Shown here: positions 1 to 64,000 of the stretch, in pieces
How the letters are laid out: each line of letters opens with the position of its first letter
How positions within the stretch are numbered: position 1 is the first letter of the stretch
Assembly (NCBI RefSeq): GCF_001941975.2
Contig: NZ_CP146991.1
Location: 3,097,001-3,161,000 of the forward strand
Direction of reading: 5' to 3'
Source of the DNA: Sporomusa sphaeroides DSM 2875
Lineage (GTDB): Bacteria > Bacillota > Negativicutes > Sporomusales > Sporomusaceae
Length of the DNA: 64,000 nucleotides
The notes under the pieces: generated by a model
What the model was told of the DNA's origin: nothing
What the model saw: only the letters and a program-made list of their open reading frames with translations
Databases searched by the model: none
Position numbers and translations under genes: made by a program

Positions 1-3000
1 TTCCTCTAAAGGTGATAAAATAGGAGGTCAAATCCCGCACATGACGGTTGAAATAGGTCAGGGACATGTCGGCGTCAGCGCCTAAGGCCCGGCCCCGCCA
101 ATCCACGCCAAGATCAAACTGATTGCCATGCTCCCAGGTGACGTCGCCGCCGACACAGGCTGCATTTCTTGGCTCAACCATCATACTGCCGTCACCGAAC
201 ATTTCATAGAAGTTGGGGGCTTTATTGTAGGTGCCGTAGGTGGCCCGGACAGCCAGCCCGTCGTGGATGTTTTTCTTCAGGCCGACGCCATAGGAGTACT
301 GCCAGGCATTTTCCTCGTCCGTAAAGGTGTTCATTTCCATCTTTTGCGCCCGGACGATGGGCGACAGCAGCAGCGACTTATGCCGGTCGAGCGCAATATT
401 GTCCTGAAGCTGGAAATAATAGTTCTTGATGTCATAATGCGGCAGCCATTGGCGGGTACTGTTCGCTGGCACGACTGTCGTATAACCCCAATAGCTGGCA
501 TTTACATCCATCGTTTCCTTAGAGTATTTAAACAGGAATTCCAGCATGTGATTGCCCAGCTGCCAGCTGCCGTCAACGGCGGCGCCGTAGACTTCGTTAT
601 CAAAGTTGGAGTATTTGATGCCGGCCGGCGTCCACTTGGTTACCGGCGAGGTGGCCCGGGCGCGCTTGTCGTTATTTTCGTAGTTCAGCTTCCAGCCCCA
701 TTCCAGGTTGTCGTCACTTTGCCGGCGGCCCACCTCCATCCGGTATTTGTCGGTGATCATATACCGGTAACCGCTGCTGAGCTCGGGGATGTCAATCTGG
801 GCGGCGGAATTGATGCCGTCAGGAATGCCGGTATTTTTCCGGTCATACTGGAATTTGGCAAACCAGTTGTCGTCCTGCCATTTGAGCATGGCCGAGGTAT
901 TCCGGTAGTAATTGTGCTGCCGTGTTCTTTCGGCGCCATAGGTATCCACTTCTTTTTGATAATAAGGTCTCGGATGCTGCTGATAGTTAAAATCGCCGCG
1001 GGCCTGGTCGCGGCTCAGATTGAACATCAGCGTACCGCTGCCTAACGGGGCAACGGTTTCCAGCGCGCCGGTATAGCCACCGAAGGAGCTGGCACCCTGT
1101 TTCACCGTCACGCCAACCTTTTCAGGCTTTTTCGTCACGATGTTGATGGCGCCGCCGATAGCCGCGCCGGCAAACCGGGCCGGCACATAGCCCCGGTAAA
1201 CCTCCACCTTAGCTACATTTTCAAGCGGGATCAAAGACAGGTCGACGCCGGTTTCGGCGGCGGAATTGACTAATATACCGTCAATATAGATATTGACCTG
1301 TGCGCCGGTTGAACCCCGGACACGGGCTACGGCGTAGTGGCCGGTCCCCTGGACGCGCTGCACAAAAACGCCGGCTACCGTTTGCAGGATATCGGGCAGA
1401 GTCTTTTGCTCACCTGCGAATTTGGCAGTATCCACTACGGTAACTGTTCCCGGCGAGAGCTTTTTCTCCCATTCCGGCCGAGGCGCTTCAACAAGGACAG
1501 CACCGAAGGTGTAGCCGGCAGGGTTTTCCACCGCAGCGGCGCTTCTGATGTCAGACCCAGCTGTTGCCGGTGCCGGGGCAGTTGGGGCATCCGCCGCAGC
1601 CGAAGCTGCCGGGACATCCGGGGCAGTTGCCGCCGACAGGTTAGCAGTGTCCACTTGAGCGGTCTGGCTGTCAGCCGTTAGGGCCTGGCCTGCTGCCAGC
1701 CCGGTACTTGCCGGCGGACCGGCTTGCTGCAGGTTAGCTGCTGCCTGGTCCACACTAAGAGCGACGGCTGCCGGCTTGTCTGCAGCCGCTTTCCGGTTGG
1801 GGTCGGGACCGGCGTCCCAATACCATTGTAAGCCGCCGTTAACCATCCAGTCGGTTTTGACTTCACCGCCCAGAGTCTTGGTCAGCTCCAGATAGGCGGT
1901 GCCTTTGCGCGAGATGGCCTTGGTGGCGCCCAGGCTCAGATCGACCCAGGTATCCTTATGTGTGACCGGCTCCATTGTCAGGGTGCTGTTGCCAAAGCCG
2001 GCCAGGCTGCGCTTGGCGCCGATGAAGTCATGGTTTACCATGACCTTGGCATAGACATCACTGGGATAATCGGTATTTTCCTGATTTTTTTTGCCCAGCA
2101 GCACCCCCACCCGGCCGGTGAGGAAGTCCTGGCTGTCCTGGCGAATTTGCACGCCATTCCGCAGGGCAAAGGCGGCAGCGCCCAGCCTGGCGTAGGACAG
2201 GCCGGCCTGCGGCTCAAAGTAGACGCCGTTGGCCAGATTTTTCCGGTAGCCGTACAGCGCGTTAAGCCCGTAGTTCCAGGCTTTGTAATCATTGTCCCGG
2301 CTGACGATGCCGGAGGAATCGGTAAAGTCATAGCTGTTTTCCAGCCGGGAAATGCGGGCGGTGAGATCGAAGAAACGTCCGTCTTTTCCCTGCCAGCTGG
2401 CATAGGCGCCCAGGCTATTGCCTGTCAGGTCGCTTTGGCCTGACAGGAAGGAGGCTTTAGCGTCGGTATAACCTAAATAAGTGCCGTAAAACAGTTTGCC
2501 GTCATAAAAATCCCCCTGCCGCTCTTTTTCAAAGCCTACCTGGATATTGCTGAAATACTGGTCAATGCTGCGGCCATAGGCGCTGTCATACTTGTACTTG
2601 CCGCGGGACATTTTCGCCCACAGGCTGGCTTCCGCATGGCCCTCCGGCGTCGTCAGCAGTTGATTGGTAGCGGCCCGGTTCTGATTGGCCAGACGCAAAT
2701 CCTGGGTATGACCGAAAATAGCATTGTCCTCAAAGCGGTGCAAATTCAGCAAGGCCCGCTGGTTGTCGGCAGCAGCCATGACCGACTCGGAGGCCAAGCC
2801 GGAATTGGTCACGGTGTAGCCATTCATATTATACTCAACACTACCACTAGCAGGATTGCCCCCTTGTGGAGGATTAATATCTTCCTCAATTTCACCCGGT
2901 ATTACCAGATACTTGGTCAGAGGCGCATCCATCAGGGTAGCCTGGCCGACGACATCCAGCGTCTCGCCCAAGGCCGCAGCCTGTTCCGCGGTTAAGCCGC

Positions 3001-3784
3001 CAAACGTAGCTATTAAATATCTTCCCCCTGAGCCTGATGTCTTCGTCGGATCGGCAACAAAGGAAGCAGGATTTTGGGAAAAATCCACCAGCTGCGGTCT
3101 AAAGGTTCCGTCAGGCATCTCTACCGTAGCCACATTGACATAGCTGATTTGATAAAAGAGCCGGATGCCGCCTTCAGCGTTCAGCCTGGCAATGGTAGGG
3201 TTGTTTAATACTACTAGCCGTGGTACAAATACATTGCTGGCCTGCCCCCCATGATCGGTAGAACTCATGCCAACGCTTGTCCGGTAGGTGAAATCACCGT
3301 TTAAGGTTAGATTAGTAATTCTAAGCGAACGGCCCTTACTGGTAACCTGCGTGTCATAATCGGTATCATAATACACATTGACATCCGGATCATAAGCCGT
3401 GCTGCGGAAATAGGCTAAATCGATAGCGGCATTATTGCCTAAAACAAGCTTTTCTACTGCAATATTATTCGCGGCACTATTTGGATCTACATGACCCGTA
3501 GTCTTATAGATATCGACAGGCCGCCAGATATAGCCGTCGCCAATGGTTACGGACGTGTAATACCCCGCTCTGCCGGAGTTGCCGCTGGGCTTTTCATAGC
3601 CTGCGTCGGTGTAAATCGCATTGCCCACCGTGGTATCGGTCGCTGTATCAATTTCCTGTTTGACTACCGGCGTCACAGTGGGGGCGGCGTAGACCGGGGC
3701 GGATAAAGCCAGGCAAATAGCCAGCGCCAGCAGCCGCTGCTTGCGCCGATGTTGTTTACCGGCAGACTTACGTTTGTACTGCAC
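1..3784 (-). CDS. Autotransporter beta-barrel fused to a TonB-dependent receptor (partial, runs off left edge)
   Basis: One uninterrupted frame of at least 1261 codons reads from a GTG at 3784 (AGGAAGG 8 bases upstream) to base 1. Codon phase checked near 2395, 1792, 1282 and at the edge is the same. Residues 1-35 are a Sec signal peptide with a basic stretch, LLALAICLALSA core and a VYA-A cleavage site. About 35-375 is a surface passenger-like region, and about 380-660 an autotransporter barrel that starts AEASLWAKMSRGKY and ends in a VNGGLQWYW-type last strand. About 661-745 is an Ala/Pro-rich linker. From about 780 a TonB-receptor plug follows (TLPDILQTVAGVFVQR, IDGILVNSAAETGVDLS, GGAINIVTKKP), then receptor barrel strands (APNFYEMFGDGS). 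It is last in a cobalamin-riboswitch-led operon, so corrinoid uptake is inferred. Two barrels in one chain is very unusual; an assembly error is the alternative. Confidence 0.85.
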   Translation of the reverse strand, partial: MQYKRKSAGKQHRRKQRLLALAICLALSAPVYAAPTVTPVVKQEIDTATDTTVGNAIYTDAGYEKPSGNSGRAGYYTSVTIGDGYIWRPVDIYKTTGHVDPNSAANNIAVEKLVLGNNAAIDLAYFRSTAYDPDVNVYYDTDYDTQVTSKGRSLRITNLTLNGDFTYRTSVGMSSTDHGGQASNVFVPRLVVLNNPTIARLNAEGGIRLFYQISYVNVATVEMPDGTFRPQLVDFSQNPASFVADPTKTSGSGGRYLIATFGGLTAEQAAALGETLDVVGQATLMDAPLTKYLVIPGEIEEDINPPQGGNPASGSVEYNMNGYTVTNSGLASESVMAAADNQRALLNLHRFEDNAIFGHTQDLRLANQNRAATNQLLTTPEGHAEASLWAKMSRGKYKYDSAYGRSIDQYFSNIQVGFEKERQGDFYDGKLFYGTYLGYTDAKASFLSGQSDLTGNSLGAYASWQGKDGRFFDLTARISRLENSYDFTDSSGIVSRDNDYKAWNYGLNALYGYRKNLANGVYFEPQAGLSYARLGAAAFALRNGVQIRQDSQDFLTGRVGVLLGKKNQENTDYPSDVYAKVMVNHDFIGAKRSLAGFGNSTLTMEPVTHKDTWVDLSLGATKAISRKGTAYLELTKTLGGEVKTDWMVNGGLQWYWDAGPDPNRKAAADKPAAVALSVDQAAANLQQAGPPASTGLAAGQALTADSQTAQVDTANLSAATAPDVPAASAAADAPTAPAPATAGSDIRSAAAVENPAGYTFGAVLVEAPRPEWEKKLSPGTVTVVDTAKFAGEQKTLPDILQTVAGVFVQRVQGTGHYAVARVRGSTGAQVNIYIDGILVNSAAETGVDLSLIPLENVAKVEVYRGYVPARFAGAAIGGAINIVTKKPEKVGVTVKQGASSFGGYTGALETVAPLGSGTLMFNLSRDQARGDFNYQQHPRPYYQKEVDTYGAERTRQHNYYRNTSAMLKWQDDNWFAKFQYDRKNTGIPDGINSAAQIDIPELSSGYRYMITDKYRMEVGRRQSDDNLEWGWKLNYENNDKRARATSPVTKWTPAGIKYSNFDNEVYGAAVDGSWQLGNHMLEFLFKYSKETMDVNASYWGYTTVVPANSTRQWLPHYDIKNYYFQLQDNIALDRHKSLLLSPIVRAQKMEMNTFTDEENAWQYSYGVGLKKNIHDGLAVRATYGTYNKAPNFYEMFGDGSMMVEPRNAACVGGDVTWEHGNQFDLGVDWRGRALGADADMSLTYFNRHVRDLTSYFITFRG

Positions 3785-3815
3785 AAAAACATCCTTCCTC
3801 TGTATAAACCATCGA

Positions 3816-3844
3816 GAAGCAACAAGGCTTAGCCCTGCTGCTTC
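3816..3844 (-). other. Intercistronic hairpin without U-tract
   Basis: A stem of GAAGCAGCAGGGC with its complement (two mismatches) lies in the 93-bp gap between the propeller-like gene and the receptor fusion. No T-run follows, so it is more likely an RNA-stability or processing hairpin than a terminator. Confidence 0.45.
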
Positions 3845-3877
3845 CCGGGTTCATTATGTTGTTATCAGCTGCAAATA

Positions 3878-5209
3878 TTAGATGCCTAGCAGTTTCTTTC
3901 TTTCCAAAAAGGCTTGCTGCGATACCGAAGCAAAAGCCGGATGCGAGGCCCGCACCGTACCGCCGGAAATGCCGCCCGGAGCCGCTTTTAGGGCCAGCGT
4001 TGTGACTACCGGTTCGTAAATAGCCGCACCGTTAATGCTCCAGCCGGTACCGCTTGACGCCAAAGCATTGGCGGCAATAGAGCCTTCTACCGTGAAGCCA
4101 ACATCATATTGATACATCGCGAAATCGTTGCCCCGGGCAAACCAAACCATATTGTCGGAATTGTTGTAAATCAGCGACCAGAAATAACCGGCGAAAGTAG
4201 TAAGTGACTGACTGGGCAGATTTAAGGTTGTATCATCTATATAACCGCCAGTACCGGTGTTAAGAGTTGTCACATCCGTGTTGTACAGGTAACCGGTAAG
4301 TGCACCGGTACTTATATTACTATAGTAACCGGTTAATACAAATACCTCACCGCCAGCGCCAATGGCAATGTCGCGGAAATCACCCTTGGCTGCATCTGTC
4401 GTAGAAGTTGAGCTACCGGCAAACAAAACGCTGGAAACCATCGTGGATTTCACCAGTCTTTCCAGTTTGGAATCGGCACCGTTGCTGAAGCCGTTCTGCT
4501 GCATGCCGCCGATGGAGGTGATGTACAGGTCGCCGCCATATTCGGCAAAGCCGAAGGCGTTTTTGCCAAGGGTGCTATTGGTATTCGGCGTTGACGCCAG
4601 CGCCAAAGCCGTCGTTAATTTTACCACTGTACTGTCATTATAACTACCGGCCCAAACGTCAGTAGCCGAAATAAAGAGGGCGTATACATTATTGGCGTCA
4701 ACAGCGACATCAATGCCATAGTCCTGAGCGGCTGCGGTATTGAAGTAATACTTATTGACCGTGTCGAAGGAATAGGTGTCACCGGAGGAATTTTGTACGC
4801 GGAAAACGGTTTGGCGGTCATAATCAATACCGTAAATATAATCATCGGTGCCATTTCTCTTGAAAGCATATACGTTCACCAGCTTATCCGCGGTGGCGGT
4901 GCCGTAGCCCCATTGTACCGTGCCGGAAGTCGGATACACTTGGGCAAAGGTTGCGGCATTAAGAATCCGGAACTCGCTTGGCAGCGGATTATAAGAGGAA
5001 TCATAGACGGTTTCCGCAACCAACAGGCGGGGTTGACCGTCTTTATTCAGGAAATAGAATACCTTCGGATCAGGTGCTAAACCTGTAAGATTGGTAACAT
5101 TATGCTGAATTGTCGGTGTGGTCGACGCATCAAACTTGCAACGGCCGACTTCGCCTACACCGCTACCCACTCCATAGTTATACAACCCATACGCTAATTC
5201 ACTCGCCAT
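3878..5209 (-). CDS. Propeller-like protein of unknown function, no signal peptide, in the cobalamin-controlled operon
   Basis: This 443-residue protein is not assigned to a family with certainty. It is rich in short beta-strand repeats ending in aromatic, Gly and Asp residues (YIYGIDYDRQTVFRV, NNVYALFISATDVW, GGDLYITSIGGMQQ, GGEVFVLTGYY), as in beta-propellers. The ATG has an upstream GAGGA, and the upstream frame reaches a TAA within about 12 codons without an alternative start or hydrophobic segment, so it lacks a classical Sec signal. It sits between OmpH and the receptor fusion on the same strand. In Bacteroides the cobalamin-capturing lipoprotein BtuG is a beta-propeller next to BtuB; a similar role here is only inference, and the missing signal peptide counts against it. 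Confidence 0.6.
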   Translation of the reverse strand: MASELAYGLYNYGVGSGVGEVGRCKFDASTTPTIQHNVTNLTGLAPDPKVFYFLNKDGQPRLLVAETVYDSSYNPLPSEFRILNAATFAQVYPTSGTVQWGYGTATADKLVNVYAFKRNGTDDYIYGIDYDRQTVFRVQNSSGDTYSFDTVNKYYFNTAAAQDYGIDVAVDANNVYALFISATDVWAGSYNDSTVVKLTTALALASTPNTNSTLGKNAFGFAEYGGDLYITSIGGMQQNGFSNGADSKLERLVKSTMVSSVLFAGSSTSTTDAAKGDFRDIAIGAGGEVFVLTGYYSNISTGALTGYLYNTDVTTLNTGTGGYIDDTTLNLPSQSLTTFAGYFWSLIYNNSDNMVWFARGNDFAMYQYDVGFTVEGSIAANALASSGTGWSINGAAIYEPVVTTLALKAAPGGISGGTVRASHPAFASVSQQAFLERKKLLGI

Positions 5210-5224
5210 TTTACATTCCTCGCT

Positions 5225-5480
5225 TTCGTTTTTTAATAGTTTTTCTTACCTGACTACCTTGCAGCAGCAGACTAGGCTGCTGGAGTTTTAACCTCGCAGG
5301 TTAGGCGCTAACGCTCACCTCCTTTACAAAAGTAGGGAATTTCTCCGAAGGTTAACCGGCTCCAAGACTCTCATCTTCTATAAGGGGGATTATGCCCCTA
5401 CGGGCTACAGGCGAGCGGCTAAACCTCCGGATAATTCCGACCAGGATTCATTGGGGTTAAAGCCCCGCTTGAATCAAGTC
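5225..5480 (+). other. Highly structured intergenic element, possibly an IS200/IS605 (TnpB guide-RNA) relic
   Basis: The 375-bp gap between OmpH and the propeller-like gene has no gene but several hairpins: CAGCAG...CTGCTG at 5262-5282, a CCCCTACGGGC region near 5395-5406, and ATTCATTGGGG paired with CCCCGCTTGAAT at 5446-5474, followed by TCAA at 5474-5477. A GC-rich hairpin ending in TTGAATCAA resembles the right end / 3' guide-RNA end of IS605-type elements as I recall them. No tnpA or tnpB is present. The alternative is a leader or processing structure of the minus-strand operon, because transcription of that operon must cross it. Confidence 0.35.
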
Positions 5481-5584
5481 TCATCTATCAATCAGGGATA
5501 TCACGTTGTCGGCCAAGGTACGGCATCAACCCGGTGATCTTTCCCATGATTAATCAATCTAATGTTCAAGGCCAAACTACCCGC

Positions 5585-6034
5585 TTATTGTTTGAGCTTA
5601 GCTATCACGTCGGCGGTGATATCAATACCGCCATAGACCACGGTTGCTGCATCGATAATTACTGTCAGTCCCTTTTCCTCGGCAACGGCCTTAATGGACG
5701 CCTCGATTTTGTCGCCTACCGGTTTCATGAGGTTGTCTTCCTTCCGGGCTTCCTCGCGGGCGATGGTGTCGTTTAAGGCTTGCCGCTCGGCCTCCGGCAG
5801 GTCCTTGCTCCGGGTGTCGTAGTCTTGCTGCGCCTCGTTCCGCATGGTCTGAATGCGGTTCATGATATCCTGGATGCCGGGGTAGCTGGCGAAAACCTGC
5901 TGCCGGTTGACATAGCCCACGGTTTGCTCCGGTTTGGCCTTGGCCTTGGCGGCCTGCGCCCCGGCCGGGGCCAGTATGCCGCCCAGGAAACATACGGCAA
6001 TAAGTAATAAAAGACTGCGTGTTATTTGCTTCAT
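5585..6034 (-). CDS. OmpH/Skp-family periplasmic chaperone-like protein
   Basis: This 149-residue protein has a Sec signal peptide (KQITRSLLLLIAVCFLGGIL, cleavage after AQA). Next is the OmpH/Skp start motif VGYVNRQQVFASYPGIQDIM, then a charged helical arm (RNEAQQDYDTRSKDLPEAERQ), and a return to a short strand region (GLTVIIDAATVVYGGIDIT). Skp-type proteins trimerise and hold unfolded outer-membrane proteins in the periplasm. It lies directly downstream of the third cobalamin riboswitch and its terminator and upstream of the outer-membrane receptor fusion, so it is probably co-controlled by cobalamin. It may serve that unusually large client, which is inference. Confidence 0.85.
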   Translation of the reverse strand: MKQITRSLLLLIAVCFLGGILAPAGAQAAKAKAKPEQTVGYVNRQQVFASYPGIQDIMNRIQTMRNEAQQDYDTRSKDLPEAERQALNDTIAREEARKEDNLMKPVGDKIEASIKAVAEEKGLTVIIDAATVVYGGIDITADVIAKLKQ

Positions 6035-6073
6035 GCCATTTCCTCTCCTATTTGATTTGTGCTTCTAAGCAAT

Positions 6074-6097
6074 AAAAAAAACTCCCTCATCGGGAGT
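6074..6097 (-). terminator. Intrinsic terminator of cobalamin riboswitch 3
   Basis: On the minus strand ACTCCC-gatga-GGGAGT is followed by seven to eight T. It sits between riboswitch 3 and the OmpH start, the expected expression platform for transcriptional control by cobalamin. Confidence 0.85.
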
Positions 6098-6139
6098 GGT
6101 TACGCTGTCCGGACGAAAGCCGTCCTGGCTTGTTGCGTA

Positions 6140-6345
6140 ATCTCCTCCCCATACCTCGCAGGTCAAACGGTGATTGTCAGACAGGCAGTTCTCCTGGCTC
6201 CGGTTCATTGCTTTCTCGCACCTTCCCAAAGCGTTCGCTCCAGTGGCATATCTGCGAGATTGCTCCCCGTTACAGTGGCGGGACCGCGCCGGCATTGCAC
6301 CGGACTTCCCTATTAAGCCCCGTAGGGCACCTATCCCAACGATAT
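6140..6345 (-). promoter_or_regulatory. Cobalamin riboswitch 3 (proximal to the OmpH-receptor operon)
   Basis: Read on the minus strand it has the conserved cobalamin aptamer blocks in order: GGGAAGTCCGGTGCAATGCC, a CCGCCACTGTAA core, GGGAAGG, and the B12 box form GAGCCAGGAGAACTGCC near 6180-6200. A terminator hairpin follows at 6074-6097. It should reduce expression of the OmpH, propeller and receptor genes when adenosylcobalamin or another corrinoid is abundant. Confidence 0.92.
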
Positions 6346-6400
6346 TCATTTGTCATCACTTTCTCATTCTATACACGACTTCGAAGCATTATGCCGAAAA

Positions 6401-6598
6401 TCAGCAGATATTGTGCCCTTGCTGTTTGCACCTGGCAGCAAACTTCACATACGCTTCCAGCGCTTCGATAATGGCATCTTCCATCATTTCAGCCCTGCCA
6501 TTCCTTCCGGCTTCCTCAACAATATGCTGAACCTGCCGGACATGATAGCCATAGTCCAGCAGTGCGCGGGTTAAGGTCTCGATCCTCCGGCGTTTCAT
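6401..6598 (-). CDS. Small hypothetical protein between two cobalamin riboswitches
   Basis: This 65-residue protein has a strong ribosome-binding site (GGAGAGGTGAG before ATG). It is charged and helical (MKRRRIETLTRALLDYGY...VEEAGRNGRAEMMEDAIIEALEAYVKFAARC) with two Cys near the C-terminus (CKQQGHNIC). No family is recognised. It is the only gene between riboswitches 2 and 3, so it is probably controlled by riboswitches 1 and 2 only. Confidence 0.6.
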   Translation of the reverse strand: MKRRRIETLTRALLDYGYHVRQVQHIVEEAGRNGRAEMMEDAIIEALEAYVKFAARCKQQGHNIC

Positions 6599-6810
6599 AG
6601 CTCACCTCTCCTACTACCGGACTGCGGTAAAATATATTCACTTCTCCCCGCCGGCGCAGCGGCTTTGGTTTGCTTGTCCTTTAAAGCGCCGGCATGGGGC
6701 TGCAGGCTGTCGCTATCCCCCTTTGGCAATGATTTGTATGCGGTGCCGGCTAAACGGCACCGGGTATATTACTGTCATGGGCCTGATCCATGACAGCAGC
6801 TCACAAGTGA

Positions 6811-6856
6811 AACAAAAAGCGCCGACTATTCCGCCCGGCGGAACAATCGACGCTTT
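6811..6856 (-). terminator. Palindromic terminator below cobalamin riboswitch 2
   Basis: On the minus strand AAAGCGTCGATTGTTCCGCC pairs with its near-perfect complement and is followed by TTTTTGTTT. The core ATTCCGCCCGGCGGAACA recurs at 8615-8632. Position suggests it is the expression platform of riboswitch 2, although about 150 nt separate them. Confidence 0.75.
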
Positions 6857-7004
6857 ACCTGTTGCTAAAGCTGCCTGCTGCCGGTGCCGGGTCAAAAACC
6901 GCTCGCTGGCTGTCAGGCGAGAAAGCTCACCTTAACAAGCCTCCAGTCATATGTTAGCTCAGAGCTAGCCTATGCCTGCGAGTGTTCTTAATCCCAGACC
7001 TGTG

Positions 7005-7192
7005 CATCGCAGGCTGTACGGATATACATGTCTCAGCTGAGACACTAGAAACCAGGCAGTACCCTGACTTGGGTCATCACCACATTCTCCTTGGTAAGAG
7101 GCTTGCAGAAATATGGCTCTCCTTCACAGTTGCGAGACAGCGCCGGAATCACACCGGACTTCCCTTTTAAATCCGCCCTGACGACGGATACC
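7005..7192 (-). promoter_or_regulatory. Cobalamin riboswitch 2
   Basis: The minus strand carries GGGAAGTCCGGTGTGATTCC, the TCGCAACTGTGAAGGAGAGCC core, and a B12-box-like CAAGTCAGGGTACTGCCTGG near 7048-7067, the usual order of a cobalamin aptamer. Its B12 box differs more from consensus than in copies 1 and 3, so ligand affinity or corrinoid preference may differ. It lies between the terminator of copy 1 and the 65-residue gene. Confidence 0.85.
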
Positions 7193-7256
7193 TGATTTCG
7201 TATAAAGTTTTGTGAGATCATAACCTTGAATAAGCAACTAATTATCTGCAACAAAT

Positions 7257-7299
7257 ATAAAAAAGCCTTCCTGTGATGAAATATCCAGAAAGGCTTTTT
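7257..7299 (-). terminator. Intrinsic terminator of cobalamin riboswitch 1
   Basis: AAAGCCTTTCTGG pairs with CAGGAAGGCTTT on the minus strand and a T-run follows. It lies about 50 bp below riboswitch 1 with no gene between, so termination here would also silence everything below. Confidence 0.85.
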
Positions 7300-7349
7300 G
7301 TAATCAGGCGAAACTGCCGTCACAAAATACGAATTGCATCGCAATCCCC

Positions 7350-7545
7350 TCCCCGATTCATCGCAGGTCAAATGGTGATCGTCATGCAGGCAGTTCTCCT
7401 GGCTCTGGCTCATCGCTCCTCCAAACCTTCCCAAGATCGCTGGATCTCAGTGGTATATCATGGATTCGCTCCCCATCACAGTGGCGGGTCCGCGCCGGCT
7501 TTAAACCGGCTTCTCTGTTAGGCCCATACGGGCACCTGCACCAAA
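7350..7545 (-). promoter_or_regulatory. Cobalamin riboswitch 1 (distal, promoter-proximal)
   Basis: The minus strand reads GGTGCAGGTGCCC, AGAGAAGCCGG, the CCGCCACTGTGATGGGGAGC core, GGGAAGG and GAGCCAGGAGAACTGCC, a complete cobalamin aptamer. It is first in a series of three, directly downstream of a sigma-A promoter. Confidence 0.92.
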
Positions 7546-7594
7546 GTACATTATTCTCTTTTTTGGTAAGAATTCCTTTATTTTCTATGCTTCA

Positions 7595-7623
7595 AATATA
7601 GCACTGTTGGGTAATTTTGTCAA
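7595..7623 (-). promoter_or_regulatory. Sigma-A promoter for the cobalamin-controlled region
   Basis: On the minus strand TTGACA (7618-7623), 17 bp, TATATT (7595-7600). Transcription would start near 7588, about 45 nt before riboswitch 1. Confidence 0.8.
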
Positions 7624-7748
7624 CAACTTTTTTAGTCTGTATTTTATGTTATGCAGCTATATTGTGTCATAAAGCAACAGGAATAATTATATTCTAGCAC
7701 AGATAATTCTGCTTGTCACACTTTTTCCTTCGTCATTTTCCGACATAT

Positions 7749-8543
7749 TTAGATAGCAGTTTTAATGACCAAGGCGCCTTCGTCATTAAAACGGACAACG
7801 GTATTGGCAGGAAATTCGACCACTTCCCCAGCCGTTGAACGCCAGGTTACCTTCTCTTTGAGTGTTCCAACGGCGACTTCCCCATTCTCGTCGAATTCTA
7901 TGGCTTGTTTGGCGCTGAACTTGACAAAACCGGCTGAGTCGTTTGCGGCAAGGTTGGTTCGCCAGCCTATAGGCCGCAGGTGGGTATCGTCGGCCAAAAC
8001 ACCGGACCGGATGGCCCCGGAATCATAAACAGCCAGGACGGTATTTTCTCTCAAGGTCAGAAAGCCGTATTTCCCTGCCACCAGACGAACGGTGGCCTGC
8101 TCGGCAAGTGTGCCGCGAAGCACTTCGCCCTGTTCGCTGAAGGTAACCAGGGTTCCGCCTTTATAGCGCAAATGCCCGTAGCCGGGAATGGCCATATTAT
8201 AACTTCGTTCGATAAAGGAGCGATGAAACCGGGGGAAAAAGGAGCCGACCGCATAGGCGGAAACGTAGTAGTAGTCGTTAATTACTCTTTCCCAGCCGCG
8301 CGGCTGGAGAAAGGTATCGTCTTTCAAAGTACCGGAAATCACTTCACCCAAATCGTTGGTGGTCAAAATCGTGCCTTTTTTGAATTCGACCTTATCACCA
8401 ACCGTCCACCCCTGGGGATGCAGCTTCGTGTCTTTGGGCAAAGTTCTGGTTTCCGCCTGCACGCAGGGAACAACCAACAGAACTGCCAATACCACACCCA
8501 GCATGGCGCTCATCACGCGCCTAAAAGAGAAAAAATGTCTCAT
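7749..8543 (-). CDS. Secreted repeat protein of unknown function
   Basis: The chosen ATG has AAGGAG 9 bases upstream and gives 264 residues. It begins with a signal peptide (basic start, MLGVVLAVLLVVPCVQA, cleavage after QAE). The mature part carries four to five copies of a roughly 45-residue beta repeat with the pattern F-x-x-x-G-E-V-x-x-G-T-L-x-x-D-T-x-L-x-P-x-G-W (for example NDLGEVISGTLKDDTFLQP and FDENGEVAVGTLKEK). The function is not known. It lies upstream of, and on the same strand as, the cobalamin riboswitch series but has its own transcription context. Confidence 0.75.
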   Translation of the reverse strand: MRHFFSFRRVMSAMLGVVLAVLLVVPCVQAETRTLPKDTKLHPQGWTVGDKVEFKKGTILTTNDLGEVISGTLKDDTFLQPRGWERVINDYYYVSAYAVGSFFPRFHRSFIERSYNMAIPGYGHLRYKGGTLVTFSEQGEVLRGTLAEQATVRLVAGKYGFLTLRENTVLAVYDSGAIRSGVLADDTHLRPIGWRTNLAANDSAGFVKFSAKQAIEFDENGEVAVGTLKEKVTWRSTAGEVVEFPANTVVRFNDEGALVIKTAI

Positions 8544-8607
8544 AACCTCCAGCTCCTTATGTAGGAATCTAAAACACGGGGACAGGGATACCCGTATAGT
8601 CAATTAA

Positions 8608-8640
8608 CGCCGACGATTCCGCCCGGCGGAACAGTCGGCG
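8608..8640. repeat. Palindromic repeat, second copy of the 6.8-kb palindrome
   Basis: CGCCGACGATTCCGCC pairs with GGCGGAACAGTCGGCG. The central ATTCCGCCCGGCGGAACA is identical to that at 6824-6841. No T-run follows on either strand, so unlike the other copy it is not an obvious terminator. Confidence 0.6.
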
Positions 8641-8659
8641 CTGTGCAAAACAATATCGT

Positions 8660-8842
8660 CTAACTCTTGATACGCGTCCTTGCTGCTTTGATATAATCGT
8701 CTAGTGAAACACCATCACTTTGAGCAGCTTCCTTACGGCCTTGCTCAAATATTTCATCAAAATTAGCTAAGACCTGGCGGTAACGGTGCTCCTCTTCCGA
8801 GTTGTATTGTTTAGCGATTGCCTTGGGTTTCGCAACAGCCAT
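8660..8842 (-). CDS. Small hypothetical protein
   Basis: The ATG at 8842 has AGGTGGT upstream and gives 60 residues (MAVAKPKAIAKQYNSEEEHRYR...DGVSLDDYIKAARTRIKS), a basic start followed by an acidic helix. The length resembles small antitoxins or regulators but no family can be assigned and no partner gene is adjacent. Confidence 0.5.
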   Translation of the reverse strand: MAVAKPKAIAKQYNSEEEHRYRQVLANFDEIFEQGRKEAAQSDGVSLDDYIKAARTRIKS

Positions 8843-8946
8843 ACATAACACCACCTTTAGACTTTCTAACCACAGTATACCATTAGTCTGATTGGTTATC
8901 AAACAATTCTTTCGGAATAACTATCCATTATCCTGCCTGAATAAGG

Positions 8947-9807
8947 TTAAGATTTCTCCCTTAACACCGTTTTTATCATATTCTGCGCATTGAGCATAAA
9001 AGCCGTGAGCGGCTGTTCCAGGCGGCTTTGCTCATCCCGGAATTCTTGTTCATACCGGTGCAAAATCTGTTCTTCCTCATAGCCTTGTTCTGCTAGGCGC
9101 AGGATAAATTCCTTAGTTTCCCGGACAGCGGTGATGCAGTTTTGCCAGTAACCGGCAGCAGCACTGTCATTCACCAGTCCATAATGTGGTGAAATGATGA
9201 AGCGCGGCTTTACTTTGCGGCATTTCTCGATAGAAGCCAGTGTGTCGGCACAGCTGGTGATAAATCCCGGATAAAGTTTGCCGGAAGCACTCAGATAGCC
9301 GGTCGATTCACTGAGAAACAGTGTTTCGTTATTTACCAGAAAGGATAAGGAGCAGCGGGTATGTCCCAAGGTTTCCAGTACCTCAATCCGCAAGCCGCCC
9401 AGCTCCAATATATCTCCGTCCCGGATAATGGTATCCACTTTCATCAGAGCATCGTCATACCAGGCCAGTTCGCCGGCATGAAAAAGCTTGGCTGCCTGCT
9501 CACTCAGTTTTCTAATAGTCGCCAAGGCATTTTCCCGCTTTAAAATTCGTTCCGCATACCCGGCGCCGCATACCTCACTGTTGGGCCATTCTTTTTTTAA
9601 AAAAGGAACCGCACCAAGGTGGTCATAGTGCGAATGGCTGATAAGGATATAATCCAGCGTCCTGTTGTTAAGATATTGTTTGATATTACTGATAAGCTGA
9701 TCTGCGCAATACGCCATGCCGCAATCAATTAATGCCGTTTTTTCATTCCCTAATAGCAAAAAGGCGTTGCCGCCTTTGCCACCGGTTACATTTACAATTG
9801 TATCCAT
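8947..9807 (-). CDS. Metallo-beta-lactamase-fold hydrolase
   Basis: The second Met (9807) is preferred because AGGTGA then lies 9 bases upstream; 286 residues. The metal-binding motif HSHYDHLG near residues 56-63 is the HxHxDH signature, with further ligands in GHTRCSLSF and ISPHYG. The first strand reads KTALIDCGMAY. Members hydrolyse thioesters, lactones or nucleotides; the substrate here is unknown. It is followed on the same strand by no closely coupled gene. Confidence 0.85.
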   Translation of the reverse strand: MDTIVNVTGGKGGNAFLLLGNEKTALIDCGMAYCADQLISNIKQYLNNRTLDYILISHSHYDHLGAVPFLKKEWPNSEVCGAGYAERILKRENALATIRKLSEQAAKLFHAGELAWYDDALMKVDTIIRDGDILELGGLRIEVLETLGHTRCSLSFLVNNETLFLSESTGYLSASGKLYPGFITSCADTLASIEKCRKVKPRFIISPHYGLVNDSAAAGYWQNCITAVRETKEFILRLAEQGYEEEQILHRYEQEFRDEQSRLEQPLTAFMLNAQNMIKTVLREKS

Positions 9808-9879
9808 ATTAGTCATTCACCTGTATTCTCTTGCTGTAATAGTTTTAGCTTTCCGGCAGCAGCCGCAAATTACTGCGAC

Positions 9880-10377
9880 CTATTTGCGCTCCTCCGGCTT
9901 GGCTAACTGTAAGTTAATATGGCAGTAGCCGCCCGGTGTTTTTGCCAAATACTGCTGGTGATATTCCTCTGCCGGGAAAAAATGCGCCACCGGCTCCACT
10001 TCGACGACAATCGGCGCCGTATAATGCTCCTGCATGGTTGCAATAAAACCGTTAATGACGGCTTTATCTTCCTCCGCATTGTAATACACGCCTGTCCGGT
10101 ATTGTGTGCCCCGGTCCGGGCCTTGACGATTTAAGGTGGTCGGATCAATGATCCGGAAGAAATGCTCCAGTAGTTTCGGTAACGGCAGCACCTTTTCGTC
10201 ATAAGTTACTTCACATACTTCGGTATGTCCGGTCATTCCTGTACATACCTGCTGATAGGTGGGTTGTTCGGCGGCACCTTGTCCATAGCCAACCCGGGTG
10301 CTCAACACGCCTTTAAGTTGCAGAAAATAAGCCTCAACACCCCAGAAACAACCGCCGGCAAGCCATATTTGCTTCAT
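9880..10377 (-). CDS. msrA: Peptide-methionine (S)-S-oxide reductase MsrA
   Basis: This 165-residue protein carries the catalytic GCFWGVE motif at residues 9-15, TEVCEVTYD, and the PTTLNRQGPDRGTQYRTGVYY block typical of MsrA. It reduces S-methionine sulfoxide in oxidised proteins using thioredoxin, in the cytoplasm. The start follows GAGGAGG by 9 bases. It is slightly shorter than fused MsrAB enzymes and has no MsrB domain. It fits the other oxygen-protection genes in the window. Confidence 0.95.
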   Translation of the reverse strand: MKQIWLAGGCFWGVEAYFLQLKGVLSTRVGYGQGAAEQPTYQQVCTGMTGHTEVCEVTYDEKVLPLPKLLEHFFRIIDPTTLNRQGPDRGTQYRTGVYYNAEEDKAVINGFIATMQEHYTAPIVVEVEPVAHFFPAEEYHQQYLAKTPGGYCHINLQLAKPEERK

Positions 10378-10487
10378 AAAAGGACGCCTCCTCTTGTGTT
10401 TTCCCCGACTTAAACAAGTCCTTCCTATTTTCCGTTATTACAAGCTTTTTTATCCTTTGTTACTGTGAACATGCCAGTCCCTCCGGC

Positions 10488-11141
10488 TTATGCTTTGCGT
10501 CCCCGGCACAATGCCTGCAGGGAAAGGCTCATGATAACAATCGCTGCCGCAGCCAGCGCCGCCTGGGGAAAGGATTTGAACAGAACATTGCCGAAACAGC
10601 TGAACGCGATGGCCCCAGGCACACTGCCCACCAGTGTCGCCAAAACATAGGGACGAAAGCTCACCTTCGACAAGCCGGCAAGAAAACTAACCGCATCCCA
10701 GGGGATGACGGGAGCCAGGCGCAGCAGCAATACTGTGCGGAAACCATGACTTGCCGCCTGATTGTCCAATTCCTCCAGCACTGACCATCTTGACCATGCT
10801 TTGAGCCTGTCACGCCCCAGCAGCCGGGCTGCCCCAAAGCATAACGCAGCGCCGCCGGCTGTGCCGATAACCAGATAGATGGTTCCCCACACAGGTCCGA
10901 AGGCTAAGCCGCCGCCGACAGCCAAAACAGCGGCAGGAAAGAAAAACAGCGGACGGACAATATTGCATATGATGTATAACAGCGGCCCCCAATAGCCTAA
11001 TGACAGCATCATGTTCCGGATGGCTTCCGGTTTAAACCGTTCCAGCCCGAAACCATAAAGATAGATAATGCCCAGCACGATAAAACCGGCAAAACAGCCG
11101 GCGATAGCCGGCTTGAAAACTGTTTGATTATAGTATCTCAT
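10488..11141 (-). CDS. TVP38/TMEM64 family (DedA-like) membrane protein
   Basis: This 217-residue integral membrane protein has about six hydrophobic segments and the family core (ICNIVRPLFFFPAAVLAVGGGLAFGPVWG, then RLAPVIPWDAVSFLAGLSKVSF). VTT/DedA proteins are linked to lipid scrambling and envelope homeostasis; the exact substrate is unknown. It stands alone between msrA and the C39 peptidase gene. Confidence 0.85.
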   Translation of the reverse strand: MRYYNQTVFKPAIAGCFAGFIVLGIIYLYGFGLERFKPEAIRNMMLSLGYWGPLLYIICNIVRPLFFFPAAVLAVGGGLAFGPVWGTIYLVIGTAGGAALCFGAARLLGRDRLKAWSRWSVLEELDNQAASHGFRTVLLLRLAPVIPWDAVSFLAGLSKVSFRPYVLATLVGSVPGAIAFSCFGNVLFKSFPQAALAAAAIVIMSLSLQALCRGRKA

Positions 11142-11180
11142 AAGTGTTAATTATAGACCTTACATTGCTTCTGTGTAAAG

Positions 11181-11204
11181 AAAAATCTTGCCTATCCGGC
11201 AAGA
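11181..11204 (-). terminator. Terminator after the C39 peptidase-like gene
   Basis: TCTTGCC-ggata-GGCAAGA on the minus strand followed by TTTTTC, 3 bp after the stop codon at 11207. Confidence 0.8.
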
Positions 11205-11206
11205 AC

Positions 11207-11923
11207 TTAATCCTGCCGTGGGATAGCGATAATATATACATTCCGCACCACATGGCCGGGTTTAAGGTATTGAGCGTCAAACCACATATCCTGGAATCGT
11301 AAAGCGTTAAAGGAAGATACACCGTCCGGATTATTTGCCGACAACCAATGCACGGCAGGATCGGCGAAAAAGATGGTATCCGGCCCTTTCCCCGGCGATT
11401 CAGAAGCTGCGTAATACCCGGTGACTACTACCCAGTGCCCTCCCCAGTCAATCCATTCCACCATTGTAGGGATTCCGTTCTTCAGGTTTTCCCGAAGCAT
11501 TTCCATGCTTCCATTATAACCAACTGTTGCTTGAAAGCCATTTTTCTGTAACCAGTTTACCATTTTCTCCGGGGGAGTGCCAGGATGCTTAGAGTTCATA
11601 TCACCGGTTCCCATTTCCCGGGCAATCAGCATTTCAGTTTCGTGGTTCATTGCCTGGTCGGAAAGAACATTGTACCAGTGCAGCAGAGACATTACGGCAG
11701 CCGGGCCACAGGTATAATCGGTGGTCTGTTGATAGCCTTTGACCCCAAGGTATGTATAGTAGGGGCCGTCCTTCATTTCATAATAGTTAGCAGCACCGGT
11801 CGAGTCCGGCAGCGGCAGGCTGCTCTCTTCACCGGCAAGGTTTAGCGTGGCAAAGCAGAGCAGGAGACTAAAGCAGAGCAACGCCGTCTTCCAGCGATTA
11901 GCAGGTACCAGTTTAATCAACAT
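11207..11923 (-). CDS. Exported C39-like cysteine peptidase
   Basis: The ATG at 11923 follows GGAGGGG and gives 238 residues. There is an N-terminal membrane/signal segment (ALLCFSLLLCFATLNLAG). The papain-like C39 core has the nucleophile in QQTTDYTCGPAAVMSLLHWY, the His in WGGHWVVVTGYY and an Asp in FFADPAVHW. Double-glycine peptidases mature bacteriocins or act on cell-wall peptides; without a transporter domain nearby the substrate is unknown. It follows the patB terminator and is likely an independent unit. Confidence 0.8.
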   Translation of the reverse strand: MLIKLVPANRWKTALLCFSLLLCFATLNLAGEESSLPLPDSTGAANYYEMKDGPYYTYLGVKGYQQTTDYTCGPAAVMSLLHWYNVLSDQAMNHETEMLIAREMGTGDMNSKHPGTPPEKMVNWLQKNGFQATVGYNGSMEMLRENLKNGIPTMVEWIDWGGHWVVVTGYYAASESPGKGPDTIFFADPAVHWLSANNPDGVSSFNALRFQDMWFDAQYLKPGHVVRNVYIIAIPRQD

Positions 11924-11950
11924 ATGGCCCCTCCTAATGAATAATGAAAT

Positions 11951-11993
11951 AAAAAACAAGAGCAATAAATGTAGGTTACGCATTTATTGCTCT
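11951..11993 (-). terminator. Terminator of the cystine-transporter/patB operon
   Basis: AGAGCAATAAATG pairs perfectly with CATTTATTGCTCT on the minus strand and is followed by TGTTTTTTAT. It lies about 100 bp below the patB stop. Confidence 0.85.
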
Positions 11994-12091
11994 GGCGGTA
12001 GTTTCTATTGACATTAATGTATGACAGAAAAGCAGCATTAATTACTGTTAATACACCAGCTTTTCTTTGCAAAATCCTCTGCGAACGCTTG

Positions 12092-13300
12092 TTAGCTGCC
12101 GCGCCTGTCCAGCTGCTTAATTGCTTTTTCAATTCTCGTTACGGCCTCCAGCACAACACTCTGCCGGGTAGCAAAATTAAGGCGCGCAAACCCTGCTGCC
12201 TGCGTGCCGAAAGCCAGGCCTGGGTTTAAGCCTACTTGTGCCTGTTCTACCAGAAATTTGCTCAACTCATTTGCTTCGTTAAAGTATGCACGAAAATCCA
12301 GCCATGCCAAAAATGTTCCCTCCGGTTTAACCACCTTAACGCCAGGCAGTCTTGCTTCCATAAAATCCACAAGCATAGCCGCGTTTTTCTCCAAATACAC
12401 CAGCAAAGCATCCAGCCATGCCTCGCCTGCCTGATAAGCAGCTTCGGTAGCCAACACGCCAAAAAGATTATTGCGCCGCAGATGCATGCGGTTAATTTCT
12501 GTCTCAATTAATCCGCGTCTCTGCTTGCAGGGAACAATAATAAAGGAGGTATTGAGTCCGGCGATATTAAAGGTTTTACTTGCTGCCATAAAAGTAATGC
12601 TCTGGTGGCACACCGGTGTGCCCAGTGAGGCAAATACGGTATGTTTATGCCCGCCGTATACCAAATCGCTGTGAATTTCATCAGACAATACATCTACCTG
12701 ATAGGCTTGACAAAGATTATATACTCTTGTCAGTTCCTCCCGTTTCCACACGCGGCCCACCGGATTGTGCGGGCTGCAGAGCAAGAGCAATTTGTTGTCC
12801 GGATTTGCCAGTTTTTGTTCCAAATCAGCAAAATCCATTTCATAGTAACCATTATGTGAAATTAACGGATTCTCAACAATGTTCCGGTGATTATCTTTGA
12901 TGGAAGCAAAAAACGGGGGATATACCGGTGGCTGAATAATAATGCCGTCACCCGGTTTTGAAAGCGCTAAAATAGATAAAATGATGGCCGGAACAACACC
13001 GGGGGCCTGAACAATCCATTCTTTTTCAATATTCCAATCATGCCGACGTCTTACCCAGTCGATAATTGCCTGGCTAAAGGGCGCCCGGTCACGGGTGTTG
13101 TACGCATAAACAGAATGCCCGGCACGTTCTCTAATCTTCGCCGCGACCGCCGGGGGCGACGCAAAATCCATATCTGCAATCCACAGCGGCAAAACCTCTT
13201 CACTGCCGAACACACTGCCGATATCATCCCATTTGCGGCTATCGGTTCCCCGCCGGGCAATAAGCTGATCAAAATCAAACTCGGCGCTGCTGTTTCCCAT
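12092..13300 (-). CDS. patB: PatB/MalY-type C-S lyase (cystathionine beta-lyase-like aminotransferase)
   Basis: This 402-residue PLP enzyme has the class I/II fold with LPLWIADMDFASPP, the substrate loop YNTRDRAPF, CSPHNPVGRVW, SDEIHSDLVY and the PLP lysine in MAASKTFNIAGL. PatB/MalY enzymes cleave C-S bonds of cystathionine, cystine or cysteine, releasing a thiol or sulfide with pyruvate and ammonia. It is last in an operon that begins with the CTGATCAG leader and a cystine-type ABC importer, so a role in freeing sulfur from imported cystine or thioethers is a sound inference. Confidence 0.88.
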   Translation of the reverse strand: MGNSSAEFDFDQLIARRGTDSRKWDDIGSVFGSEEVLPLWIADMDFASPPAVAAKIRERAGHSVYAYNTRDRAPFSQAIIDWVRRRHDWNIEKEWIVQAPGVVPAIILSILALSKPGDGIIIQPPVYPPFFASIKDNHRNIVENPLISHNGYYEMDFADLEQKLANPDNKLLLLCSPHNPVGRVWKREELTRVYNLCQAYQVDVLSDEIHSDLVYGGHKHTVFASLGTPVCHQSITFMAASKTFNIAGLNTSFIIVPCKQRRGLIETEINRMHLRRNNLFGVLATEAAYQAGEAWLDALLVYLEKNAAMLVDFMEARLPGVKVVKPEGTFLAWLDFRAYFNEANELSKFLVEQAQVGLNPGLAFGTQAAGFARLNFATRQSVVLEAVTRIEKAIKQLDRRGS

Positions 13301-13359
13301 ATAATTATTTCCTCGCTTGTCTACTTTTTTTGCCGCCGTTTCGCGCCAATAGATTACTG

Positions 13360-14034
13360 CTATTTTTTGGGCTGCAGCAAACGTTTGTAATAGGAATGAG
13401 CCGTATACAAAGCCGCTGCCGGATTGTGTCCGGTGATTCTGTCCTTGGTAATCAGCGTAGTAACCAGCGCCTGTGAATATTTGATGAACAGTGAATCATG
13501 TCCTACACACAGACCGATAACCACATTCAAATCGGTATTTTGGGAGTTCAGTAAACGCGCCTGCAAAATAGGATTGCACATGGATTCAGGATTCCCCGGA
13601 CGCACTTTTTCCTCTTCCAGTATCCCGATTTCCGTTTTATCCACCGCCCCCACTTTGCAAATGGCACTGTAATAGGCCAGCCCTTTAGCTTCCAGAATAG
13701 CCGCGAAAATTTTGGCTTCTTCAATTAAGCCGGCGCAGGTGGCAATGCCTATTTTTTTAGCGCCAATCCGGTTGGCAAATTCGATAATCTCCTCTACCCG
13801 GCTGAGCTTTCCATAAAACAGCCCCTCTATCTGGGCTGAGGCCCTGGCAATAACGGCGTCCTGATCATCGCCCTGCAAATGCCGCTTGATTTCCTCAATA
13901 TCCTCGGCGACCGGATGGCCGTCAACAGCTTTGGTGGTCAGGCAAAAGCCCGGAAACTGCTTGTCTCTTGTTCTACAGTTATACACGCTGCAATGGGTGC
14001 AGCTGAGGTTTTCTTTGTCGTTTTTACCGGACAT
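13360..14034 (-). CDS. DUF1847 family Cys-rich metal-binding protein
   Basis: The second ATG (14034) is preferred because AGGGGA is then about 10 bases upstream; 224 residues. The N-terminus has a Cys cluster (CTHCSVYNCRTRDKQFPGFC). Further Cys lie in IGIATCAGLIEEAK, SAICKVG, ESMCNPILQARLL and VIGLCVGHDSLFIKY, the DUF1847 pattern. The role is unknown; metal or Fe-S binding is inferred from the cysteines. Its place between the cystine-type ABC genes and patB points to sulfur metabolism. Confidence 0.85.
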   Translation of the reverse strand: MSGKNDKENLSCTHCSVYNCRTRDKQFPGFCLTTKAVDGHPVAEDIEEIKRHLQGDDQDAVIARASAQIEGLFYGKLSRVEEIIEFANRIGAKKIGIATCAGLIEEAKIFAAILEAKGLAYYSAICKVGAVDKTEIGILEEEKVRPGNPESMCNPILQARLLNSQNTDLNVVIGLCVGHDSLFIKYSQALVTTLITKDRITGHNPAAALYTAHSYYKRLLQPKK

Positions 14035-14062
14035 AATGATCATTTCCCCTTTTCCCTTATTG

Positions 14063-14818
14063 TCAGATGGTATACTCAGTAAACGAGATATAGCGTGATA
14101 AAAACTGTTTTGTACGCTCTTCCTTGGGATTATTTAATATTTCCGCCGGCGGTCCCTGTTCTACGATGACGCCCTTGTCCATGAAGATAATATTGTCCGC
14201 CACTTCCCGCGCAAAATTAATTTCATGGGTAACCACCACCAGGGTGGAGTTGACCTCCCGCGCTACCGTTTTCATTACTTCCAGCACTTCACCCACTAAT
14301 TCCGGGTCAAGCGCCGAAGTCGGCTCATCAAACAGGATAACATCAGGATTAAGGGCTAAAGCCCGCGCTATGCCGATTCGCTGCTGCTGGCCGCCTGACA
14401 GTTCATGCGGATAGGCATCGGCTCTATCCGCCAGTCCGACTTTGTGCAGCACCTGTAATGCCTGGGCTTTAGCCTCCATTTTAGGCAGCTTTCTGACGAC
14501 AGTCAAGCCTTCCATAATATTTTCCAGGGCAGTCTTATTTTTAAATAAATTATACATTTGAAAAACCATAGCCGTATGCTGGCGGATTTTATGGATTTCG
14601 GCTGCCGATGCCTTGGCTACGTCGATATGGATATCATTAAGGATAATTTCTCCCTGGTCGGCCTTTTCCAGAAAGTTGACTGACCGCAAGAGCGTTGTTT
14701 TGCCGGAACCGCTTGGTCCTAAAATAACCGTTACCGAACCGGTGGGAATTGTGCAGTTGATTCCCTGTAACACTTTATTGGCCCCAAAGGATTTATGGAT
14801 ATTTTTAAACGTAATCAT
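14063..14818 (-). CDS. Cystine/polar amino acid ABC transporter ATPase
   Basis: This 251-residue ATPase carries Walker [11 protein letters not shown]-loop MVFQMYNLF, signature [20 protein letters not shown], Walker [13 protein letters not shown] and switch His VVVTHE. It is the PAAT-type subunit (GlnQ/TcyC class). It overlaps the upstream permease stop by 4 bases, so translation is coupled. It powers import of the ligand captured by the lipoprotein at 16325-17176. Confidence 0.93.
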
Positions 14819-15534
14819 GGCTGAATTCCTCTCTTAAAAAAAGCAACTTTATCTTCAACTACCAGAAATATCTTTTCAAAGATGATACTCATGCCCCAGT
14901 AAATAAGGGATACCACTATATAAATTTCCAAATAGCGGTTAGTACTGGCCGAAAGCACAGTAGCAGCGCCAAATAATTCCATTACGGTAATCATAAAGGC
15001 GATGGACGTGTTTTTTAATAAATTCAGGAATTGATTGGCCATCAGGGGTAAGGCAAATACCGCCGCCTGCCTCAATAGGATGCGGCAAAACCCTTGCCAC
15101 CAGGTCATCCCGACAGACAGTGCCGCTTCCATCTGCCCTTTATCAACCGATTGTACCGCAGCGCGAAATATTTCTGATAAGTAAGCGCCGGTGCTGATGG
15201 TCAGCCCAATAACAGCAAAAGTCATAGCCGGAATTTGATGAAACTCTATTTTCCTGCCGGTGGTTTCCGATAACAGCATCAGGGCAACCGGTAAGCCAAA
15301 AAATACGATGTACAATACGATCATGGTAGGCAAGGCTCTGCCCAGCAGTACATACAGGTCGGCCAACCGACTCAAAACAGGTATTCTTTTTATACGAATA
15401 ACCATAACCATAATTCCCAGTATACTGGCAAGCAGCATACTGGTGGCCGCCAGCCCTAAGGTCACGGGAATATATCTGATTAATTGTAAAAACATGTCAC
15501 CCAGAAAATAAGGGTCAATAATCGTATTCATCAT
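14815..15534 (-). CDS. Polar amino acid ABC transporter permease (second)
   Basis: This 239-residue PAAT permease has four to five membrane segments, [23 protein letters not shown], and the coupling EAA loop [28 protein letters not shown]. It forms a heterodimer with the permease encoded just upstream. Cystine importers of the TcyJKLMN class also use two permeases. The start codon region overlaps nothing, and the stop overlaps the ATPase start. Confidence 0.92.
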
Positions 15535-15570
15535 GATATTATCTGCTTTCTTTCTTTTTCATCCAATGAA

Positions 15571-16290
15571 TCAGGTAGTTAATTCTTTGCCTAAAGTGGT
15601 TTGACGCTCCAGGAAACCGGTCGCCGCCTGGATGGCAAAACATAAGAGAATATAGATAATGGCGATGTCCACATATAATTCTAAATGACGATAACTGTAA
15701 GAGCCCATTAAATCGGCTTTGCGCAGCATATCGACAACACCGACATTAAAGATTAATGACGTACCCTTTAAGGTTGAAATTACGTTATTGCCTAAAGCCG
15801 GAATCGCCATCCTGAAGGCTTGGGGCAAAATAATACGAATATACGCCTGACGGCTATTCATGCCAATGGAATGAGCGGCTTCCAGCTGCCCTTTATCTAC
15901 CGCTAAAATACTGCTGCGCATAATTTCGGCAATATAGGCACCCGCATGTATTGACATGACGAGAAAGACAAACAGCAGCCCGGGGATTGAGCGGATATCC
16001 TGATAACCCAGGCTTTGCAGCAATTGCGGCAAGCCAAAGCATACTAAATATAATTGTACTAAGAACGGAGTGCCGCGGATAAAAGAAATATATACAAGGC
16101 TAATTTGATTCAACGCTTTTATTTTATTAATCCGGATTAATGCAACCAGGCAGCCAAGCAAAATACCAAATACCTCGGCAACAATTGTAACGATAATGGT
16201 AACATCAATATAGGATAATAAAATCGGAAACGCTTTTAACATATAATCAATACTGAAATAACTCCCCAAGCTGTCACCCTCTTTCTCCAC
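15571..16290 (-). CDS. Polar amino acid ABC transporter permease (first)
   Basis: This 239-residue PAAT permease (from GTG 16290) has LVYISFIRGTPFLVQLYLVCFGLP and the EAA loop GAYIAEIMRSSILAVDKGQLEAAHSIGM. A TTG at 16269 with GAGGGTG just upstream is an equally plausible start and would remove seven residues. It follows the binding-protein gene by 34 bp and pairs with the next permease. Confidence 0.9.
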   Translation of the reverse strand: MEKEGDSLGSYFSIDYMLKAFPILLSYIDVTIIVTIVAEVFGILLGCLVALIRINKIKALNQISLVYISFIRGTPFLVQLYLVCFGLPQLLQSLGYQDIRSIPGLLFVFLVMSIHAGAYIAEIMRSSILAVDKGQLEAAHSIGMNSRQAYIRIILPQAFRMAIPALGNNVISTLKGTSLIFNVGVVDMLRKADLMGSYSYRHLELYVDIAIIYILLCFAIQAATGFLERQTTLGKELTT

Positions 16291-16324
16291 CTTAGCTCCG
16301 GCAGGTGGCTGGAATAGGAATCCC

Positions 16325-17176
16325 TTATGTTTGCGGCACAGTGTAATCCTTGCCTAAAAATTGTTCAGATAATTTTTTCAGGGTGCCATCTGCCCGCATT
16401 TCCTTTAAGGTCGCATCAATCTTGTCGGCTAATTGCTGGGACGCTGCATCTTTACGCAAGGCAAAGCAGGTAGGATCGCTGGCGATGGAAGCGCCAACCG
16501 CTTTTACATCAAGTCCCAGGGTCTTTTTGGCTTCATTGATGGCTACTTCGTACGCCGGGGTGGCATCCACCCGCCCGGTAACTACCAGATTCATGGTTTC
16601 GGTGGTTCCCTTGTCAGTGTATACCAATTCGATCTTAGGCTCGGCAGTTTCGTTGTATTTTTGCAGTTGACGGGTTACTTCACTGCTGCTGGTAACCGCC
16701 ACCTTCTTGCCCCGCAAATCATCAATATTCTGGATATCTTGCCGGTCGCCTTTCACCGCCAGTTTACGGCTGGTATAATTGTTAACTTCTTTTGTAAAAA
16801 TGCTCTTATCCGCTCTTTTAGGGTTTTCGACAATCTGATTGGCAATAATATCAACCTGACCGGCTTCCAAACCTAAAAAGCCGGCATCCACACTCATGGT
16901 TTTAAAGGCAAATTTAATGTCAGGATTTCTTCTTTCGACTTCACGTAAAATTTCTATATCATAGCCGGTCAAATGGTCTTTTTCATCCATATAAGTAAAC
17001 GGTCTGAAGGTTCCCCGTGTTGCCACCTGATATACTTTTACTGCTTTGTCCTCTTGTTTAGCTGCCTGTTTACTATTCTCGCTTAACCCGCAGCCCGCAC
17101 TAAGCGCCAGACCCAGGATTAATATACTTGTCAAAAATAAGCTTCTGTACTTTTTAGTGTTAATAACTGATTTCAT
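16325..17176 (-). CDS. Cystine-type solute-binding lipoprotein
   Basis: This 283-residue lipoprotein has a lipobox LALSAGCG and a type-II binding fold (GTFRPFTYMDEKDHLTGYDIEILREVERRNP, VDIIANQIVENPKRADKSIF, VAVTSSSEVTRQL). It resembles TcyA/TcyK-type cystine binders of the PAAT family, and the ligand is inferred from family resemblance and from patB in the same operon. Its mRNA leader carries copy A of the CTGATCAG attenuator, which suggests control by sulfur status. Confidence 0.88.
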   Translation of the reverse strand: MKSVINTKKYRSLFLTSILILGLALSAGCGLSENSKQAAKQEDKAVKVYQVATRGTFRPFTYMDEKDHLTGYDIEILREVERRNPDIKFAFKTMSVDAGFLGLEAGQVDIIANQIVENPKRADKSIFTKEVNNYTSRKLAVKGDRQDIQNIDDLRGKKVAVTSSSEVTRQLQKYNETAEPKIELVYTDKGTTETMNLVVTGRVDATPAYEVAINEAKKTLGLDVKAVGASIASDPTCFALRKDAASQQLADKIDATLKEMRADGTLKKLSEQFLGKDYTVPQT

Positions 17177-17298
17177 ATCCTTCGCTCCTTTTTCGTATAA
17201 AGTGGACTTAGCTTCCTTACGAAGGTATTAGCTTGAATTCATCCTTGTTTCCTCCTCTATTACCACTGACTGTCCTGGGAAATGAGCCTGCAGCCAAA

Positions 17299-17431
17299 CA
17301 AAAAAAGGCCTAGTTTCCCCTTGCGAGAAATTAGGCCTTCAGTTTGTCTGATCAGCTATACATTCTGTACCATTTATATGCTATTAGTAATGCGGTATTT
17401 ACATTATAGACAACCATGGTAAAATCGTCAA
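17299..17431 (-). promoter_or_regulatory. CTGATCAG attenuator leader, copy A (cystine-type ABC operon)
   Basis: On the minus strand: TTGACG (17426-17431), 17 bp, TATAAT (17403-17408); 47 bases; palindrome CTGATCAG (17348-17355); ACAAA; CTGAAGGC (17335-17342). AAGGCCTA pairs with TAGGCCTT to form a terminator stem (17305-17339), then T7. The motif block is directly fused to the terminator base. The first downstream gene is the cystine-type binding protein at 17176. Confidence 0.85.
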
Positions 17432-17446
17432 GTACATTTTTTAGCC

Positions 17447-18701
17447 TTATGCGTAGGTTTTAGTAAGCCATTTCTTCCCTTCTACCAGTCTGGCAATAAG
17501 CATGGAACAGACTACATTGCCGGTAGAGTTCAGCAGTGTTGCCGGCGCATCGATAATGGTGCTGATGACCGCAATGATAGGCAGCACTTCCGGTGAAAAC
17601 CCATAAACGCTGATAATCAGCATTTCACCGATCATGCCGCCTCCCGGTATGGCTCCCATTACCGCCCCAACCAGAAACGACACACCCACAATGCCCATCC
17701 AGGTCGAGAAACTGCTCATATCCATCCCGAAAAGGCCAAATAAGAATACAATCTTCAGAACCCCGCCGAACACAGAGCCGTCTTTATGAATGTTAGCGCC
17801 TAACGGAATAACGGTTTCCACCATATCTTTAGGTACGCCAATGGCCTTGGCCGACACCAGGTTAATCGGAATCGAAGCAGCGCTGGAGCAGGTGGCAATG
17901 GCTGTAACCGAGGGGGCTAACGCATTGCGCCAAAAAGCCTTTACCCCTTTCTTGCCTGCTGCAACATAGGCATACAAAGTAAAAAAGCCAAAATAATAGA
18001 TAACCGTCAGCACCAAATAAGTAATAAAGGTCTTCAAATAGCCCTGCAGGATTTGTGTGCCCAGCTCACCCACCACATTAGCAAAATAAGCCCCCAAACC
18101 AATCGGTGCATAATACATAATCAGCTGGACTACCTTCATCATGACCTGGGTCGCTGCCGCCAGAAAAGCAGCCACCGGTTTCGCCGCTTCGCCCACCAGC
18201 GCAGTTGCCAGACCGGTCAGCGCGGCCAGCACAATTAAAGGTAAAATATGAGATTTGGACAGTGCCAGCGGAAAATCCGATACGGTAAAGGTTTGCACCA
18301 GCTGTCCCAAAATGCCGGCCTGGTTTGTTTTAGCCGGGCTGCCCGGCTCAGACTGAACTACATTTTGCAGGGTGGCGTAATTGATTCCCTCGGTCGGGTT
18401 CATCAGTAATGCAACCCCCAGGCCAAACACAGCCGCGATCAACGCCGTAACAAAAAATACCAGAATCGTGCTGCCCATAATTTTGCCCAGCCGGCTCATT
18501 TCTCCCATCGAAGCAATAGCCGATGCAATACTGAAAAACACCATCGGCACAATAATCATAAACAACAGGTTTAGAAACAAATCACCCAACGGCTTAAGAA
18601 CAGCAGCCTCCGGTCCTAAAACCACCCCCACGGCTCCACCGATAAGAACCGAAGCCAGCAAAATGATGGAAAATAAATAATCCTTTAAAACTAATTTCAC
18701 G
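17447..18701 (-). CDS. Dicarboxylate/amino acid:cation symporter (DAACS family)
   Basis: The GTG at 18701 (AGGA 9 bases upstream) is preferred to the far-upstream start and gives 417 residues. It shows the SLC1/GltP-type fold with about eight helices, two hairpins, the Ser-rich ATCSSAASIPINL motif and the DGSVFGGVLKIVF and IPGGGMIGEMLII segments. Members import glutamate, aspartate, C4-dicarboxylates, serine or cystine (TcyP). The substrate cannot be fixed; cystine is possible given the neighbour operon. Confidence 0.88.
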
Positions 18702-18779
18702 CTTACCAATCCTTTCGAAATGCGTCTAACCTTATTTCGCCATAAAGCACCCAAGTCCTTGCCGCCGCTAACCGGAATA

Positions 18780-18990
18780 GCCTTTTTTTAAGCTTCAGGG
18801 CTATTTATATATATTATTCAGCTAGTAGTTCACCAAGCCCAAATTCATAGTGTTCTTATCGCGATATTTTCCGCCCAGCTTCGTTGTCGTCGCCTTACAT
18901 ATGTCCGATATGCGCGGCTCCTCCGCCTTGCTGGACGAAAAATCTCGCGCAATTCATCCTATGTCTTTAGACTTGGTGGACTACGGATGA
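18780..18990. other. Gene-free intergenic stretch with GC-rich block
   Basis: About 290 bp separate the symporter gene from the DUF503 gene. Bases 18857-18960 are much richer in CpG than the flanks (GATTTTTCGTCCAGCAAGG on the minus strand) and no frame longer than about 30 codons starts there. It could be a dispersed intergenic repeat or gene debris; only one copy lies in this window. Confidence 0.35.
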
Positions 18991-18993
18991 AAG

Positions 18994-19275
18994 TTAGACA
19001 TATTCAACCAAAAATTCCACAGTTTCGGCTTCGGCACAATCATCCACTATGTCCCGGATAAAATTAACCTGCCTGTCAAGCAAGGTGCCGCTGCTGCTCA
19101 CCATCGCCACGCCGATCACCGCCCGCTGCCAGCAATCCTGGAACCCGGTTTCGGCAACCGAGGCATTTATCCGTGAACGAATTCGCTGGGTAATACTTTT
19201 AATAATCTGCCGTTTTGCCTTGAGAGAACCCACATCAGGCAAAAACAGTTCGATAGTGCAGATAACAACCTTCAT
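18994..19275 (-). CDS. DUF503 family protein
   Basis: The ATG at 19275 follows GGAGG by 8 bases; 93 residues. MKVVICTIELFLPDVGSLKAKR, then ITQRIRSRINASVAETG and WQRAVIGVAMVSS match the YlxP/DUF503 family, often found near ribosome-maturation genes and of unknown function. Here it ends the ABC/two-component operon region instead. Compact alpha/beta fold; no signal peptide. Confidence 0.85.
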   Translation of the reverse strand: MKVVICTIELFLPDVGSLKAKRQIIKSITQRIRSRINASVAETGFQDCWQRAVIGVAMVSSSGTLLDRQVNFIRDIVDDCAEAETVEFLVEYV

Positions 19276-19361
19276 AGCATCAGCCTCCGACAACCTGAAT
19301 CCCCACCTTACGCCGCCGCGGCCCGTCAAATTCGCAAAAATAGAGCCTTGCCAGGTACCTG

Positions 19362-20156
19362 TTACTTGTCTTGCGGTGTCTGTACCATGGCTTCCCGGAA
19401 CTTGCCGGGGGAACAGCCGATATATTTTTTAAAGACCAGGATGAAATATTTATAATCATGGAAACCCACATGTTCACCGATTTCATACACCTTCCATTTG
19501 TCTTGCTTCAGCAATTCCACTGCTTGCAGGACACGGTAGCGGTTTAAAAAATCATTAAAGGTATAGTTTGTTTCCTTTTTGAACTTTGTATGTAAATAGG
19601 TGCTGGAAATACCGTATTTTTCACTAAGGTCATTAATGGATATTTTCTGGCGATAGCAGGTCCTAATGTATTCCACCATCTTGGCGGTATATTTGCTTTT
19701 AGCTGTCTCCAGACTGTGGGAATCTATGATTTTATCAGTAGATATATGCTCCAGCGCCTCCATATATTGCCGCACTTTTCTATTGGCTTCAATTTTGTGG
19801 GTCAGCTTCTCCAATGTTTGGTAAAGGTGGTCAAAATCAACCGGTTTGAGCAGATATTCGGTGACATGGAGGCTAATGGCCTTTTTCGCATATTCAAATT
19901 CACCATAACCGGAGATAATGATGGCCTCATATTCGTACTGGCCGATGCTTTCCTCCAGCATTTTCAGGCCATCCTTACAGGGCATTTTTACGTCGGTGAT
20001 GACAATGTCCGGGCGGATTTCCCTGATCTTCTCCAGCCCTTCCTCGCCATCGGCGGCCTCACCGGCAACAACGCAATTTACCTTCAGCCAGTCCACCATA
20101 AAGATAAGCCCTTTGCGGATGATGTCCTCATCTTCTACAACCAAGACCTTATACAT
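19362..20156 (-). CDS. YesN-type response regulator with AraC DNA-binding domain
   Basis: The true start is the ATG at 20156, overlapping the kinase stop by 8 bases; 264 residues. Receiver domain: VLVVEDEDIIRKG, phospho-acceptor Asp in DIVITDVKMPCKDG, Lys in YLLKPVDF. The C-terminal AraC/XylS helix-turn-helix pair reads ISINDLSEKYGISSTYLHTKF and VYEIGEHVGFHDYKYFILVFKKY. It should respond to the kinase upstream and probably activates the adjacent ABC importer. Confidence 0.93.
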   Translation of the reverse strand: MYKVLVVEDEDIIRKGLIFMVDWLKVNCVVAGEAADGEEGLEKIREIRPDIVITDVKMPCKDGLKMLEESIGQYEYEAIIISGYGEFEYAKKAISLHVTEYLLKPVDFDHLYQTLEKLTHKIEANRKVRQYMEALEHISTDKIIDSHSLETAKSKYTAKMVEYIRTCYRQKISINDLSEKYGISSTYLHTKFKKETNYTFNDFLNRYRVLQAVELLKQDKWKVYEIGEHVGFHDYKYFILVFKKYIGCSPGKFREAMVQTPQDK

Positions 20157-21855
20157 CGTCATCCTCCAATATAACCGGTACCTTGAGCAGTACCCGCATA
20201 CCCTCCCCAGAAACCGACTCAATGGTAAGCCCGTATTCCTGGCCATACAGCAGCTGTGCCACCCGGTGAACATTATACAGGCCGATGCGTTTGGGCATTG
20301 CGTTTTCATCCTCCAGCACCGCCTGCAGCGCAGCCAGGCGGGCCGCATCCAGACCCGGACCATCATCCTCAACACAAAGCACCAGCTGCTTAGCCTGCCT
20401 GCGGCCGGTAATGCGGATAGTTATCTTTTTGGAATTCTCCAGCCCATGGATGATGCTATTTTCCACAATCGGCTGAATGAGCAGCTTCGGCACCTTGTAC
20501 GGCAGGATGGCTTGCTCAATGTCAATACTATACTCCAGCCGCTGGTTATACCGCATTTTTTGCAGTGACAGATAGTCCTGCACATAGCTGATATCGGTCT
20601 GCAGCGACACATGCGTACTGCCGTAATTGATACCGTAGCGCATAAGATTGGCAAAGGCTACCACCATCCTGGCGGCCTGCTCCGGATTGATTAAGATTTC
20701 ATAGCGCAGCGCTTCCATGACATTAAAAGCAAAATGAGGATTGAACTGCCCTTCCAGCTGCTTAACCTCCATAAGGCGCTTGCGTTCCGCCATTTCATTG
20801 TTGCTCTGCAGCAGCTGCTGCACTTTAAGCATCATGCTGTTGAAATTGTCATACAGCATTTGAAACTCGCTAAAGCTCTGGGACTTGATCCGGTAATCGA
20901 TATTGCCTTGCCGGCATTCGTTGACGGCATAAAGCAGCTCGTCAATGGAGCTGAGATGTCTTGCGGTGATTTTATCTGCCAAAAAGCGTATCAGCAGCAG
21001 CAGGAAACAACTGATGCCCAGAAGAAACATGCCGCCAAACTGAATAATTTGCTGCTGCTGGACAACAGAAAGCAGGGTTATGATCCTCATATTGCTTTCC
21101 GGCAGGATATTGGCGGCGACATGATAAGGCTTTTCATCAATAATAAGGGAGGAGGCCTCCCCGGGGTCGTCTTTATATTTGCCAAGCGAATCGATCAGCA
21201 GATTATTGGTGGAAAAAATGACATTATTAAAGGCATCGGTTATGACAATAATATCGGCTTCCCGGTTACGCATCACAACCCCCAGGCTGTCTTCCTGCAG
21301 ACTGAAGACCAGATAGCCCACCGTCCTGCCACCATCCTGTACGGCCCGGATAAAGGTTAAATCCGACTTCTGACCATAGTCAAAAGGGATGTGAATCACA
21401 CCGCTGTAAGTCATATCCGGAGCACCGGCTAAACGGGTTAACGCTTCCTGTACGGTTCTGTTGGCTAAAAACAGCAGTTGATTGGTTTTATAGAGATTGG
21501 TGGAGATAATCTCCCTGTCCTGATTGAGCAGGACAAAATTGGCTTTAAGCTGCTGTGAGAGCGAAAACTCATATAATTGTTGGTTAACTTCCCGCAAATC
21601 AGCTTGCGCGGCAAGAGCCTTTTTCACTTCCTCATTTTCCGCAAAAGCTTTGATGCCCTGTTGATATCCAGTCCACTGACCGGCAACAAAAGCGCTTACC
21701 GCCTGATTGCAGTCGGTGTTGGCCTTCACGACAAACAGCCGGTAATTCAGCAGCATGAAGGCCAGAAAGACAATAAACATCAGACAGATCAAAGCTATTA
21801 TGTACCGGACAAATACGCGCTTCATATAGTCCTTAAAGGATACGGCTTTTCCCAT
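20149..21855 (-). CDS. YesM-type sensor histidine kinase
   Basis: This 568-residue kinase has two membrane helices (IIALICLMFIVFLAFMLLNYRL near residue 15 and a second near 270) that flank a large extracytoplasmic sensor. A HAMP-like linker follows, then the His_kinase domain with LEGQFNPHFAFNVMEALRYE (phospho-His in NPHF) and ATPase motifs IVENSIIHGLE and DDGPGL. This is the LytS/YesM class paired with YesN regulators. It follows the ABC permease gene by 112 bp and likely senses the transported ligand. Confidence 0.93.
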   Translation of the reverse strand: MGKAVSFKDYMKRVFVRYIIALICLMFIVFLAFMLLNYRLFVVKANTDCNQAVSAFVAGQWTGYQQGIKAFAENEEVKKALAAQADLREVNQQLYEFSLSQQLKANFVLLNQDREIISTNLYKTNQLLFLANRTVQEALTRLAGAPDMTYSGVIHIPFDYGQKSDLTFIRAVQDGGRTVGYLVFSLQEDSLGVVMRNREADIIVITDAFNNVIFSTNNLLIDSLGKYKDDPGEASSLIIDEKPYHVAANILPESNMRIITLLSVVQQQQIIQFGGMFLLGISCFLLLLIRFLADKITARHLSSIDELLYAVNECRQGNIDYRIKSQSFSEFQMLYDNFNSMMLKVQQLLQSNNEMAERKRLMEVKQLEGQFNPHFAFNVMEALRYEILINPEQAARMVVAFANLMRYGINYGSTHVSLQTDISYVQDYLSLQKMRYNQRLEYSIDIEQAILPYKVPKLLIQPIVENSIIHGLENSKKITIRITGRRQAKQLVLCVEDDGPGLDAARLAALQAVLEDENAMPKRIGLYNVHRVAQLLYGQEYGLTIESVSGEGMRVLLKVPVILEDDDV

Positions 21856-21967
21856 GTTTTCACCATTTCTTTTGCCGCCGGTAGTGCCGGGCAGCGAGTA
21901 TTGCTACTGTTATATTATAAAACAGGGCCTCCAATAAGGAAACCCTGTTTCGCCGATGACTAACCGG

Positions 21968-23632
21968 TTACATGCTGATGTCCCGTTTGCCGGTAAGTCT
22001 GTAGAATATAAGCAAGGAAAGGATCGAGGTAATGGTAAGTACTGTGGAATAGGCCGAGGCATTGCCGTAGTTGCCGCGGATAACCTCGGTATAGATGGAA
22101 ATAGTAAGCGTCTGGGTGCTGTTGGTGTAGAGAATAATGGAAGAGCTCAGCTCGCTGATAATTGTTACCCAGCTCATAATCGCACCGGCAAGTACGCCGG
22201 GCATCATCATCGGCACCGTCACCTTGGTAAAGGTTTTCATTTCCGAAGCACCCAGGGAAATGGCGGCCTCTTCCACACTGGGGCTGATCTGCCCGATGAC
22301 GGCAGTGCCTGACCGTACCGTATACGGCAGGCGGCGAATGGTAAAGGCAATGATCATAATCAGGGCCGTGCCGCTCAGCAGAATGGGCGGATTATTAAAA
22401 GCAAACAGGAAGGAAATCCCCAGCACCGAGCCAGGTATGATATACGGGAACATTGTAATGGTGTCCAGGGTGCTGTTCAGTACATTGCGTTTGCGCACCG
22501 TAAGATAGGAAATCAGAATGCCCAGCACGACAATGATGCTGATACTGATAACGCCAAGCATATAGGTGTTCCAAATGACTTCATTATCTTTGGCAAACAG
22601 CGTCGCCTCATAGCTTTGCAGGCCAAAACCGCCGGTAAAGACCTGCCCGCCGTTGCTCTTTAAGAACGAAGTATAAATAACCACTGCCTGCGGCAAAATG
22701 GCCAGGCCCACTACCAGATAGACAAAGGCATGGGACAGCATATTTTTCAAGCCGGCAGCCTGCTCGGCTGCCATCGGCTTGAGCGCAGTCATGGAATAGG
22801 TACTGCGGTTGGCCAAAAACCGCTGGGCAAAGAACATCAGGATGGTCAGCGTAATGATAATGACACAGAGGGCTGCGGCAAAACCGTCGTCGCCGCCGAC
22901 TTCGCTCATAAACTGCGTATAAATCAGCACCGGCATGGTTTTAAAGCCTTCGCCAATCAGCATCGGTGTCCCAAAATCAGCAAAAACCCGCATGAAAACA
23001 AGCAGGGAGCTGGCAAGTAAAGTGGGCATAATCAGCGGGACAATAATCCGCATGATGCGTTCAACCCTGCCGCAGCCCAGACTCTCGGCAGCCTCGTTAA
23101 GCGAATTGTCCATGCCCTTCAGCGCGCCGGAGACATACATGTACACCAGCGGAAAGGATTGCAGGGTAAAGACCAGCACAATGCCGGCAAAGCCGTAAAT
23201 ACCGTCAAAGGTGATGCCAAAAAGCTCATTGATGAAATTGGTCACCATGCCATTGCGGCCAAGCAGTTGAATCCAGGCATACGCCCCAATGAACGGCGGC
23301 GACAGATAGGAAATGACAATCAGAATATCCAGCCAGCTGCTGCCCCTGATTTTCACACTGCGCATCACGTACGCCATCGGCAGTCCGATCAGCGCGGCCA
23401 GCAGCGTGGAGCAGACAGTCACCTGAAAGCTGTTTACCAGTGTACTCCAGTAGAATTTCTTGGTAAAAAACTTCAATAAATAATCCAGGGTAAAGCTGCC
23501 GGAATGCGGGTCAACCACACTTTTGTACAGCACTAAGGCGAGGGGATAGATAATAAAAACCGAGAATATCGCCAGAATGATCAGGCTAAAGGAAGTCCAC
23601 ATGGAAAAGCGCTTTTCACCGGAGTATCTCAT
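21968..23632 (-). CDS. Fe(III)-type ABC transporter permease, two fused permease units
   Basis: This 554-residue protein has about twelve membrane helices and two binding-protein-dependent permease domains in tandem. EAA loops are SLNEAAESLGCGRVERIMRIIVP in the first half and SVEEAAISLGASEMKTFTKVTVP in the second. Fused permeases of this kind serve iron(III), thiamine or phosphonate importers (FbpB, ThiP, PhnU-like). It overlaps the ATPase gene by 4 bases. Confidence 0.9.
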   Translation of the reverse strand: MRYSGEKRFSMWTSFSLIILAIFSVFIIYPLALVLYKSVVDPHSGSFTLDYLLKFFTKKFYWSTLVNSFQVTVCSTLLAALIGLPMAYVMRSVKIRGSSWLDILIVISYLSPPFIGAYAWIQLLGRNGMVTNFINELFGITFDGIYGFAGIVLVFTLQSFPLVYMYVSGALKGMDNSLNEAAESLGCGRVERIMRIIVPLIMPTLLASSLLVFMRVFADFGTPMLIGEGFKTMPVLIYTQFMSEVGGDDGFAAALCVIIITLTILMFFAQRFLANRSTYSMTALKPMAAEQAAGLKNMLSHAFVYLVVGLAILPQAVVIYTSFLKSNGGQVFTGGFGLQSYEATLFAKDNEVIWNTYMLGVISISIIVVLGILISYLTVRKRNVLNSTLDTITMFPYIIPGSVLGISFLFAFNNPPILLSGTALIMIIAFTIRRLPYTVRSGTAVIGQISPSVEEAAISLGASEMKTFTKVTVPMMMPGVLAGAIMSWVTIISELSSSIILYTNSTQTLTISIYTEVIRGNYGNASAYSTVLTITSILSLLIFYRLTGKRDISM

Positions 23633-24729
23633 TTGCTTTCACCCTTAATCAACGTGTTTTTGCTTTCATGATGAAATACATTGATCTTGTGCGGCTTTAC
23701 CGTCAGATAAACCGGCGTGCCGTCGGCAATGGTTTCCTGTCCGTCCTGAATGACTTCGAATTCCTGTCCGTTTTGCAGGGTGACAAAATAATGGGTATTC
23801 AGGCCCAGGAATACGCTGCTTTTAACCAATGCCGGCAAGCCTTCGCCGGTGGTGTTAAGCTGAAATTCCTCCGGCCGCACCGAAACCAGCACGGCTTGCC
23901 CGTCGGCTGCCGTTTCGTCAATATTATCCATGCTTACCCGGTAACCGTTGGCAAAATCAACAAAGGTCCCGCCGTCGCCGTGGCGGACAAGCCTGGCCTC
24001 AAGAATATTGGAAAGACCGATAAAGGAAGAAACAAAGGTATTGGCCGGGCGTTGATAGATATTTCGCGGACTGTCAATTTGCTGGATGATACCGTTATAC
24101 ATGACCGCGATTCTGTCGGAAATGGCGAGAGCCTCCTCCTGATCGTGGGTGACATACACGGTGGTGGTATTGATCTGCCGCTGAATGCTCTTGATGGCAT
24201 TGCGCATTTCCACCCGCAGCTTGGCATCCAGATTGGATAGCGGCTCATCCATCAATAAAACCTCCGGATGGATGACAATAGCCCTGGCCAAAGCCACACG
24301 CTGCTGCTGTCCGCCGGAAAGCTGCGCCGGCATGCGGTCTTTCAGGTGATCGATCTTAACAATTTTTAAAATCCCGTCAACCTGCTGTTCAATATCCTTT
24401 TCGGGAATACGCCGCATTTTCAGGCCAAAAGCTACATTATCCTTTACCGACATATGCGGGAAGATGGCATAGTTCTGGAAAACCATCCCCATATTGCGTT
24501 TGTCGGGAGAGATATCATTGACAATACGGCCGCCGACCTTAATCAGGCCGCCCTCTATCGAATTAAAGCCAATAATCATCCGTAATAATGTAGTCTTGCC
24601 ACAGCCCGAAGGTCCTAACAGCGTGAAAAACTCTCCCGGTGCTATCTGCAAGGACAGCCCTTTAATAATGGTATCGTTGCCATATTTTTTTACTACATTT
24701 TCAATATCGATTGAAACGCTCAACGCCAA
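23629..24729 (-). CDS. Fe(III)/PotA-type ABC transporter ATPase
   Basis: This 366-residue ATPase has Walker A GPSGCGKTT, Q-loop VFQNYAIFPHM, signature [19 protein letters not shown], Walker B LLMDEPLSNLD and a switch His VTHDQEEA. A C-terminal TOBE domain of about 120 residues (VSVRPEEFQL...) is typical of FbpC/PotA-class subunits. It is downstream of a binding-protein gene and an intercistronic hairpin. Confidence 0.92.
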   Translation of the reverse strand: MALSVSIDIENVVKKYGNDTIIKGLSLQIAPGEFFTLLGPSGCGKTTLLRMIIGFNSIEGGLIKVGGRIVNDISPDKRNMGMVFQNYAIFPHMSVKDNVAFGLKMRRIPEKDIEQQVDGILKIVKIDHLKDRMPAQLSGGQQQRVALARAIVIHPEVLLMDEPLSNLDAKLRVEMRNAIKSIQRQINTTTVYVTHDQEEALAISDRIAVMYNGIIQQIDSPRNIYQRPANTFVSSFIGLSNILEARLVRHGDGGTFVDFANGYRVSMDNIDETAADGQAVLVSVRPEEFQLNTTGEGLPALVKSSVFLGLNTHYFVTLQNGQEFEVIQDGQETIADGTPVYLTVKPHKINVFHHESKNTLIKGESK

Positions 24730-24760
24730 TCCCTCCGGCTTAAAAGAATTTTACAACAGG

Positions 24761-24806
24761 GGAAAAAAGGGCCATTGCGCCTCAGACTTTAGCCGCAATG
24801 GCCCTT
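24761..24806 (-). terminator. Intercistronic terminator-like hairpin between binding protein and ATPase genes
   Basis: CGCAATGGCCCTT and AAGGGCCATTGCG (24767-24806) form a perfect 13-bp stem followed by TTTTTTCC on the minus strand. It lies 40 bp after the binding-protein stop and probably gives partial termination so that the binding protein is made in excess. Confidence 0.8.
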
Positions 24807-24845
24807 CGTGTCAGCTTCTGTACTCTATCACGACTAAGAAGGCAG

Positions 24846-25907
24846 TTACTTTATAGTTTTTTCCAGATGTTTTGTCCATTTAGCGCTAATGGCGTTTTTG
24901 TTATTGGCAACCCAGCCTTCGTCATAATTGCTAAACAGTTTAATTGAATCCATCGGGGTCATGTATTTGGCAAGCTCCACATTCTTTCTCAGCGGACGGA
25001 CAGTCAGTTCTTTACCGGCCTGTTCCTGGACTTTTTGTGAAAGCATATAGTCGACAAACTTCTTGGCATTTTCAGGATGCTTGCAGCCCTTGATAATTTG
25101 CACCGATTCGCCGGGGAAAATAGCCCCTTCTGTCGGGAATACCACCTTAACCGGGGCGCCGTTTTTAACATAATTGGCCGCCGGGTCTTCCCAGGTCAGC
25201 CCTACAGTATATTCGCCGTCGGCAACACCTTTATGCACGCCGCCGGAGCTGTTAAGAATCTTGCCGTTAAGGTTGGCAATGAATTTATCCACAAAAGCCC
25301 AGGCCTCATCTGACATGGGGTCGCCATTTTTGCCCTTGGCATACAGCATGGCCATCAGTGATTGGAAGGCCGAACTTGAGTTGGCAGGATCACCAAAAGC
25401 GATTTTTCCCTTCAGTTCAGGGTTGAGCAGGTCGTCAAAGCTTTCCAGCTTGACATTGCCTGCTAAATTGGTATTAACGATAAACACGGTAGGGTCGGCA
25501 AAAGCCGCTGAAAAATAACCAGTTTTGTTCTTAAACGCATCCATCATGTTGGCATCTTCCGCAGACACATACTGCATAAACAAATCTTTTTGCGATTCCA
25601 GCATGGTTTGGTCGGCTGCCCATAAAATATCGCCCTGCGGATTATTTTTTTCCGAGGCAACACGTTTTACCAAAGGACCGGTACCGGCTACAATCACCTG
25701 AACCTTAATGCCGGTATCTTTTTCAAAGTTTGGAATCACCAGATTGTTTAAGCTTTCGCTGCGGGCAGTATAAACGGTCAATACCTTTTCTTCCTGCGTG
25801 GCAGCCGCCTTGGATTTGTCCGCGGTATTTGAGCCGCAGCCAGCCAAAACTGAACCCAGCAAAGACATCGCGAGCACCACGGCTAATGCCTTTTTGAAAC
25901 CTTTCAT
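24846..25907 (-). CDS. Fe(III)-type solute-binding lipoprotein
   Basis: The ATG at 25907 follows AAGGAGGAG; 353 residues. Lipobox LLGSVLAGCG. The family-1 binding fold shows VLTVYTARSESLNNLVIPNFEKDTGIKV, QGDILWAADQTMLE and VGLTWEDPAANYV. Such proteins bind iron(III), 2-aminoethylphosphonate, phosphoglycerates or hexose phosphates. The FbpA Tyr-Tyr iron motif is not evident to me, so an organic anion is as likely as iron. It heads the operon that ends with the YesM/YesN pair. Confidence 0.88.
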   Translation of the reverse strand: MKGFKKALAVVLAMSLLGSVLAGCGSNTADKSKAAATQEEKVLTVYTARSESLNNLVIPNFEKDTGIKVQVIVAGTGPLVKRVASEKNNPQGDILWAADQTMLESQKDLFMQYVSAEDANMMDAFKNKTGYFSAAFADPTVFIVNTNLAGNVKLESFDDLLNPELKGKIAFGDPANSSSAFQSLMAMLYAKGKNGDPMSDEAWAFVDKFIANLNGKILNSSGGVHKGVADGEYTVGLTWEDPAANYVKNGAPVKVVFPTEGAIFPGESVQIIKGCKHPENAKKFVDYMLSQKVQEQAGKELTVRPLRKNVELAKYMTPMDSIKLFSNYDEGWVANNKNAISAKWTKHLEKTIK

Positions 25908-26035
25908 GCCTTCTCCTCCTTGATTATGTAAAATGGATAACATTCTGATAGTTTAATCATAGCATACTTAAACAGGTTGTCTATCCGACAAAAATTAAGT
26001 AACATCCAAAATTCACAACTGTTTTATATAGTTAG

Positions 26036-26058
26036 AGCCACCCGTAAAACGGGTGGCT
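26036..26058. other. Perfect hairpin in a gene-free gap
   Basis: AGCCACCCGTAAAACGGGTGGCT is a 10-bp perfect stem with a 3-base loop in the 250-bp gap before the binding-protein gene. Neither side has a clear T-run. It could be a weak terminator of the alkyltransferase-like remnant or a leftover transposon end. Confidence 0.45.
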
Positions 26059-26161
26059 TGGTTACGCCCTATAAGGCCTCAAATATATATTTTCGTTTTC
26101 ATCCATCAACAGATACTGTTTCCTGTGCTAAACCAGCCCACTAAAGAATTGATTGGAAAAC

Positions 26162-26397
26162 TTAAAACAACCCCAATTGTTCAGGCTCACCCCATAGATG
26201 GCGAGACATGTCAATTCTCCCGTCTGAAAGAAAGGCGATTCCTTCACCCTCCAACATTGCGCGCTGTTTCTCCTGACCGCCAAAAACATACTCAGGCGCC
26301 AAGGTGCCAGTGCGGTTTATTACCCTGTGGCATGGCAGCGAATGACTGGCAGGCGCTCGGCTCATAGCGTATCCCACTTCCATGCTAACACGATTCC
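26162..26397 (-). pseudogene. Truncated alkyltransferase-like (ATL/MGMT C-terminal) remnant
   Basis: The frame encodes the C-terminal half of a methylguanine transferase-like domain: VGYAMSRAPASHSLPCHRVI, then GGQEKQRAMLEGEGIAF. The usual N-terminal helix-turn-helix (GRVATYGQIA type) is absent, since the reading frame upstream enters the coding end of the DUF1848 gene. The reactive-site motif reads PCHRV, so it is an MGMT rather than ATL (PWHRV) form. A full-length ogt lies 1 kb away. It is probably a non-functional 5'-deleted copy. Confidence 0.7.
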
Positions 26398-27368
26398 TTC
26401 CTTTTCTTTTCCTCGGTCTTTGGAGCGAGATCAATGGTGGTTTGCAATTGCGCCTTGCTTTTCAAAAAAGTTTTCTGCAAACCAGGTTCCAGCTTGTCAG
26501 TTGGTTTCAGATGGCCGATCAGCAACGGTGAATCCGGGTCGTGAAGCAGGTAGTTTTCACGGGGCAGCTGCGCGTTTTTATTGGCGTAACAATATTTGCA
26601 GCCGTTTAAGCAGCTATTCAGCGCACCCATATCCCGGCTTTCGATACAATGGCAGCCTTTGCGGAAGCCCTTGTGCTTGATGTCGCGGAATTGGAGGCCG
26701 TTTGCCTGCCCCAAAATGTCCAGCGTCACGCAGCCGGAAGTCTGAATGCCATAGCGGGCATAGTTTTCTTCCGGGCCGCAGGTCTGCAAAATAAGGCCAT
26801 ATTTTGTGGCGATCCCGCCAAGACCTCGCGCGATTTCGTCCATTTCAGCGGCTGTTATGGTAATCAGTTCAGGCAGGTTGGTTTCGTGTTTCCTGTACAT
26901 CTCCACAAAGCTGAATATGCAGCGGTCAATGCGCCCAGCCAGCTGTTTCGCCATATGTTCAAAGGTTTCCAGATGCCGCGCTACGGTATAACTCTCTGTG
27001 AGCAATACCGGGTCATAGCGCCAGGCGACGCGCTGCGCGCCCACAATATCGGCAAGAGCCAGCAAAGTGTTCATGCTTGTATCTATATCGGGAATACCCG
27101 GTTCAATGTCCTTGCCATAGGCGGTGATGGTGTAATAAAAATAGGTATTGAACCGCTCCGTGATTTCGTGGATACGTTCAAGGACAGGGGCATAATTTTT
27201 GGAGCCAAAGATCAGGCAATCAATCTTGTCCGGCGACAGCTCGTACCGCCTGACCGAATTGGGAAACAGGGAGTTCCGCGACAGGACATAGCCTGCCGCA
27301 AACCGCTTGAACATCCAATCCGAGTAATGGTTAATAATATCTGTTCTGCCGCTGATGTTAAGAATCAT
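26385..27368 (-). CDS. DUF1848 family protein, repair-cluster associated
   Basis: Starting at MILNISGRTDIINHYSDWM (27368) it is 327 residues. It matches DUF1848: SRNSLFPNSVRRYELSPDKID, FYYTITAYGKDIEPGIPD, WRYDPVLLTESYT, and a C-terminal Cys cluster CIESRDMGALNSCLNGCKYC that could hold a metal or Fe-S cluster. The function is unknown; members are often found near DNA alkylation-repair genes, as here with ogt and ada/alkA upstream. The far-upstream start was rejected because it lies inside ogt. The C-terminus is unusually Lys/Glu rich where it meets the alkyltransferase remnant. Confidence 0.85.
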   Translation of the reverse strand: MILNISGRTDIINHYSDWMFKRFAAGYVLSRNSLFPNSVRRYELSPDKIDCLIFGSKNYAPVLERIHEITERFNTYFYYTITAYGKDIEPGIPDIDTSMNTLLALADIVGAQRVAWRYDPVLLTESYTVARHLETFEHMAKQLAGRIDRCIFSFVEMYRKHETNLPELITITAAEMDEIARGLGGIATKYGLILQTCGPEENYARYGIQTSGCVTLDILGQANGLQFRDIKHKGFRKGCHCIESRDMGALNSCLNGCKYCYANKNAQLPRENYLLHDPDSPLLIGHLKPTDKLEPGLQKTFLKSKAQLQTTIDLAPKTEEKKRKESC

Positions 27369-27372
27369 AGTG

Positions 27373-27918
27373 TTAGAGTGCCGTACCCTTTTTCGGTACA
27401 AACAAGCGGGACATGTCCACGCCTTCCAGTTCAAGCAGCTTAATCTTCATTTGAACACCGCCGGCAAAACCCGTCAAACTGCCATTTGAACCAACAACCC
27501 GATGGCAGGGGACAATGATAGAGATAGGATTATGCCCGACTGCTCCCCCCACAGCTTGGCTTGACATACTTTGCTTACCCATTTTTGCAGCCATCTTTTT
27601 AGCAATGCCGCCATAGGTAATCACTTTGCCATACGGAATTTCGCGCAGGATATTCCATACCCCTTGACGAAATTCGCCGCCGATGGGAGCAAGCGGCAAT
27701 TCGGAAATGCCTGGTTTTTCGCCGGCAAAGTATCTGTCCAGCCATTTTTTAGCCGTAGCAAACAGTGGAATGTCGTTCTTTTCTACCATGGCTTCGGGTA
27801 TGGTATGCCCGTGGTACTTCTGGCCTTCCGTCCACAAGCCGACAAGATGGCTGCCGTCGCCGTCACAGGCAAGGGTGATGACTCCCAGAGGTGACAGGTA
27901 TCGCGTTTGATAATACAT
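27373..27918 (-). CDS. ogt: Methylated-DNA-[protein]-cysteine S-methyltransferase (Ogt)
   Basis: This 181-residue protein has the helix-turn-helix (IPYGKVITYGGIAKKMA), the arginine-finger region (MSSQAVGGAVGHNPISIIVP) and the reactive cysteine in VPCHRVVGSNGSLTGFAGG. It transfers methyl groups from O6-methylguanine and O4-methylthymine to itself. It lies 12 bp downstream of the Ada/AlkA fusion and 4 bp upstream of the DUF1848 gene, so the three form an alkylation-repair operon. Confidence 0.95.
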   Translation of the reverse strand: MYYQTRYLSPLGVITLACDGDGSHLVGLWTEGQKYHGHTIPEAMVEKNDIPLFATAKKWLDRYFAGEKPGISELPLAPIGGEFRQGVWNILREIPYGKVITYGGIAKKMAAKMGKQSMSSQAVGGAVGHNPISIIVPCHRVVGSNGSLTGFAGGVQMKIKLLELEGVDMSRLFVPKKGTAL

Positions 27919-27930
27919 TTGCTGTTCCTC

Positions 27931-29391
27931 CTACAATGTATTCCAGAGATTGACGGTGGCATAGCTGCGCCAAGGCCGCCAGCTTTCCGCCATTTTAAGA
28001 AGCTCTTTCGAAGTGTAACCCGGCAACGCATGCTTCACACCCGCATCTGTTTCAAGGAAAGAATCCGGCCATTCCATTGCCCGCATAGCAATATACTGTG
28101 CCGTCCAGCTGCCGATACCGCGAATCTGCATCAGCTTTTTCATTTCTTCTGCCGGCTGGGCGCAAAGATCAAAATTAATCTCACCTTGCGACAATGCCCT
28201 TGCCAGTTCGTAAATCGTATTTGACCGCGCGGCAATAACACCCAACACACCAAAATTTTCTGTTATGTTTTCGCCCATAGCTGCTATAGCTTCGGGTGAC
28301 GGGAAAATGTGGGTCAAGCCCTCTATCTCTGTTTGAATGGGAATGCCGTGGTTTTTTACAATTCTTGCGGCCAATGTGCTTGCCGCCTTTACGGTGATTT
28401 GCTGTCCAAGCACCGCCCGTACTGCCATTTCAAAGGCGTTGAAGCAACCGGGTACGCGGGTACCCAGAGTACAAAGGCCGGGGCGAAGGTCGTTCATGAC
28501 CTGGAGGGTTTCATACACTGCGTTTGGGTCGCAGTATAAATCAAACAAATGCCGTACCCGCGCCAATACCTGCGGCAGCACAGGCAGCAGCGTTTCGCTG
28601 ATGGTAACGTTCAATGCGTTCTTTTGGGGGTTGTGGCCTACGCTTACCCAGCCATACACCTGCTTTCCCTCGGCATTTTGCAAATGCACAGTTCGCATAT
28701 ATTCGCCGTCTTTTACGGCTTCTATCCCCGTGATGGCCCGTCCGGCGAGGAAATTCAGCATTTTTTCCCAATGATAGGGCGGGCGATAGCCTAAAGCCAA
28801 CGTGACATTGCCGTTACGCCTTTTTTCATGTGACATTCTTTTGCGCAATGCCGTGGGCGCAAGACTATAGTGTTTTTTGAAAAGGTCATTGAAGCGGCGG
28901 AGGCTGCCGAAGCCGGAAGCCATTGCCACATCGAGTACGGACAGATTTGTGTCCGTAAGCAAGTTTTTGGCAAGCAGCAATCTGCAGGTTTGCAGATACT
29001 GAACCGGTGACACGTTGTATTCAGCCGTGAACACACGGCGCAAGTGCCTGTCAGTATACCCAAGCCGCCCGGCAATTTCGTCCATACTTAGCCCACTGCT
29101 GCAGTTTTCTTCCAGCATACGCGCCGCCCGATAGACCAGCTTGGCGGTGGCATCTGTGATTGAGGTGCCGGGAGCAAGCTCCGGCCGGCATAAAAGACAG
29201 GGGCGATACCCTGCCTGCTCCGCTGCCGCCGCCGTATGATAAAAGGTGCAATTTTCAGCCTTCGGTTGCTTTGCCCGGCACACCGGGCGGCAGTATATGC
29301 CGGTGGACGATATGCCGACAAAAAAGCGCCCGTCAAAACGCGCATCTTTTGCCTTGAACGCGGTATACAAACCAGCGGTGTTTTCCACCAT
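27931..29391 (-). CDS. Ada-type regulator fused to AlkA DNA-3-methyladenine glycosylase
   Basis: This 486-residue fusion has an AdaA Zn/methyl-acceptor domain at 1-80 with four cysteines (GIYCRPVCRAKQ, RPCLLCRPE). An AraC-type DNA-binding domain follows (LGYTDRHLRRVFTAEYNVSP, VLDVAMASGFGSLRRFNDLF). An AlkA N-terminal domain starts near 195, and an HhH-GPD glycosylase near 300-480 carries RIGGIGSWTAQYIAMRAM-type residues and a catalytic Asp in LETDAGVK. Methyl-phosphotriester repair likely switches it into an activator of its own operon with ogt. Confidence 0.95.
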   Translation of the reverse strand: MVENTAGLYTAFKAKDARFDGRFFVGISSTGIYCRPVCRAKQPKAENCTFYHTAAAAEQAGYRPCLLCRPELAPGTSITDATAKLVYRAARMLEENCSSGLSMDEIAGRLGYTDRHLRRVFTAEYNVSPVQYLQTCRLLLAKNLLTDTNLSVLDVAMASGFGSLRRFNDLFKKHYSLAPTALRKRMSHEKRRNGNVTLALGYRPPYHWEKMLNFLAGRAITGIEAVKDGEYMRTVHLQNAEGKQVYGWVSVGHNPQKNALNVTISETLLPVLPQVLARVRHLFDLYCDPNAVYETLQVMNDLRPGLCTLGTRVPGCFNAFEMAVRAVLGQQITVKAASTLAARIVKNHGIPIQTEIEGLTHIFPSPEAIAAMGENITENFGVLGVIAARSNTIYELARALSQGEINFDLCAQPAEEMKKLMQIRGIGSWTAQYIAMRAMEWPDSFLETDAGVKHALPGYTSKELLKMAESWRPWRSYATVNLWNTL

Positions 29392-29478
29392 TGCTTTCGC
29401 CTCCCTGTCTGATACTGTATTTAGTATATCATGCTTCCCGAAAATATCTGGCTATTTTCGGACATGGTTTTTTGCTTC

Positions 29479-29501
29479 AAAAAAAACAGCCTTTGAAGGC
29501 T
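29479..29501 (-). terminator. Terminator after the LpdD-like gene
   Basis: AGCCTTCAAAGGCT on the minus strand followed by GTTTTTTTT, 24 bp below the stop at 29525. Confidence 0.8.
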
Positions 29502-29524
29502 TCAGAGGTTGGGATCATACCGGC

Positions 29525-29893
29525 TTACCTGTGTTTTTGAATTACCGTGTCGGTTAACTGCTGCAGCAGCGTAAATACAAGCTGAATTTCGTCGTCAGTT
29601 ATATTGTCAACATGAATACCACAGGTCACCACTGTGTTTTTCTTTAATGTGGAAGACAAGGTGTGCGATACATACCTTGCCGCCTCATCGTCCTTATGTC
29701 CTACCAGATTAAGCACCGAGGTTGTTGCGCTGACAGCATGTTCATCCCGCAAACTTGGTCTGGGAACACTTAGGGTTACACAGCCGATATGCGGACTGTC
29801 ACCGCCGGCAATAACTACACAGAGATCATCTCCCACAGCAATCACTTTCATATTTATTGTTAGCCTGCCGCTTGCTATCGTTATATCCTGCAT
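29525..29893 (-). CDS. LpdD-like (UbiD-decarboxylase accessory) protein
   Basis: This 122-residue protein has the compact beta pattern and the motif VVIAGGDSPHIGCVTLSVPRPS that I associate with LpdD/prenylated-flavin chaperone proteins, which accompany gallate/protocatechuate UbiD-type decarboxylases. No decarboxylase (UbiD/LpdC) or UbiX/LpdB is in the window, so here it is an orphan. The assignment is by motif memory only; unknown protein is the fallback. Confidence 0.6.
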   Translation of the reverse strand: MQDITIASGRLTINMKVIAVGDDLCVVIAGGDSPHIGCVTLSVPRPSLRDEHAVSATTSVLNLVGHKDDEAARYVSHTLSSTLKKNTVVTCGIHVDNITDDEIQLVFTLLQQLTDTVIQKHR

Positions 29894-29992
29894 CTTACCA
29901 CCTCACTTGCCTGTTAAGCTTAGATTCTCTCCCTGTCCAACAAACCCTGCTGCCGCCCTGCCAAATGTATCAGGAAAATATGCTTGCTCCTA

Positions 29993-30029
29993 CAACAAAA
30001 AGAGCCTGTAAATAAATTACAGACTCTTT
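29993..30029 (-). terminator. Terminator of ahpC
   Basis: AAAGAGTCTGTAA pairs with TTACAGGCTCTTT and a TTTTGTTG run follows on the minus strand, 27 bp below the ahpC stop. Confidence 0.85.
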
Positions 30030-30055
30030 ACTTATTTGCTTTTACCGCAGGCTGT

Positions 30056-30619
30056 TTACAGCGTTCCTACCAGATCAATGCTGGGACGTAAGGTTTCCTT
30101 GCCCGGAGCCCATCTTGCAGGGCACACCTGGTCGCCATACTCGGCAACAAACTGGGAAGCCTGTACCCTTCTTAACAGCTCATCGGCGTTTCTGCCGATG
30201 TTGCCGGCAAGCACTTCATAGACAACAATTTTACCTTCCGGATTTACAATAAAGGTACCTCTTTCAGCCAGTCCGTCAGCTTCTATCATGACATCAAAAT
30301 CTCTGGCCAACGCACCTGTCGGGTCGGCTAACATAGGAAATTTAATCTTTTGAATGGTTTTGGAAGCATCATGCCATGCCTTATGTACAAAGTGGGTATC
30401 GCAGGATACGGAAAAAATCTGGCAGTTAATCTTTGCAAATTCTTCATATTTATTGGCCAGGTCTTCCAGCTCGGTGGGGCATACAAAAGTAAAATCTGCC
30501 GGATAAAAGAAAAATACCGTCCATTTACCCAGAATATCCTGTTTTGTAACCTCTTGGAAATCATTATTCACATATGCCTGAACCTTAAACTCACTGACTT
30601 CTTTTCCGATTAACGACAT
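30056..30619 (-). CDS. ahpC: Alkyl hydroperoxide reductase peroxiredoxin AhpC
   Basis: This 187-residue typical 2-Cys peroxiredoxin has the peroxidatic Cys in FFYPADFTFVCPTELEDLA near residue 47 and the resolving Cys in YGDQVCPARWAPGKETL near 166. It reduces hydrogen peroxide and organic peroxides in the cytoplasm. No ahpF gene follows, so reduction probably relies on another thiol reductase. Strong terminator downstream; monocistronic. Confidence 0.96.
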   Translation of the reverse strand: MSLIGKEVSEFKVQAYVNNDFQEVTKQDILGKWTVFFFYPADFTFVCPTELEDLANKYEEFAKINCQIFSVSCDTHFVHKAWHDASKTIQKIKFPMLADPTGALARDFDVMIEADGLAERGTFIVNPEGKIVVYEVLAGNIGRNADELLRRVQASQFVAEYGDQVCPARWAPGKETLRPSIDLVGTL

Positions 30620-30818
30620 ACTTTCGTCCTCCCTGTATTTGTATTATTTACATAGCAACCGGCTATGATTACACCCTGATTATAAAACGGTTCTTTTCAG
30701 CGGCTGCCAGCATTTATGCATTTGCACATTGATAACAATTACTATTTGATAATTATTATATGTCCATTTTTTGCCTATGTCAAGCTATTTTTTCTTTTTA
30801 TGTGTTATTTGTGTTGTT

Positions 30819-31928
30819 CTACAACACTTGCCCCAGTGCTGCGGCCATTTTTGCCGAATGACAAATTCCATGCTTTTTAATAATAGCCGTTATCTTAGGC
30901 GAAAACCAATTCATATGGCCAAAGAAGGCTGTGTCTACATTTTGAATGGCCAATATTATTATTTCTTCATCAAGGGAACGCCGGTAGAAAGCAGCATACC
31001 CGGCCATAAATAACTGAATCGAAGCCAGCAGCAGCATCATCATCGTGTAGCCGAAGGCCGCTCCATTGAAAAAATAGATGTTGGTTGTCATAAAGTTGAC
31101 TAAATAGTTCTCCAGTACATATTCATATTTGTCATATTCCCGGTCAATGAAGGTTTCTTTAATCCTCAGGTATTCTGCCAGGGAAAGCGTGTTATCATCA
31201 ATAATGCCGCGGATTTTCTTTAAGTTATCAATATACGGTTCTGTATAATCAGTATCAGCTTCACCAATTCTACTGATAATAATTTCCTTTAGGATGCCTA
31301 AGGAATCCCGGATACTGGTTGCTGAGAAGTTTATGGTTTCGGTACATTCACTCAGCCGCAGGGATTCCTCCCCCAATATCAGCAGCCGTTGTTTTAATGG
31401 CAGGCAGCGGTTTTGCAAACCCTCGATGGCCTTTGGTAAAAACTCAAAATATTTTTTTATAAGCTGCAGGTCGTATTCATCGTCAGAGGAAAGTTCATAG
31501 TGATAATTATTGGGGAGGATTAAATCAGTAAGTTTTTCATCACTGAACGTAATTTTATTTTGGCTGATAATGGTTTTAATGGCTTCACGGCAAAGAAAGA
31601 CCAGCGAAATTTCAAGGCCCCGTGTGCTTACACCGATGATTCGCGGATAGCTTTTGCAGGCATCAGGCAGATATTCATAACCATACTGCAAATTGATATG
31701 GCATAAGTTGTTTTTATTTAAAAATGAACATTGATTGCCGCTGCATTTTAACTGTTTTACCTGATTTTGCGTTGTACATATATTTTTTGTAATATCTTCG
31801 ATTCCCTCGCCGGTTATTTTGGCCAAAGTTCCTTCATCCACGGCAAGGTATGAATCCCAGACTTTATTTCGATAACAACAGTAGCCACAGGCGCGGCACC
31901 TGAAGGCTCTGACATGTGATCCAATCAT
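30819..31928 (-). CDS. FliB-type (flagellin lysine N-methylase-like) Cys-cluster protein
   Basis: This 369-residue protein starts with a YkgJ-type Cys cluster (FRCRACGYCCYRNKVWDS), followed by CSGNQCSFLNKNNLCHI and DACKSYPR. That spacing is typical of the FliB family of flagellin methylases and related zinc/iron-chelating proteins. The C-terminal half is helical and little conserved. No flagellar gene is nearby, so the substrate is uncertain. Confidence 0.7.
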   Translation of the reverse strand: MIGSHVRAFRCRACGYCCYRNKVWDSYLAVDEGTLAKITGEGIEDITKNICTTQNQVKQLKCSGNQCSFLNKNNLCHINLQYGYEYLPDACKSYPRIIGVSTRGLEISLVFLCREAIKTIISQNKITFSDEKLTDLILPNNYHYELSSDDEYDLQLIKKYFEFLPKAIEGLQNRCLPLKQRLLILGEESLRLSECTETINFSATSIRDSLGILKEIIISRIGEADTDYTEPYIDNLKKIRGIIDDNTLSLAEYLRIKETFIDREYDKYEYVLENYLVNFMTTNIYFFNGAAFGYTMMMLLLASIQLFMAGYAAFYRRSLDEEIIILAIQNVDTAFFGHMNWFSPKITAIIKKHGICHSAKMAAALGQVL

Positions 31929-32019
31929 AGCTTCTCCTTCTATTATCTTTCTTTCAAAATATCTTTATACCATATTTTAACTATTCTAGCTAAATCCGAC
32001 AAACTCCTTGTTGCTTCTA

Positions 32020-32133
32020 TTGACATCAATACTATTCACTGCTATACTGTCAATAAATTTCATAATTTTGGTTGATCAGAAAGCTGAAGACCTAAAAGCC
32101 ATTTCGATGGTTTCTTAGGTTTCAGCTTTTTTT
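32020..32133 (+). promoter_or_regulatory. CTGATCAG attenuator leader, copy B (first glycyl radical enzyme)
   Basis: TTGACA (32020-32025), 17 bp, TATACT (32043-32048); 23 bases; TTGATCAG (32072-32079); AAAG; CTGAAGAC (32084-32091). The terminator is longer than in the other copies: GCTGAA at 32083-32088 pairs with TTCAGC at 32121-32126, then TTTTTTT. Here the terminator swallows the CTGA block, so a TCAG/CTGA mini-hairpin would compete with the terminator base. Confidence 0.85.
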
Positions 32134-32208
32134 GATTTTACCAGACTGCACTGCCAAACCAGCAAGCTTCGATGTCCTTGAAAGCTAATTTGAAAAGGAG
32201 TGAAAACT

Positions 32209-34686
32209 ATGACTGACCCCATATTATCCCCGCAAGAACAACGTATTCAGGCCGAGATAGCAGGCGAACAGGTATTGCATACCCGTCAAAAAACTAACGC
32301 TATATTGCATACATTTAAAAATACCCGGCCACGCATTGACATAGAACGAGCCAAATACTTTACTCAATCTTTTCGTCGAACTGAAGGAGAACCACTGCTG
32401 CTCCGCTGGGCAAAAGCATTGAAACACATTGCAGAAAATATCACGGTTTATATTGACGATCATCAACTGCTTGTTGGCCGCTCGGGGTCGCAAGGGCGAT
32501 ACGGCATCTTATATCCCGAACTTGACGGCGATTTTCTCGGCTTAGCTATTGAGCAAATACCTAACCGGGTTGAATCACCTTTCAATATTTCTGAGGATGA
32601 TTCCCGTACTATTATTGAAGAAATCGCTCCTTATTGGCAGGGAAAGACCTTTCATGAAAATTTGGCCAAAACACTGCCGGCAGAAACCCTGAAATATACT
32701 TATGACCCCAAGGATCCGCTAAAGTCGCGTTTCATTGTCAATGAAACCGCATCCTTTCGCTCCTCCATTCAGTGGGTACACGATTATGAAAAGGTTTTAA
32801 AACGAGGTTTCAAAGCTATAAAAAACGAGGCTGAACAAAAACTGGCGCAATTAGATCCGCTAAGTTCAGTTGATACAATGGAAAGGGCCCCCTTTCTCCA
32901 GGCAATAATTATCATCTGCGACGCTATTGTTCTTTGGGCTAACAGGCACGCCCGGCTTGCTGAAGCTCTCGCAGAAAAAGCAGAGAATCTTTCACGCAGA
33001 GAGGAACTGCTAAAGATTGCCGAAATCTGCCGCCGGGTGCCTGAGCATCCCGCCCGTAATTTTCACGAGGCTATGCAAGCGCAGTGGTTTACCCAGATGT
33101 TTTCCCGTATGGAACAAAAAACCGGCACCATCATATCCAATGGCCGCATGGATCAATATTTGTTTCTTTATTATCAACAGGACCTTGCAGCCGGCATAAT
33201 AACAGAAGCTGACGCTTTACAGCTTTTTGAATGCATGTGGCTGGCAATGGCTCAGTTTACCGACTTGTACCTTTCGCCGACAGGCGGAGCCTTTAACGAG
33301 GGTTATGCTCATTGGGAAGCCGTCACCATTGGCGGACAAACGCCTGACGGACTGGACGCCACCAATGAATTGACCTATCTTACTTTACGTTCAAAGCGCG
33401 AGTTTCCGCTCCATTATCCAGACCTCGCGGCCCGCATTCATGGAAGGGTACCTGCCCGTTACCTTTATGAAGTAGCGGAAACCATTAAAGAAGGTTCCGG
33501 CTTTCCGAAGTTAATCAATGACGAAGAAGTTGTCCCCCTGTTACTGGCTAAAGGAGCCTCTTTTGCAGAAGCTTACGATTATGCTGTATCCGGCTGCTCT
33601 GAGTGCCGTATGCCCAACCGGGATACGTACACCAGTCCTTGCGCTTATATTAACTTCCCGGCAGCTGTGGAAATGACCCTGTATAACGGCAAAATGAAAC
33701 TGTATGGCAATGAGCAAATAGGACTGGAAACAGGCGATCCCAGGACTTTCGCGCACTGGGAGGAATTTTGGCAAGCGTATATGGCACAGCATATCAACTT
33801 CTTGAAACATGCCTTTATTCAACAGCATGTTATCATTAATTTACGGGCAAAACACTTTGCCTGGCCGTTAGGTTCGGCACTGCATGATTTGTGCATGAAA
33901 ACCTATAAAGACATCCATTCGCCGGTAATTGAAGGCGGAATTGATTTAGGCTATTTTGAATTCATGGGCTATGGCACAGTGGTAGATTCGCTGGCAGCCA
34001 TTAAAAAACTGGTTTATGAAGAAAAGAAACTGACCATCCTTGAGCTGCTTGAAGCAGTAGAGCATAATTTTGAGGGTTATGAGGCTACCCGCCAATTATT
34101 ACTCCACGCCCCCAAGTACGGTAATAATGATGCCTATGCAGATACCATAGCTAAAGAACTTGACCGCCAGTGCCTTGAATTCACGCGAAAGTATTCCAAA
34201 GAATTAGGAGTTCACCTGGATCTCCGGTTAGTACCGTTTACCTCGCATGTTCCCTTCGGTAAAGTAGTTAGTGCAACCCCGAACGGCAGAAAAGCCTACA
34301 CTCCGCTTTCTGACGGTTCTTCCTCCTCCCAGGGTGCTGATACCAGTGGTCCAACTGCCGTTCTTCTCTCTAACTATGCTTCAAAAAACTTTGGCTACCG
34401 TGAACGTGCAGCAAGATTGTTAAATGTTAAGCTAAGTCCTGCTTGCATTGCCGGCGAGGAAGGCACCGATAAATTGGCAGCCTTTATTCGAACCTGGTGT
34501 GATCTTAAACTTTGGCATTTGCAGTTCAATGTAATTAACCGCGAAACCTTGCTTGCTGCAAAAAAAGAACCGGACAAATACCGTAATCTCATTGTTCGCA
34601 TTGCAGGCTACAGTGCCTATTTTACCGACTTATCTCCTGATTTGCAGGACGACCTTATCGCCAGAACCGAACATACCTCTTTGTAA
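32209..34686 (+). CDS. islA: Glycyl radical enzyme 1, isethionate sulfite-lyase type
   Basis: The ATG at 32209 follows AAAAGGAG; 825 residues. Glycyl radical motif [10 protein letters not shown] with Gly800; radical Cys463 and base Glu465 in [13 protein letters not shown]. Arg184 and Gln188 ([10 protein letters not shown]), Arg673 and Phe677 (LDLRLVPF) lie at a constant offset of 5 from R189, Q193, C468, E470, R678, F682 and G805 recalled for Bilophila IslA. It should cleave isethionate to acetaldehyde and sulfite anaerobically. It has its own attenuator and no activase beside it; the activase at 46.6 kb may serve both enzymes. A 2,3-dihydroxypropanesulfonate lyase (HpsG-like) is the main alternative. 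Confidence 0.85.
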
Positions 34687-34725
34687 ACAGTAAAAACCCT
34701 AGCCGCTGCTAGGGTTTTTACTGTT
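34686..34725. terminator. Bidirectional terminator between convergent units
   Basis: AACAGTAAAAACCCTAGC pairs perfectly with GCTAGGGTTTTTACTGTT around a CGCT loop. It ends the plus-strand glycyl radical gene and the minus-strand sulfur operon (metY stop at 34737). Confidence 0.9.
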
Positions 34726-34736
34726 TAGCGCCAAAG

Positions 34737-35969
34737 CTATTCCAACTTGCCCAATGCCTGCTGAAAATCCGCTTCTAAGTCTTCAAAGTCCTCTAAGCCC
34801 ACACTAATCCGGATCAAATCATCATAGGCGCCGGCGTTAATCTTTTCCGCTTCCTGACTTGTAGCATAAATGGTAGACGCCGGATGGATAACCAGTGTGC
34901 GCGTATCTCCGATATTCGCAAGATTTGCCGCATATGTCAGGCTGTTGATCACTGCAAAAGCATTGTCCTTGGTTCCGACCCGGATCGTTAACATCGCCCC
35001 GAATTTACCGTTGAACTGTGCTTTCGCCACCTGGTAATACGGACTGTCTTCCAGCCCGGGATAATTTACCGTTTTCACCTTGGCACAAGAGCGCAAACTG
35101 ACAGCCAGTTTATAAGCAGTTTCACAAGCACGTTCCATTCTAAGCCCAAGAGTCTCCATGCCAATACTGGTCAAATACGCATTAAAAGGTGACATACAGG
35201 CCCCGAAATCTTTAAATATTCCTTTGCGCAATTTGGCTAAATAGGCAAACCGGCCAAATTTTTCGTACTCTTTAAATGCCGGAAACTTATCATAATTCCA
35301 TTTGCGTTTACCGCTGTCGATAATAATGCCGCCAATTGAATTGCCGCTGCCGTTTATATATTTCGAAGTGGAATGAATAACAACATCTGCACCTAACTTA
35401 ATCGGCTTAACCAAAAATGGTGTCGTAACAGTATTATCAACAACCAGAAGAATCTCATGCTGATGAGCAAGCTCTGCCAGCGCGGCAATATCGGGCACAT
35501 CCAGCTTGGGATTGCCAATGGTCTCGATGAAAATAACTTTTGTCCTGGGCGAGATGCAGGCGGCAAAGCTTTCTATCCTGTTATCAGCTGCATACTGTGT
35601 GGTAATATTAAATTCCTCAAGGCAATGGAATAAGGAAGTAGTGCCGCCGAAAATACCACTGCTGGCCACAACCTCGTCCCCGCTTTTAACAAGATTCAAA
35701 ATAGCCAGGGTGACAGCCGCCATCCCCGAAGCACAGGCTATAGCGCCAATTCCGCTCTCTAAGGCGGCAACCCGTTGTTCAAAGGAATCAATACTGGGAT
35801 TATTAAGGCGAGTATATACAAAACCTGGTTTTTTCCCATTAAATACAGCCTCTAAATCCTCTGCCGTCTGATGAGCAAAAGCAGATGACTGATATATGGG
35901 AGTTAAGGTAGCCCCGTTTTTTTCTTCAGGCGCATGAGCACTATGCAGCAGCGAGGTATTGAATTTCAT
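34737..35969 (-). CDS. metY: O-acetylhomoserine sulfhydrylase-type PLP enzyme (MetY)
   Basis: This 410-residue Cys/Met-metabolism PLP enzyme has FVYTRLNNPSIDSFEQRVAALE, SGMAAVTLAIL, VVDNTVTTPFL and the PLP Lys in VIHSTSKYINGSGNSIGG. It combines O-acetylhomoserine with sulfide, or with a carrier-bound thiocarboxylate, to give homocysteine. It is last in the operon with the ThiS-like carrier, E1-like enzyme and JAMM peptidase, the arrangement described for Wolinella methionine synthesis. Start overlaps the TusA-like stop by 4 bases. Confidence 0.92.
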   Translation of the reverse strand: MKFNTSLLHSAHAPEEKNGATLTPIYQSSAFAHQTAEDLEAVFNGKKPGFVYTRLNNPSIDSFEQRVAALESGIGAIACASGMAAVTLAILNLVKSGDEVVASSGIFGGTTSLFHCLEEFNITTQYAADNRIESFAACISPRTKVIFIETIGNPKLDVPDIAALAELAHQHEILLVVDNTVTTPFLVKPIKLGADVVIHSTSKYINGSGNSIGGIIIDSGKRKWNYDKFPAFKEYEKFGRFAYLAKLRKGIFKDFGACMSPFNAYLTSIGMETLGLRMERACETAYKLAVSLRSCAKVKTVNYPGLEDSPYYQVAKAQFNGKFGAMLTIRVGTKDNAFAVINSLTYAANLANIGDTRTLVIHPASTIYATSQEAEKINAGAYDDLIRISVGLEDFEDLEADFQQALGKLE

Positions 35970-36208
35970 TCTAACCCGCCCTTCTCCACTATCACCGTAT
36001 AGGTTGCGTCCCCGTTCTTGTCCACCTGATGTACCTTATGCCCTTCTTCCTTAAGGCTGCGCGGAACATTGCCAATAGGCTCGCCTTCATTCATTTTTAT
36101 CGCCAGCAGCTGGCCGTCCTCAAGTTCTTCCAGTGCCACTTTCACCTTGACAAAGGTCATCGGACAGACGACATCAGTAATATCAACAAAAGCATCTGCT
36201 TTGCCCAC
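35966..36208 (-). CDS. TusA-family sulfur carrier protein
   Basis: This 80-residue protein has the TusA signature ITDVVCPMTFVKVKVALEEL with the persulfide Cys followed by Pro, then GQLLAIKMNEGEPIGNVPRS. TusA-like proteins hand on sulfane sulfur. It overlaps the sulfite reductase gene and metY by 1-4 bases, so all three are translationally coupled. Confidence 0.92.
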   Translation of the reverse strand: MGKADAFVDITDVVCPMTFVKVKVALEELEDGQLLAIKMNEGEPIGNVPRSLKEEGHKVHQVDKNGDATYTVIVEKGGLE

Positions 36209-37071
36209 TATAATACCTCCTTCAGTTTTATCTGGAATGCATCCCAGCCAACCCGGTCAAGAGTATTGCGAAAACGTTCGCTGGGTTTGCCGTTATCTGC
36301 AAAAAACTGCAAAGCGGTTTCCACAATCACGTGGAGCTTATCTTCTTCAAACACAATGGGTATAGTCTGTTTGCCGATAGCGATCCGGTTGCCAAACAAA
36401 CCGCCGAAAGAAACGATAAAGCCGCTCTTTCCGTCCCAGGCGTCTACCGGGCAGGATTTATTGCATTTGCCGCAATAAGTACAGGCAGCTTGCTTAAACT
36501 CAAGTTTTCGTTCTTCTTTGGCGACCGCAATGGCTTTAGCCGGACAGACTGCTTCGCACAATCCGCAAAAAGTACATTTGCTGTCTTGCCAAATAGGCAA
36601 GATACCGCCTTTTACTCCCAGATCATTTTCTTCCGCCTTTAGGCAGTTATTAGAACAGCCGGTAATGCCCAGTTTAAATTTGTGGGGCAGTTCCCGGGCG
36701 TAATACCGCTTGTCAAATTCCTGCGCCAGGGCAGCCGTGTCAATATTGCCGCTTGGACAAACAGCTGATCCCTGACAGGCCGTAATGGTCCGTACTCTGG
36801 GTCCGCAGGCTCCCGGCTGCAGCCCGGCTTCATGTAACTCTTTTTTTATCACTTCAATATCTTCCAGTTTGACAAATGGAATTTCTATGCTTTGGCGCGA
36901 GGTCATATGAACATAGCCCTGCCCGTACTGTTCAGCAATCTCATACACCTTTTTCAACTGCCCGGCTTTAATCTGCCCGCCGACGATTCTTAGCCGCAAG
37001 GAAAATCTATCTTTTTGAATCTGGCGCATGAAACCGCCTTTTTTTAATGCTTTATAATCTACCTGTGCCAT
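36208..37071 (-). CDS. Small siroheme/4Fe-4S sulfite reductase with ferredoxin domain
   Basis: This 287-residue protein has an N-terminal nitrite/sulfite-reductase ferredoxin-like domain (GQGYVHMTSRQSIEIPFV) and siroheme/4Fe-4S cysteines in TACQGSAVCPSGNID and GITGCSNNCLKAEENDLG. Two ferredoxin clusters follow (CTFCGLCEAVCPAKAI, CTYCGKCNKSCP). It resembles AsrC and small archaeal/clostridial sulfite reductases. It should reduce sulfite, released by the sulfite-lyases, to sulfide using ferredoxin. It is followed directly by the TusA-like and MetY genes. Confidence 0.9.
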   Translation of the reverse strand: MAQVDYKALKKGGFMRQIQKDRFSLRLRIVGGQIKAGQLKKVYEIAEQYGQGYVHMTSRQSIEIPFVKLEDIEVIKKELHEAGLQPGACGPRVRTITACQGSAVCPSGNIDTAALAQEFDKRYYARELPHKFKLGITGCSNNCLKAEENDLGVKGGILPIWQDSKCTFCGLCEAVCPAKAIAVAKEERKLEFKQAACTYCGKCNKSCPVDAWDGKSGFIVSFGGLFGNRIAIGKQTIPIVFEEDKLHVIVETALQFFADNGKPSERFRNTLDRVGWDAFQIKLKEVL

Positions 37072-37073
37072 AG

Positions 37074-37505
37074 TTATTCCTCCCCGATTATTTTTATTTC
37101 TTCTTCAGCAACCAGACCTTGTTGTATCCGGAAGCTCTTTAATACCGGCTGCTCACGTTCCAGCAGAGAAATAATAAAATAACTGACCTTAGGATCAAAA
37201 GCTAAGCGTTTATCTTCTGCCGAAGGGCGGGCAGGCGACACCGGATGGCTGTGGTAATTGCCCAGCATGCTCCACCCTTGTTTGCGCATATCTTTAACGG
37301 CGGCAAACTGTTCTTTCGGATCCATGGAAAAATGTTCCGGACTATTATCCATATTGGTCAGCGGATAAATTCCCTTTACAACGCTATTGCCGTTTTCGTC
37401 TATCGTTCCGCCCAACAGTCCGCAAGCTTCCACCGGAAGCTGCTCCAGCGCCTGCCGGACAATTTTTTTGTAATCTTGCTTTTGTAAAATAATCAACACA
37501 ACCAC
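37074..37505 (-). CDS. JAMM (Mov34/MPN) metallopeptidase, HcyD-like
   Basis: About 143 residues; the start may be GTG 37505 or a TTG/GTG just after. The zinc motif E-x(n)-HSHPVSPARPSAED (NYHSHP in a WSMLGNYHSHPVSPARPS context) is the JAMM signature, with an upstream Glu in ACGLLGG. In thiocarboxylate systems this peptidase trims residues after the carrier's Gly-Gly. The carrier gene nearby indeed encodes extra residues after its glycines. Confidence 0.88.
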   Translation of the reverse strand: MVVLIILQKQDYKKIVRQALEQLPVEACGLLGGTIDENGNSVVKGIYPLTNMDNSPEHFSMDPKEQFAAVKDMRKQGWSMLGNYHSHPVSPARPSAEDKRLAFDPKVSYFIISLLEREQPVLKSFRIQQGLVAEEEIKIIGEE

Positions 37506-37530
37506 CCTAGCATCAAATTCCGCGTTTTTC

Positions 37531-38343
37531 TTACTTTTTTACTTCACACACTGCTTGCTCGTAGTCAATTAACCCGGTAATACAGGGGGTTTTACCGCAC
37601 ACCTGACATTTTTCGTTATATGGCAGTTTAATTTTTCTAAAGTTCATATGTAATGCATCATATGTCAGCAGCTGCCCTGTAAGAAGTTCGCCTACCCCGA
37701 GAATATATTTAATTGCTTCTGTTGCCTGAATCGTTCCGATGATGCCGCCCATTACCCCCAGCACCCCGGCCTGTTTGCAGGTAGGCACAGCATCGGGCGG
37801 CGGCGGATTATTGAAAATACAGCGATAACAGGGGCCCTGACCGGGAACATAGGTTAAGGTTTGCCCCTCAAAACGGATAATACCGGCATGAGAAAATGGT
37901 TTCTTTGCCAAAACACAGGCATCGTTAATCAAAAATTTAGCCGGAAAATTATCAGTGCCGTCAATGATGAAATCATAATCCTGATCCCTGATAATATCGA
38001 TAATGTTGCCGGAATTAACCCATTCCTGATAAGTAACAACCTTAACGTCAGGATTCATTTCCTCAATGGTCTCCTTGCCGGAGATAACTTTGGGTTTGCC
38101 AATATCCTTGGTCTGATGGATGATTTGCCGCTGCAAATTAGACAGCTCAACCGCATCAAAATCCACCAAGCCAATAGTGCCGGTTCCCGCGGCGGCTAAA
38201 AAAACCGCTGCCGGCGCGCCCAGGCCGCCGGTGCCGATGATAAGCACCTTGCCACCCAGTAATTTTTTTTGTCCCTTTACTCCCACCTGTTTTAGGATGA
38301 TATGGCGCGAATACCGTTCCAGCTGCTCATTAGTAAAGTCCAT
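37531..38343 (-). CDS. ThiF/MoeB-type E1-like adenylyltransferase, HcyF-like
   Basis: The ATG at 38343 follows GGGAGG by 8 bases; 270 residues. ATP motif VLIIGTGGLGAPAAVFLAAAGTG, the Arg/Asp set in SNLQRQIIHQTKDIGKPK, IDGTDNFPAKFLINDACV, and zinc cysteines in GPCYRCIFNN and KCQVCGKTPC. It adenylates the carrier C-terminal Gly for thiocarboxylation. It overlaps the carrier gene end by 14 bases. Confidence 0.92.
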   Translation of the reverse strand: MDFTNEQLERYSRHIILKQVGVKGQKKLLGGKVLIIGTGGLGAPAAVFLAAAGTGTIGLVDFDAVELSNLQRQIIHQTKDIGKPKVISGKETIEEMNPDVKVVTYQEWVNSGNIIDIIRDQDYDFIIDGTDNFPAKFLINDACVLAKKPFSHAGIIRFEGQTLTYVPGQGPCYRCIFNNPPPPDAVPTCKQAGVLGVMGGIIGTIQATEAIKYILGVGELLTGQLLTYDALHMNFRKIKLPYNEKCQVCGKTPCITGLIDYEQAVCEVKK

Positions 38344-38548
38344 GCGCACCGCCTCCCATGAAATACAGAAATTCAACAACATCGCCTTCATGCAGCAAGG
38401 TACTTTCGAACCCATCCCGGTCAACAATTTCATCATTAAGCTGTACGGTTACATAGTTCGCCATTTCGACTTTTTGCGTTTCCAGCAATCGCTGTATACT
38501 GATTTTTTCTTCAACCACTGCATCTTCACCATTTATTTTGATCTTCAT
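38330..38548 (-). CDS. ThiS/MoaD-like sulfur carrier with C-terminal extension, HcyS-like
   Basis: The ATG at 38548 has AAGGAGG upstream; 72 residues. Ubiquitin-like fold: MKIKINGEDAVVEE, YVTVQLNDEIVDRD, HEGDVVEFLYFMGGG. The glycines are followed by AHGLY, so the active C-terminus is masked. This matches carriers that need JAMM cleavage before activation, as described for HcyS in Wolinella. Peptidase, E1-like enzyme and MetY are all in the same operon. Confidence 0.9.
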   Translation of the reverse strand: MKIKINGEDAVVEEKISIQRLLETQKVEMANYVTVQLNDEIVDRDGFESTLLHEGDVVEFLYFMGGGAHGLY

Positions 38549-38580
38549 AGCTGCTGCCTCCTTGTATAATCGCACTGTCC

Positions 38581-39108
38581 CTATATTCCAAAAGTATAGC
38601 CTAGTTCAAACGCCCGGCTATTTTGTTCAATGAGTTTAGGAATCCTTGCCGCCAGCGCCTTCAGAAAATTCTCCTTACTGATCGCCCCCTGCAATTGTTG
38701 TCCCAGCCTGCCAAGAAAAATAATATTGGCGAAAATCTCCCGTCCTAATTCTTTTACGGCAATATCCCTGGCCGGAAGCGGGCTATGCTGAACACCTGCT
38801 CCCTGAATCGGCTCGATGTATCCCGGATCAAAAATAATGGTACCATGCTGTACTAAGGAACCAAATTTGGTATAGGCCGATTTTGACATTGCACAAAAAT
38901 AGTCCGGGGTTTCTACTACAGGACTGTCAATGGGTGAACCTGACAGCACAATTTGACTGCGGACATAACCGCCTCTGGTTTCGGTCCCATGGCTTATCAG
39001 CATAGTAGTGAACAGTTCTTCATAGACTGCAGCGGTACTGAGAATCTGGCCAAGCAGAACAACGCCCTGCCCCCCAAAACCGCTGACCAATATTTCTGTT
39101 CGGTTCAT
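38581..39108 (-). CDS. 2-oxoacid:ferredoxin oxidoreductase, gamma subunit
   Basis: This 175-residue protein matches the KorC/PorC gamma fold: ILVSGFGGQGVVLLGQILSTAA, THGTETRGGYVRSQIVLSG, and IIFDPGYIEPI. It works with the alpha and beta subunits encoded just upstream. The 2-oxoacid substrate is not readable from sequence. Its stop is 33 bp from the carrier gene. Confidence 0.9.
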   Translation of the reverse strand: MNRTEILVSGFGGQGVVLLGQILSTAAVYEELFTTMLISHGTETRGGYVRSQIVLSGSPIDSPVVETPDYFCAMSKSAYTKFGSLVQHGTIIFDPGYIEPIQGAGVQHSPLPARDIAVKELGREIFANIIFLGRLGQQLQGAISKENFLKALAARIPKLIEQNSRAFELGYTFGI

Positions 39109-39109
39109 G

Positions 39110-39943
39110 TTACCCCTCCCTGCGCACAGCCGCTGTAAATTTTCTCATTTGCTCCGAAAACTCCGGACGCTCTATGGCAGCCTGATGATAGATGCCTGTT
39201 GTAAAGGCAATTCCCTCGATATTTTGTTCCGGATCAGGATTGGTCCGCTCTTTCAGCCACCGGTAAGCTATAACCGGCTTGCGTGAGCCCAAGGCTTTGC
39301 CGGCATAGTTGGTTATACACGGATAAGCTATGTGTACCAAAGAAAAACCCTTATATTGAATAGCCCTCTTGATACTTTCTACTGCATTCTGGCCTTCAAC
39401 ACTGGTATGTCTGGCTAAAAAGCCGGCACCGGCTGCCCGCAAAACCTCCAGAATATCCCGTCCGTCCTGTACCCAGTTGGGATCCTGCATGCCATAAGGA
39501 CTGCTGTCTGTTACCGAACCCTTAGGGGTGGTGTAGCCATACTGGCCGCCAGTCGACTGATAGCCAAAATTATCGGCTACAATGACAGTCATATCTACAT
39601 TTCTTCGCACACAATGCAGCAGGTGTAACAAGCCAATGCCAAAGGCATCACCATCACCGGCTGTGATTATTATCTTTTTCTCAGGCGGCAGCGCCAGCCG
39701 CAGCCCGGTGGCGATGGCATATACCCGCCCGTGAGTACCGGCAAAATTATCCCCTTTCCAGGTGTTGAACGTCTGCCGCCCGGCACAGCCAATGCCTGTT
39801 CCCCATACAATGTCGCCGGTTGTAAGTGCCAGTTCATCAATAGCCAGGAGTATTTTTTTATGAACCTGCCCCAGGCCGCAGCCGCTGCAGGCGGTACTCG
39901 GTATTTTTTTCGACTTCAGGTATTTTGTTGCTAAATAGTCCAT
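39110..39943 (-). CDS. 2-oxoacid:ferredoxin oxidoreductase, beta (TPP-binding) subunit
   Basis: This 277-residue protein has Cys ligands in TACSGCGLGQVHKK, GIGCAGRQTFNTWKG, and the TPP motif ITAGDGDAFGIGLLHLLHC...NFGYQSTGGQ. It decarboxylates a 2-oxoacid with CoA to acyl-CoA, passing electrons to ferredoxin. In this operon the reduced ferredoxin could feed the sulfite reductase, which is inference. Confidence 0.9.
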   Translation of the reverse strand: MDYLATKYLKSKKIPSTACSGCGLGQVHKKILLAIDELALTTGDIVWGTGIGCAGRQTFNTWKGDNFAGTHGRVYAIATGLRLALPPEKKIIITAGDGDAFGIGLLHLLHCVRRNVDMTVIVADNFGYQSTGGQYGYTTPKGSVTDSSPYGMQDPNWVQDGRDILEVLRAAGAGFLARHTSVEGQNAVESIKRAIQYKGFSLVHIAYPCITNYAGKALGSRKPVIAYRWLKERTNPDPEQNIEGIAFTTGIYHQAAIERPEFSEQMRKFTAAVRREG

Positions 39944-39944
39944 G

Positions 39945-41117
39945 CTACCAAGCCTCCCGCTGCCATTTTATGCTCGCCAGCGGCCGGTTCTGAAGCAAGT
40001 TCCGGGCTGCTTCCACTAATTCCGCCACCTTGGGCAGCTCGCCGCATCTTCCTAAAAAATGCACCTCACTGCCCTTCTGAGCTGATCGCTGAACTTCCCG
40101 CACCAGCTGACCGTCATAATTAAGCTCCACAGACAGATACTTAGCATTCCGGCTGAAGGCTTCATCAGGAAAAGGCCATATGGAAACCAAACGAATGCCA
40201 CCCACTTTCAACCCTTGTTCCCTGGCCGCTTTCACTGCACTTTTTACTACACGCGAAGGACTGCCATAGGCTACAAGAATTACGTCCGGATTATCATCTG
40301 TGTCAATTTCCTCGTAACGAGTAATAATATCTTTATGGTTTCGTACTTTATAAATTAAGCGATAGGCATGCTTATGCTGCCATTCCACTTCTTCGGTATC
40401 AAACCCTTCGGCCGTAGGCGTCCAGTCCGAGCAGGCGGCGCCGGTATTATGGCCCAGGACGACAGGCGGAACATCAATTTCATCGGTTGCCGGATAAAAT
40501 TCAGGCCCGTAATTAATTTGGCGGGGCACCACCCTAAGTCCCATTTCCCGGGCTTCTGCCTCGGTATCGGGTATTAGAAGGGTTTCCCAGCCATCGGTAA
40601 CAATTTGATCTGCCAACACGGTAACCGGCATCCTAAACCGTTCGGCAAGATAAAAAGCCTCTACCGTCAGTGAAAATGCTTCCTGTACACTGTTCGGTGC
40701 CAATACAATACTCTCAAAATTTCCCCCATGGGTCGGATAACGGCTGAGATAGAACTCACCTTGACCCGGCGCCCCCGTAATTCCGCTTACCGGACCGACA
40801 CGCTGGGCATTTACCACCACCACCGGAATTTCACTGCCCAAAGCCCAGCCATATGGATCAGCATACAAAACATAGCCGGGGCCGGATGTTGATGTCATCG
40901 CTTTTAGCCCGCCCAAGGAAGCACCGATGCACATATGCAGTGCAGATAACTCGTCTTCCGCCTGAACATAATAGCCGCCTATCTGCGGCAGGCGCCGGGA
41001 CATATTTTCAGCAATTTCTGTGGCCGGCGTGATCGGATATCCTGCAAATACCTTGCAACCGGCAAAAATGGCTGCTTCCGTAATAGCTGCATTGCCTGTG
41101 TCAAATACTCTTTTCAC
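39945..41117 (-). CDS. 2-oxoacid:ferredoxin oxidoreductase, alpha subunit
   Basis: The GTG at 41117 follows AAAGGAGG and gives 390 residues. Core: EAAIFAGCKVFAGYPITPATEIAENM, AEDELSALHMCIGASLGGLKAMTSTSGPG, APGQGEFYLSRYPTHGG. This is the KorA-like subunit with gamma encoded separately. It overlaps the stop of the ligase-ferredoxin gene by 17 bases. Gene order ferredoxin-alpha-beta-gamma is the usual korDABC order. Confidence 0.9.
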   Translation of the reverse strand: MKRVFDTGNAAITEAAIFAGCKVFAGYPITPATEIAENMSRRLPQIGGYYVQAEDELSALHMCIGASLGGLKAMTSTSGPGYVLYADPYGWALGSEIPVVVVNAQRVGPVSGITGAPGQGEFYLSRYPTHGGNFESIVLAPNSVQEAFSLTVEAFYLAERFRMPVTVLADQIVTDGWETLLIPDTEAEAREMGLRVVPRQINYGPEFYPATDEIDVPPVVLGHNTGAACSDWTPTAEGFDTEEVEWQHKHAYRLIYKVRNHKDIITRYEEIDTDDNPDVILVAYGSPSRVVKSAVKAAREQGLKVGGIRLVSIWPFPDEAFSRNAKYLSVELNYDGQLVREVQRSAQKGSEVHFLGRCGELPKVAELVEAARNLLQNRPLASIKWQREAW

Positions 41118-42978
41118 TATAATCCTCCTTTGCCGGTTGTTCATCTATACTGATGGAAAAATCCGGGCACGCAAAGAAACAGCGCCGGCAACCGATACAT
41201 GCAGCGGAAGCTTTAGCCAATACCGGCCGATATCCCTTATCATTGAAATAATCGGCTTGGGTAAAAACTCCGCAGGGGCACACTTCGATGCAATAGCCAC
41301 AATCTTTGCAACCTTGTCCATCGACCTCTACCTTATATTTTTTGATTTGTTGCTGTTGGCAGTCCATAATAGCTGATAGCTCCTTTCTCGACGGTTTCTG
41401 CCGGTACTGAGACACAGCGGCGTCCTCATTCCCTGCCTCTGCGGCAGAAGCTGCCGTAAGCCGGCTATAAAGCCCGGCGAGTCTGCGCCGCTGAATTTTC
41501 CCATTTGCTCCTTTGGGGAAATCCTCAATAAATAGAATCTGCTTCGGTATTTTGAAATCAGCCAAATATGCTTTGCAATGTTTCAGAACTCTTTCTGCAT
41601 TTAATTGAAATCCTGGCCTTAACTGTACAAAAGCTACGATTTCCTCACCAAATAAATCGTCAGGCACACCCACGGCAGCGGCTAGCTCAATCTCCGCCAG
41701 TTGGTATAGGATTTCATCCACTTCCCGCGGTGAAATCTTTTCTCCGGCCCGGTTGATCAATTCTTTTTTTCTGCCTGTCAAAAAGAGATAGCCTTCTTCA
41801 TCAAAATAACCTAAATCCCCGGTATAAAACCAGCCGTTTTGAAAACTTTCCCGGCTGGCCTGCAGATTGTCGAGATATCCTTTTGTAACATTGGCCCCCT
41901 GGAGAATGACTTCTCCCGCTCTGCCGGCAGCAACCGGATTGCCCAGCTCATCAACCACTTGAATTTTGTTTCCCACAGGCAATCCGACTGAACCGGCTTT
42001 CCTGACTCCGGGCGGCAGCGGATTAGTGGCCACCTGACTGCCTGCCTCCGATAATCCATAGGCTTCAATCACCGGCACACCATACCGCTTTTCAAATTCC
42101 TGCAAAATTGCCACCGGCAGTGACGAGGAGGCCGAACGTGCGAACCGCAGGCTCGTTGTCCGGGCAGTTATAGTTTCAGCCTTAGAAAGCAATATCGACA
42201 AAATGGTAGGAACAGCACTAAACCAGGTCACCTGATACTGATTCACCAACTCCCAAAACCTGCCGGCGCTGAATTTGTGCGGTATGACAGCTCTCCCACC
42301 GGTAAAAACCGGGGTAATCATGGTAATAACCAATCCATTGATATGAAAAAAAGGCAAAATGCACAATACAATGTCCGCTGCTGTCAATTGGTGCCCCTGC
42401 CCGATATAACCGGCTTCAGCCAGCAAGTTGCCATGGCTCAAGACAACACCTTTGGGCACTCCGGTGGAGCCGGATGTAAAAAGCAGCAGAGCCTCATCAG
42501 CAGAGCTTGGCTGACTTTCGTGTACTACAGCTCTGCGGGGCTGTTCCAAAACAGTAATATAAATTTCTTCGTTTCCATCAATACTCGTTTGCTGCCAGCT
42601 ATTGCTTCCCGGTAATAAGTCGGGGGGCAATGCGTTTGCCCCCTCATGGTTTGCAATAATTAATTGGGTTTTTGCCTGATCCAGCAAGCCTGAAATTTCC
42701 GCTGGTGTAAACCGGGGATTCAGCGGGACGACAACCCCTCCGGCCAAAAGAACACCCCAGAATGCTATGACCCAGTTTGCTCCATTTTCTAAGATCAGCG
42801 CTGCCCGCCCACCCTTTTGCAAACCTTGCCGGGTTAACTGTTGTGCCAATTTTTGCGCTGCCAGATAAAATGCTCCATAAGTTAAGTCCTTCCCTTGCTC
42901 AGGCACAGATATAAAAATGCGCTCGCTGTCATGTAAAGCGCGATACGTAAGCAGTTGAGCCAAGGTTTCAAAACTCAT
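41101..42978 (-). CDS. AMP-forming acyl-CoA ligase fused to a 2x[4Fe-4S] ferredoxin
   Basis: The ATG at 42978 gives 625 residues. Residues 1-500 form an ANL ligase: LLLFTSGSTGVPKGVVLSHGN, PVIEAYGLSEAG, YTGDLGYFDEEGYLFLTGRKKE, and the catalytic Lys in FPKGANGKIQRRRL. After a linker, residues about 540-625 are a KorD-type ferredoxin (CKDCGYCIEVCPCGVF, CIGCRRCFFACPD). AAGGAG before ATGGACTGCCAACAG near 41370 may be an internal start that also makes free ferredoxin. The substrate acid is unknown; it may come from the neighbouring amidase reaction. Confidence 0.88.
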   Translation of the reverse strand: MSFETLAQLLTYRALHDSERIFISVPEQGKDLTYGAFYLAAQKLAQQLTRQGLQKGGRAALILENGANWVIAFWGVLLAGGVVVPLNPRFTPAEISGLLDQAKTQLIIANHEGANALPPDLLPGSNSWQQTSIDGNEEIYITVLEQPRRAVVHESQPSSADEALLLFTSGSTGVPKGVVLSHGNLLAEAGYIGQGHQLTAADIVLCILPFFHINGLVITMITPVFTGGRAVIPHKFSAGRFWELVNQYQVTWFSAVPTILSILLSKAETITARTTSLRFARSASSSLPVAILQEFEKRYGVPVIEAYGLSEAGSQVATNPLPPGVRKAGSVGLPVGNKIQVVDELGNPVAAGRAGEVILQGANVTKGYLDNLQASRESFQNGWFYTGDLGYFDEEGYLFLTGRKKELINRAGEKISPREVDEILYQLAEIELAAAVGVPDDLFGEEIVAFVQLRPGFQLNAERVLKHCKAYLADFKIPKQILFIEDFPKGANGKIQRRRLAGLYSRLTAASAAEAGNEDAAVSQYRQKPSRKELSAIMDCQQQQIKKYKVEVDGQGCKDCGYCIEVCPCGVFTQADYFNDKGYRPVLAKASAACIGCRRCFFACPDFSISIDEQPAKEDYSEKSI

Positions 42979-42988
42979 ATTCTCACCC

Positions 42989-43735
42989 CTATACGGTATA
43001 CTGCGTAAAAGTCTGCCTGCAGGGATTACCGTAAGCATAATGGATTGTCCGTTTATCAATGTCATAAATTGCGGCAGATACTGTTTGCGCATCCCCGCCA
43101 TGCCGGCAGATAGGATGTGGTTCCTCATGATCAGCCAGTATCGCTTTGATTCTTTCTACCGAAAACTCTTCCGAACTTGGTTCCCGTAAATCTGGTGAAA
43201 CTGACAGCCGGGTAAACCGGGCAAAACGCGTTTGGGAATTTGCTTTGTTTACCGCGAGTTTTTCATCGGTCTTTAGATTTAAAAAATGATTGGTTCTCAC
43301 AGTAATATTCTGTATTATGCGTTCAACAGCATATTTAGGATATAGCTGTTCAATGACAGCTCCGCCGTCAGGAGTCATTATTACCAAATTGCCGCCTACT
43401 AAGGGGGTATTTATCAAGAAGTTTCCGGCAATCTGCAAAGCAGCCTCTAAATGACCGGCATTTTGCAAGATGTTTTCAACAAGTACTCCCCGTGGAGTCT
43501 TGCGTTTAAGTGCTTCAGGCAGCGGCATATAATCTGCGAAAGTCATAGCAACAGCTACACCGGCCTCATTAATGCCGCTATTCAATCCGCGTTCTAACGG
43601 ACTGGCATGGCCAGCCACCCCAATATAGCGGTAGCGGCCATGACCATGAAGCAAATCTTCGGTAATGCCTGCACCTGGTTCCATGTCCCGGTTCTTAAAC
43701 AAAAACTTTCCGTATATGGCTCCTAACGTGCACAC
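42989..43735 (-). CDS. N-terminal-nucleophile amidohydrolase (C45/choloylglycine hydrolase-like)
   Basis: The GTG start is followed directly by Cys (MCTLGAIYGKFLFKNRDME), the expected catalytic Cys after Met removal; 248 residues. SPLERGLNSGINEAGVAVAMTF, PRGVLVENIL, VRTNHFLNL (conserved Asn) and TRFARFTRL (Arg) follow the acyltransferase/bile-salt hydrolase pattern. Relatives cleave amides such as penicillin V, N-acyl amino acids or taurine conjugates. Located between a sulfonate importer and a CoA ligase, release of taurine or another aminosulfonate from an N-acyl conjugate is a reasonable inference. Confidence 0.82.
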   Translation of the reverse strand: MCTLGAIYGKFLFKNRDMEPGAGITEDLLHGHGRYRYIGVAGHASPLERGLNSGINEAGVAVAMTFADYMPLPEALKRKTPRGVLVENILQNAGHLEAALQIAGNFLINTPLVGGNLVIMTPDGGAVIEQLYPKYAVERIIQNITVRTNHFLNLKTDEKLAVNKANSQTRFARFTRLSVSPDLREPSSEEFSVERIKAILADHEEPHPICRHGGDAQTVSAAIYDIDKRTIHYAYGNPCRQTFTQYTV

Positions 43736-43782
43736 AAGCTCACCCCGTTTGACATAGAATATTCTTATTAATAATTTATGCC

Positions 43783-44787
43783 TTACTGTCTAATCTTTTT
43801 ATAGTAACGATCGTCAAACAATTCCTTAATGTCGTAATCCTTCTTGAGTACTTTGGTTTCTTTGAGGAAGTCTTTTACCTGTTGAAGGGCATCAATATCC
43901 TCTTGAACTATTTTGGAATCCCAATCAGAGCTTTTTACAATTCGTGAAATAGCTGATACAGGAAGCTTGCTTTCTTTCGAAATTAACTCCAAGGCTTCAT
44001 CCGGATTACTTTTGATGAAGGCAGCAGCCTTCTCGTTCACTTTGAGAACACGTTCTGTAATGTCCGGATATTTTTGCGCAAACTCATTCCGCGCCAGGAA
44101 TACACCGATATAACGTTTAACCCCACTTGAAGAATCTTCCAGGATTTTCCCGGCGTTGGCATTCTCTAACACAGAATTCCACGGTTCCCAGGTTGCCACT
44201 GCATCCACGTTTTTAGTTTCCAATGCTGCCTGATGATCACTTGCCGGCAGATTAACAATATTAACATCATTAATGTTCAAGCCATTTTTCTTCAGCAGAA
44301 GAATTAAGAAATGATGGGCGCTTGAGCCAACCTGCACGGCTATCTTTTTCCCCTTCAGGTCGTTAACCGACTTATACGGCGAATCAGGACGAATTAATAA
44401 CGCATTACCCCCGGGAGTATAACCGGCACGGCTAATTACTTTGATATCCACACCAGCCGACTTTGCCGATACAGGCGGCATATCACCGGTGTGGGCAAAA
44501 TCGGCACGACCGCCGGCAAAGGCTTCTATCATCGGTGGTCCGGACAGATACATATCATATTTTACAGCTATTCCGTCTTTGGCAAATTCTTCGTCGTACA
44601 GGCCTTTGGCTTTAGCCAATAAAATGATTATGCTTGAATTCTGGTAGGCAACATGAATTTCTTGCGGTTTCTCCGCCTTTTTATCAGTTCCCGCCGCCGT
44701 CTTCGTATCATTTCCGCCGCAGCCTGCCGCCAAAACCCCAATTACAAATAAGACCAGGATTAACAAAGTCAGCTTTTTCTTTTGCAT
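43783..44787 (-). CDS. Sulfonate/taurine-type ABC solute-binding lipoprotein (set 1)
   Basis: This 334-residue lipoprotein has lipobox VIGVLAAGCG. The SsuA/TauA fold is seen in IHVAYQNSSIIILLAKAKGLYDEEF, SGPPMIEAFAGGRADFAHTGDMPP, VQVGSSAHHFLILLLKKNG, and VDAVATWEPWNSVLENAN. It captures aliphatic sulfonates outside the inner membrane. Gene order here is permease, ATPase, binding protein, downstream of attenuator copy C. Confidence 0.9.
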   Translation of the reverse strand: MQKKKLTLLILVLFVIGVLAAGCGGNDTKTAAGTDKKAEKPQEIHVAYQNSSIIILLAKAKGLYDEEFAKDGIAVKYDMYLSGPPMIEAFAGGRADFAHTGDMPPVSAKSAGVDIKVISRAGYTPGGNALLIRPDSPYKSVNDLKGKKIAVQVGSSAHHFLILLLKKNGLNINDVNIVNLPASDHQAALETKNVDAVATWEPWNSVLENANAGKILEDSSSGVKRYIGVFLARNEFAQKYPDITERVLKVNEKAAAFIKSNPDEALELISKESKLPVSAISRIVKSSDWDSKIVQEDIDALQQVKDFLKETKVLKKDYDIKELFDDRYYKKIRQ

Positions 44788-44887
44788 CTTCTCATCCCCT
44801 TTAATTAGTTAACTATGTAAGTCATACTGGTAATTACTCTTGTTTTTAGCTGTCAGCTCCTTCTGTTCCAAACTTAGAAATTGTCGT

Positions 44888-45679
44888 TTAAATACTATAA
44901 GCAAACGGCAATTCAACATCCGAAAAAAATTCAGTGTAAATCTGCTTGCGGATTTTTACAAATTCATAGCTGTTCCGGTCACGCGGCCGAGGTAAGTCTA
45001 CAGGAATAATCGATTTTGCGGTAGCAGGCAGCTTAGACATTACAACGACCCGGTCTCCCAAAAAGATAGCCTCGTCAATATCATGGGTTACCAGCAGAAT
45101 TGTGGTCTTTTCTGCTCCCCAGATACGGATAATCTCTTGCTGCATCGTAATGCGCGTCATGGCATCCAGTGCACCGAAGGGCTCATCAAGCAATAAAACC
45201 TGTGGCCGGTTGACTAATGCTCTGGCTATACTGACCCGCTGCTGCATGCCTCCTGACAATTGATGCGGATACGCTTTGGCAAATCCCGCTAAACCCACTA
45301 ATTCCAGGTGTTCCTGGACAATCCGCTGTTTGTCTTGCTTGTTTTCCTCTTTACCTAAACCAAACAGCACATTCTCTTCAACCGTCAGCCAGGGGTACAG
45401 CCGTGCTTCCTGGAAAACCATCCCCCGGTTTAGTCCCGGCCCTTCAATCCAATCCTCACCCAGCCGAATTTCTCCTGAAAATCCCCGTTCCAACCCGACA
45501 ACAAGCCTGAGAAGCGTACTTTTACCGCAGCCACTGGGACCAATGATGCTGATAAATTCCCCGGGCTCTACCGTTAGATTGATATCCTTCAAAACGTCCA
45601 CCGGCTTACCCGCAATTTGGAATGTCTTATTCAAATTATTGATAATAAGCGGTTGTGGTTCTATTGATGTCAGGCTCAT
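44888..45679 (-). CDS. Sulfonate/taurine-type ABC ATPase (set 1)
   Basis: This 263-residue ATPase has Walker A GPSGCGKST, Q-loop MVFQEARLYPWLTV, signature LSGGMQQRVSIARALVNRP, Walker B LLLDEPFGALD and switch LVTHDIDEA, the SsuB/TauB class. It is 13 bp below the permease gene. Confidence 0.92.
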   Translation of the reverse strand: MSLTSIEPQPLIINNLNKTFQIAGKPVDVLKDINLTVEPGEFISIIGPSGCGKSTLLRLVVGLERGFSGEIRLGEDWIEGPGLNRGMVFQEARLYPWLTVEENVLFGLGKEENKQDKQRIVQEHLELVGLAGFAKAYPHQLSGGMQQRVSIARALVNRPQVLLLDEPFGALDAMTRITMQQEIIRIWGAEKTTILLVTHDIDEAIFLGDRVVVMSKLPATAKSIIPVDLPRPRDRNSYEFVKIRKQIYTEFFSDVELPFAYSI

Positions 45680-45692
45680 TTGCTCACCCCCT

Positions 45693-46466
45693 TTAGTGAA
45701 TGTTTACATTCCAGCGCAGCAAACGCTTTTCGAGCAATTGCAATAATTGTTCAATGATAATACCGGTAAAGCCAATGGAAAGTACCCCTACTAGTACCAC
45801 ATCAATTTGCGATAATTCCCTGGCATACATGATCATATAACCAATACCCGATGCCGCTGCAATAAGTTCAGCTGCCACTACACTGCGCCAGGCTACATCA
45901 ATACCGACCCGGACGCCGGTAAAAATTGCCGGTAAAGCTGCAGGTAAAATGACCTTGGTTAACAGCGTGATATGATCTTTTTCCAGAATGGTAGCTACTT
46001 CTAAGAACTTTTTATCCACATTTTTGATTCCTTCTATGACACTGACCAATACCGTCCAGAAGCTGCCAATGGCAATTACGGTAATTTTTGAGCCTTCATC
46101 AATCCCCATCCATAATATAAGTACCGGAATCCAGGCAATAACCGGAATAGGTCTGAGAACTCCAAAAATCAGGCTTACTGCTGTCTGCAGTTTCCTGGAC
46201 AGTGCAACCTGAACACCCACTAAAATACCAAGGCCTGCCCCAATAATGAAGCCTTGGGCAACCCGCAAAATACTGACTCCCAAATTACTAAGCAATTCCC
46301 CGGAAGATAATACTTCGACCAGTACAACAGCAATGGCGGAAGGCTTTGGTAAAAGGGTGGCCCGAATCAACCCCAATTGACCGGCGGCCTCCCAAATAGC
46401 CAAAATCAAAATAGGTGCCACTAATGCAAGATAGTTTTCTCTAATCCATAGAATGAATTTTTTCAT
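45693..46466 (-). CDS. Sulfonate/taurine-type ABC permease (set 1)
   Basis: This 257-residue SsuC/TauC-like permease has six membrane helices and the coupling loop KKFLEVATILEKDHITLLTKVILPAALPAIFTGVRVG, with RPIPVIAWIPVLILWMGI. It is the first gene of the long sulfur operon that runs to 34737 and follows attenuator copy C. Confidence 0.92.
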   Translation of the reverse strand: MKKFILWIRENYLALVAPILILAIWEAAGQLGLIRATLLPKPSAIAVVLVEVLSSGELLSNLGVSILRVAQGFIIGAGLGILVGVQVALSRKLQTAVSLIFGVLRPIPVIAWIPVLILWMGIDEGSKITVIAIGSFWTVLVSVIEGIKNVDKKFLEVATILEKDHITLLTKVILPAALPAIFTGVRVGIDVAWRSVVAAELIAAASGIGYMIMYARELSQIDVVLVGVLSIGFTGIIIEQLLQLLEKRLLRWNVNIH

Positions 46467-46506
46467 TGATTGTTCCCCCCTTTCTTCTCAAATTTATGTT
46501 TTAAGC

Positions 46507-46609
46507 AAAAAAAATAAAGGCCAAGAATTCAAGAAGAATTCTTAGCCTTCAGTTCTCTGATCAGCCAATGTATGTAAATTAGTATACAGTACCATTAGAC
46601 AACTGTCAA
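46507..46609 (-). promoter_or_regulatory. CTGATCAG attenuator leader, copy C (long sulfonate-to-homocysteine operon)
   Basis: Minus strand: TTGACA (46604-46609), 17 bp, TATACT (46581-46586); only 16 bases; CTGATCAG (46557-46564); AGAA; CTGAAGGC (46545-46552). The terminator stem AAGGCTAAGAATTC pairs with GAATTCTTGGCCTT (46517-46549), then a T-rich tail. The short distance leaves about 10 transcribed bases before the palindrome, so no large aptamer can precede it. Confidence 0.87.
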
Positions 46610-46643
46610 TATGAAATATGTTGACATAGGTAAATTTGAATAA

Positions 46644-47561
46644 TTATGGATTATAAAAAGCATTTTTTACCGTGTTCAACCGCTCAAATTGTTCTTTAGG
46701 CAAAGTTACAGTATCCAGATGATATTCTTTGCCTACATACTCATATTTTGGCTGTCCCAAACGGTGATAAGGCAGCAGTTCATAGCGAACATTAGGTTTG
46801 CCGCAGATAAAGTTCATTATAGCTTTAATATCTTCTTCCGAGTCATTAAAGCCGGGAATTACCGGGGTTCTCACCAATATGGGCAAATTAGGGAAAGCTG
46901 CTGTCACTTTGATAAAATTTTCAAGAATAACAGCATTGCTTTGTTTGGTCTGTTCCTGATGTTTATTTGCATCCAAACACTTTATATCATAGATCAAAGT
47001 ATTTAGGCAGCGGCAGGCTTTCTCCAGTATCGGCCATGCGGCATAACCACTGGTTTCTATCGTAGTATTGAGCCGCCTGCGCCGGGCCTGTGCCAGCAGT
47101 TCAAGCACAAAATCCGCCTGCAGCAAAGGTTCTCCGCCGCTTACTGTCAACCCGCCGCCTGACCTGGAGAAAAAAATATTGTCGCGTTCCACTACCGCCA
47201 AAATATCATCCACCGTCATTACTTGCCCAAATATGTGTAAGGCGGTTGCAGGACATACCTGTACACACGAAAAACACTTTTGGCAGGCTGCCCTGGCAAC
47301 AACCGGCTTGTCATCCTCACCCGGGAGCAAGGCATTGTGGGGGCAAGCCTTGAGACATCTGCCGCAGGCAGCAATGCCGATACATTTGTTTGGATTATAG
47401 GCCAGTTCAGGCTTACTCTCCTGGGATTCCGGATTACTGCACCAGCGGCACCGCAACGGACAACCTTTTAGAAATACAATTGTTCTTATTCCTGGTCCGT
47501 CATGCACCGAGAATTGCTGAATATTAAAGACATATCCTGCCTGTTTATTAGTGGGTTCCAT
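46644..47561 (-). CDS. islB: Glycyl radical enzyme activating enzyme (radical SAM)
   Basis: This 305-residue protein has the radical SAM motif in IVFLKGCPLRCRWCSNPESQ (CxxxCxxC) and an inserted domain with two ferredoxin clusters (CIGIAACGRCLKACPHNAL, CQKCFSCVQVCPATAL). SAM-binding strands are GGGLTVSGGEPLLQ and TTIETSGYA. It installs the glycyl radical on the lyase 11 bp upstream in the operon. It is the only activase in the window. Confidence 0.93.
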   Translation of the reverse strand: MEPTNKQAGYVFNIQQFSVHDGPGIRTIVFLKGCPLRCRWCSNPESQESKPELAYNPNKCIGIAACGRCLKACPHNALLPGEDDKPVVARAACQKCFSCVQVCPATALHIFGQVMTVDDILAVVERDNIFFSRSGGGLTVSGGEPLLQADFVLELLAQARRRRLNTTIETSGYAAWPILEKACRCLNTLIYDIKCLDANKHQEQTKQSNAVILENFIKVTAAFPNLPILVRTPVIPGFNDSEEDIKAIMNFICGKPNVRYELLPYHRLGQPKYEYVGKEYHLDTVTLPKEQFERLNTVKNAFYNP

Positions 47562-47572
47562 GGGTGGTCCTC

Positions 47573-50053
47573 CTAGAAACTATGCTCGGTTCTGGCAATG
47601 ACATCATTCTGCAGATCCGGGGAAAGATCAATGAAATACGCACTGTATCCGGCCACCCGCACGAGCAGATTCCGGTATTTGTCAGGCTCTTGCTGAGCCG
47701 CCAGCAAAGTTTCTTTGTTAATAATATTAAACTGTAAATGCCACAGCTTTAAGTCACACCAACTGCGGATAAGGGAAATGATTTTTTGTGTTCCAGCTTC
47801 GCCTTGCACGCAGGACGGACTTATCTTTATATTCAACAGCCTGGAGGCCCGCTCCTGGAACCCCAGATTCTTAGAATTGGCATTTGACATGAGCACAGCA
47901 GTAGGCCCGTTTACGTCGGCGCCATGGGAAGCAGAGGATCCGTCAGAAAGAGCCGACCCGGCTTTTCTGCCGTTTGCGGTAGCGCCGACAACTTTGCCGA
48001 AAGGCACATGCGAAGTAACCGGCACATAGCGCACATCAAGACTTACACCGATCGCTTTAGAATACTTGTGAGTAAAGCGCAGCGCCTCCAAATCGATATT
48101 TTGGGCAATAGCATCAGCGGCAGGGTCATTATTCCCAAACCGTGGGGCATTCAACAGCAGTTGTCTTATGTCTTCATGTCCCTGAAAATCATCTGCAAGT
48201 ACTGTTATCAATTCATCAATGGTTATCTGCTGCTCATCATAGACATATTTTTTAATGGCCGCTAACGAATCGACCACTGTAGCATAGCCAATAATGTCAA
48301 AGTAGCCTAAATCGATGCCGCCGTCAATTCTTTCTGAATGCAGGTCCTTGCAGGTCTTTAAGCACTGCTCATGCAACGCAGAGCCTAAGGGTGCGGCGAA
48401 ATGTTTTTCCCTTAACCGATTGGCAATTACCTGTTGTTTAAATGCCTGCTTAAGCAAATTGGTTTGCTGCGTGAGATAGGCTTGCCAAAATTCTTCCCAG
48501 GTTGCAAAATCCCCGGGATTTCCGGTTTCCAGCGTCAGTAATTCATCCTGGTAGATTTTCATTCTGCCGTTATATAGAACCAGCTCTAAGGCAGCAGCAA
48601 TATTAACATACGCGCAGGGACTGGTATAGGTATCCCTGTTAGGCATTCTCACCTCAGTGCAGCCTGAAACGGCATAGGTATTGGCTTCTTTGAAGCTTGC
48701 TCCCTTTGCGACCAGCAGGGGAATAACTTCTTCGTCATTGATCAGTTTGGGAAAGCCTGAGCCATCCTTTATTGTTTCAGCAATCTCATAAAGATATCTT
48801 TCCGGCGAACGCGCATGAACCCTTGCGGCTAAATCCGGATAGTTAATGGGAAACTCCCGTTTTGATTCCAAAAACAAATAGGTTAATTCATTAGTAGCAT
48901 CCTGGCCATTTTCATCCTGGCCGCCAATGGTGACGGCTTCCCAGTGCGCATAGGCCTCATTAAAGCAGGCACCTGCCGGACTGACATACAAATCAATGTA
49001 CTGAGCCATTCCTACCCACATGCATTCTAATAGTTCTTTGGCCCTTTCCCGATCAATCCGCCCTGCTGTCAGATCGGTCCGGTAAAATGAATATAAGTAT
49101 TGATCCATTCTGCCATTTGATATGGTAGCCCCTGTCTTTTGCTCCAGGCGGGAAAACATTTGCGTAAACCATTGTGCTTGAACCGCTTCATAAAAAGTAC
49201 GGGCAGGATTCTCCGGCACCCATTCGCATATGCCGGCGATTGCCAGCAGCTCGCGCTTCCGAATTTCATCATTTTCGGTTGCGGCAAGTTCGGCAGCCAG
49301 TCTTGCATGCCGCCTGGCCCATATGACAATAGCCTCTGCTACCAGGATAACAGCCTCAAGAAAAGGTTTTTTCTCCAGAGCATCATTCGGATCAAATGGA
49401 TCAAGCGCCGCAAGCTGCTCCTCTGCCTCCTGCTTAATACCCTTAAAGCCTTTTGTCAGCACTTTTTCAAAGTCGTGAACCCATTGCAGTGCTGAGCGCA
49501 TTGTGGCTGTTTCATTAACAATAAATCTTGACTTTGATACATTTGCCGGGTCGTAAGTTACCCTTAACACATCTTCCGGCAGAGATTTCGCAAGATTTTC
49601 GTAAAAGGTTTTACCCTGCCAGTAAGGAGCAATCTCCTGTTTGATATAGGCTATATCTTCAGCGGCAATATAAAAAGGAGACTCTATTCGTTTGGGCAAC
49701 TCTTCCGCCATTTTTTCTAAAAAGCAGCCGTCCAGCTCCGGATAAATAACACCATATCTTCCCGGGCAGCCGGCACGGCCGGCCAGCAGCTGTTTATCAT
49801 CAATATATACAGTAATGTTTTCTGCAATATGTTTAAGCGCCTTCGCCCACCGGAGAATTAACGGCTGTCCCTCAGTGGTTTTAAATGACTCGGTAAAAAA
49901 CCTGGCTCTTTCGATATCGATTTTGGGCTGAGCTCCTTTAAAAGAATTAAAGATCTCAGAAGGCCGCTGCCTGTCATAAGCACTAATTTTACCTGCCAAT
50001 TCTTCCTTTACTCTTTGCTCCTGCGGAGACAACACAGCATTACTGACTCCCAT
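47573..50053 (-). CDS. Glycyl radical enzyme 2, isethionate sulfite-lyase family
   Basis: The ATG at 50053 follows AGAGGGGTG; 826 residues. Gly802 in [10 protein letters not shown]; Cys465 and Glu467 in [13 protein letters not shown]; Arg186 and Gln190 in MRSALQWVH; Arg675 in LDVRYVPV. These keep a constant offset of 3 from IslA positions recalled from the literature. The position equal to IslA Phe682 is Val679 here, unlike enzyme 1 (Phe677), so the pocket may accept a different or larger sulfonate (for example a C3 hydroxysulfonate). Directly followed by its activase; preceded by attenuator copy D. Confidence 0.85.
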
Positions 50054-50091
50054 GAATAACACCCCTCTGTTTTGTGTAGTTAAAAGACAAC

Positions 50092-50220
50092 AAAAAAAGC
50101 CAAATATGCGTTGCTATCGCACATTTAGCCTTCAGTTATCTGATCAGCCCGGTCATTCAATTGTATTGCTTAACTCTGATGTATATTTATTACATTACAA
50201 CATTTTACAGATCCGGTCAA
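50092..50220 (-). promoter_or_regulatory. CTGATCAG attenuator leader, copy D (second glycyl radical enzyme)
   Basis: Minus strand: TTGACC (50215-50220), 17 bp, TAATGT (50192-50197); 44 bases; CTGATCAG (50140-50147); ATAA; CTGAAGGC (50128-50135). The stem AAGGCTAAATGTGCG pairs through G-U wobbles with CGCATATTTGGCTTT (50096-50132), then T-run. The wobbles show that stem pairing is kept although sequence differs from the other copies. Confidence 0.85.
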
Positions 50221-50282
50221 TACTTTTTGTGTAAAATCCTGCTGTGACAATAAGAGAGAAACCGTTCATCAATTTGCGTATT

Positions 50283-51104
50283 TCATATGTTGTAGCATAA
50301 ATCTTGTTTATTTATTAAATCCAGAATTTCTTCCCGTGTCATTTGAAAGCGTGTGGAGTAACGTGTTCGATTCGAATTCTCCCCGGTGATAGAATACGTA
50401 AAGTCGGTTTTAATCTCTTTAATGATTTTTCCCGGTCTCCTCGACATGACTACTACCCGGGTTCCCAGGGCTAATGCTTCATCAACGTCATGGGTAATAA
50501 ACAGAATCGTGCATTTTGTTTCCCACCAGATATTTCGGATAAGTGTCTGCATCTGCTCGCGTGTTAAAGCATCTAATGCTCCAAACGGTTCATCCATTAA
50601 TAATACCCGGGGACTATTAACCAATGCCCTGGCAATGGCGACCCGTTGTTTCATACCCCCGGATAATTCATACGGTTTATTATTACGAAACTCAAGCAAA
50701 CCGACTTTTCTCAAATACTCTTCAGTACGCTTTTGGCTTTCATTAGCTGCCACCCCGCGCATCTTTAGTCCGAACTTGATGTTGTCTTCTACAGTTAACC
50801 AGGGATATAAGGGTGGCTGCTGAAAAACGACTCCGCGGTGCCAGTCAGCGCCTTTTATTGGCTGTCCTTCCATAAGAGCAGTACCGCCTGTTGGTGTAAT
50901 AAAGCCGGCAATAATTTTTAATAATGTACTTTTACCGCAACCGGAAGATCCAAGCAGACAGACAAATTCACCTTCATGCAAATTCAGATTGATGTTTTCA
51001 AGTGCGTTCACATTATTATCCGAGTTGTAGGTCAGATAAACCTCGTTCAAGGCAATCACAACATCTGTCTGCGCATCAGCCCAACCACATGCAGCCAAAA
51101 CCAT
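50283..51104 (-). CDS. Sulfonate/taurine-type ABC ATPase (set 2)
   Basis: This 273-residue ATPase starts at an ATG with AGGAGG 9 bases upstream. Walker A GSSGCGKST, Q-loop VVFQQPPLYPWLTV, signature LSGGMKQRVAIARALVNSP, Walker B LLMDEPFGALD, switch FITHDVDEA. The N-terminal 17 residues (VLAACGWADAQTDVV) are not part of the domain. It is last in the aminotransferase-led operon. Confidence 0.9.
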   Translation of the reverse strand: MVLAACGWADAQTDVVIALNEVYLTYNSDNNVNALENINLNLHEGEFVCLLGSSGCGKSTLLKIIAGFITPTGGTALMEGQPIKGADWHRGVVFQQPPLYPWLTVEDNIKFGLKMRGVAANESQKRTEEYLRKVGLLEFRNNKPYELSGGMKQRVAIARALVNSPRVLLMDEPFGALDALTREQMQTLIRNIWWETKCTILFITHDVDEALALGTRVVVMSRRPGKIIKEIKTDFTYSITGENSNRTRYSTRFQMTREEILDLINKQDLCYNI

Positions 51105-51123
51105 AACAGCCAGCCTCCTGTCT

Positions 51124-52158
51124 TTACTTCAAGGCGTTTTCAATATATTTAGGATTAATCGCTTTTTCAAAAACGTCCTGTGCCGGGGCTTTTTCGATGG
51201 CTTTCTGCTCAACCAGAAAATCAGCCGTGGCTTTTAAAACATTTGCCAAATTACCCTTTTTAGCACTCGAACCAAAATATTTATCCGAGATTTCTTCCTG
51301 CGCAGACAGCCAAATTAATTCTTTCGCCTGTTTCAAAGCTTCCGCCTTTTCAATATTTAAGCCTTTTGCCAGCGCTGCTGCAGCATCATCCGGATTATTT
51401 TTATAGAGCTCGTAGGCTTTTTGCTGTACTTTTATATACTTGGTTACCAAGTCAGGATATTTTTGGGCAAAACTTTTGCTAACAATCCCCAGATCGGCAG
51501 TAACTATGCCTTTTTCCGCCAGTTTTCCGCTATCAGTGATGACCTTGCCATCTGCCAGCAGCTTTCCTAATACCGGATTCCAAACGTACGCAGCATCAAT
51601 ATCTCCTCTTTGCCATGCAGCAAGAATATCAGGTGGCTGCATATCAAGAATTTTTACTTCAGCCAGACTTACGCCCTCTAATTTCAGGGCATTTAACAAA
51701 CTATAATGAGCTGTTGAGCTAAAGGGAACGGCTATCCGCTTCCCCTTCAGATCCTTTACTGAGTTTACATTAGCTGTATTCTTTACCGCTAATGATTCTG
51801 CCGCACCAATCACATCATGAATCCAGAAGACTTCATAATTAAGTCCGTTTGCTATTCCGACAGCCGCAGGCGTAGTGCCCAGCAAACCAAAATCAATGCT
51901 GTTTGAGGCAAACGCATTATTGACATCCCGGCCTGAATCAAATTTTTTAAAGTTGACTTTTACCCCCAGTTCTGTTTCATAAAACCCTTTTACTTTTGCT
52001 ACAATTTCATCATTGGGTATATCCTGAAAACCAATCGTTATTGCTTCCGGTTTTTGGGCACTGCTGACCTTAGTAGTCTTGCCGCAACCGGTTAATTGCA
52101 GTGCTAACGCCATAATTAAACCACCTATTGCCAGCAGCCTCATCAATTTTTTACTCAT
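51124..52158 (-). CDS. Taurine-type ABC solute-binding lipoprotein (set 2)
   Basis: This 344-residue lipoprotein has lipobox ALALQLTGCG. TauA-like fold: ITIGFQDIPNDEIVAKVKGFYE, SNSIDFGLLGTTPAAVGIANGLNYEVFWIHDVIGAAE, VPFSSTAHYSLLNAL, and GDIDAAYVWNPVLGKL. The IHDVIGAAE segment is typical of taurine binders as I recall them. It belongs with the permease and the aminotransferase in the same operon. Confidence 0.9.
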   Translation of the reverse strand: MSKKLMRLLAIGGLIMALALQLTGCGKTTKVSSAQKPEAITIGFQDIPNDEIVAKVKGFYETELGVKVNFKKFDSGRDVNNAFASNSIDFGLLGTTPAAVGIANGLNYEVFWIHDVIGAAESLAVKNTANVNSVKDLKGKRIAVPFSSTAHYSLLNALKLEGVSLAEVKILDMQPPDILAAWQRGDIDAAYVWNPVLGKLLADGKVITDSGKLAEKGIVTADLGIVSKSFAQKYPDLVTKYIKVQQKAYELYKNNPDDAAAALAKGLNIEKAEALKQAKELIWLSAQEEISDKYFGSSAKKGNLANVLKATADFLVEQKAIEKAPAQDVFEKAINPKYIENALK

Positions 52159-52176
52159 ACAAAAATCTCTCCCCTT

Positions 52177-52953
52177 TTATTCTTTCCCTTTCCAGGGTAC
52201 AACCTTGTGTTCAAAAAACCTGATAACCCCGTCGATAAGAATTCCCGTAATACCCATAATAAAAATACCCAGAAAGATAATATCACTTCTCAGAAACTTG
52301 CTGGCATCCAGCACCATCCAGCCTATACCGGTGACTGCTGCCACCATTTCTGCCGCAACTAACGTCGTGTAGGCAACACCCATTGCCGTTCTTAGCCCAA
52401 TAAAGATATCTGGCAAACATGCCGGAAAAATTACATGAAAGAAAATCTGCCTGCTATTCGCTCCCAGTGTATAGGCGCCATCAATGTAATCAGTCCTTAT
52501 TTTCTTTACCCCGGATGCACACGCAATGTAGGCCGGGGCAAAGCCTGCTAAATACAATAAGGCAATTTTAGATGAGTTATCAATTCCCAGCCACAAAACC
52601 AATAATGTATAGTACGCTAACGGCGGCAGGGGCCGGTAAAATTCGATTATCGGCTCAATAACAGCAGCCACCCGGGAATTGTAACCGCTGATTAGCCCTA
52701 AAGGGACAGCTGTTACTATCACCAAAAAGAATGAGCCAAGCAGCCGCAACATGCTATCACCGAGATGGGTAAGCAGGCTATTTTCCTTGTAGCCATCCCG
52801 GGCAATTTCAATGAAACTTTTTATTACCTTGTAAGGAGAAGGAACTAAAACATCAGAGAATAGATGCAGCTCGGTTACGATAAACCAGAGTAATAGTAAA
52901 AAAGCTATTGTACTAACTGTCAATATTTTTTCAATTCTGATTCGTTTTGCCAT
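52177..52953 (-). CDS. Taurine-type ABC permease (set 2)
   Basis: This 258-residue TauC-like permease has six membrane helices and coupling loop DYIDGAYTLGANSRQIFFHVIFPACLPDIFIGLRTAMG, with FYRPLPPLAYYTLLVLWLGI. It lies 49 bp below the aminotransferase gene. Confidence 0.92.
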   Translation of the reverse strand: MAKRIRIEKILTVSTIAFLLLLWFIVTELHLFSDVLVPSPYKVIKSFIEIARDGYKENSLLTHLGDSMLRLLGSFFLVIVTAVPLGLISGYNSRVAAVIEPIIEFYRPLPPLAYYTLLVLWLGIDNSSKIALLYLAGFAPAYIACASGVKKIRTDYIDGAYTLGANSRQIFFHVIFPACLPDIFIGLRTAMGVAYTTLVAAEMVAAVTGIGWMVLDASKFLRSDIIFLGIFIMGITGILIDGVIRFFEHKVVPWKGKE

Positions 52954-53002
52954 ATCATTCCTCTCCCTAACTTCACAACTCGGTCTCCAATTTGCCTCTT
53001 AA

Positions 53003-54388
53003 TTAAAGCTTTTGTTTTCCCAGCGCAACACGAAACGCATTGACAATTTTTTCAATGCCTTCCCGGTTTATAATAAGCGGTGGCGCGGTATAAAGCACAT
53101 TGTTATGTCCGGGAACACTGCGCACCATTCTGCCGATAATAACGCCTTCGGCTTTGGCATCGGCCACAATCTGTGCCAAAAGCTTCTCGCTCAAAGGTCG
53201 CTTGGTTTTCTTATCCTCCACCAATTCGACGCCCACAAGCAGGCCTTTACCCCTTACATCACCAACAATCGGGAGTTCTTCCAATTCCTTGAGATTGTCA
53301 ATTAAGTATTTTCCCATTGCTGCACTGTTTTCCGCCAGTTTTTCTTCTTCGATAATCTTAATGTTCTCCAAGGCTGCCGCCGAGCAGCCGGCACAGCCGC
53401 CGAAGGTACTGATATCCCGGAAATAACCACTTACATCTTCTGCCTCAACCAGAAACTGATCAAAAATACCTTTTCTGGCAACAGTCGCTGATATCGGCAT
53501 ATAGCCGCTGGCTAAACCTTTGGCCATTGTAATAATATCCGGATCTATCCCGTAATGCTGATGACCAAACATCAAGCCGGTTCTGGCAAAGCCTGTAACT
53601 ACCTCATCCAGGATGAGCAGCACTTCATACCGGTTACATATTTCCCGAATAACCGAATAGTACTCAGCAACAGGCGGTATAATTCCGCCGCCGGCAGTTA
53701 CCGGCTCGATAATAACTGCAGCAACACTGTCTTCCCCTTCTTTTTGGATTACAGTTTCAAGAGCGCGGGCACACTCAAGATTACATCCGGGGTAACTTTT
53801 GCCAAAATGGCACCGGTAGCAAAGCGCATGCGGGATTTCGGCAAAACCTTCAGGCAGCGGACCAAATTTTGCTTTTCGCTCCCGTTGTCCGCTGCTGGCT
53901 AACGCGGCTAATGTTGTGCCGTGATAATCCCGGTCCCGGTATATAATCTTGTATTTGTCCTTATCAGGGTACTTTTCCCGGAAATATTGCCTGGCGATTT
54001 TAAAAGATTTTTCATTGGCCTCAGAACCGCTGTTTGAAATATACACTTTAGGCAGATTAGGCAGTAACGAAGCCAGTTTTTGAGCCAGCAAAATATATGG
54101 CGGCGTAGCCATTGAACCGGCGTAATAAGGCAAGCGTCGTAACTGCTCGCAGACAGCGTTAACTATAGATTCTCTTCCATACCCTACATTTACGGCCCAG
54201 ACACCGCCTGATAAACCATCTATATATTCCTTGCCAAGGGCATCTTTGATAATAACGCCCTGACCTTCCACCATTATCGGCGGCTCTTGTTTTTCAAATA
54301 ACTTATGGTTTGTCAGATGCAGCCACAAATGATCACGGTGAATTTTTGCCAACTCTTCATGGCTAAACCCGCCTAAATCTGTGCTCAT
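53003..54388 (-). CDS. tpa: Taurine:pyruvate aminotransferase-like class III aminotransferase
   Basis: This 461-residue class III PLP enzyme shows GVWAVNVGYGRESIVNAVCEQL, YISNSGSEANEKSFKIARQY, RDRDYHGTTLAALASSG, ILDEVVTGFARTG and the PLP Lys in ITMAKGLASGYMPISATV. The N-terminus (HLWLHLTNHKLFEKQEPPI) resembles Tpa of Bilophila as I recall it. Tpa converts taurine and pyruvate to sulfoacetaldehyde and alanine. Its operon includes a taurine-type ABC importer, follows attenuator copy E, and diverges from a GntR regulator, all supporting taurine catabolism. Other omega-amino acids remain possible substrates. Confidence 0.87.
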   Translation of the reverse strand: MSTDLGGFSHEELAKIHRDHLWLHLTNHKLFEKQEPPIMVEGQGVIIKDALGKEYIDGLSGGVWAVNVGYGRESIVNAVCEQLRRLPYYAGSMATPPYILLAQKLASLLPNLPKVYISNSGSEANEKSFKIARQYFREKYPDKDKYKIIYRDRDYHGTTLAALASSGQRERKAKFGPLPEGFAEIPHALCYRCHFGKSYPGCNLECARALETVIQKEGEDSVAAVIIEPVTAGGGIIPPVAEYYSVIREICNRYEVLLILDEVVTGFARTGLMFGHQHYGIDPDIITMAKGLASGYMPISATVARKGIFDQFLVEAEDVSGYFRDISTFGGCAGCSAAALENIKIIEEEKLAENSAAMGKYLIDNLKELEELPIVGDVRGKGLLVGVELVEDKKTKRPLSEKLLAQIVADAKAEGVIIGRMVRSVPGHNNVLYTAPPLIINREGIEKIVNAFRVALGKQKL

Positions 54389-54543
54389 TTTATTCCCTTC
54401 CCTCCGGTTGCTAACTTCCTGATGGGATACACACTCGCAAGCGTGGATTATAGCTTCTATTTATACAGACATCATGATGTACGTACAACTATATCCCGCC
54501 ACCTCCTCTTTGTAATAAATGCAAGTCCTATTGTCTTTTTAAA

Positions 54544-54656
54544 ATAAAAAGACAAAGACTCACATCCGTACAGAATGTTAATCTTCGCCTTCAGTTATTC
54601 TGATCAGCTCACTATTAAGTTATATACTTTATACCATATCAGTAATATACTGTCAA
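54544..54656 (-). promoter_or_regulatory. CTGATCAG attenuator leader, copy E (aminotransferase/taurine ABC operon)
   Basis: Minus strand: TTGACA (54651-54656), 17 bp, TATAAA (54628-54633); 20 bases; CTGATCAG (54600-54607); AATAA; CTGAAGGC (54587-54594). The stem AAGATTAACAT pairs with ATGTGAGTCTT (54555-54585) with one mismatch and a wobble, then TGTCTTTTTATTTT. This is the weakest of the terminator stems, and AAGGC is not paired here although it is conserved, which suggests AAGGC has a role beyond the stem. Confidence 0.82.
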
Positions 54657-54684
54657 TAGTTATTTAAATAAACTATCCTTACAA

Positions 54685-54713
54685 TTGTCCATACATCCGT
54701 ATAATGTTATACT
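54685..54713 (+). promoter_or_regulatory. Promoter of the GntR regulator with possible operator
   Basis: TTGTCC (54685-54690), 17 bp, TATACT (54708-54713). Within it ACATCCGTA-TA-ATGTTA (54693-54709) resembles ACATCCGTA-CAGA-ATGTTA at 54562-54580 near the divergent gene, a candidate shared operator. Confidence 0.7.
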
Positions 54714-54774
54714 AGAACAAGCGATATTTTTGCATAACACAATTACTTTCTCCAATAAGGAAGGATACCGCTCT

Positions 54775-55500
54775 ATGTTAGATAAGAAAAATTCCATACC
54801 CTTGCATTTACAGGTACGAAACATTTTACGAAACGAAATTTTAAAAGGTACTTACACTGAAAAAATCCCTCCGGAATATGATCTTATGAATAAGTTTTCA
54901 GTAAGCCGCGCTACCATACGACGTGCTATCCGCAGCTTAATTGAGGAGGGTGTCCTGGAATCGCGCCAGGGTCTGGGTACCTTTGTCGCTGTCAGACCTA
55001 TCGAAGAATGGCTGGGTAATTTAAGTACCTTCTTTGAAATCATCAAGGAAATGGGCATGACCCCCAATATACAGGTTCTAAGCCAGGAAGTGGTAAAAGC
55101 CCCTCAAGATGCAGCCACAATCTTTAAAACTGACCAAGTATATCGGACAATCAGGCTGCGCTTGGCCAATGATACACCGGTTGTCCTGGAAACGCAGTAT
55201 TACCCGTTAGATATTGGGGAAAAATTGGCAAACTTTGATTTAAACAATGTTTCTACTTATGATATTTTAGAAACCGAGCTTGGAGTCAGCCTCTGGGAGG
55301 CCAAGCAAACAATTGCCGCAATAATCCCGACAGCCGTAGAAAAAAGGCTGCTTGCTTTAACTGTAGAACCCTGTTGCGCGCTTTTGTCCAAACGTTTGGT
55401 AATGGATCATAATAGCAATCCTATTGAATACGAAAAAAGTATTTATCGCAGTGATATGTACGCTTTCCGCATCAATTTAACCCGCGGCAGAAAAAATTAA
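54775..55500 (+). CDS. GntR/HutC-family transcriptional regulator with UTRA domain
   Basis: The ATG at 54775 follows AAGGAAGG; 241 residues. Winged helix: IPLHLQVRNILRNEILKGTY, PPEYDLMNKFSVSRATIRRAIRSLIEEGVLESRQGLGTFV. UTRA ligand domain: VYRTIRLRLANDTPVVLETQYYP, YDILETELGVSLWEAKQTI. It is divergent from the aminotransferase operon with about 390 bp between, so it probably controls taurine genes with taurine or a product as ligand. Confidence 0.92.
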   Translation: MLDKKNSIPLHLQVRNILRNEILKGTYTEKIPPEYDLMNKFSVSRATIRRAIRSLIEEGVLESRQGLGTFVAVRPIEEWLGNLSTFFEIIKEMGMTPNIQVLSQEVVKAPQDAATIFKTDQVYRTIRLRLANDTPVVLETQYYPLDIGEKLANFDLNNVSTYDILETELGVSLWEAKQTIAAIIPTAVEKRLLALTVEPCCALLSKRLVMDHNSNPIEYEKSIYRSDMYAFRINLTRGRKN

Positions 55501-55540
55501 CCGCCAGGATAGTTCCAAACCGGCTGTTCAGAACAACTGC

Positions 55541-55574
55541 AGGCCGGAAAGCTGTTATTGCTTTCCGGCCTTTT
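55541..55574 (+). terminator. Terminator of the GntR regulator gene
   Basis: AGGCCGGAAAG pairs with CTTTCCGGCCT and is followed by TTT, 40 bp below the stop. Confidence 0.88.
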
Positions 55575-55676
55575 GCCATTTGCAGACACTCGGCCTGCCC
55601 CCCAATGTTTCAACTTTGCTGAAACAAGTTCACCAGCGCAAATTAGTCATCAGATAAAAACAACATTTCGGCATGG

Positions 55677-55710
55677 ATGGTTAACTATGTTTTTTATATA
55701 GGTTTACAAT
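55677..55710 (+). promoter_or_regulatory. BirA-type biotin operator 1, overlapping the bioB promoter
   Basis: ATGGTTAAC, 16 bp, GTTTACAAT: each half differs by one base from the Firmicute BirA half-sites ATTGTTAAC / GTTAACAAT. The right half contains the -35 TTTACA (55703-55708) of a promoter whose -10 is TAAAAT (55726-55731), 17-bp spacer, so holo-BirA binding should block transcription. Confidence 0.8.
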
Positions 55711-55740
55711 CCACCCTAAACACTATAAAATAGCAATTAG

Positions 55741-55774
55741 TTGGTAAACTCTTTATTTTTTTCAGGTTAACGAT
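55741..55774 (+). promoter_or_regulatory. BirA-type biotin operator 2, downstream of the bioB promoter
   Basis: TTGGTAAAC, 16 bp, GTTAACGAT. Same spacing as operator 1, 64 bp centre to centre, located just after the expected transcription start and before the AAGGGGG ribosome-binding site. Confidence 0.7.
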
Positions 55775-55798
55775 ATGCAAAACAAGGGGGACTAACAA

Positions 55799-56815
55799 AT
55801 GGGTTCTAATGAAGGCAAAAATATGAGTTATGATTTAATTTTTACATTAGGCAGAAAAGTTCTTAATGGTGAACAATTAACCTTTGCGGAAGCACTGCAG
55901 CTTACGCAAATTGACGAAGCTGATATCCCAATTTTACTGGGTATTGCCAATAAAGTGCGCATAAGATTTACTGGTGATCAGATAGACACTTGCGAGATAG
56001 TTAATGCCCGTTCGGGGGGTTGTTCGGAGGACTGCAAGTTTTGCGCACAGTCCGCTCACCATGATGTAGAATTCGACAGCTATTCTTTAATGAGCGAAGA
56101 TCAGATTCTGCAAGCGGCAAAAACTGCAGAATCCCATGGCGCGTATCGCTTTTGCATTGTGACTGCCGGCTGTGGCATGAAGCATGACCCGGATTTCGAG
56201 AAAATTATCCAGTCAATCCAGCGTATTGGACACGAAACAGGCCTGGAACGCTGCTGTTCATTGGGTATTTTAGCTCCAGATCATGTTAAGTCGCTAAAAG
56301 CAGCAGGGATTACCCGTTACCACCACAACCTTGAAACAAGCAAAAGTTTTTTTGAGCAAATTTGTACAACTCATACCTATGAGGAACGGGTAGAAACAAT
56401 TAAGAATGTTAAGGCAGAAGGCTTAGAAGCCTGTTCTGGCGGTATTATTGGCCTGGGTGAAACCTGGGAGCAGCGTCTTGAACTTGCTTTTGCACTTAAA
56501 GAATTAGATGTTGACTCAATACCCATTAATGTCCTAAATCCTGTTAAAGGAACGGCCCTCGAAGACCGTCCCCCTCTTAAACCACTGGAAGTGCTGCAAA
56601 CCTTTGCGATTTTCAGACTCATCCTGCCTACTAAAATCCTGCGCTATGCCGGCGGCCGCGAAAAAGCCTTGGGAGAACTTGTGCCGCTTGGGTTTCTTTC
56701 CGGAATCAATGGCATGCTAATTGGCAACTACCTTACGACATCCGGACGCGGAGCCGCTGCCGACCTTAACACCGCTCACAGCCTGGGACTCAAACCCATT
56801 TCAGAGCACACATAA
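55799..56815 (+). CDS. bioB: Biotin synthase BioB
   Basis: This 338-residue radical SAM enzyme has the cluster motif SGGCSEDCKFCAQSAHHD. The [2Fe-2S] ligand region and substrate motifs are RFCIVTAGCG, RYHHNLETSKSFFEQICTTHT, CSGGIIGLGETWEQR, IPINVLNPVKGTALED. It inserts sulfur into dethiobiotin. The start follows AAGGGGG by 8 bases. No other bio gene is adjacent, so it may finish biotin from imported or distant precursors. Two BirA-like operators precede it. Confidence 0.96.
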   Translation: MGSNEGKNMSYDLIFTLGRKVLNGEQLTFAEALQLTQIDEADIPILLGIANKVRIRFTGDQIDTCEIVNARSGGCSEDCKFCAQSAHHDVEFDSYSLMSEDQILQAAKTAESHGAYRFCIVTAGCGMKHDPDFEKIIQSIQRIGHETGLERCCSLGILAPDHVKSLKAAGITRYHHNLETSKSFFEQICTTHTYEERVETIKNVKAEGLEACSGGIIGLGETWEQRLELAFALKELDVDSIPINVLNPVKGTALEDRPPLKPLEVLQTFAIFRLILPTKILRYAGGREKALGELVPLGFLSGINGMLIGNYLTTSGRGAAADLNTAHSLGLKPISEHT

Positions 56816-56839
56816 GGACGCAGAGAACAGAATGGTTTG

Positions 56840-56956
56840 TTGACAATATTTACTACGTTATATATAATAATTAATAATTTACTGTCGATTATTTCCGGCT
56901 GATCAGATAGCTGAAGGCCTAGGACAGACTTTTTCTGTCCTAGGCCTTTTATTTTT
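56840..56956 (+). promoter_or_regulatory. CTGATCAG attenuator leader, copy F (GGDEF/HD-GYP gene)
   Basis: TTGACA (56840-56845), 17 bp, TATAAT (56863-56868); 30 bases; CTGATCAG (56899-56906); ATAG; CTGAAGGC (56911-56918). A perfect 15-bp stem AAGGCCTAGGACAGA pairs with TCTGTCCTAGGCCTT (56914-56948), then TTATTTTT. This is the only copy in front of a signalling gene. Confidence 0.87.
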
Positions 56957-57028
56957 CTGGTTAATGCCGCATGCAAGGCTTAAACAAGGAAGTTATGCCG
57001 GGTTAAACGTGTACAAGGAGGAAGCACC

Positions 57029-58543
57029 ATGAGCTTTGATCAACTTAAGACAGTTTTTGTGGTTGTGGGGTTCGCAATGCTGTTCGTGTGCGGGGGCTTC
57101 CTTTACTATTGTAAGAAACGAACACTAAAGTTAATCACCGACTGGCGTAGGATAAAAGCGAGAAATTCTGCCCTGCTGAGGTCGGTTCGCGATTTGCTGC
57201 TGATAGTTAGCCGCAAGGGCGGCATCATGGATTTTAGAAATATCTCGGATCATCCCAATTATTTGCCGACCACTGATTTAGCCGGAAGAATGATTGTCGA
57301 AATCCTGCCTGACAAAATTGCCAGAAACTTATTGCATTATATTGATCGGGCCGTAGATAATCACAGCATCCAACGGTATGAGTACCGACTTGATCATAAC
57401 GGTAATGAAGCCCACTATGAGGCACAGATTATTCCAAGCGGCAAGAACGAGGTTTTGATTATCATCAGAGGGTTGACCGAGCGAAAGCAAATGGAAGAAG
57501 CATGGGAGTTTCTCAGCCTGCGTGATTCCTTAACAGGACTGCACAATCGACGATATTTCGAAAGAGAGATATTGAGGCTCAATACTACTTCTGCCTCTTT
57601 CTCCGGGATCGTTGTCTGCGACATCGACGGCTTGAAGTTTATTAACGACACCTTGGGGCATCCGGCGGGTGATGACTTGATAAAGACGGTAGCCCACCTA
57701 ATCCGGTCTTGTTTTCGTAGTATTGACGTGGTGGCGCGTATCGGCGGCGACGAGTTCGCGGTAATTGTGTGTGATGCCGAGCCGGAAGTTGTTGCCCATG
57801 CCAGTGCCCGGATCAATAAAACTGTCGCCGAACACAACAAAGCCAATAATAATCTTCCGGTCAGTGTTTCTGTGGGCTGGTCGATACCAACGGAAACAAG
57901 CCGCAAGTTTGACGCCTTGTTTATGGAAGCAGACGGGTTGATGTATCGGGAGAAACTGCGTAATAGCGAATGGCAAAAAAAAGCTGTCGTTGAAGCAATT
58001 ATCGCGGCTCTGGAAGTTCGCGATTATATTACCGAGGGGCATGGCGAGCGGCTGAAAGACATTGTTGTATGGATGGCCCAAAAAGTCGGTTTGTCGGAGG
58101 CGAGTTGCAGGAACCTGCGTTTATTTTCGAAGTTTCACGATATTGGTAAAGTTGGCATACCGGACGCCATTTTATTCAAACCTGCCAAGTTATTGCCTGA
58201 AGAGTATAGCATTATGCAGCAGCATTGCGAAATAGGATACCGCATAGCCCAAGCGGTACCGGAGTTGATGCCTATCGCCGAATTGATTCTGCGGCATCAC
58301 GAATGGTGGAACGGAGGAGGATATCCTCTGAAATTGCAGGGAGAGGAAATTCCGGTTGAATGCCGGATACTTGCCCTGGCAGATGCCTATGACGCTATGA
58401 CCAATGACCGGCCGTATCATAAAGCTATGAGTTATGAGGAGGCGTTGCAGGAACTGCGGCGCAATGCGGGAAAACAGTTTGACCCAGTTTTGACAGAGTT
58501 ATTTATTGCCTTGATTGTGAATCAAGTTGATCCGGTCATCTAG
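57029..58543 (+). CDS. Membrane-anchored PAS-like, GGDEF and HD-GYP protein
   Basis: The ATG follows ACAAGGAGG; 504 residues. One membrane helix (VFVVVGFAMLFVCGGFLYY) is followed by a PAS-like sensor at about 45-155. A GGDEF domain near 165-320 has an intact RIGGDEFAVIV motif, and an HD-GYP domain near 330-500 has FHDIGKVGIPD, LRHHEWWNGGGYP and ALADAYDAMTNDRPY. It could both make and break cyclic di-GMP. The sulfur-type attenuator upstream links its level to the signal that controls sulfonate genes. Confidence 0.92.
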   Translation: MSFDQLKTVFVVVGFAMLFVCGGFLYYCKKRTLKLITDWRRIKARNSALLRSVRDLLLIVSRKGGIMDFRNISDHPNYLPTTDLAGRMIVEILPDKIARNLLHYIDRAVDNHSIQRYEYRLDHNGNEAHYEAQIIPSGKNEVLIIIRGLTERKQMEEAWEFLSLRDSLTGLHNRRYFEREILRLNTTSASFSGIVVCDIDGLKFINDTLGHPAGDDLIKTVAHLIRSCFRSIDVVARIGGDEFAVIVCDAEPEVVAHASARINKTVAEHNKANNNLPVSVSVGWSIPTETSRKFDALFMEADGLMYREKLRNSEWQKKAVVEAIIAALEVRDYITEGHGERLKDIVVWMAQKVGLSEASCRNLRLFSKFHDIGKVGIPDAILFKPAKLLPEEYSIMQQHCEIGYRIAQAVPELMPIAELILRHHEWWNGGGYPLKLQGEEIPVECRILALADAYDAMTNDRPYHKAMSYEEALQELRRNAGKQFDPVLTELFIALIVNQVDPVI

Positions 58544-58561
58544 TGTGGCTAGCTTATTGTT

Positions 58562-58690
58562 ATGGCGGCGATTTCCGTTTTTGCCGCCATTCTTGCCATA
58601 GTATTGGGCTTATTACTTGCAAACGGCATCGCGAAGCCCATAGCGAACCCCGATTCTCTTGAAGATTTCTTTTTCTTCTTGAATAAACAA
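58562..58690 (+). pseudogene. Fragment of a chemoreceptor/sensor (membrane helix plus HAMP start)
   Basis: MAAISVFAAILAIVLGLLLANGIAKPIA is the last membrane helix and first HAMP residues of a methyl-accepting protein or kinase. The frame has no ribosome-binding site and then turns into unrelated low-complexity sequence and a terminator, so only debris remains. Confidence 0.6.
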
Positions 58691-58697
58691 AGCAACA

Positions 58698-58730
58698 ACA
58701 AAAAAACCGCGAAATTCGCGGTTTTTTTGT
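58698..58730. terminator. Bidirectional terminator
   Basis: ACCGCGAAATTCGCGGT with A-run before and T-run after, serving the plus-strand c-di-GMP gene and the minus-strand gene at 58754. Confidence 0.88.
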
Positions 58731-58753
58731 GTTGTCTCCATTGTTAAGGTTTT

Positions 58754-59071
58754 CTATTTTCCACCATTGAAAGCTTTTTGCAGCATCTCGGCGGCAGCCT
58801 GAACTGTCTTTTTTGTCTTGCCGCCAACGATAATGTGGTATTCAGTTTTCCACCAGGAACCGCCGACTTTACCAAAAATAATGTTAGTCTGCGGGTGTGC
58901 TGCTGCTGTTTTTTTCACACTGCGGGCAATATGGAATTTAAAGAGAAAAATAACAGATAACGATAACTCGTTGCGAACAGGGTTCTGGACACGGTATATC
59001 TTATTGTCGTCCTTAATTACCGGCTTATCATTCATTTGTAATTGTTTTTCCTGTCGATTGTGGTATTGCAT
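58754..59071 (-). CDS. Hypothetical protein
   Basis: This 105-residue protein starts at an ATG with AAGGGG 8 bases upstream. It ends with a small alpha/beta unit (KVGGSWWKTEYHIIVGGKTKKTVQAAAEMLQKAF) that suggests a compact basic domain. No family is recognised. It has its own terminator downstream. Confidence 0.55.
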   Translation of the reverse strand: MQYHNRQEKQLQMNDKPVIKDDNKIYRVQNPVRNELSLSVIFLFKFHIARSVKKTAAAHPQTNIIFGKVGGSWWKTEYHIIVGGKTKKTVQAAAEMLQKAFNGGK

Positions 59072-59374
59072 GCCAGTGTCCCCTTATCCCTTATATATTT
59101 TTAATTTTTTTAACGTTTATTTCAAATAATATAAAGATATCACAGTAACTGTTTTGTTGCAACTCCGGATATAAACTTGTCAAATTATTCTTGGGCTGAA
59201 AATAGGGTATAAGCTTCCACGAATAAAAGCAAGTAAGGCGCCATAAGCTATGTATAAGGTTCCGAGCAATGGACAATCACTGTACCCAAGAGTTAAGTTT
59301 CTCCCAGCCATTGGTCAGCAAATGCCCCAAGCGCAATAAACCTTCGCAGCAAACTATAAACTGGAGGCGATACT

Positions 59375-59524
59375 ATGACTAAGCCCGAAACTTACCCTGT
59401 AGAACCCCCGGATGCACCCATCCATACCAAGCATCATGACAATCCTATGCCTGAGCCGCTTTCAGGATCTAAGAAAGTAAAAAATCAAAATCACACCGGT
59501 CAGCGCCACGGCGAAGGCTCCTGA
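59375..59524 (+). CDS. Small hydrophilic protein
   Basis: This 49-residue frame starts after GGAGG: MTKPETYPVEPPDAPIHTKH...NHTGQRHGEGS. It is rich in Pro and His and has no hydrophobic core, so it is likely disordered. The good ribosome-binding site and a clear stop support expression. No family is recognised. Confidence 0.5.
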   Translation: MTKPETYPVEPPDAPIHTKHHDNPMPEPLSGSKKVKNQNHTGQRHGEGS

Positions 59525-59629
59525 AAATTCTATTGCCCTGCGCTGAATACCTGACGGTGTGACCGGTAGTAATCATTGAACAATATATGCCCTGCAGTTC
59601 TGCTTGAAGGGAACTGCAGGGAATAATTA

Positions 59630-60070
59630 TCACCTGGAACATTGTAATACCATGGATAAAATAGGATAATGCTTGCCGGCCCCGTCAAATTCAGACCGCT
59701 TAACTACACAAAACCCCATATGTTTATAAAAGCCAACAGCCTGATCATTCTGTTCATTAACATCTACCTGTTTAACTTTCAGTTGATTTATTGCATATGT
59801 AAGCAGTTTTTTACCGATTCCCCTGCCGCGTTCATCAGCATCAATAAACAGCATTTCCAGTTTATCAGCTGCGATTCCTATGAATCCGGTTATTTTGCCG
59901 CCGTTATCTTTATGGCATAATAACTGCACGTTATAAAAATATTCGTTCAAAATTAACGGCTTATAAAATTGAATGTCTTCCTCTGCTAAAAAATCATGGG
60001 TGGCCCGCACAGAAGCTTCCCAAATCTGAATCAGCTTTTCATAATCATCAACAGTCGGTTGTACAATCAT
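59630..60070 (-). CDS. GNAT family N-acetyltransferase
   Basis: The ATG at 60070 follows AAGGGGA by 7 bases; 146 residues. MIVQPTVDDYEKLIQIWEASVRATHDFL, acetyl-CoA motif MLFIDADERGRGIGKKLLTYAI, then VNEQNDQAVGFYKHMGF. It resembles YjaB-type acetyltransferases; the acceptor is unknown. Confidence 0.88.
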   Translation of the reverse strand: MIVQPTVDDYEKLIQIWEASVRATHDFLAEEDIQFYKPLILNEYFYNVQLLCHKDNGGKITGFIGIAADKLEMLFIDADERGRGIGKKLLTYAINQLKVKQVDVNEQNDQAVGFYKHMGFCVVKRSEFDGAGKHYPILSMVLQCSR

Positions 60071-60175
60071 AGCAGTATCCCCTTCCATAGTCAGCCAGAA
60101 CCAGGCAGGATGGCCGTCTGTACCAGGTCTTGTGTTGGCGCGCAAAACGGATACCTGCTGTCAGACTTAAAAATA

Positions 60176-60207
60176 AACAGGCAGGAAGGTTAACCTTCCT
60201 GCCTGTT
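60176..60207 (-). terminator. Perfect palindrome upstream of the GNAT gene
   Basis: AACAGGCAGGAAGGTTAACC and its exact complement form a 32-base perfect palindrome followed on the minus strand by TATTTTTAAG. It may terminate readthrough from the rsgA side; no gene it could serve is visible. Confidence 0.5.
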
Positions 60208-60209
60208 AT

Positions 60210-60760
60210 TCGCATCCATCCCTATAGCATAAAACTTACACGACAATCTCAAACAACCTGTTCCAAACTTACTAAATTGATTTGTCCGCACTCTTAAGGT
60301 AACGCCAGATAGAATCATCCGTTCACTACAAACCAAATGAAAAAACTTGTTTCAAACAGTCACTACTTAGATTCAATACTTAGAGATCAGAAAACTAAAA
60401 CCAGCAAACTAAAACAAAAAACACAATCCCGAACCAGATATACTAACCTCTTGCAATTACGGAAACTGAAAAGTTTCTACCTCCGCATACTTGGTTGAAT
60501 CCAGATCACTATAAGGATGGTGCTTATTTGAATAATAACATAACAATAGCGCTTTTGCAAGTCATTTATTCATAATAAATTAAATTATATCATGGAAACT
60601 ATTTCCACTCATCCTATAGCTTTAAACTTGGCAGACTACTAGGAATTTCATGTGCCTGACAATAAGCAGTGTGTTATAATACAATCATTGAATATGCGGC
60701 CGACAGGAAGCACCAGGCTTTCGCTCGCAGGCTGCATATGATTAACGAAAGGAGCTGTTC
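60210..60760. other. Gene-free AT-rich stretch
   Basis: About 550 bp with no credible coding frame. It contains several A-rich tracts and, at its right end, the promoter region and ribosome-binding site of a short frame ahead of rsgA. Nothing else is recognised. Confidence 0.5.
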
Positions 60761-60762
60761 TT

Positions 60763-60819
60763 ATGTTTAACACTACTATAACGGAGATTGTAACAAGCCG
60801 GGAGGTGTGTACAAAATAA
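60763..60819 (+). CDS. Short upstream frame (18 codons) ahead of rsgA
   Basis: AAAGGAGC is followed 7 bases later by ATG; the peptide reads MFNTTITEIVTSREVCTK. Its end overlaps a hairpin in which GGGAGG (60800-60805) can pair with CCTCCC (60833-60838). It could be a leader peptide or a decayed gene. Confidence 0.4.
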   Translation: MFNTTITEIVTSREVCTK

Positions 60820-60873
60820 TTTAGTGTATATGCCTCCCAAAAGGTAGTAGCCAAACTTTTGGAGGGTAAAAAA

Positions 60874-61953
60874 TTGAGTGAAACAACTATGAGTAAATTA
60901 GGACTCAGCCAAAGCTTTATTACTGAGTCTGCATTATATGCCGGTCTTTATGTGGGGCGGGTAATTTCCCAATATAAAGACCTATACAAAGTCGTAACAG
61001 AAAATGGTGAGCTGGCTGCAACAATCTCCGGCAAGTTTCGTTTCACAATCACAACGTTGGCAGATTATCCTGCAGTAGGCGACTTCGTTATGCTTGACCG
61101 CAATCATGCTGACGCAGGGAATGCAATTATCCACCACGTTCTGACCAGAAAAAGCGCCTTTATCAGAAAGGCTGCTGGAACAGCAAATGCAGAACAGGTG
61201 GTAGCCGCAAATATTGATACGGTTTTTATCTGCATGTCGCTTAATAATGATTTTAATCTTCGCCGGTTAGAGCGCTATCTTGGTGTCGCCTGGGATAGTC
61301 AGGCCATTCCGGTCATTGTGCTTACGAAGGCCGACTTGTGTGATAATCTTCCGCAAAAGCTGGCAGAGCTTGCTGCTGTGGCCGCCGGTGTTGACGTGCT
61401 TGTTACTTCCAGTATGGGCCAGGATGGATTCTTAGCTGTCAACAATTATATTGCCAACGGCAAAACGATTGCTTTTATCGGCTCATCCGGTGTTGGTAAA
61501 TCAACCTTAATTAATAAGCTCATGGGCAAAAACACCCTTGAAACTAAAGAAATAAGAAGTGATGATAAAGGCAGGCATACCACTACCAGACGCGAACTCT
61601 TTGTTCTGCCGGACGGCGGTATCGTTATTGACACCCCGGGAATGAGAGAGCTGGGACTCGAGAGTGCCGACCTGGCAAAAACGTTTGCCGATATTGACGA
61701 ACTTTCAACAAAATGCAAATTCCATGATTGTACTCATACGGGTGAACCCCATTGTGCAGTACAACAGGCCATCAGCGACGGCTTCTTAGCTGCCGAGCGG
61801 CTTGCAAGCTATGTAAAGCTAAAAAAAGAGGCCAGGTATGCGGGCTTGAATGCTAAGCAGATTGAGACGGAAAAGCTTTCCAGCATGTTCGCAGAAATAG
61901 GCGGAATAAAGAATGCACGCAAGTTTCTCAAAGAGAAAAGTAAGAAAAGATAG
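60874..61953 (+). CDS. rsgA: Ribosome small subunit-dependent GTPase A (RsgA)
   Basis: TTG at 60874 is best placed (GGAGGG 7 bases upstream); ATG 60889 is the alternative; 359 residues. OB-fold domain at 30-110, then a circularly permuted GTPase with G4 VLTKADLCD, G1 FIGSSGVGKSTLINKL, G2 KGRHTTTRRELF, G3 IDTPGMRELGL. C-terminal zinc ligands: CKFHDCTHTGEPHCAV. It assists 30S ribosome maturation. Confidence 0.95.
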   Translation: MSETTMSKLGLSQSFITESALYAGLYVGRVISQYKDLYKVVTENGELAATISGKFRFTITTLADYPAVGDFVMLDRNHADAGNAIIHHVLTRKSAFIRKAAGTANAEQVVAANIDTVFICMSLNNDFNLRRLERYLGVAWDSQAIPVIVLTKADLCDNLPQKLAELAAVAAGVDVLVTSSMGQDGFLAVNNYIANGKTIAFIGSSGVGKSTLINKLMGKNTLETKEIRSDDKGRHTTTRRELFVLPDGGIVIDTPGMRELGLESADLAKTFADIDELSTKCKFHDCTHTGEPHCAVQQAISDGFLAAERLASYVKLKKEARYAGLNAKQIETEKLSSMFAEIGGIKNARKFLKEKSKKR

Positions 61954-62036
61954 GGTTTTTAGATTGTATAGGGCGGCCAAACTCATCGCCAAGATACGAT
62001 CGGTATAAATTCTGCGCTTCAGGGATAGTTCCAATA

Positions 62037-62080
62037 AATAAGCTCCGCTCAGTCTGCTTCAGGCTGTTGCGGAGCTTATT
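62037..62080 (+). terminator. Terminator of rsgA
   Basis: AATAAGCTCCGC pairs with GCGGAGCTTATT around a 20-base loop; weak T-run (GCTTTAT). Confidence 0.7.
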
Positions 62081-62152
62081 GCTTTATCCTTATAGTATCC
62101 GCAAATAGCCATATTAGGCCCTTATGTTGCCGAAGACAAACTGAAGTCCGTT

Positions 62153-62677
62153 TTACAAGCATTGAAGCTGCTGATACATCTCCTTAAAAATCTGGATATG
62201 GCGTTTCTCATCAAGTATGATGCGGTTTAAGATCGCCACGATATTCCTATCGCAGATGATATTCGCCTGTCTGGTATATTTGCGGATGGCTGCTCTTTCC
62301 GCTTCAATTGATTCGGCAATTAGGGCGCATATTTCACGCGGATAGCTGATAAACGAAGGCGACCACCAGCGTTTGCGTGGCCGCCCGCACCAGAGCCGCG
62401 GGTCTGCGCCAAGCTGCATTGCAAGCTCAGCAAAGATATTGAGGTGATGCATTTCAACAATGCTGATGTGGTGGAAGCAGGTCGCAATTGCACCAAACTG
62501 CGGCTTCGCTACCACAGCAATGTAAAAATACCGAGTGATATCACTCATCTCGGAGACAACATCTCCCATATTGCTAAGCATCTTGTCGGCATAAACGGGA
62601 TTGGGTCCATCCACGCGCACTGGCGGATACGGCGCGTTCACCTTGTAGTGGCATTCGTGGATGTTGTTATCGTGCAT
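62153..62677 (-). CDS. Ferritin-like diiron protein
   Basis: This 174-residue helical protein has E/H metal motifs: MSDITRYFYIAVVAKPQ, CFHHISIVEMHHLNIFAEL, IAESIEAERAAIRKYTRQA, ILDEKRHIQIFKEMYQQL. This matches the ferritin/rubrerythrin-like four-helix fold with ExxH pairs. It may protect against peroxide or store iron. Stop is followed by no clear terminator. Confidence 0.82.
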   Translation of the reverse strand: MHDNNIHECHYKVNAPYPPVRVDGPNPVYADKMLSNMGDVVSEMSDITRYFYIAVVAKPQFGAIATCFHHISIVEMHHLNIFAELAMQLGADPRLWCGRPRKRWWSPSFISYPREICALIAESIEAERAAIRKYTRQANIICDRNIVAILNRIILDEKRHIQIFKEMYQQLQCL

Positions 62678-62817
62678 CTATCTTCCTCCTTCTCATACCG
62701 GCATGGTACAGTGTATTAGCGAGGATAGAAGATTATGATAGTTCCGCCCTTCCTGTCAAACCAGGTGTTATTTTAGCATCCACTGCTAAGGCATGGAAGC
62801 AAGCTGTTGCAGGCCAT

Positions 62818-63279
62818 TCATAAAAGTACCAGGTACACTGTCATAGCATTGTTTAGCAGGAAGTCTTCTATTACGTTAATCGCTACTTTAAGTGCCTTAT
62901 CCCTGGGGTACCCGAAAGCACCCGACGATATCAGCGGGAAGGCAATACTCTCAAGCTTATATTCTTTTGCCAATAAAAGTGAGTTCAGATAACAATCGGC
63001 CAGCAGTTTTTCCTCGCCATTTTCACCACCGTGCCAGACCGGACCAACAGTATGTATTACATATTTTGCAGGCAGCTTATAGCCTTTTGTTATCTTAGCC
63101 TGTCCAACCTGGCACCCGCCCAGGGTGCGGCATTCTGCAAGCAATTCCGGTCCTGCGGCCCGATGGATTGCGCCGTCAACCCCTCCGCCGCCAAGCAAGG
63201 ACGAATTGGCCGCATTGACAATAGCATCTGCATGAACTTTCGTTATATCATTATGCAGTATTTCCAGTGGCATTACCAT
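62818..63279 (-). CDS. Macro-domain (ADP-ribose-binding) protein
   Basis: This 153-residue protein has [58 protein letters not shown] and [17 protein letters not shown], the YmdB-type O-acetyl-ADP-ribose deacetylase signature. The C-terminus stops right after VYLVLL; family members as I recall have about 15-20 more residues, so it may be slightly truncated. Confidence 0.9.
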
Positions 63280-63504
63280 ACCTCCTGTTCTTAATCAGGG
63301 ACATTATATTTATTATACAATACAAGCCTTTAATCATCACAATTATATTGTACCATAAGCTTAAAAATCCTTAACATAACACATTATTTCATAAATAATG
63401 GCTGCTTTTGCTTCGTGAAATGCAATAAAAATAAAGAAGCAAAAACAACATCCCTATGTTTCCCTTAAGCTTTTTGGAACCACATACATAGCATGTGAAT
63501 TATA

Positions 63505-63532
63505 AAAGCAATCGTTGAAAAACGATTGCTTT
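63505..63532 (-). terminator. Terminator of the superoxide dismutase gene
   Basis: AAAGCAATCGTT pairs with AACGATTGCTTT, then TTATAATT on the minus strand, 20 bp below the stop. Confidence 0.8.
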
Positions 63533-63551
63533 ACTTTTTATCTAACACATA

Positions 63552-64000
63552 TTAATGCCCCTCATCATCACATATAGTTTGCAGCAAAGGAAGTTGTCCT
63601 TCCATCGCTAAAATGAGACGGTTTTCAACCTCAAACCAGTTTATTAATTCTAGCCATGCTCTAACATACGCCTCTCGATTATACTGGTAATCCAGATAAT
63701 ATGCGTGCTCCCATGTGTCTACGACAAGTATAGGAATAGTCCCCCATTGAGTAAGATTTTGGTGCTTCTCAGCAGTTAAAATTTCAAGATGTTTCCAGGC
63801 TGGATTCCAAACGAGTATTCCCCAGCCAGACGCTTCAACTTTTATAGCTGCATTGGTAAATTGCTCCAGGAAGCTATCAAAGTCACCAAAATATTTATTG
63901 ATTTCTCTGCTAGTGCATGGGCCAGGTTCACCACCACAGCCCGCAGGTGCCATCACTGTCCAATAAATGCTGTGAAGAATATGGCCTGAACCGTTAAATG
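63552..64000 (-). CDS. Fe/Mn superoxide dismutase (partial, right edge)
   Basis: The frame is open to the window edge, about 149 codons: FNGSGHILHSIYWTVMAPAG, FGDFDSFLEQFTNAAIKVEASGW, metal ligands in VVDTWEHAYYLDYQYNRE. It dismutates superoxide. The loop CGGEPGPCTSREI carries two extra Cys compared with typical SodA sequences. The N-terminal part with the first His ligand lies outside the window. Confidence 0.93.
   Translation of the reverse strand, partial: FNGSGHILHSIYWTVMAPAGCGGEPGPCTSREINKYFGDFDSFLEQFTNAAIKVEASGWGILVWNPAWKHLEILTAEKHQNLTQWGTIPILVVDTWEHAYYLDYQYNREAYVRAWLELINWFEVENRLILAMEGQLPLLQTICDDEGH

What the first reader, a model, noticed from the sequence alone, without database searches (positions are those of the whole stretch)
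17299..56956. Six-copy CTGATCAG/CTGAAGGC attenuator defining a sulfur regulon
Six leaders (A 17.3, B 32.1, C 46.5, D 50.1, E 54.6, F 56.9 kb) share one architecture: sigma-A promoter with an exact 17-bp spacer, 16-47 bases, the palindrome CTGATCAG, 4-5 A-rich bases (ATAA, ATAG, AGAA, AAAG, AATAA, ACAAA), CTGAAGGC, then an intrinsic terminator. Stem sequences differ between copies while pairing is kept. In B the palindrome has one change (TTGATCAG) and CTGAAGAC replaces CTGAAGGC. Five copies precede sulfur acquisition genes. TCAG-N4/5-CTGA can form a 4-bp hairpin abutting the terminator. It does not match S-box, T-box or other riboswitches I know. A compact antitermination or terminator-control element for sulfur status, read by a small protein or metabolite, fits best. 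I cannot exclude that it has been described elsewhere.
Basis: partly seen in the sequence, partly recalled or inferred. Interest (0 to 1): 0.95.

Follow-up and report, generated by a model that had tools for sequence, protein, structure and literature searches.

The report
Sulfur antiterminator read by OscA/YezD proteins
Six gene leaders in this Sporomusa-like genome carry a small RNA hairpin that overlaps a transcription stop signal, and since a hairpin of the same design follows the gene for a small sulfur-starvation protein (OscA/YezD) in distantly related bacteria, that protein likely binds the hairpin and is predicted to switch sulfur-uptake genes on when sulfur is scarce.

Summary
The six leaders are real. 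The motif is part of a 7-bp hairpin: outer pairs G-Y-U with G-R-C, internal loop GA/A, a 4-bp stem and an A-rich loop. Its 3' outer strand (AGRC) is also the base of the terminator: in 240 of 252 copies all four bases are used there. So it looks like a mutually exclusive antiterminator. Pairs covary, leader B included; stems are UCAG:CUGA, UUAG:CUAA, CCAG:CUGG, CUAG:CUAG. The genome has about 15 copies. The element occurs in Negativicutes, Bacilli, Clostridia and some 'Deltaproteobacteria' MAGs, often before cysK, cysH, sulfate and sulfonate genes. Genomes with it carry DUF2292 (OscA/YezD), an orphan family: 43 of 43 with two or more motifs among 80 Negativicutes-group genomes, 34 of 36 in the order of Priestia. 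There the element often sits just behind yezD; in a gammaproteobacterial family all 40 hits of a hairpin model lie 33-74 nt behind oscA, though 31 of 69 oscA genomes have no hit. Best reading: OscA/YezD holds the hairpin open against the terminator. Binding, signal and direction are inferred.

The parts
17300..17356 (-). Leader A: antiterminator core 17335-17356 plus terminator to 17300; promoter -35 17426-17431, -10 17403-17408; ahead of ABC transporter operon 16325-17176 onward
32071..32133 (+). Leader B: core 32071-32091 (GTTGATCAG..CTGAAGAC, U:A form of the covarying pair) plus terminator; promoter 32020-32025 / 32043-32048; ahead of sulfopropanediol dehydratase 32200-34686
46507..46565 (-). 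Leader C: core 46545-46565 plus terminator; promoter 46604-46609 / 46581-46586; ahead of sulfonate-type ABC permease 45693-46466, ATPase 44888-45679, NMT1-like binding protein 43783-44787
50092..50148 (-). Leader D: core 50128-50148 plus terminator; weak promoter 50215-50220 / 50192-50197; ahead of sulfopropanediol dehydratase 47573-50062 and its activase 46644-47561
54546..54608 (-). Leader E: core 54587-54608 plus terminator; promoter 54651-54656 / 54628-54633; ahead of class-III aminotransferase 53003-54388 and ABC genes 50283-52953
56898..56956 (+). Leader F: core 56898-56918 plus terminator; promoter 56840-56845 / 56863-56868; ahead of PAS-GGDEF-HD protein 57029-58543

Best explanation
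The element is an RNA hairpin that shares four bases with the terminator behind it, so it is predicted to work as an antiterminator, and it is likely held in place by a small protein of the DUF2292 (OscA/YezD) family when sulfur is scarce. SHOWN by sequence: a covarying 7-bp hairpin with a nearly fixed GA/A internal loop; overlap of its 3' outer strand with the base of the terminator stem; placement before many sulfur genes; strong co-occurrence with DUF2292; and location directly behind yezD/oscA genes in many Bacilli and Gammaproteobacteria. INFERRED: (1) DUF2292 binds the GA/A hairpin, two domains (fused in tandem, two adjacent genes, or a dimer) per site; (2) binding captures AGRC, which leaves the terminator hairpin detached from its U-tract, so transcription reads through; (3) without the protein the much stronger terminator (median -22.9 against -5.0 kcal/mol) wins; (4) the protein's amount or activity follows sulfur status; (5) in Bacilli yezD is transcribed ahead of the terminator that it opens.
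For: Covariation: 84 cores, 63 distinct, 441 of 441 cells paired, 4 of 7 pairs with double changes, 0 of 500 shuffles as high in paired cells or score, slid controls 21-51% paired. Five rows were dropped before that count: three with three mismatches and two (L023:2028, window:55523) that passed the filter but break pairs. Before dropping: 10 of 12 two-mismatch variants with a terminator keep all 7 pairs, against 12.6% of random double substitutions. With position 1 left free: all 21 copies with G0, A7', C8' have T1; nine other matches do not fit. Exclusivity: 240 of 252. Co-occurrence: 80 genomes (own plus 79), motif >=2: 43 DUF2292+ / 0 DUF2292-, motif <2: 11 / 26, Fisher 1e-12; order of Priestia, 34/2 versus 18/66, 2e-14. 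Of 36 non-Negativicutes genomes that I picked from 119 stretches of the pattern scan 27 have DUF2292: 27 of 30 whose match has G0 and a hairpin, 0 of 6 of the rest. Adjacency: 26 of 54 hits in the Priestia order lie 7-190 nt behind a DUF2292 domain; 40 of 40 in 99 gammaproteobacterial genomes lie 33-74 nt behind one. Hairpin behind oscA in 30 of the 34 loci read (the best-scoring ones), shuffles 0.25%. oscA inactivation makes Pseudomonas corrugata chromate-sensitive and oscA-sbp is one transcript (passages of PMC2996968).
Against: No binding or expression data. Co-occurrence could arise if DUF2292 is only a member of the sulfur regulon. Of 54 DUF2292+ genomes three (G014, G037, G054) show no element with the covariance model and 18 of 52 in the Priestia order have none at E<=1e-4; 31 of 69 oscA genomes in the gammaproteobacterial family have no hairpin hit at E<=0.001. 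Of 26 DUF2292-negative genomes 11 have model matches at E<=0.1, two of them below 1e-5 (G002, G047, both incomplete); L078, L101 and L130 have good matches but no DUF2292 found. 13 of the 16 training hairpins of the gammaproteobacterial model come from the family searched. In the 12 gammaproteobacterial loci read no intrinsic terminator was evident behind the hairpin, so the mechanism there must differ. 17 of 264 paired cores lack a terminator by the test (12 by that). The predicted DUF2292 fold has no convincing PDB match and nothing marks it as RNA-binding.
Confidence: 0.8

Rival explanations
1. The hairpin is a protein-dependent antiterminator, but another protein reads it; DUF2292 is only a co-regulated sulfur gene.
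For: DUF2292 genes lie inside the regulon: 4 of 77 scanned Negativicutes downstream proteins are DUF2292, so co-occurrence alone does not prove binding. No other candidate protein family was searched for.
Against: In many Bacilli the hairpin follows yezD itself, and in the gammaproteobacterial family the model hits lie behind oscA and nowhere else.
Confidence: 0.1
2. A protein-free riboswitch: the hairpin binds a sulfur metabolite directly.
For: Compact, conserved internal loop, attenuator layout, sulfur genes downstream.
Against: Seven pairs and a variable A-rich loop leave little room for a pocket (inference); presence tracks a protein family across phyla.
Confidence: 0.05
3. CTGATCAG is a DNA operator for a repressor that blocks RNA polymerase downstream of the promoter; the terminator is incidental.
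For: CTGATCAG is a perfect palindrome 16-47 nt behind the -10 box.
Against: The palindrome is broken in many copies (TTGATCAG, CTGATTAG, CTGACTAG) while RNA pairing is kept, and the spacing to the terminator is fixed. In Bacilli the element also stands 0-12 nt behind yezD stop codons.
Confidence: 0.03

Closest known systems
RAT hairpin with LicT/SacY/BglG antiterminators (recalled)
   Same: Short hairpin with internal loop(s) overlapping the 5' arm of a terminator, stabilised by a small protein dimer
   Different: Internal loop (GA/A), candidate protein family (DUF2292) and regulon (sulfur, not sugars) differ; no Rfam match at the element
ANTAR attenuation systems NasR/EutV (recalled; titles seen in the listing)
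   Same: Protein-dependent antitermination by hairpins next to a terminator
   Different: Two hairpins with hexaloops there (recalled); here one hairpin, mostly with a 4-5 nt loop, and a conserved internal loop
OscA, sulfur starvation response protein (NF033785), Pseudomonas corrugata
   Same: Same DUF2292 domain; oscA-sbp transcription unit; loss makes cells chromate-sensitive; Viti 2009 names it in the sulphur starvation response (its title and PMC2996968 passages seen, paper not read)
   Different: Called a small protein of unknown function there; no RNA partner in what I saw. Sporomusa proteins are tandem and score 40 and 48.4 bits, under the 85-bit cut-off
Unnamed Bacilli attenuator cluster of Naville and Gautheret 2010 (PMC2965389; passages and section 14 seen)
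   Same: One sentence: a common element upstream of a sulfonate ABC operon and an unknown gene, possibly for sulfonate metabolism
   Different: Its alignment is in a supplement that I could not read, so identity is open; that section gives no structure, protein or wider spread
S-box (SAM) riboswitch
   Same: Terminator control of sulfur genes; stands before cysH in Bacillus methanolicus (PMC4342826 passages)
   Different: Large aptamer for SAM (recalled); not found at these leaders

Membership tests
DUF2292 (PF10055) for the candidate protein | Profile score above the gathering cut-off of 22 bits | tested here: met
   Own genome 4 domain matches, best E 1e-13, in two tandem proteins
OscA equivalog (NF033785) | Score above the curated 85 bits | tested here: not met
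   Sporomusa proteins 40 and 48.4 bits. Of 8 proteins the gammaproteobacterial L283 and L276 pass (128, 124.8); the other six do not
Known Rfam RNA family, S-box and T-box included | Match at gathering score | tested here: not met
   Window: only three cobalamin riboswitches, elsewhere; 17 loci: nothing at the element; 54500-57000 at E<=1 only two sub-threshold miRNA hits
RAT/BglG-type antiterminator | Hairpin overlaps the terminator 5' arm | tested here: met
   240 of 252 copies with all four bases
RAT/BglG-type antiterminator | RAT consensus and a CAT_RBD protein | not tested
   No search for PF03123 was made; the consensus is known only from memory
ANTAR target | Two tandem hairpins with hexanucleotide loops (recalled) | tested here: not met
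   One hairpin ahead of the terminator, loops 4-6 nt in alignment A1

The most novel reading that the evidence does not exclude
DUF2292 (OscA/YezD) is a phylum-spanning family of RNA-binding sulfur regulators whose shared target is a hairpin with a GA/A internal loop; it opens terminators in Bacillota and acts by another read-out on the oscA-sbp transcript in Gammaproteobacteria, which would explain the sulfur-starvation and chromate phenotype of oscA mutants.
Probability: 0.7. Interest if true: 0.95.

Novelty: new variant of a known kind. Interest (0 to 1): 0.92.

Why it matters
It would give a mechanism to a widespread orphan protein family known as 'sulfur starvation response protein', define the first protein-read antitermination regulon for sulfur that I know of (recall), and offer a 22-nt tag that points to sulfur-scavenging genes (sulfonate, sulfopropanediol, nitrogenase-like and unknown genes) in many Bacillota. 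The key steps can be tested with one small protein and one short RNA.

Tried and rejected

Literature: ten searches, listings and abstract starts seen: CTGATCAG, yezD, DUF2292 (2 papers), OscA, cysH and antitermination. Passages seen of PMC7921472, PMC2996968, PMC12892942, PMC3596284, PMC6385201, PMC2965389 (also one section), PMC4342826, PMC12581299. In PMC6385201 a yezD deletion did not affect survival in deep starvation. None of this reports an RNA target for OscA/YezD; the library holds only open-licence papers and Viti 2009 itself was not read.

Bias to note: R1 and R2 are structure models, so their hits lean to paired forms. R2 was trained on hairpins behind oscA, so adjacency is partly built in; the lack of hits elsewhere is not. 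The 34 oscA loci are the best-scoring ones. Many of the 264 cores come from a scan that asked for a T-run. Related genomes are not independent events.
Full report
OBSERVATION. The six leaders are present as described. CTGATCAG-N3-7-CTGAAG is found 5 times in the window and 0 times in 100 shuffles; B is the sixth. Five promoters are strong with exactly 17 bp; D is weak. Each copy runs straight into an intrinsic terminator.

THE GENOME. A pattern search of the own genome gave 12 matches of CTGATCAG-N3-7-CTGA with 0 in the reversed control; three of these lack terminators. With relaxed and model searches the window plus three fetched stretches hold 15 copies; the whole genome has 17 model hits at E<=0.1. 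Added copies stand before uroporphyrinogen-decarboxylase-like methyltransferases, a polar amino-acid type ABC transporter, a PatB-family C-S lyase, a PALP (cysK-like) gene followed by an ABC gene and a DUF2292 gene, and a chemoreceptor; nitrogenase-like genes lie nearby. A genome of the same genus (G004) shares a record with Sporomusa acidovorans (loci L109 and L212), so the organism is most likely a Sporomusa.

THE STRUCTURE. In the 72 pattern matches the base before CTGATCAG is nearly always G, and all four copies with CTGAAGAC had TTGATCAG. A search of 300 class genomes that left position 1 free and asked for a non-G at 7' (ends G or C) returned 30 matches: all 21 with G0, A7', C8' have T1, from six families; the other nine do not fit, two of them in G019, a genome with real copies. 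A mismatch scan of 65 loci with a terminator filter gave 16 variants; of 12 with two mismatches 10 keep all seven pairs (12.6% expected for random double substitutions), with UUAG:CUAA, CCAG:CUGG, A0:U8' and C2:G6' among them. I dropped five rows before the alignment: three with three mismatches and two (L023:2028, window:55523) that break the pairs. On the remaining 84 cores every cell pairs and four of seven pairs show double changes, 0 of 500 shuffles reaching the paired share or the score. Bacilli found by the model add CUAG:CUAG and more CCAG:CUGG stems.

THE SWITCH. In 252 copies with a terminator, all four of A5' G6' R7' C8' are paired in the terminator's 5' arm in 240, three in 9 and two in 3. 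Median folding energy is -22.9 for the terminator and -5.0 kcal/mol for the hairpin alone. Both cannot form fully, and the hairpin needs help to win. This is the logic of an antiterminator; the direction is inferred.

SPREAD AND GENES. Of 70 downstream proteins from Bacilli, 26 match PAPS reductase, 20 each of two solute-binding models, 6 TauE/SafE, 3 luciferase-like and 3 ABC ATPases. Of 77 from Negativicutes, 13 are PALP (cysK-like), 10 ABC permeases, 4 Cys/Met enzymes, 4 DUF2292 and 4 DUF4418; many others are of different or unknown kind, so the Negativicutes set is broader. The two sets are 147 of 223 distinct downstream proteins, chosen by a simple rule for the next open frame.

THE PROTEIN. 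The DUF2292 gene behind cysK (L003) led to the test. In 80 genomes (the own one and 79 relatives), DUF2292 occurs in 54 and the motif in 55; 43 have two or more motifs and all have DUF2292, while the 26 without DUF2292 have one or none. With the covariance model at E<=0.1, 51 of 54 with and 11 of 26 without DUF2292 have matches; below 1e-5 only two of those 11 (G002, G047) remain. In 120 genomes of the order of Priestia, 34 of 36 with the element have DUF2292, against 18 of 84 without. In 36 non-Negativicutes genomes that I picked from the pattern scan, 27 have DUF2292; of the nine without, six have a match that lacks G0 or a hairpin, and L078, L101, L130 do not. In the Priestia order 26 of 54 elements lie just behind the DUF2292 gene, usually by 0-12 nt from the stop codon and often followed by cysH. 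Among loci fetched by the protein alone, a GA/A hairpin with seven pairs lies within 250 nt behind the gene in 3 of 8 Negativicutes, 13 of 23 from the genomes (already known to hold an element), and 30 of 34 gammaproteobacterial loci, against 1.4%, 1.7% and 0.35% of shuffles. The gammaproteobacterial form is mostly CCC-GA-C[TC]GG-N4-CC[GA]G-A-GGG ahead of a gene whose product begins like a sulfate-binding protein (LLNVSYDPTRE). A model of 16 such hairpins, 13 of them from this family, finds 40 hits in 99 genomes, each behind its own oscA gene and none elsewhere; 38 of 69 genomes with oscA and 0 of 30 without have one. Two of the proteins pass the OscA cut-off.

INTERPRETATION. The simplest account is that DUF2292 binds the GA/A hairpin. 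Tandem proteins in Sporomusa, adjacent gene pairs in other Negativicutes and single-domain proteins elsewhere fit a two-domain reader. OscA is described as a small protein of unknown function whose loss makes cells chromate-sensitive, in one transcript with sbp (PMC2996968 passages); a positive regulator would fit. What it senses is unknown.

NOVELTY. No Rfam family was found at the element. One paper mentions, in one sentence, a Bacilli attenuator before a sulfonate ABC operon (PMC2965389 section 14); it may be this element. The mechanism resembles RAT/LicT antitermination (recalled), but RNA, candidate protein and regulon are different, so I call it a new variant of a known kind.

Noticed in passing
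window 6167-7554 (-): Three cobalamin riboswitches within 1.4 kb (Rfam RF00174).
   Followed up: no
window 55523-55571 (+): Between the GntR gene and bioB a terminator is preceded by GCTGTTCAG-AACAA-CTGCAGGC, which resembles the element but does not keep its pairs; perhaps a divergent copy or a plain terminator.
   Followed up: partly
L276, L282, L288, L294, behind the oscA hairpin: A conserved short reading frame with Cys codons (like MNTHRYCSCRPRMRS-stop) lies between the hairpin and the next gene: possibly a cysteine leader peptide (read by eye).
   Followed up: no
L027-L032, L036: DUF2292 as two adjacent single-domain genes of different type, where Sporomusa has a fused tandem protein.
   Followed up: no
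L001 4324-7160, L003 4533-6776: Nitrogenase-like and NifH/NifB-like genes beside the elements; recall suggests methylthio-alkane reductase for sulfur scavenging.
   Followed up: no
L040 6130: A perfect core without terminator about 33 nt ahead of an ATG: a possible translational version.
   Followed up: no
L085, L086, L117, L130, L132, L138, L160, L172, L173, L175: 'Deltaproteobacteria' MAGs carry the element, several before proteins that look like sulfonate-type binding proteins by eye: transfer, or binning error.
   Followed up: partly
window 57029-58543; Negativicutes loci: A PAS-GGDEF-HD protein behind leader F, and DUF4418, DUF1847 and DUF2325 proteins as putative sulfur-regulon members.
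   Followed up: no
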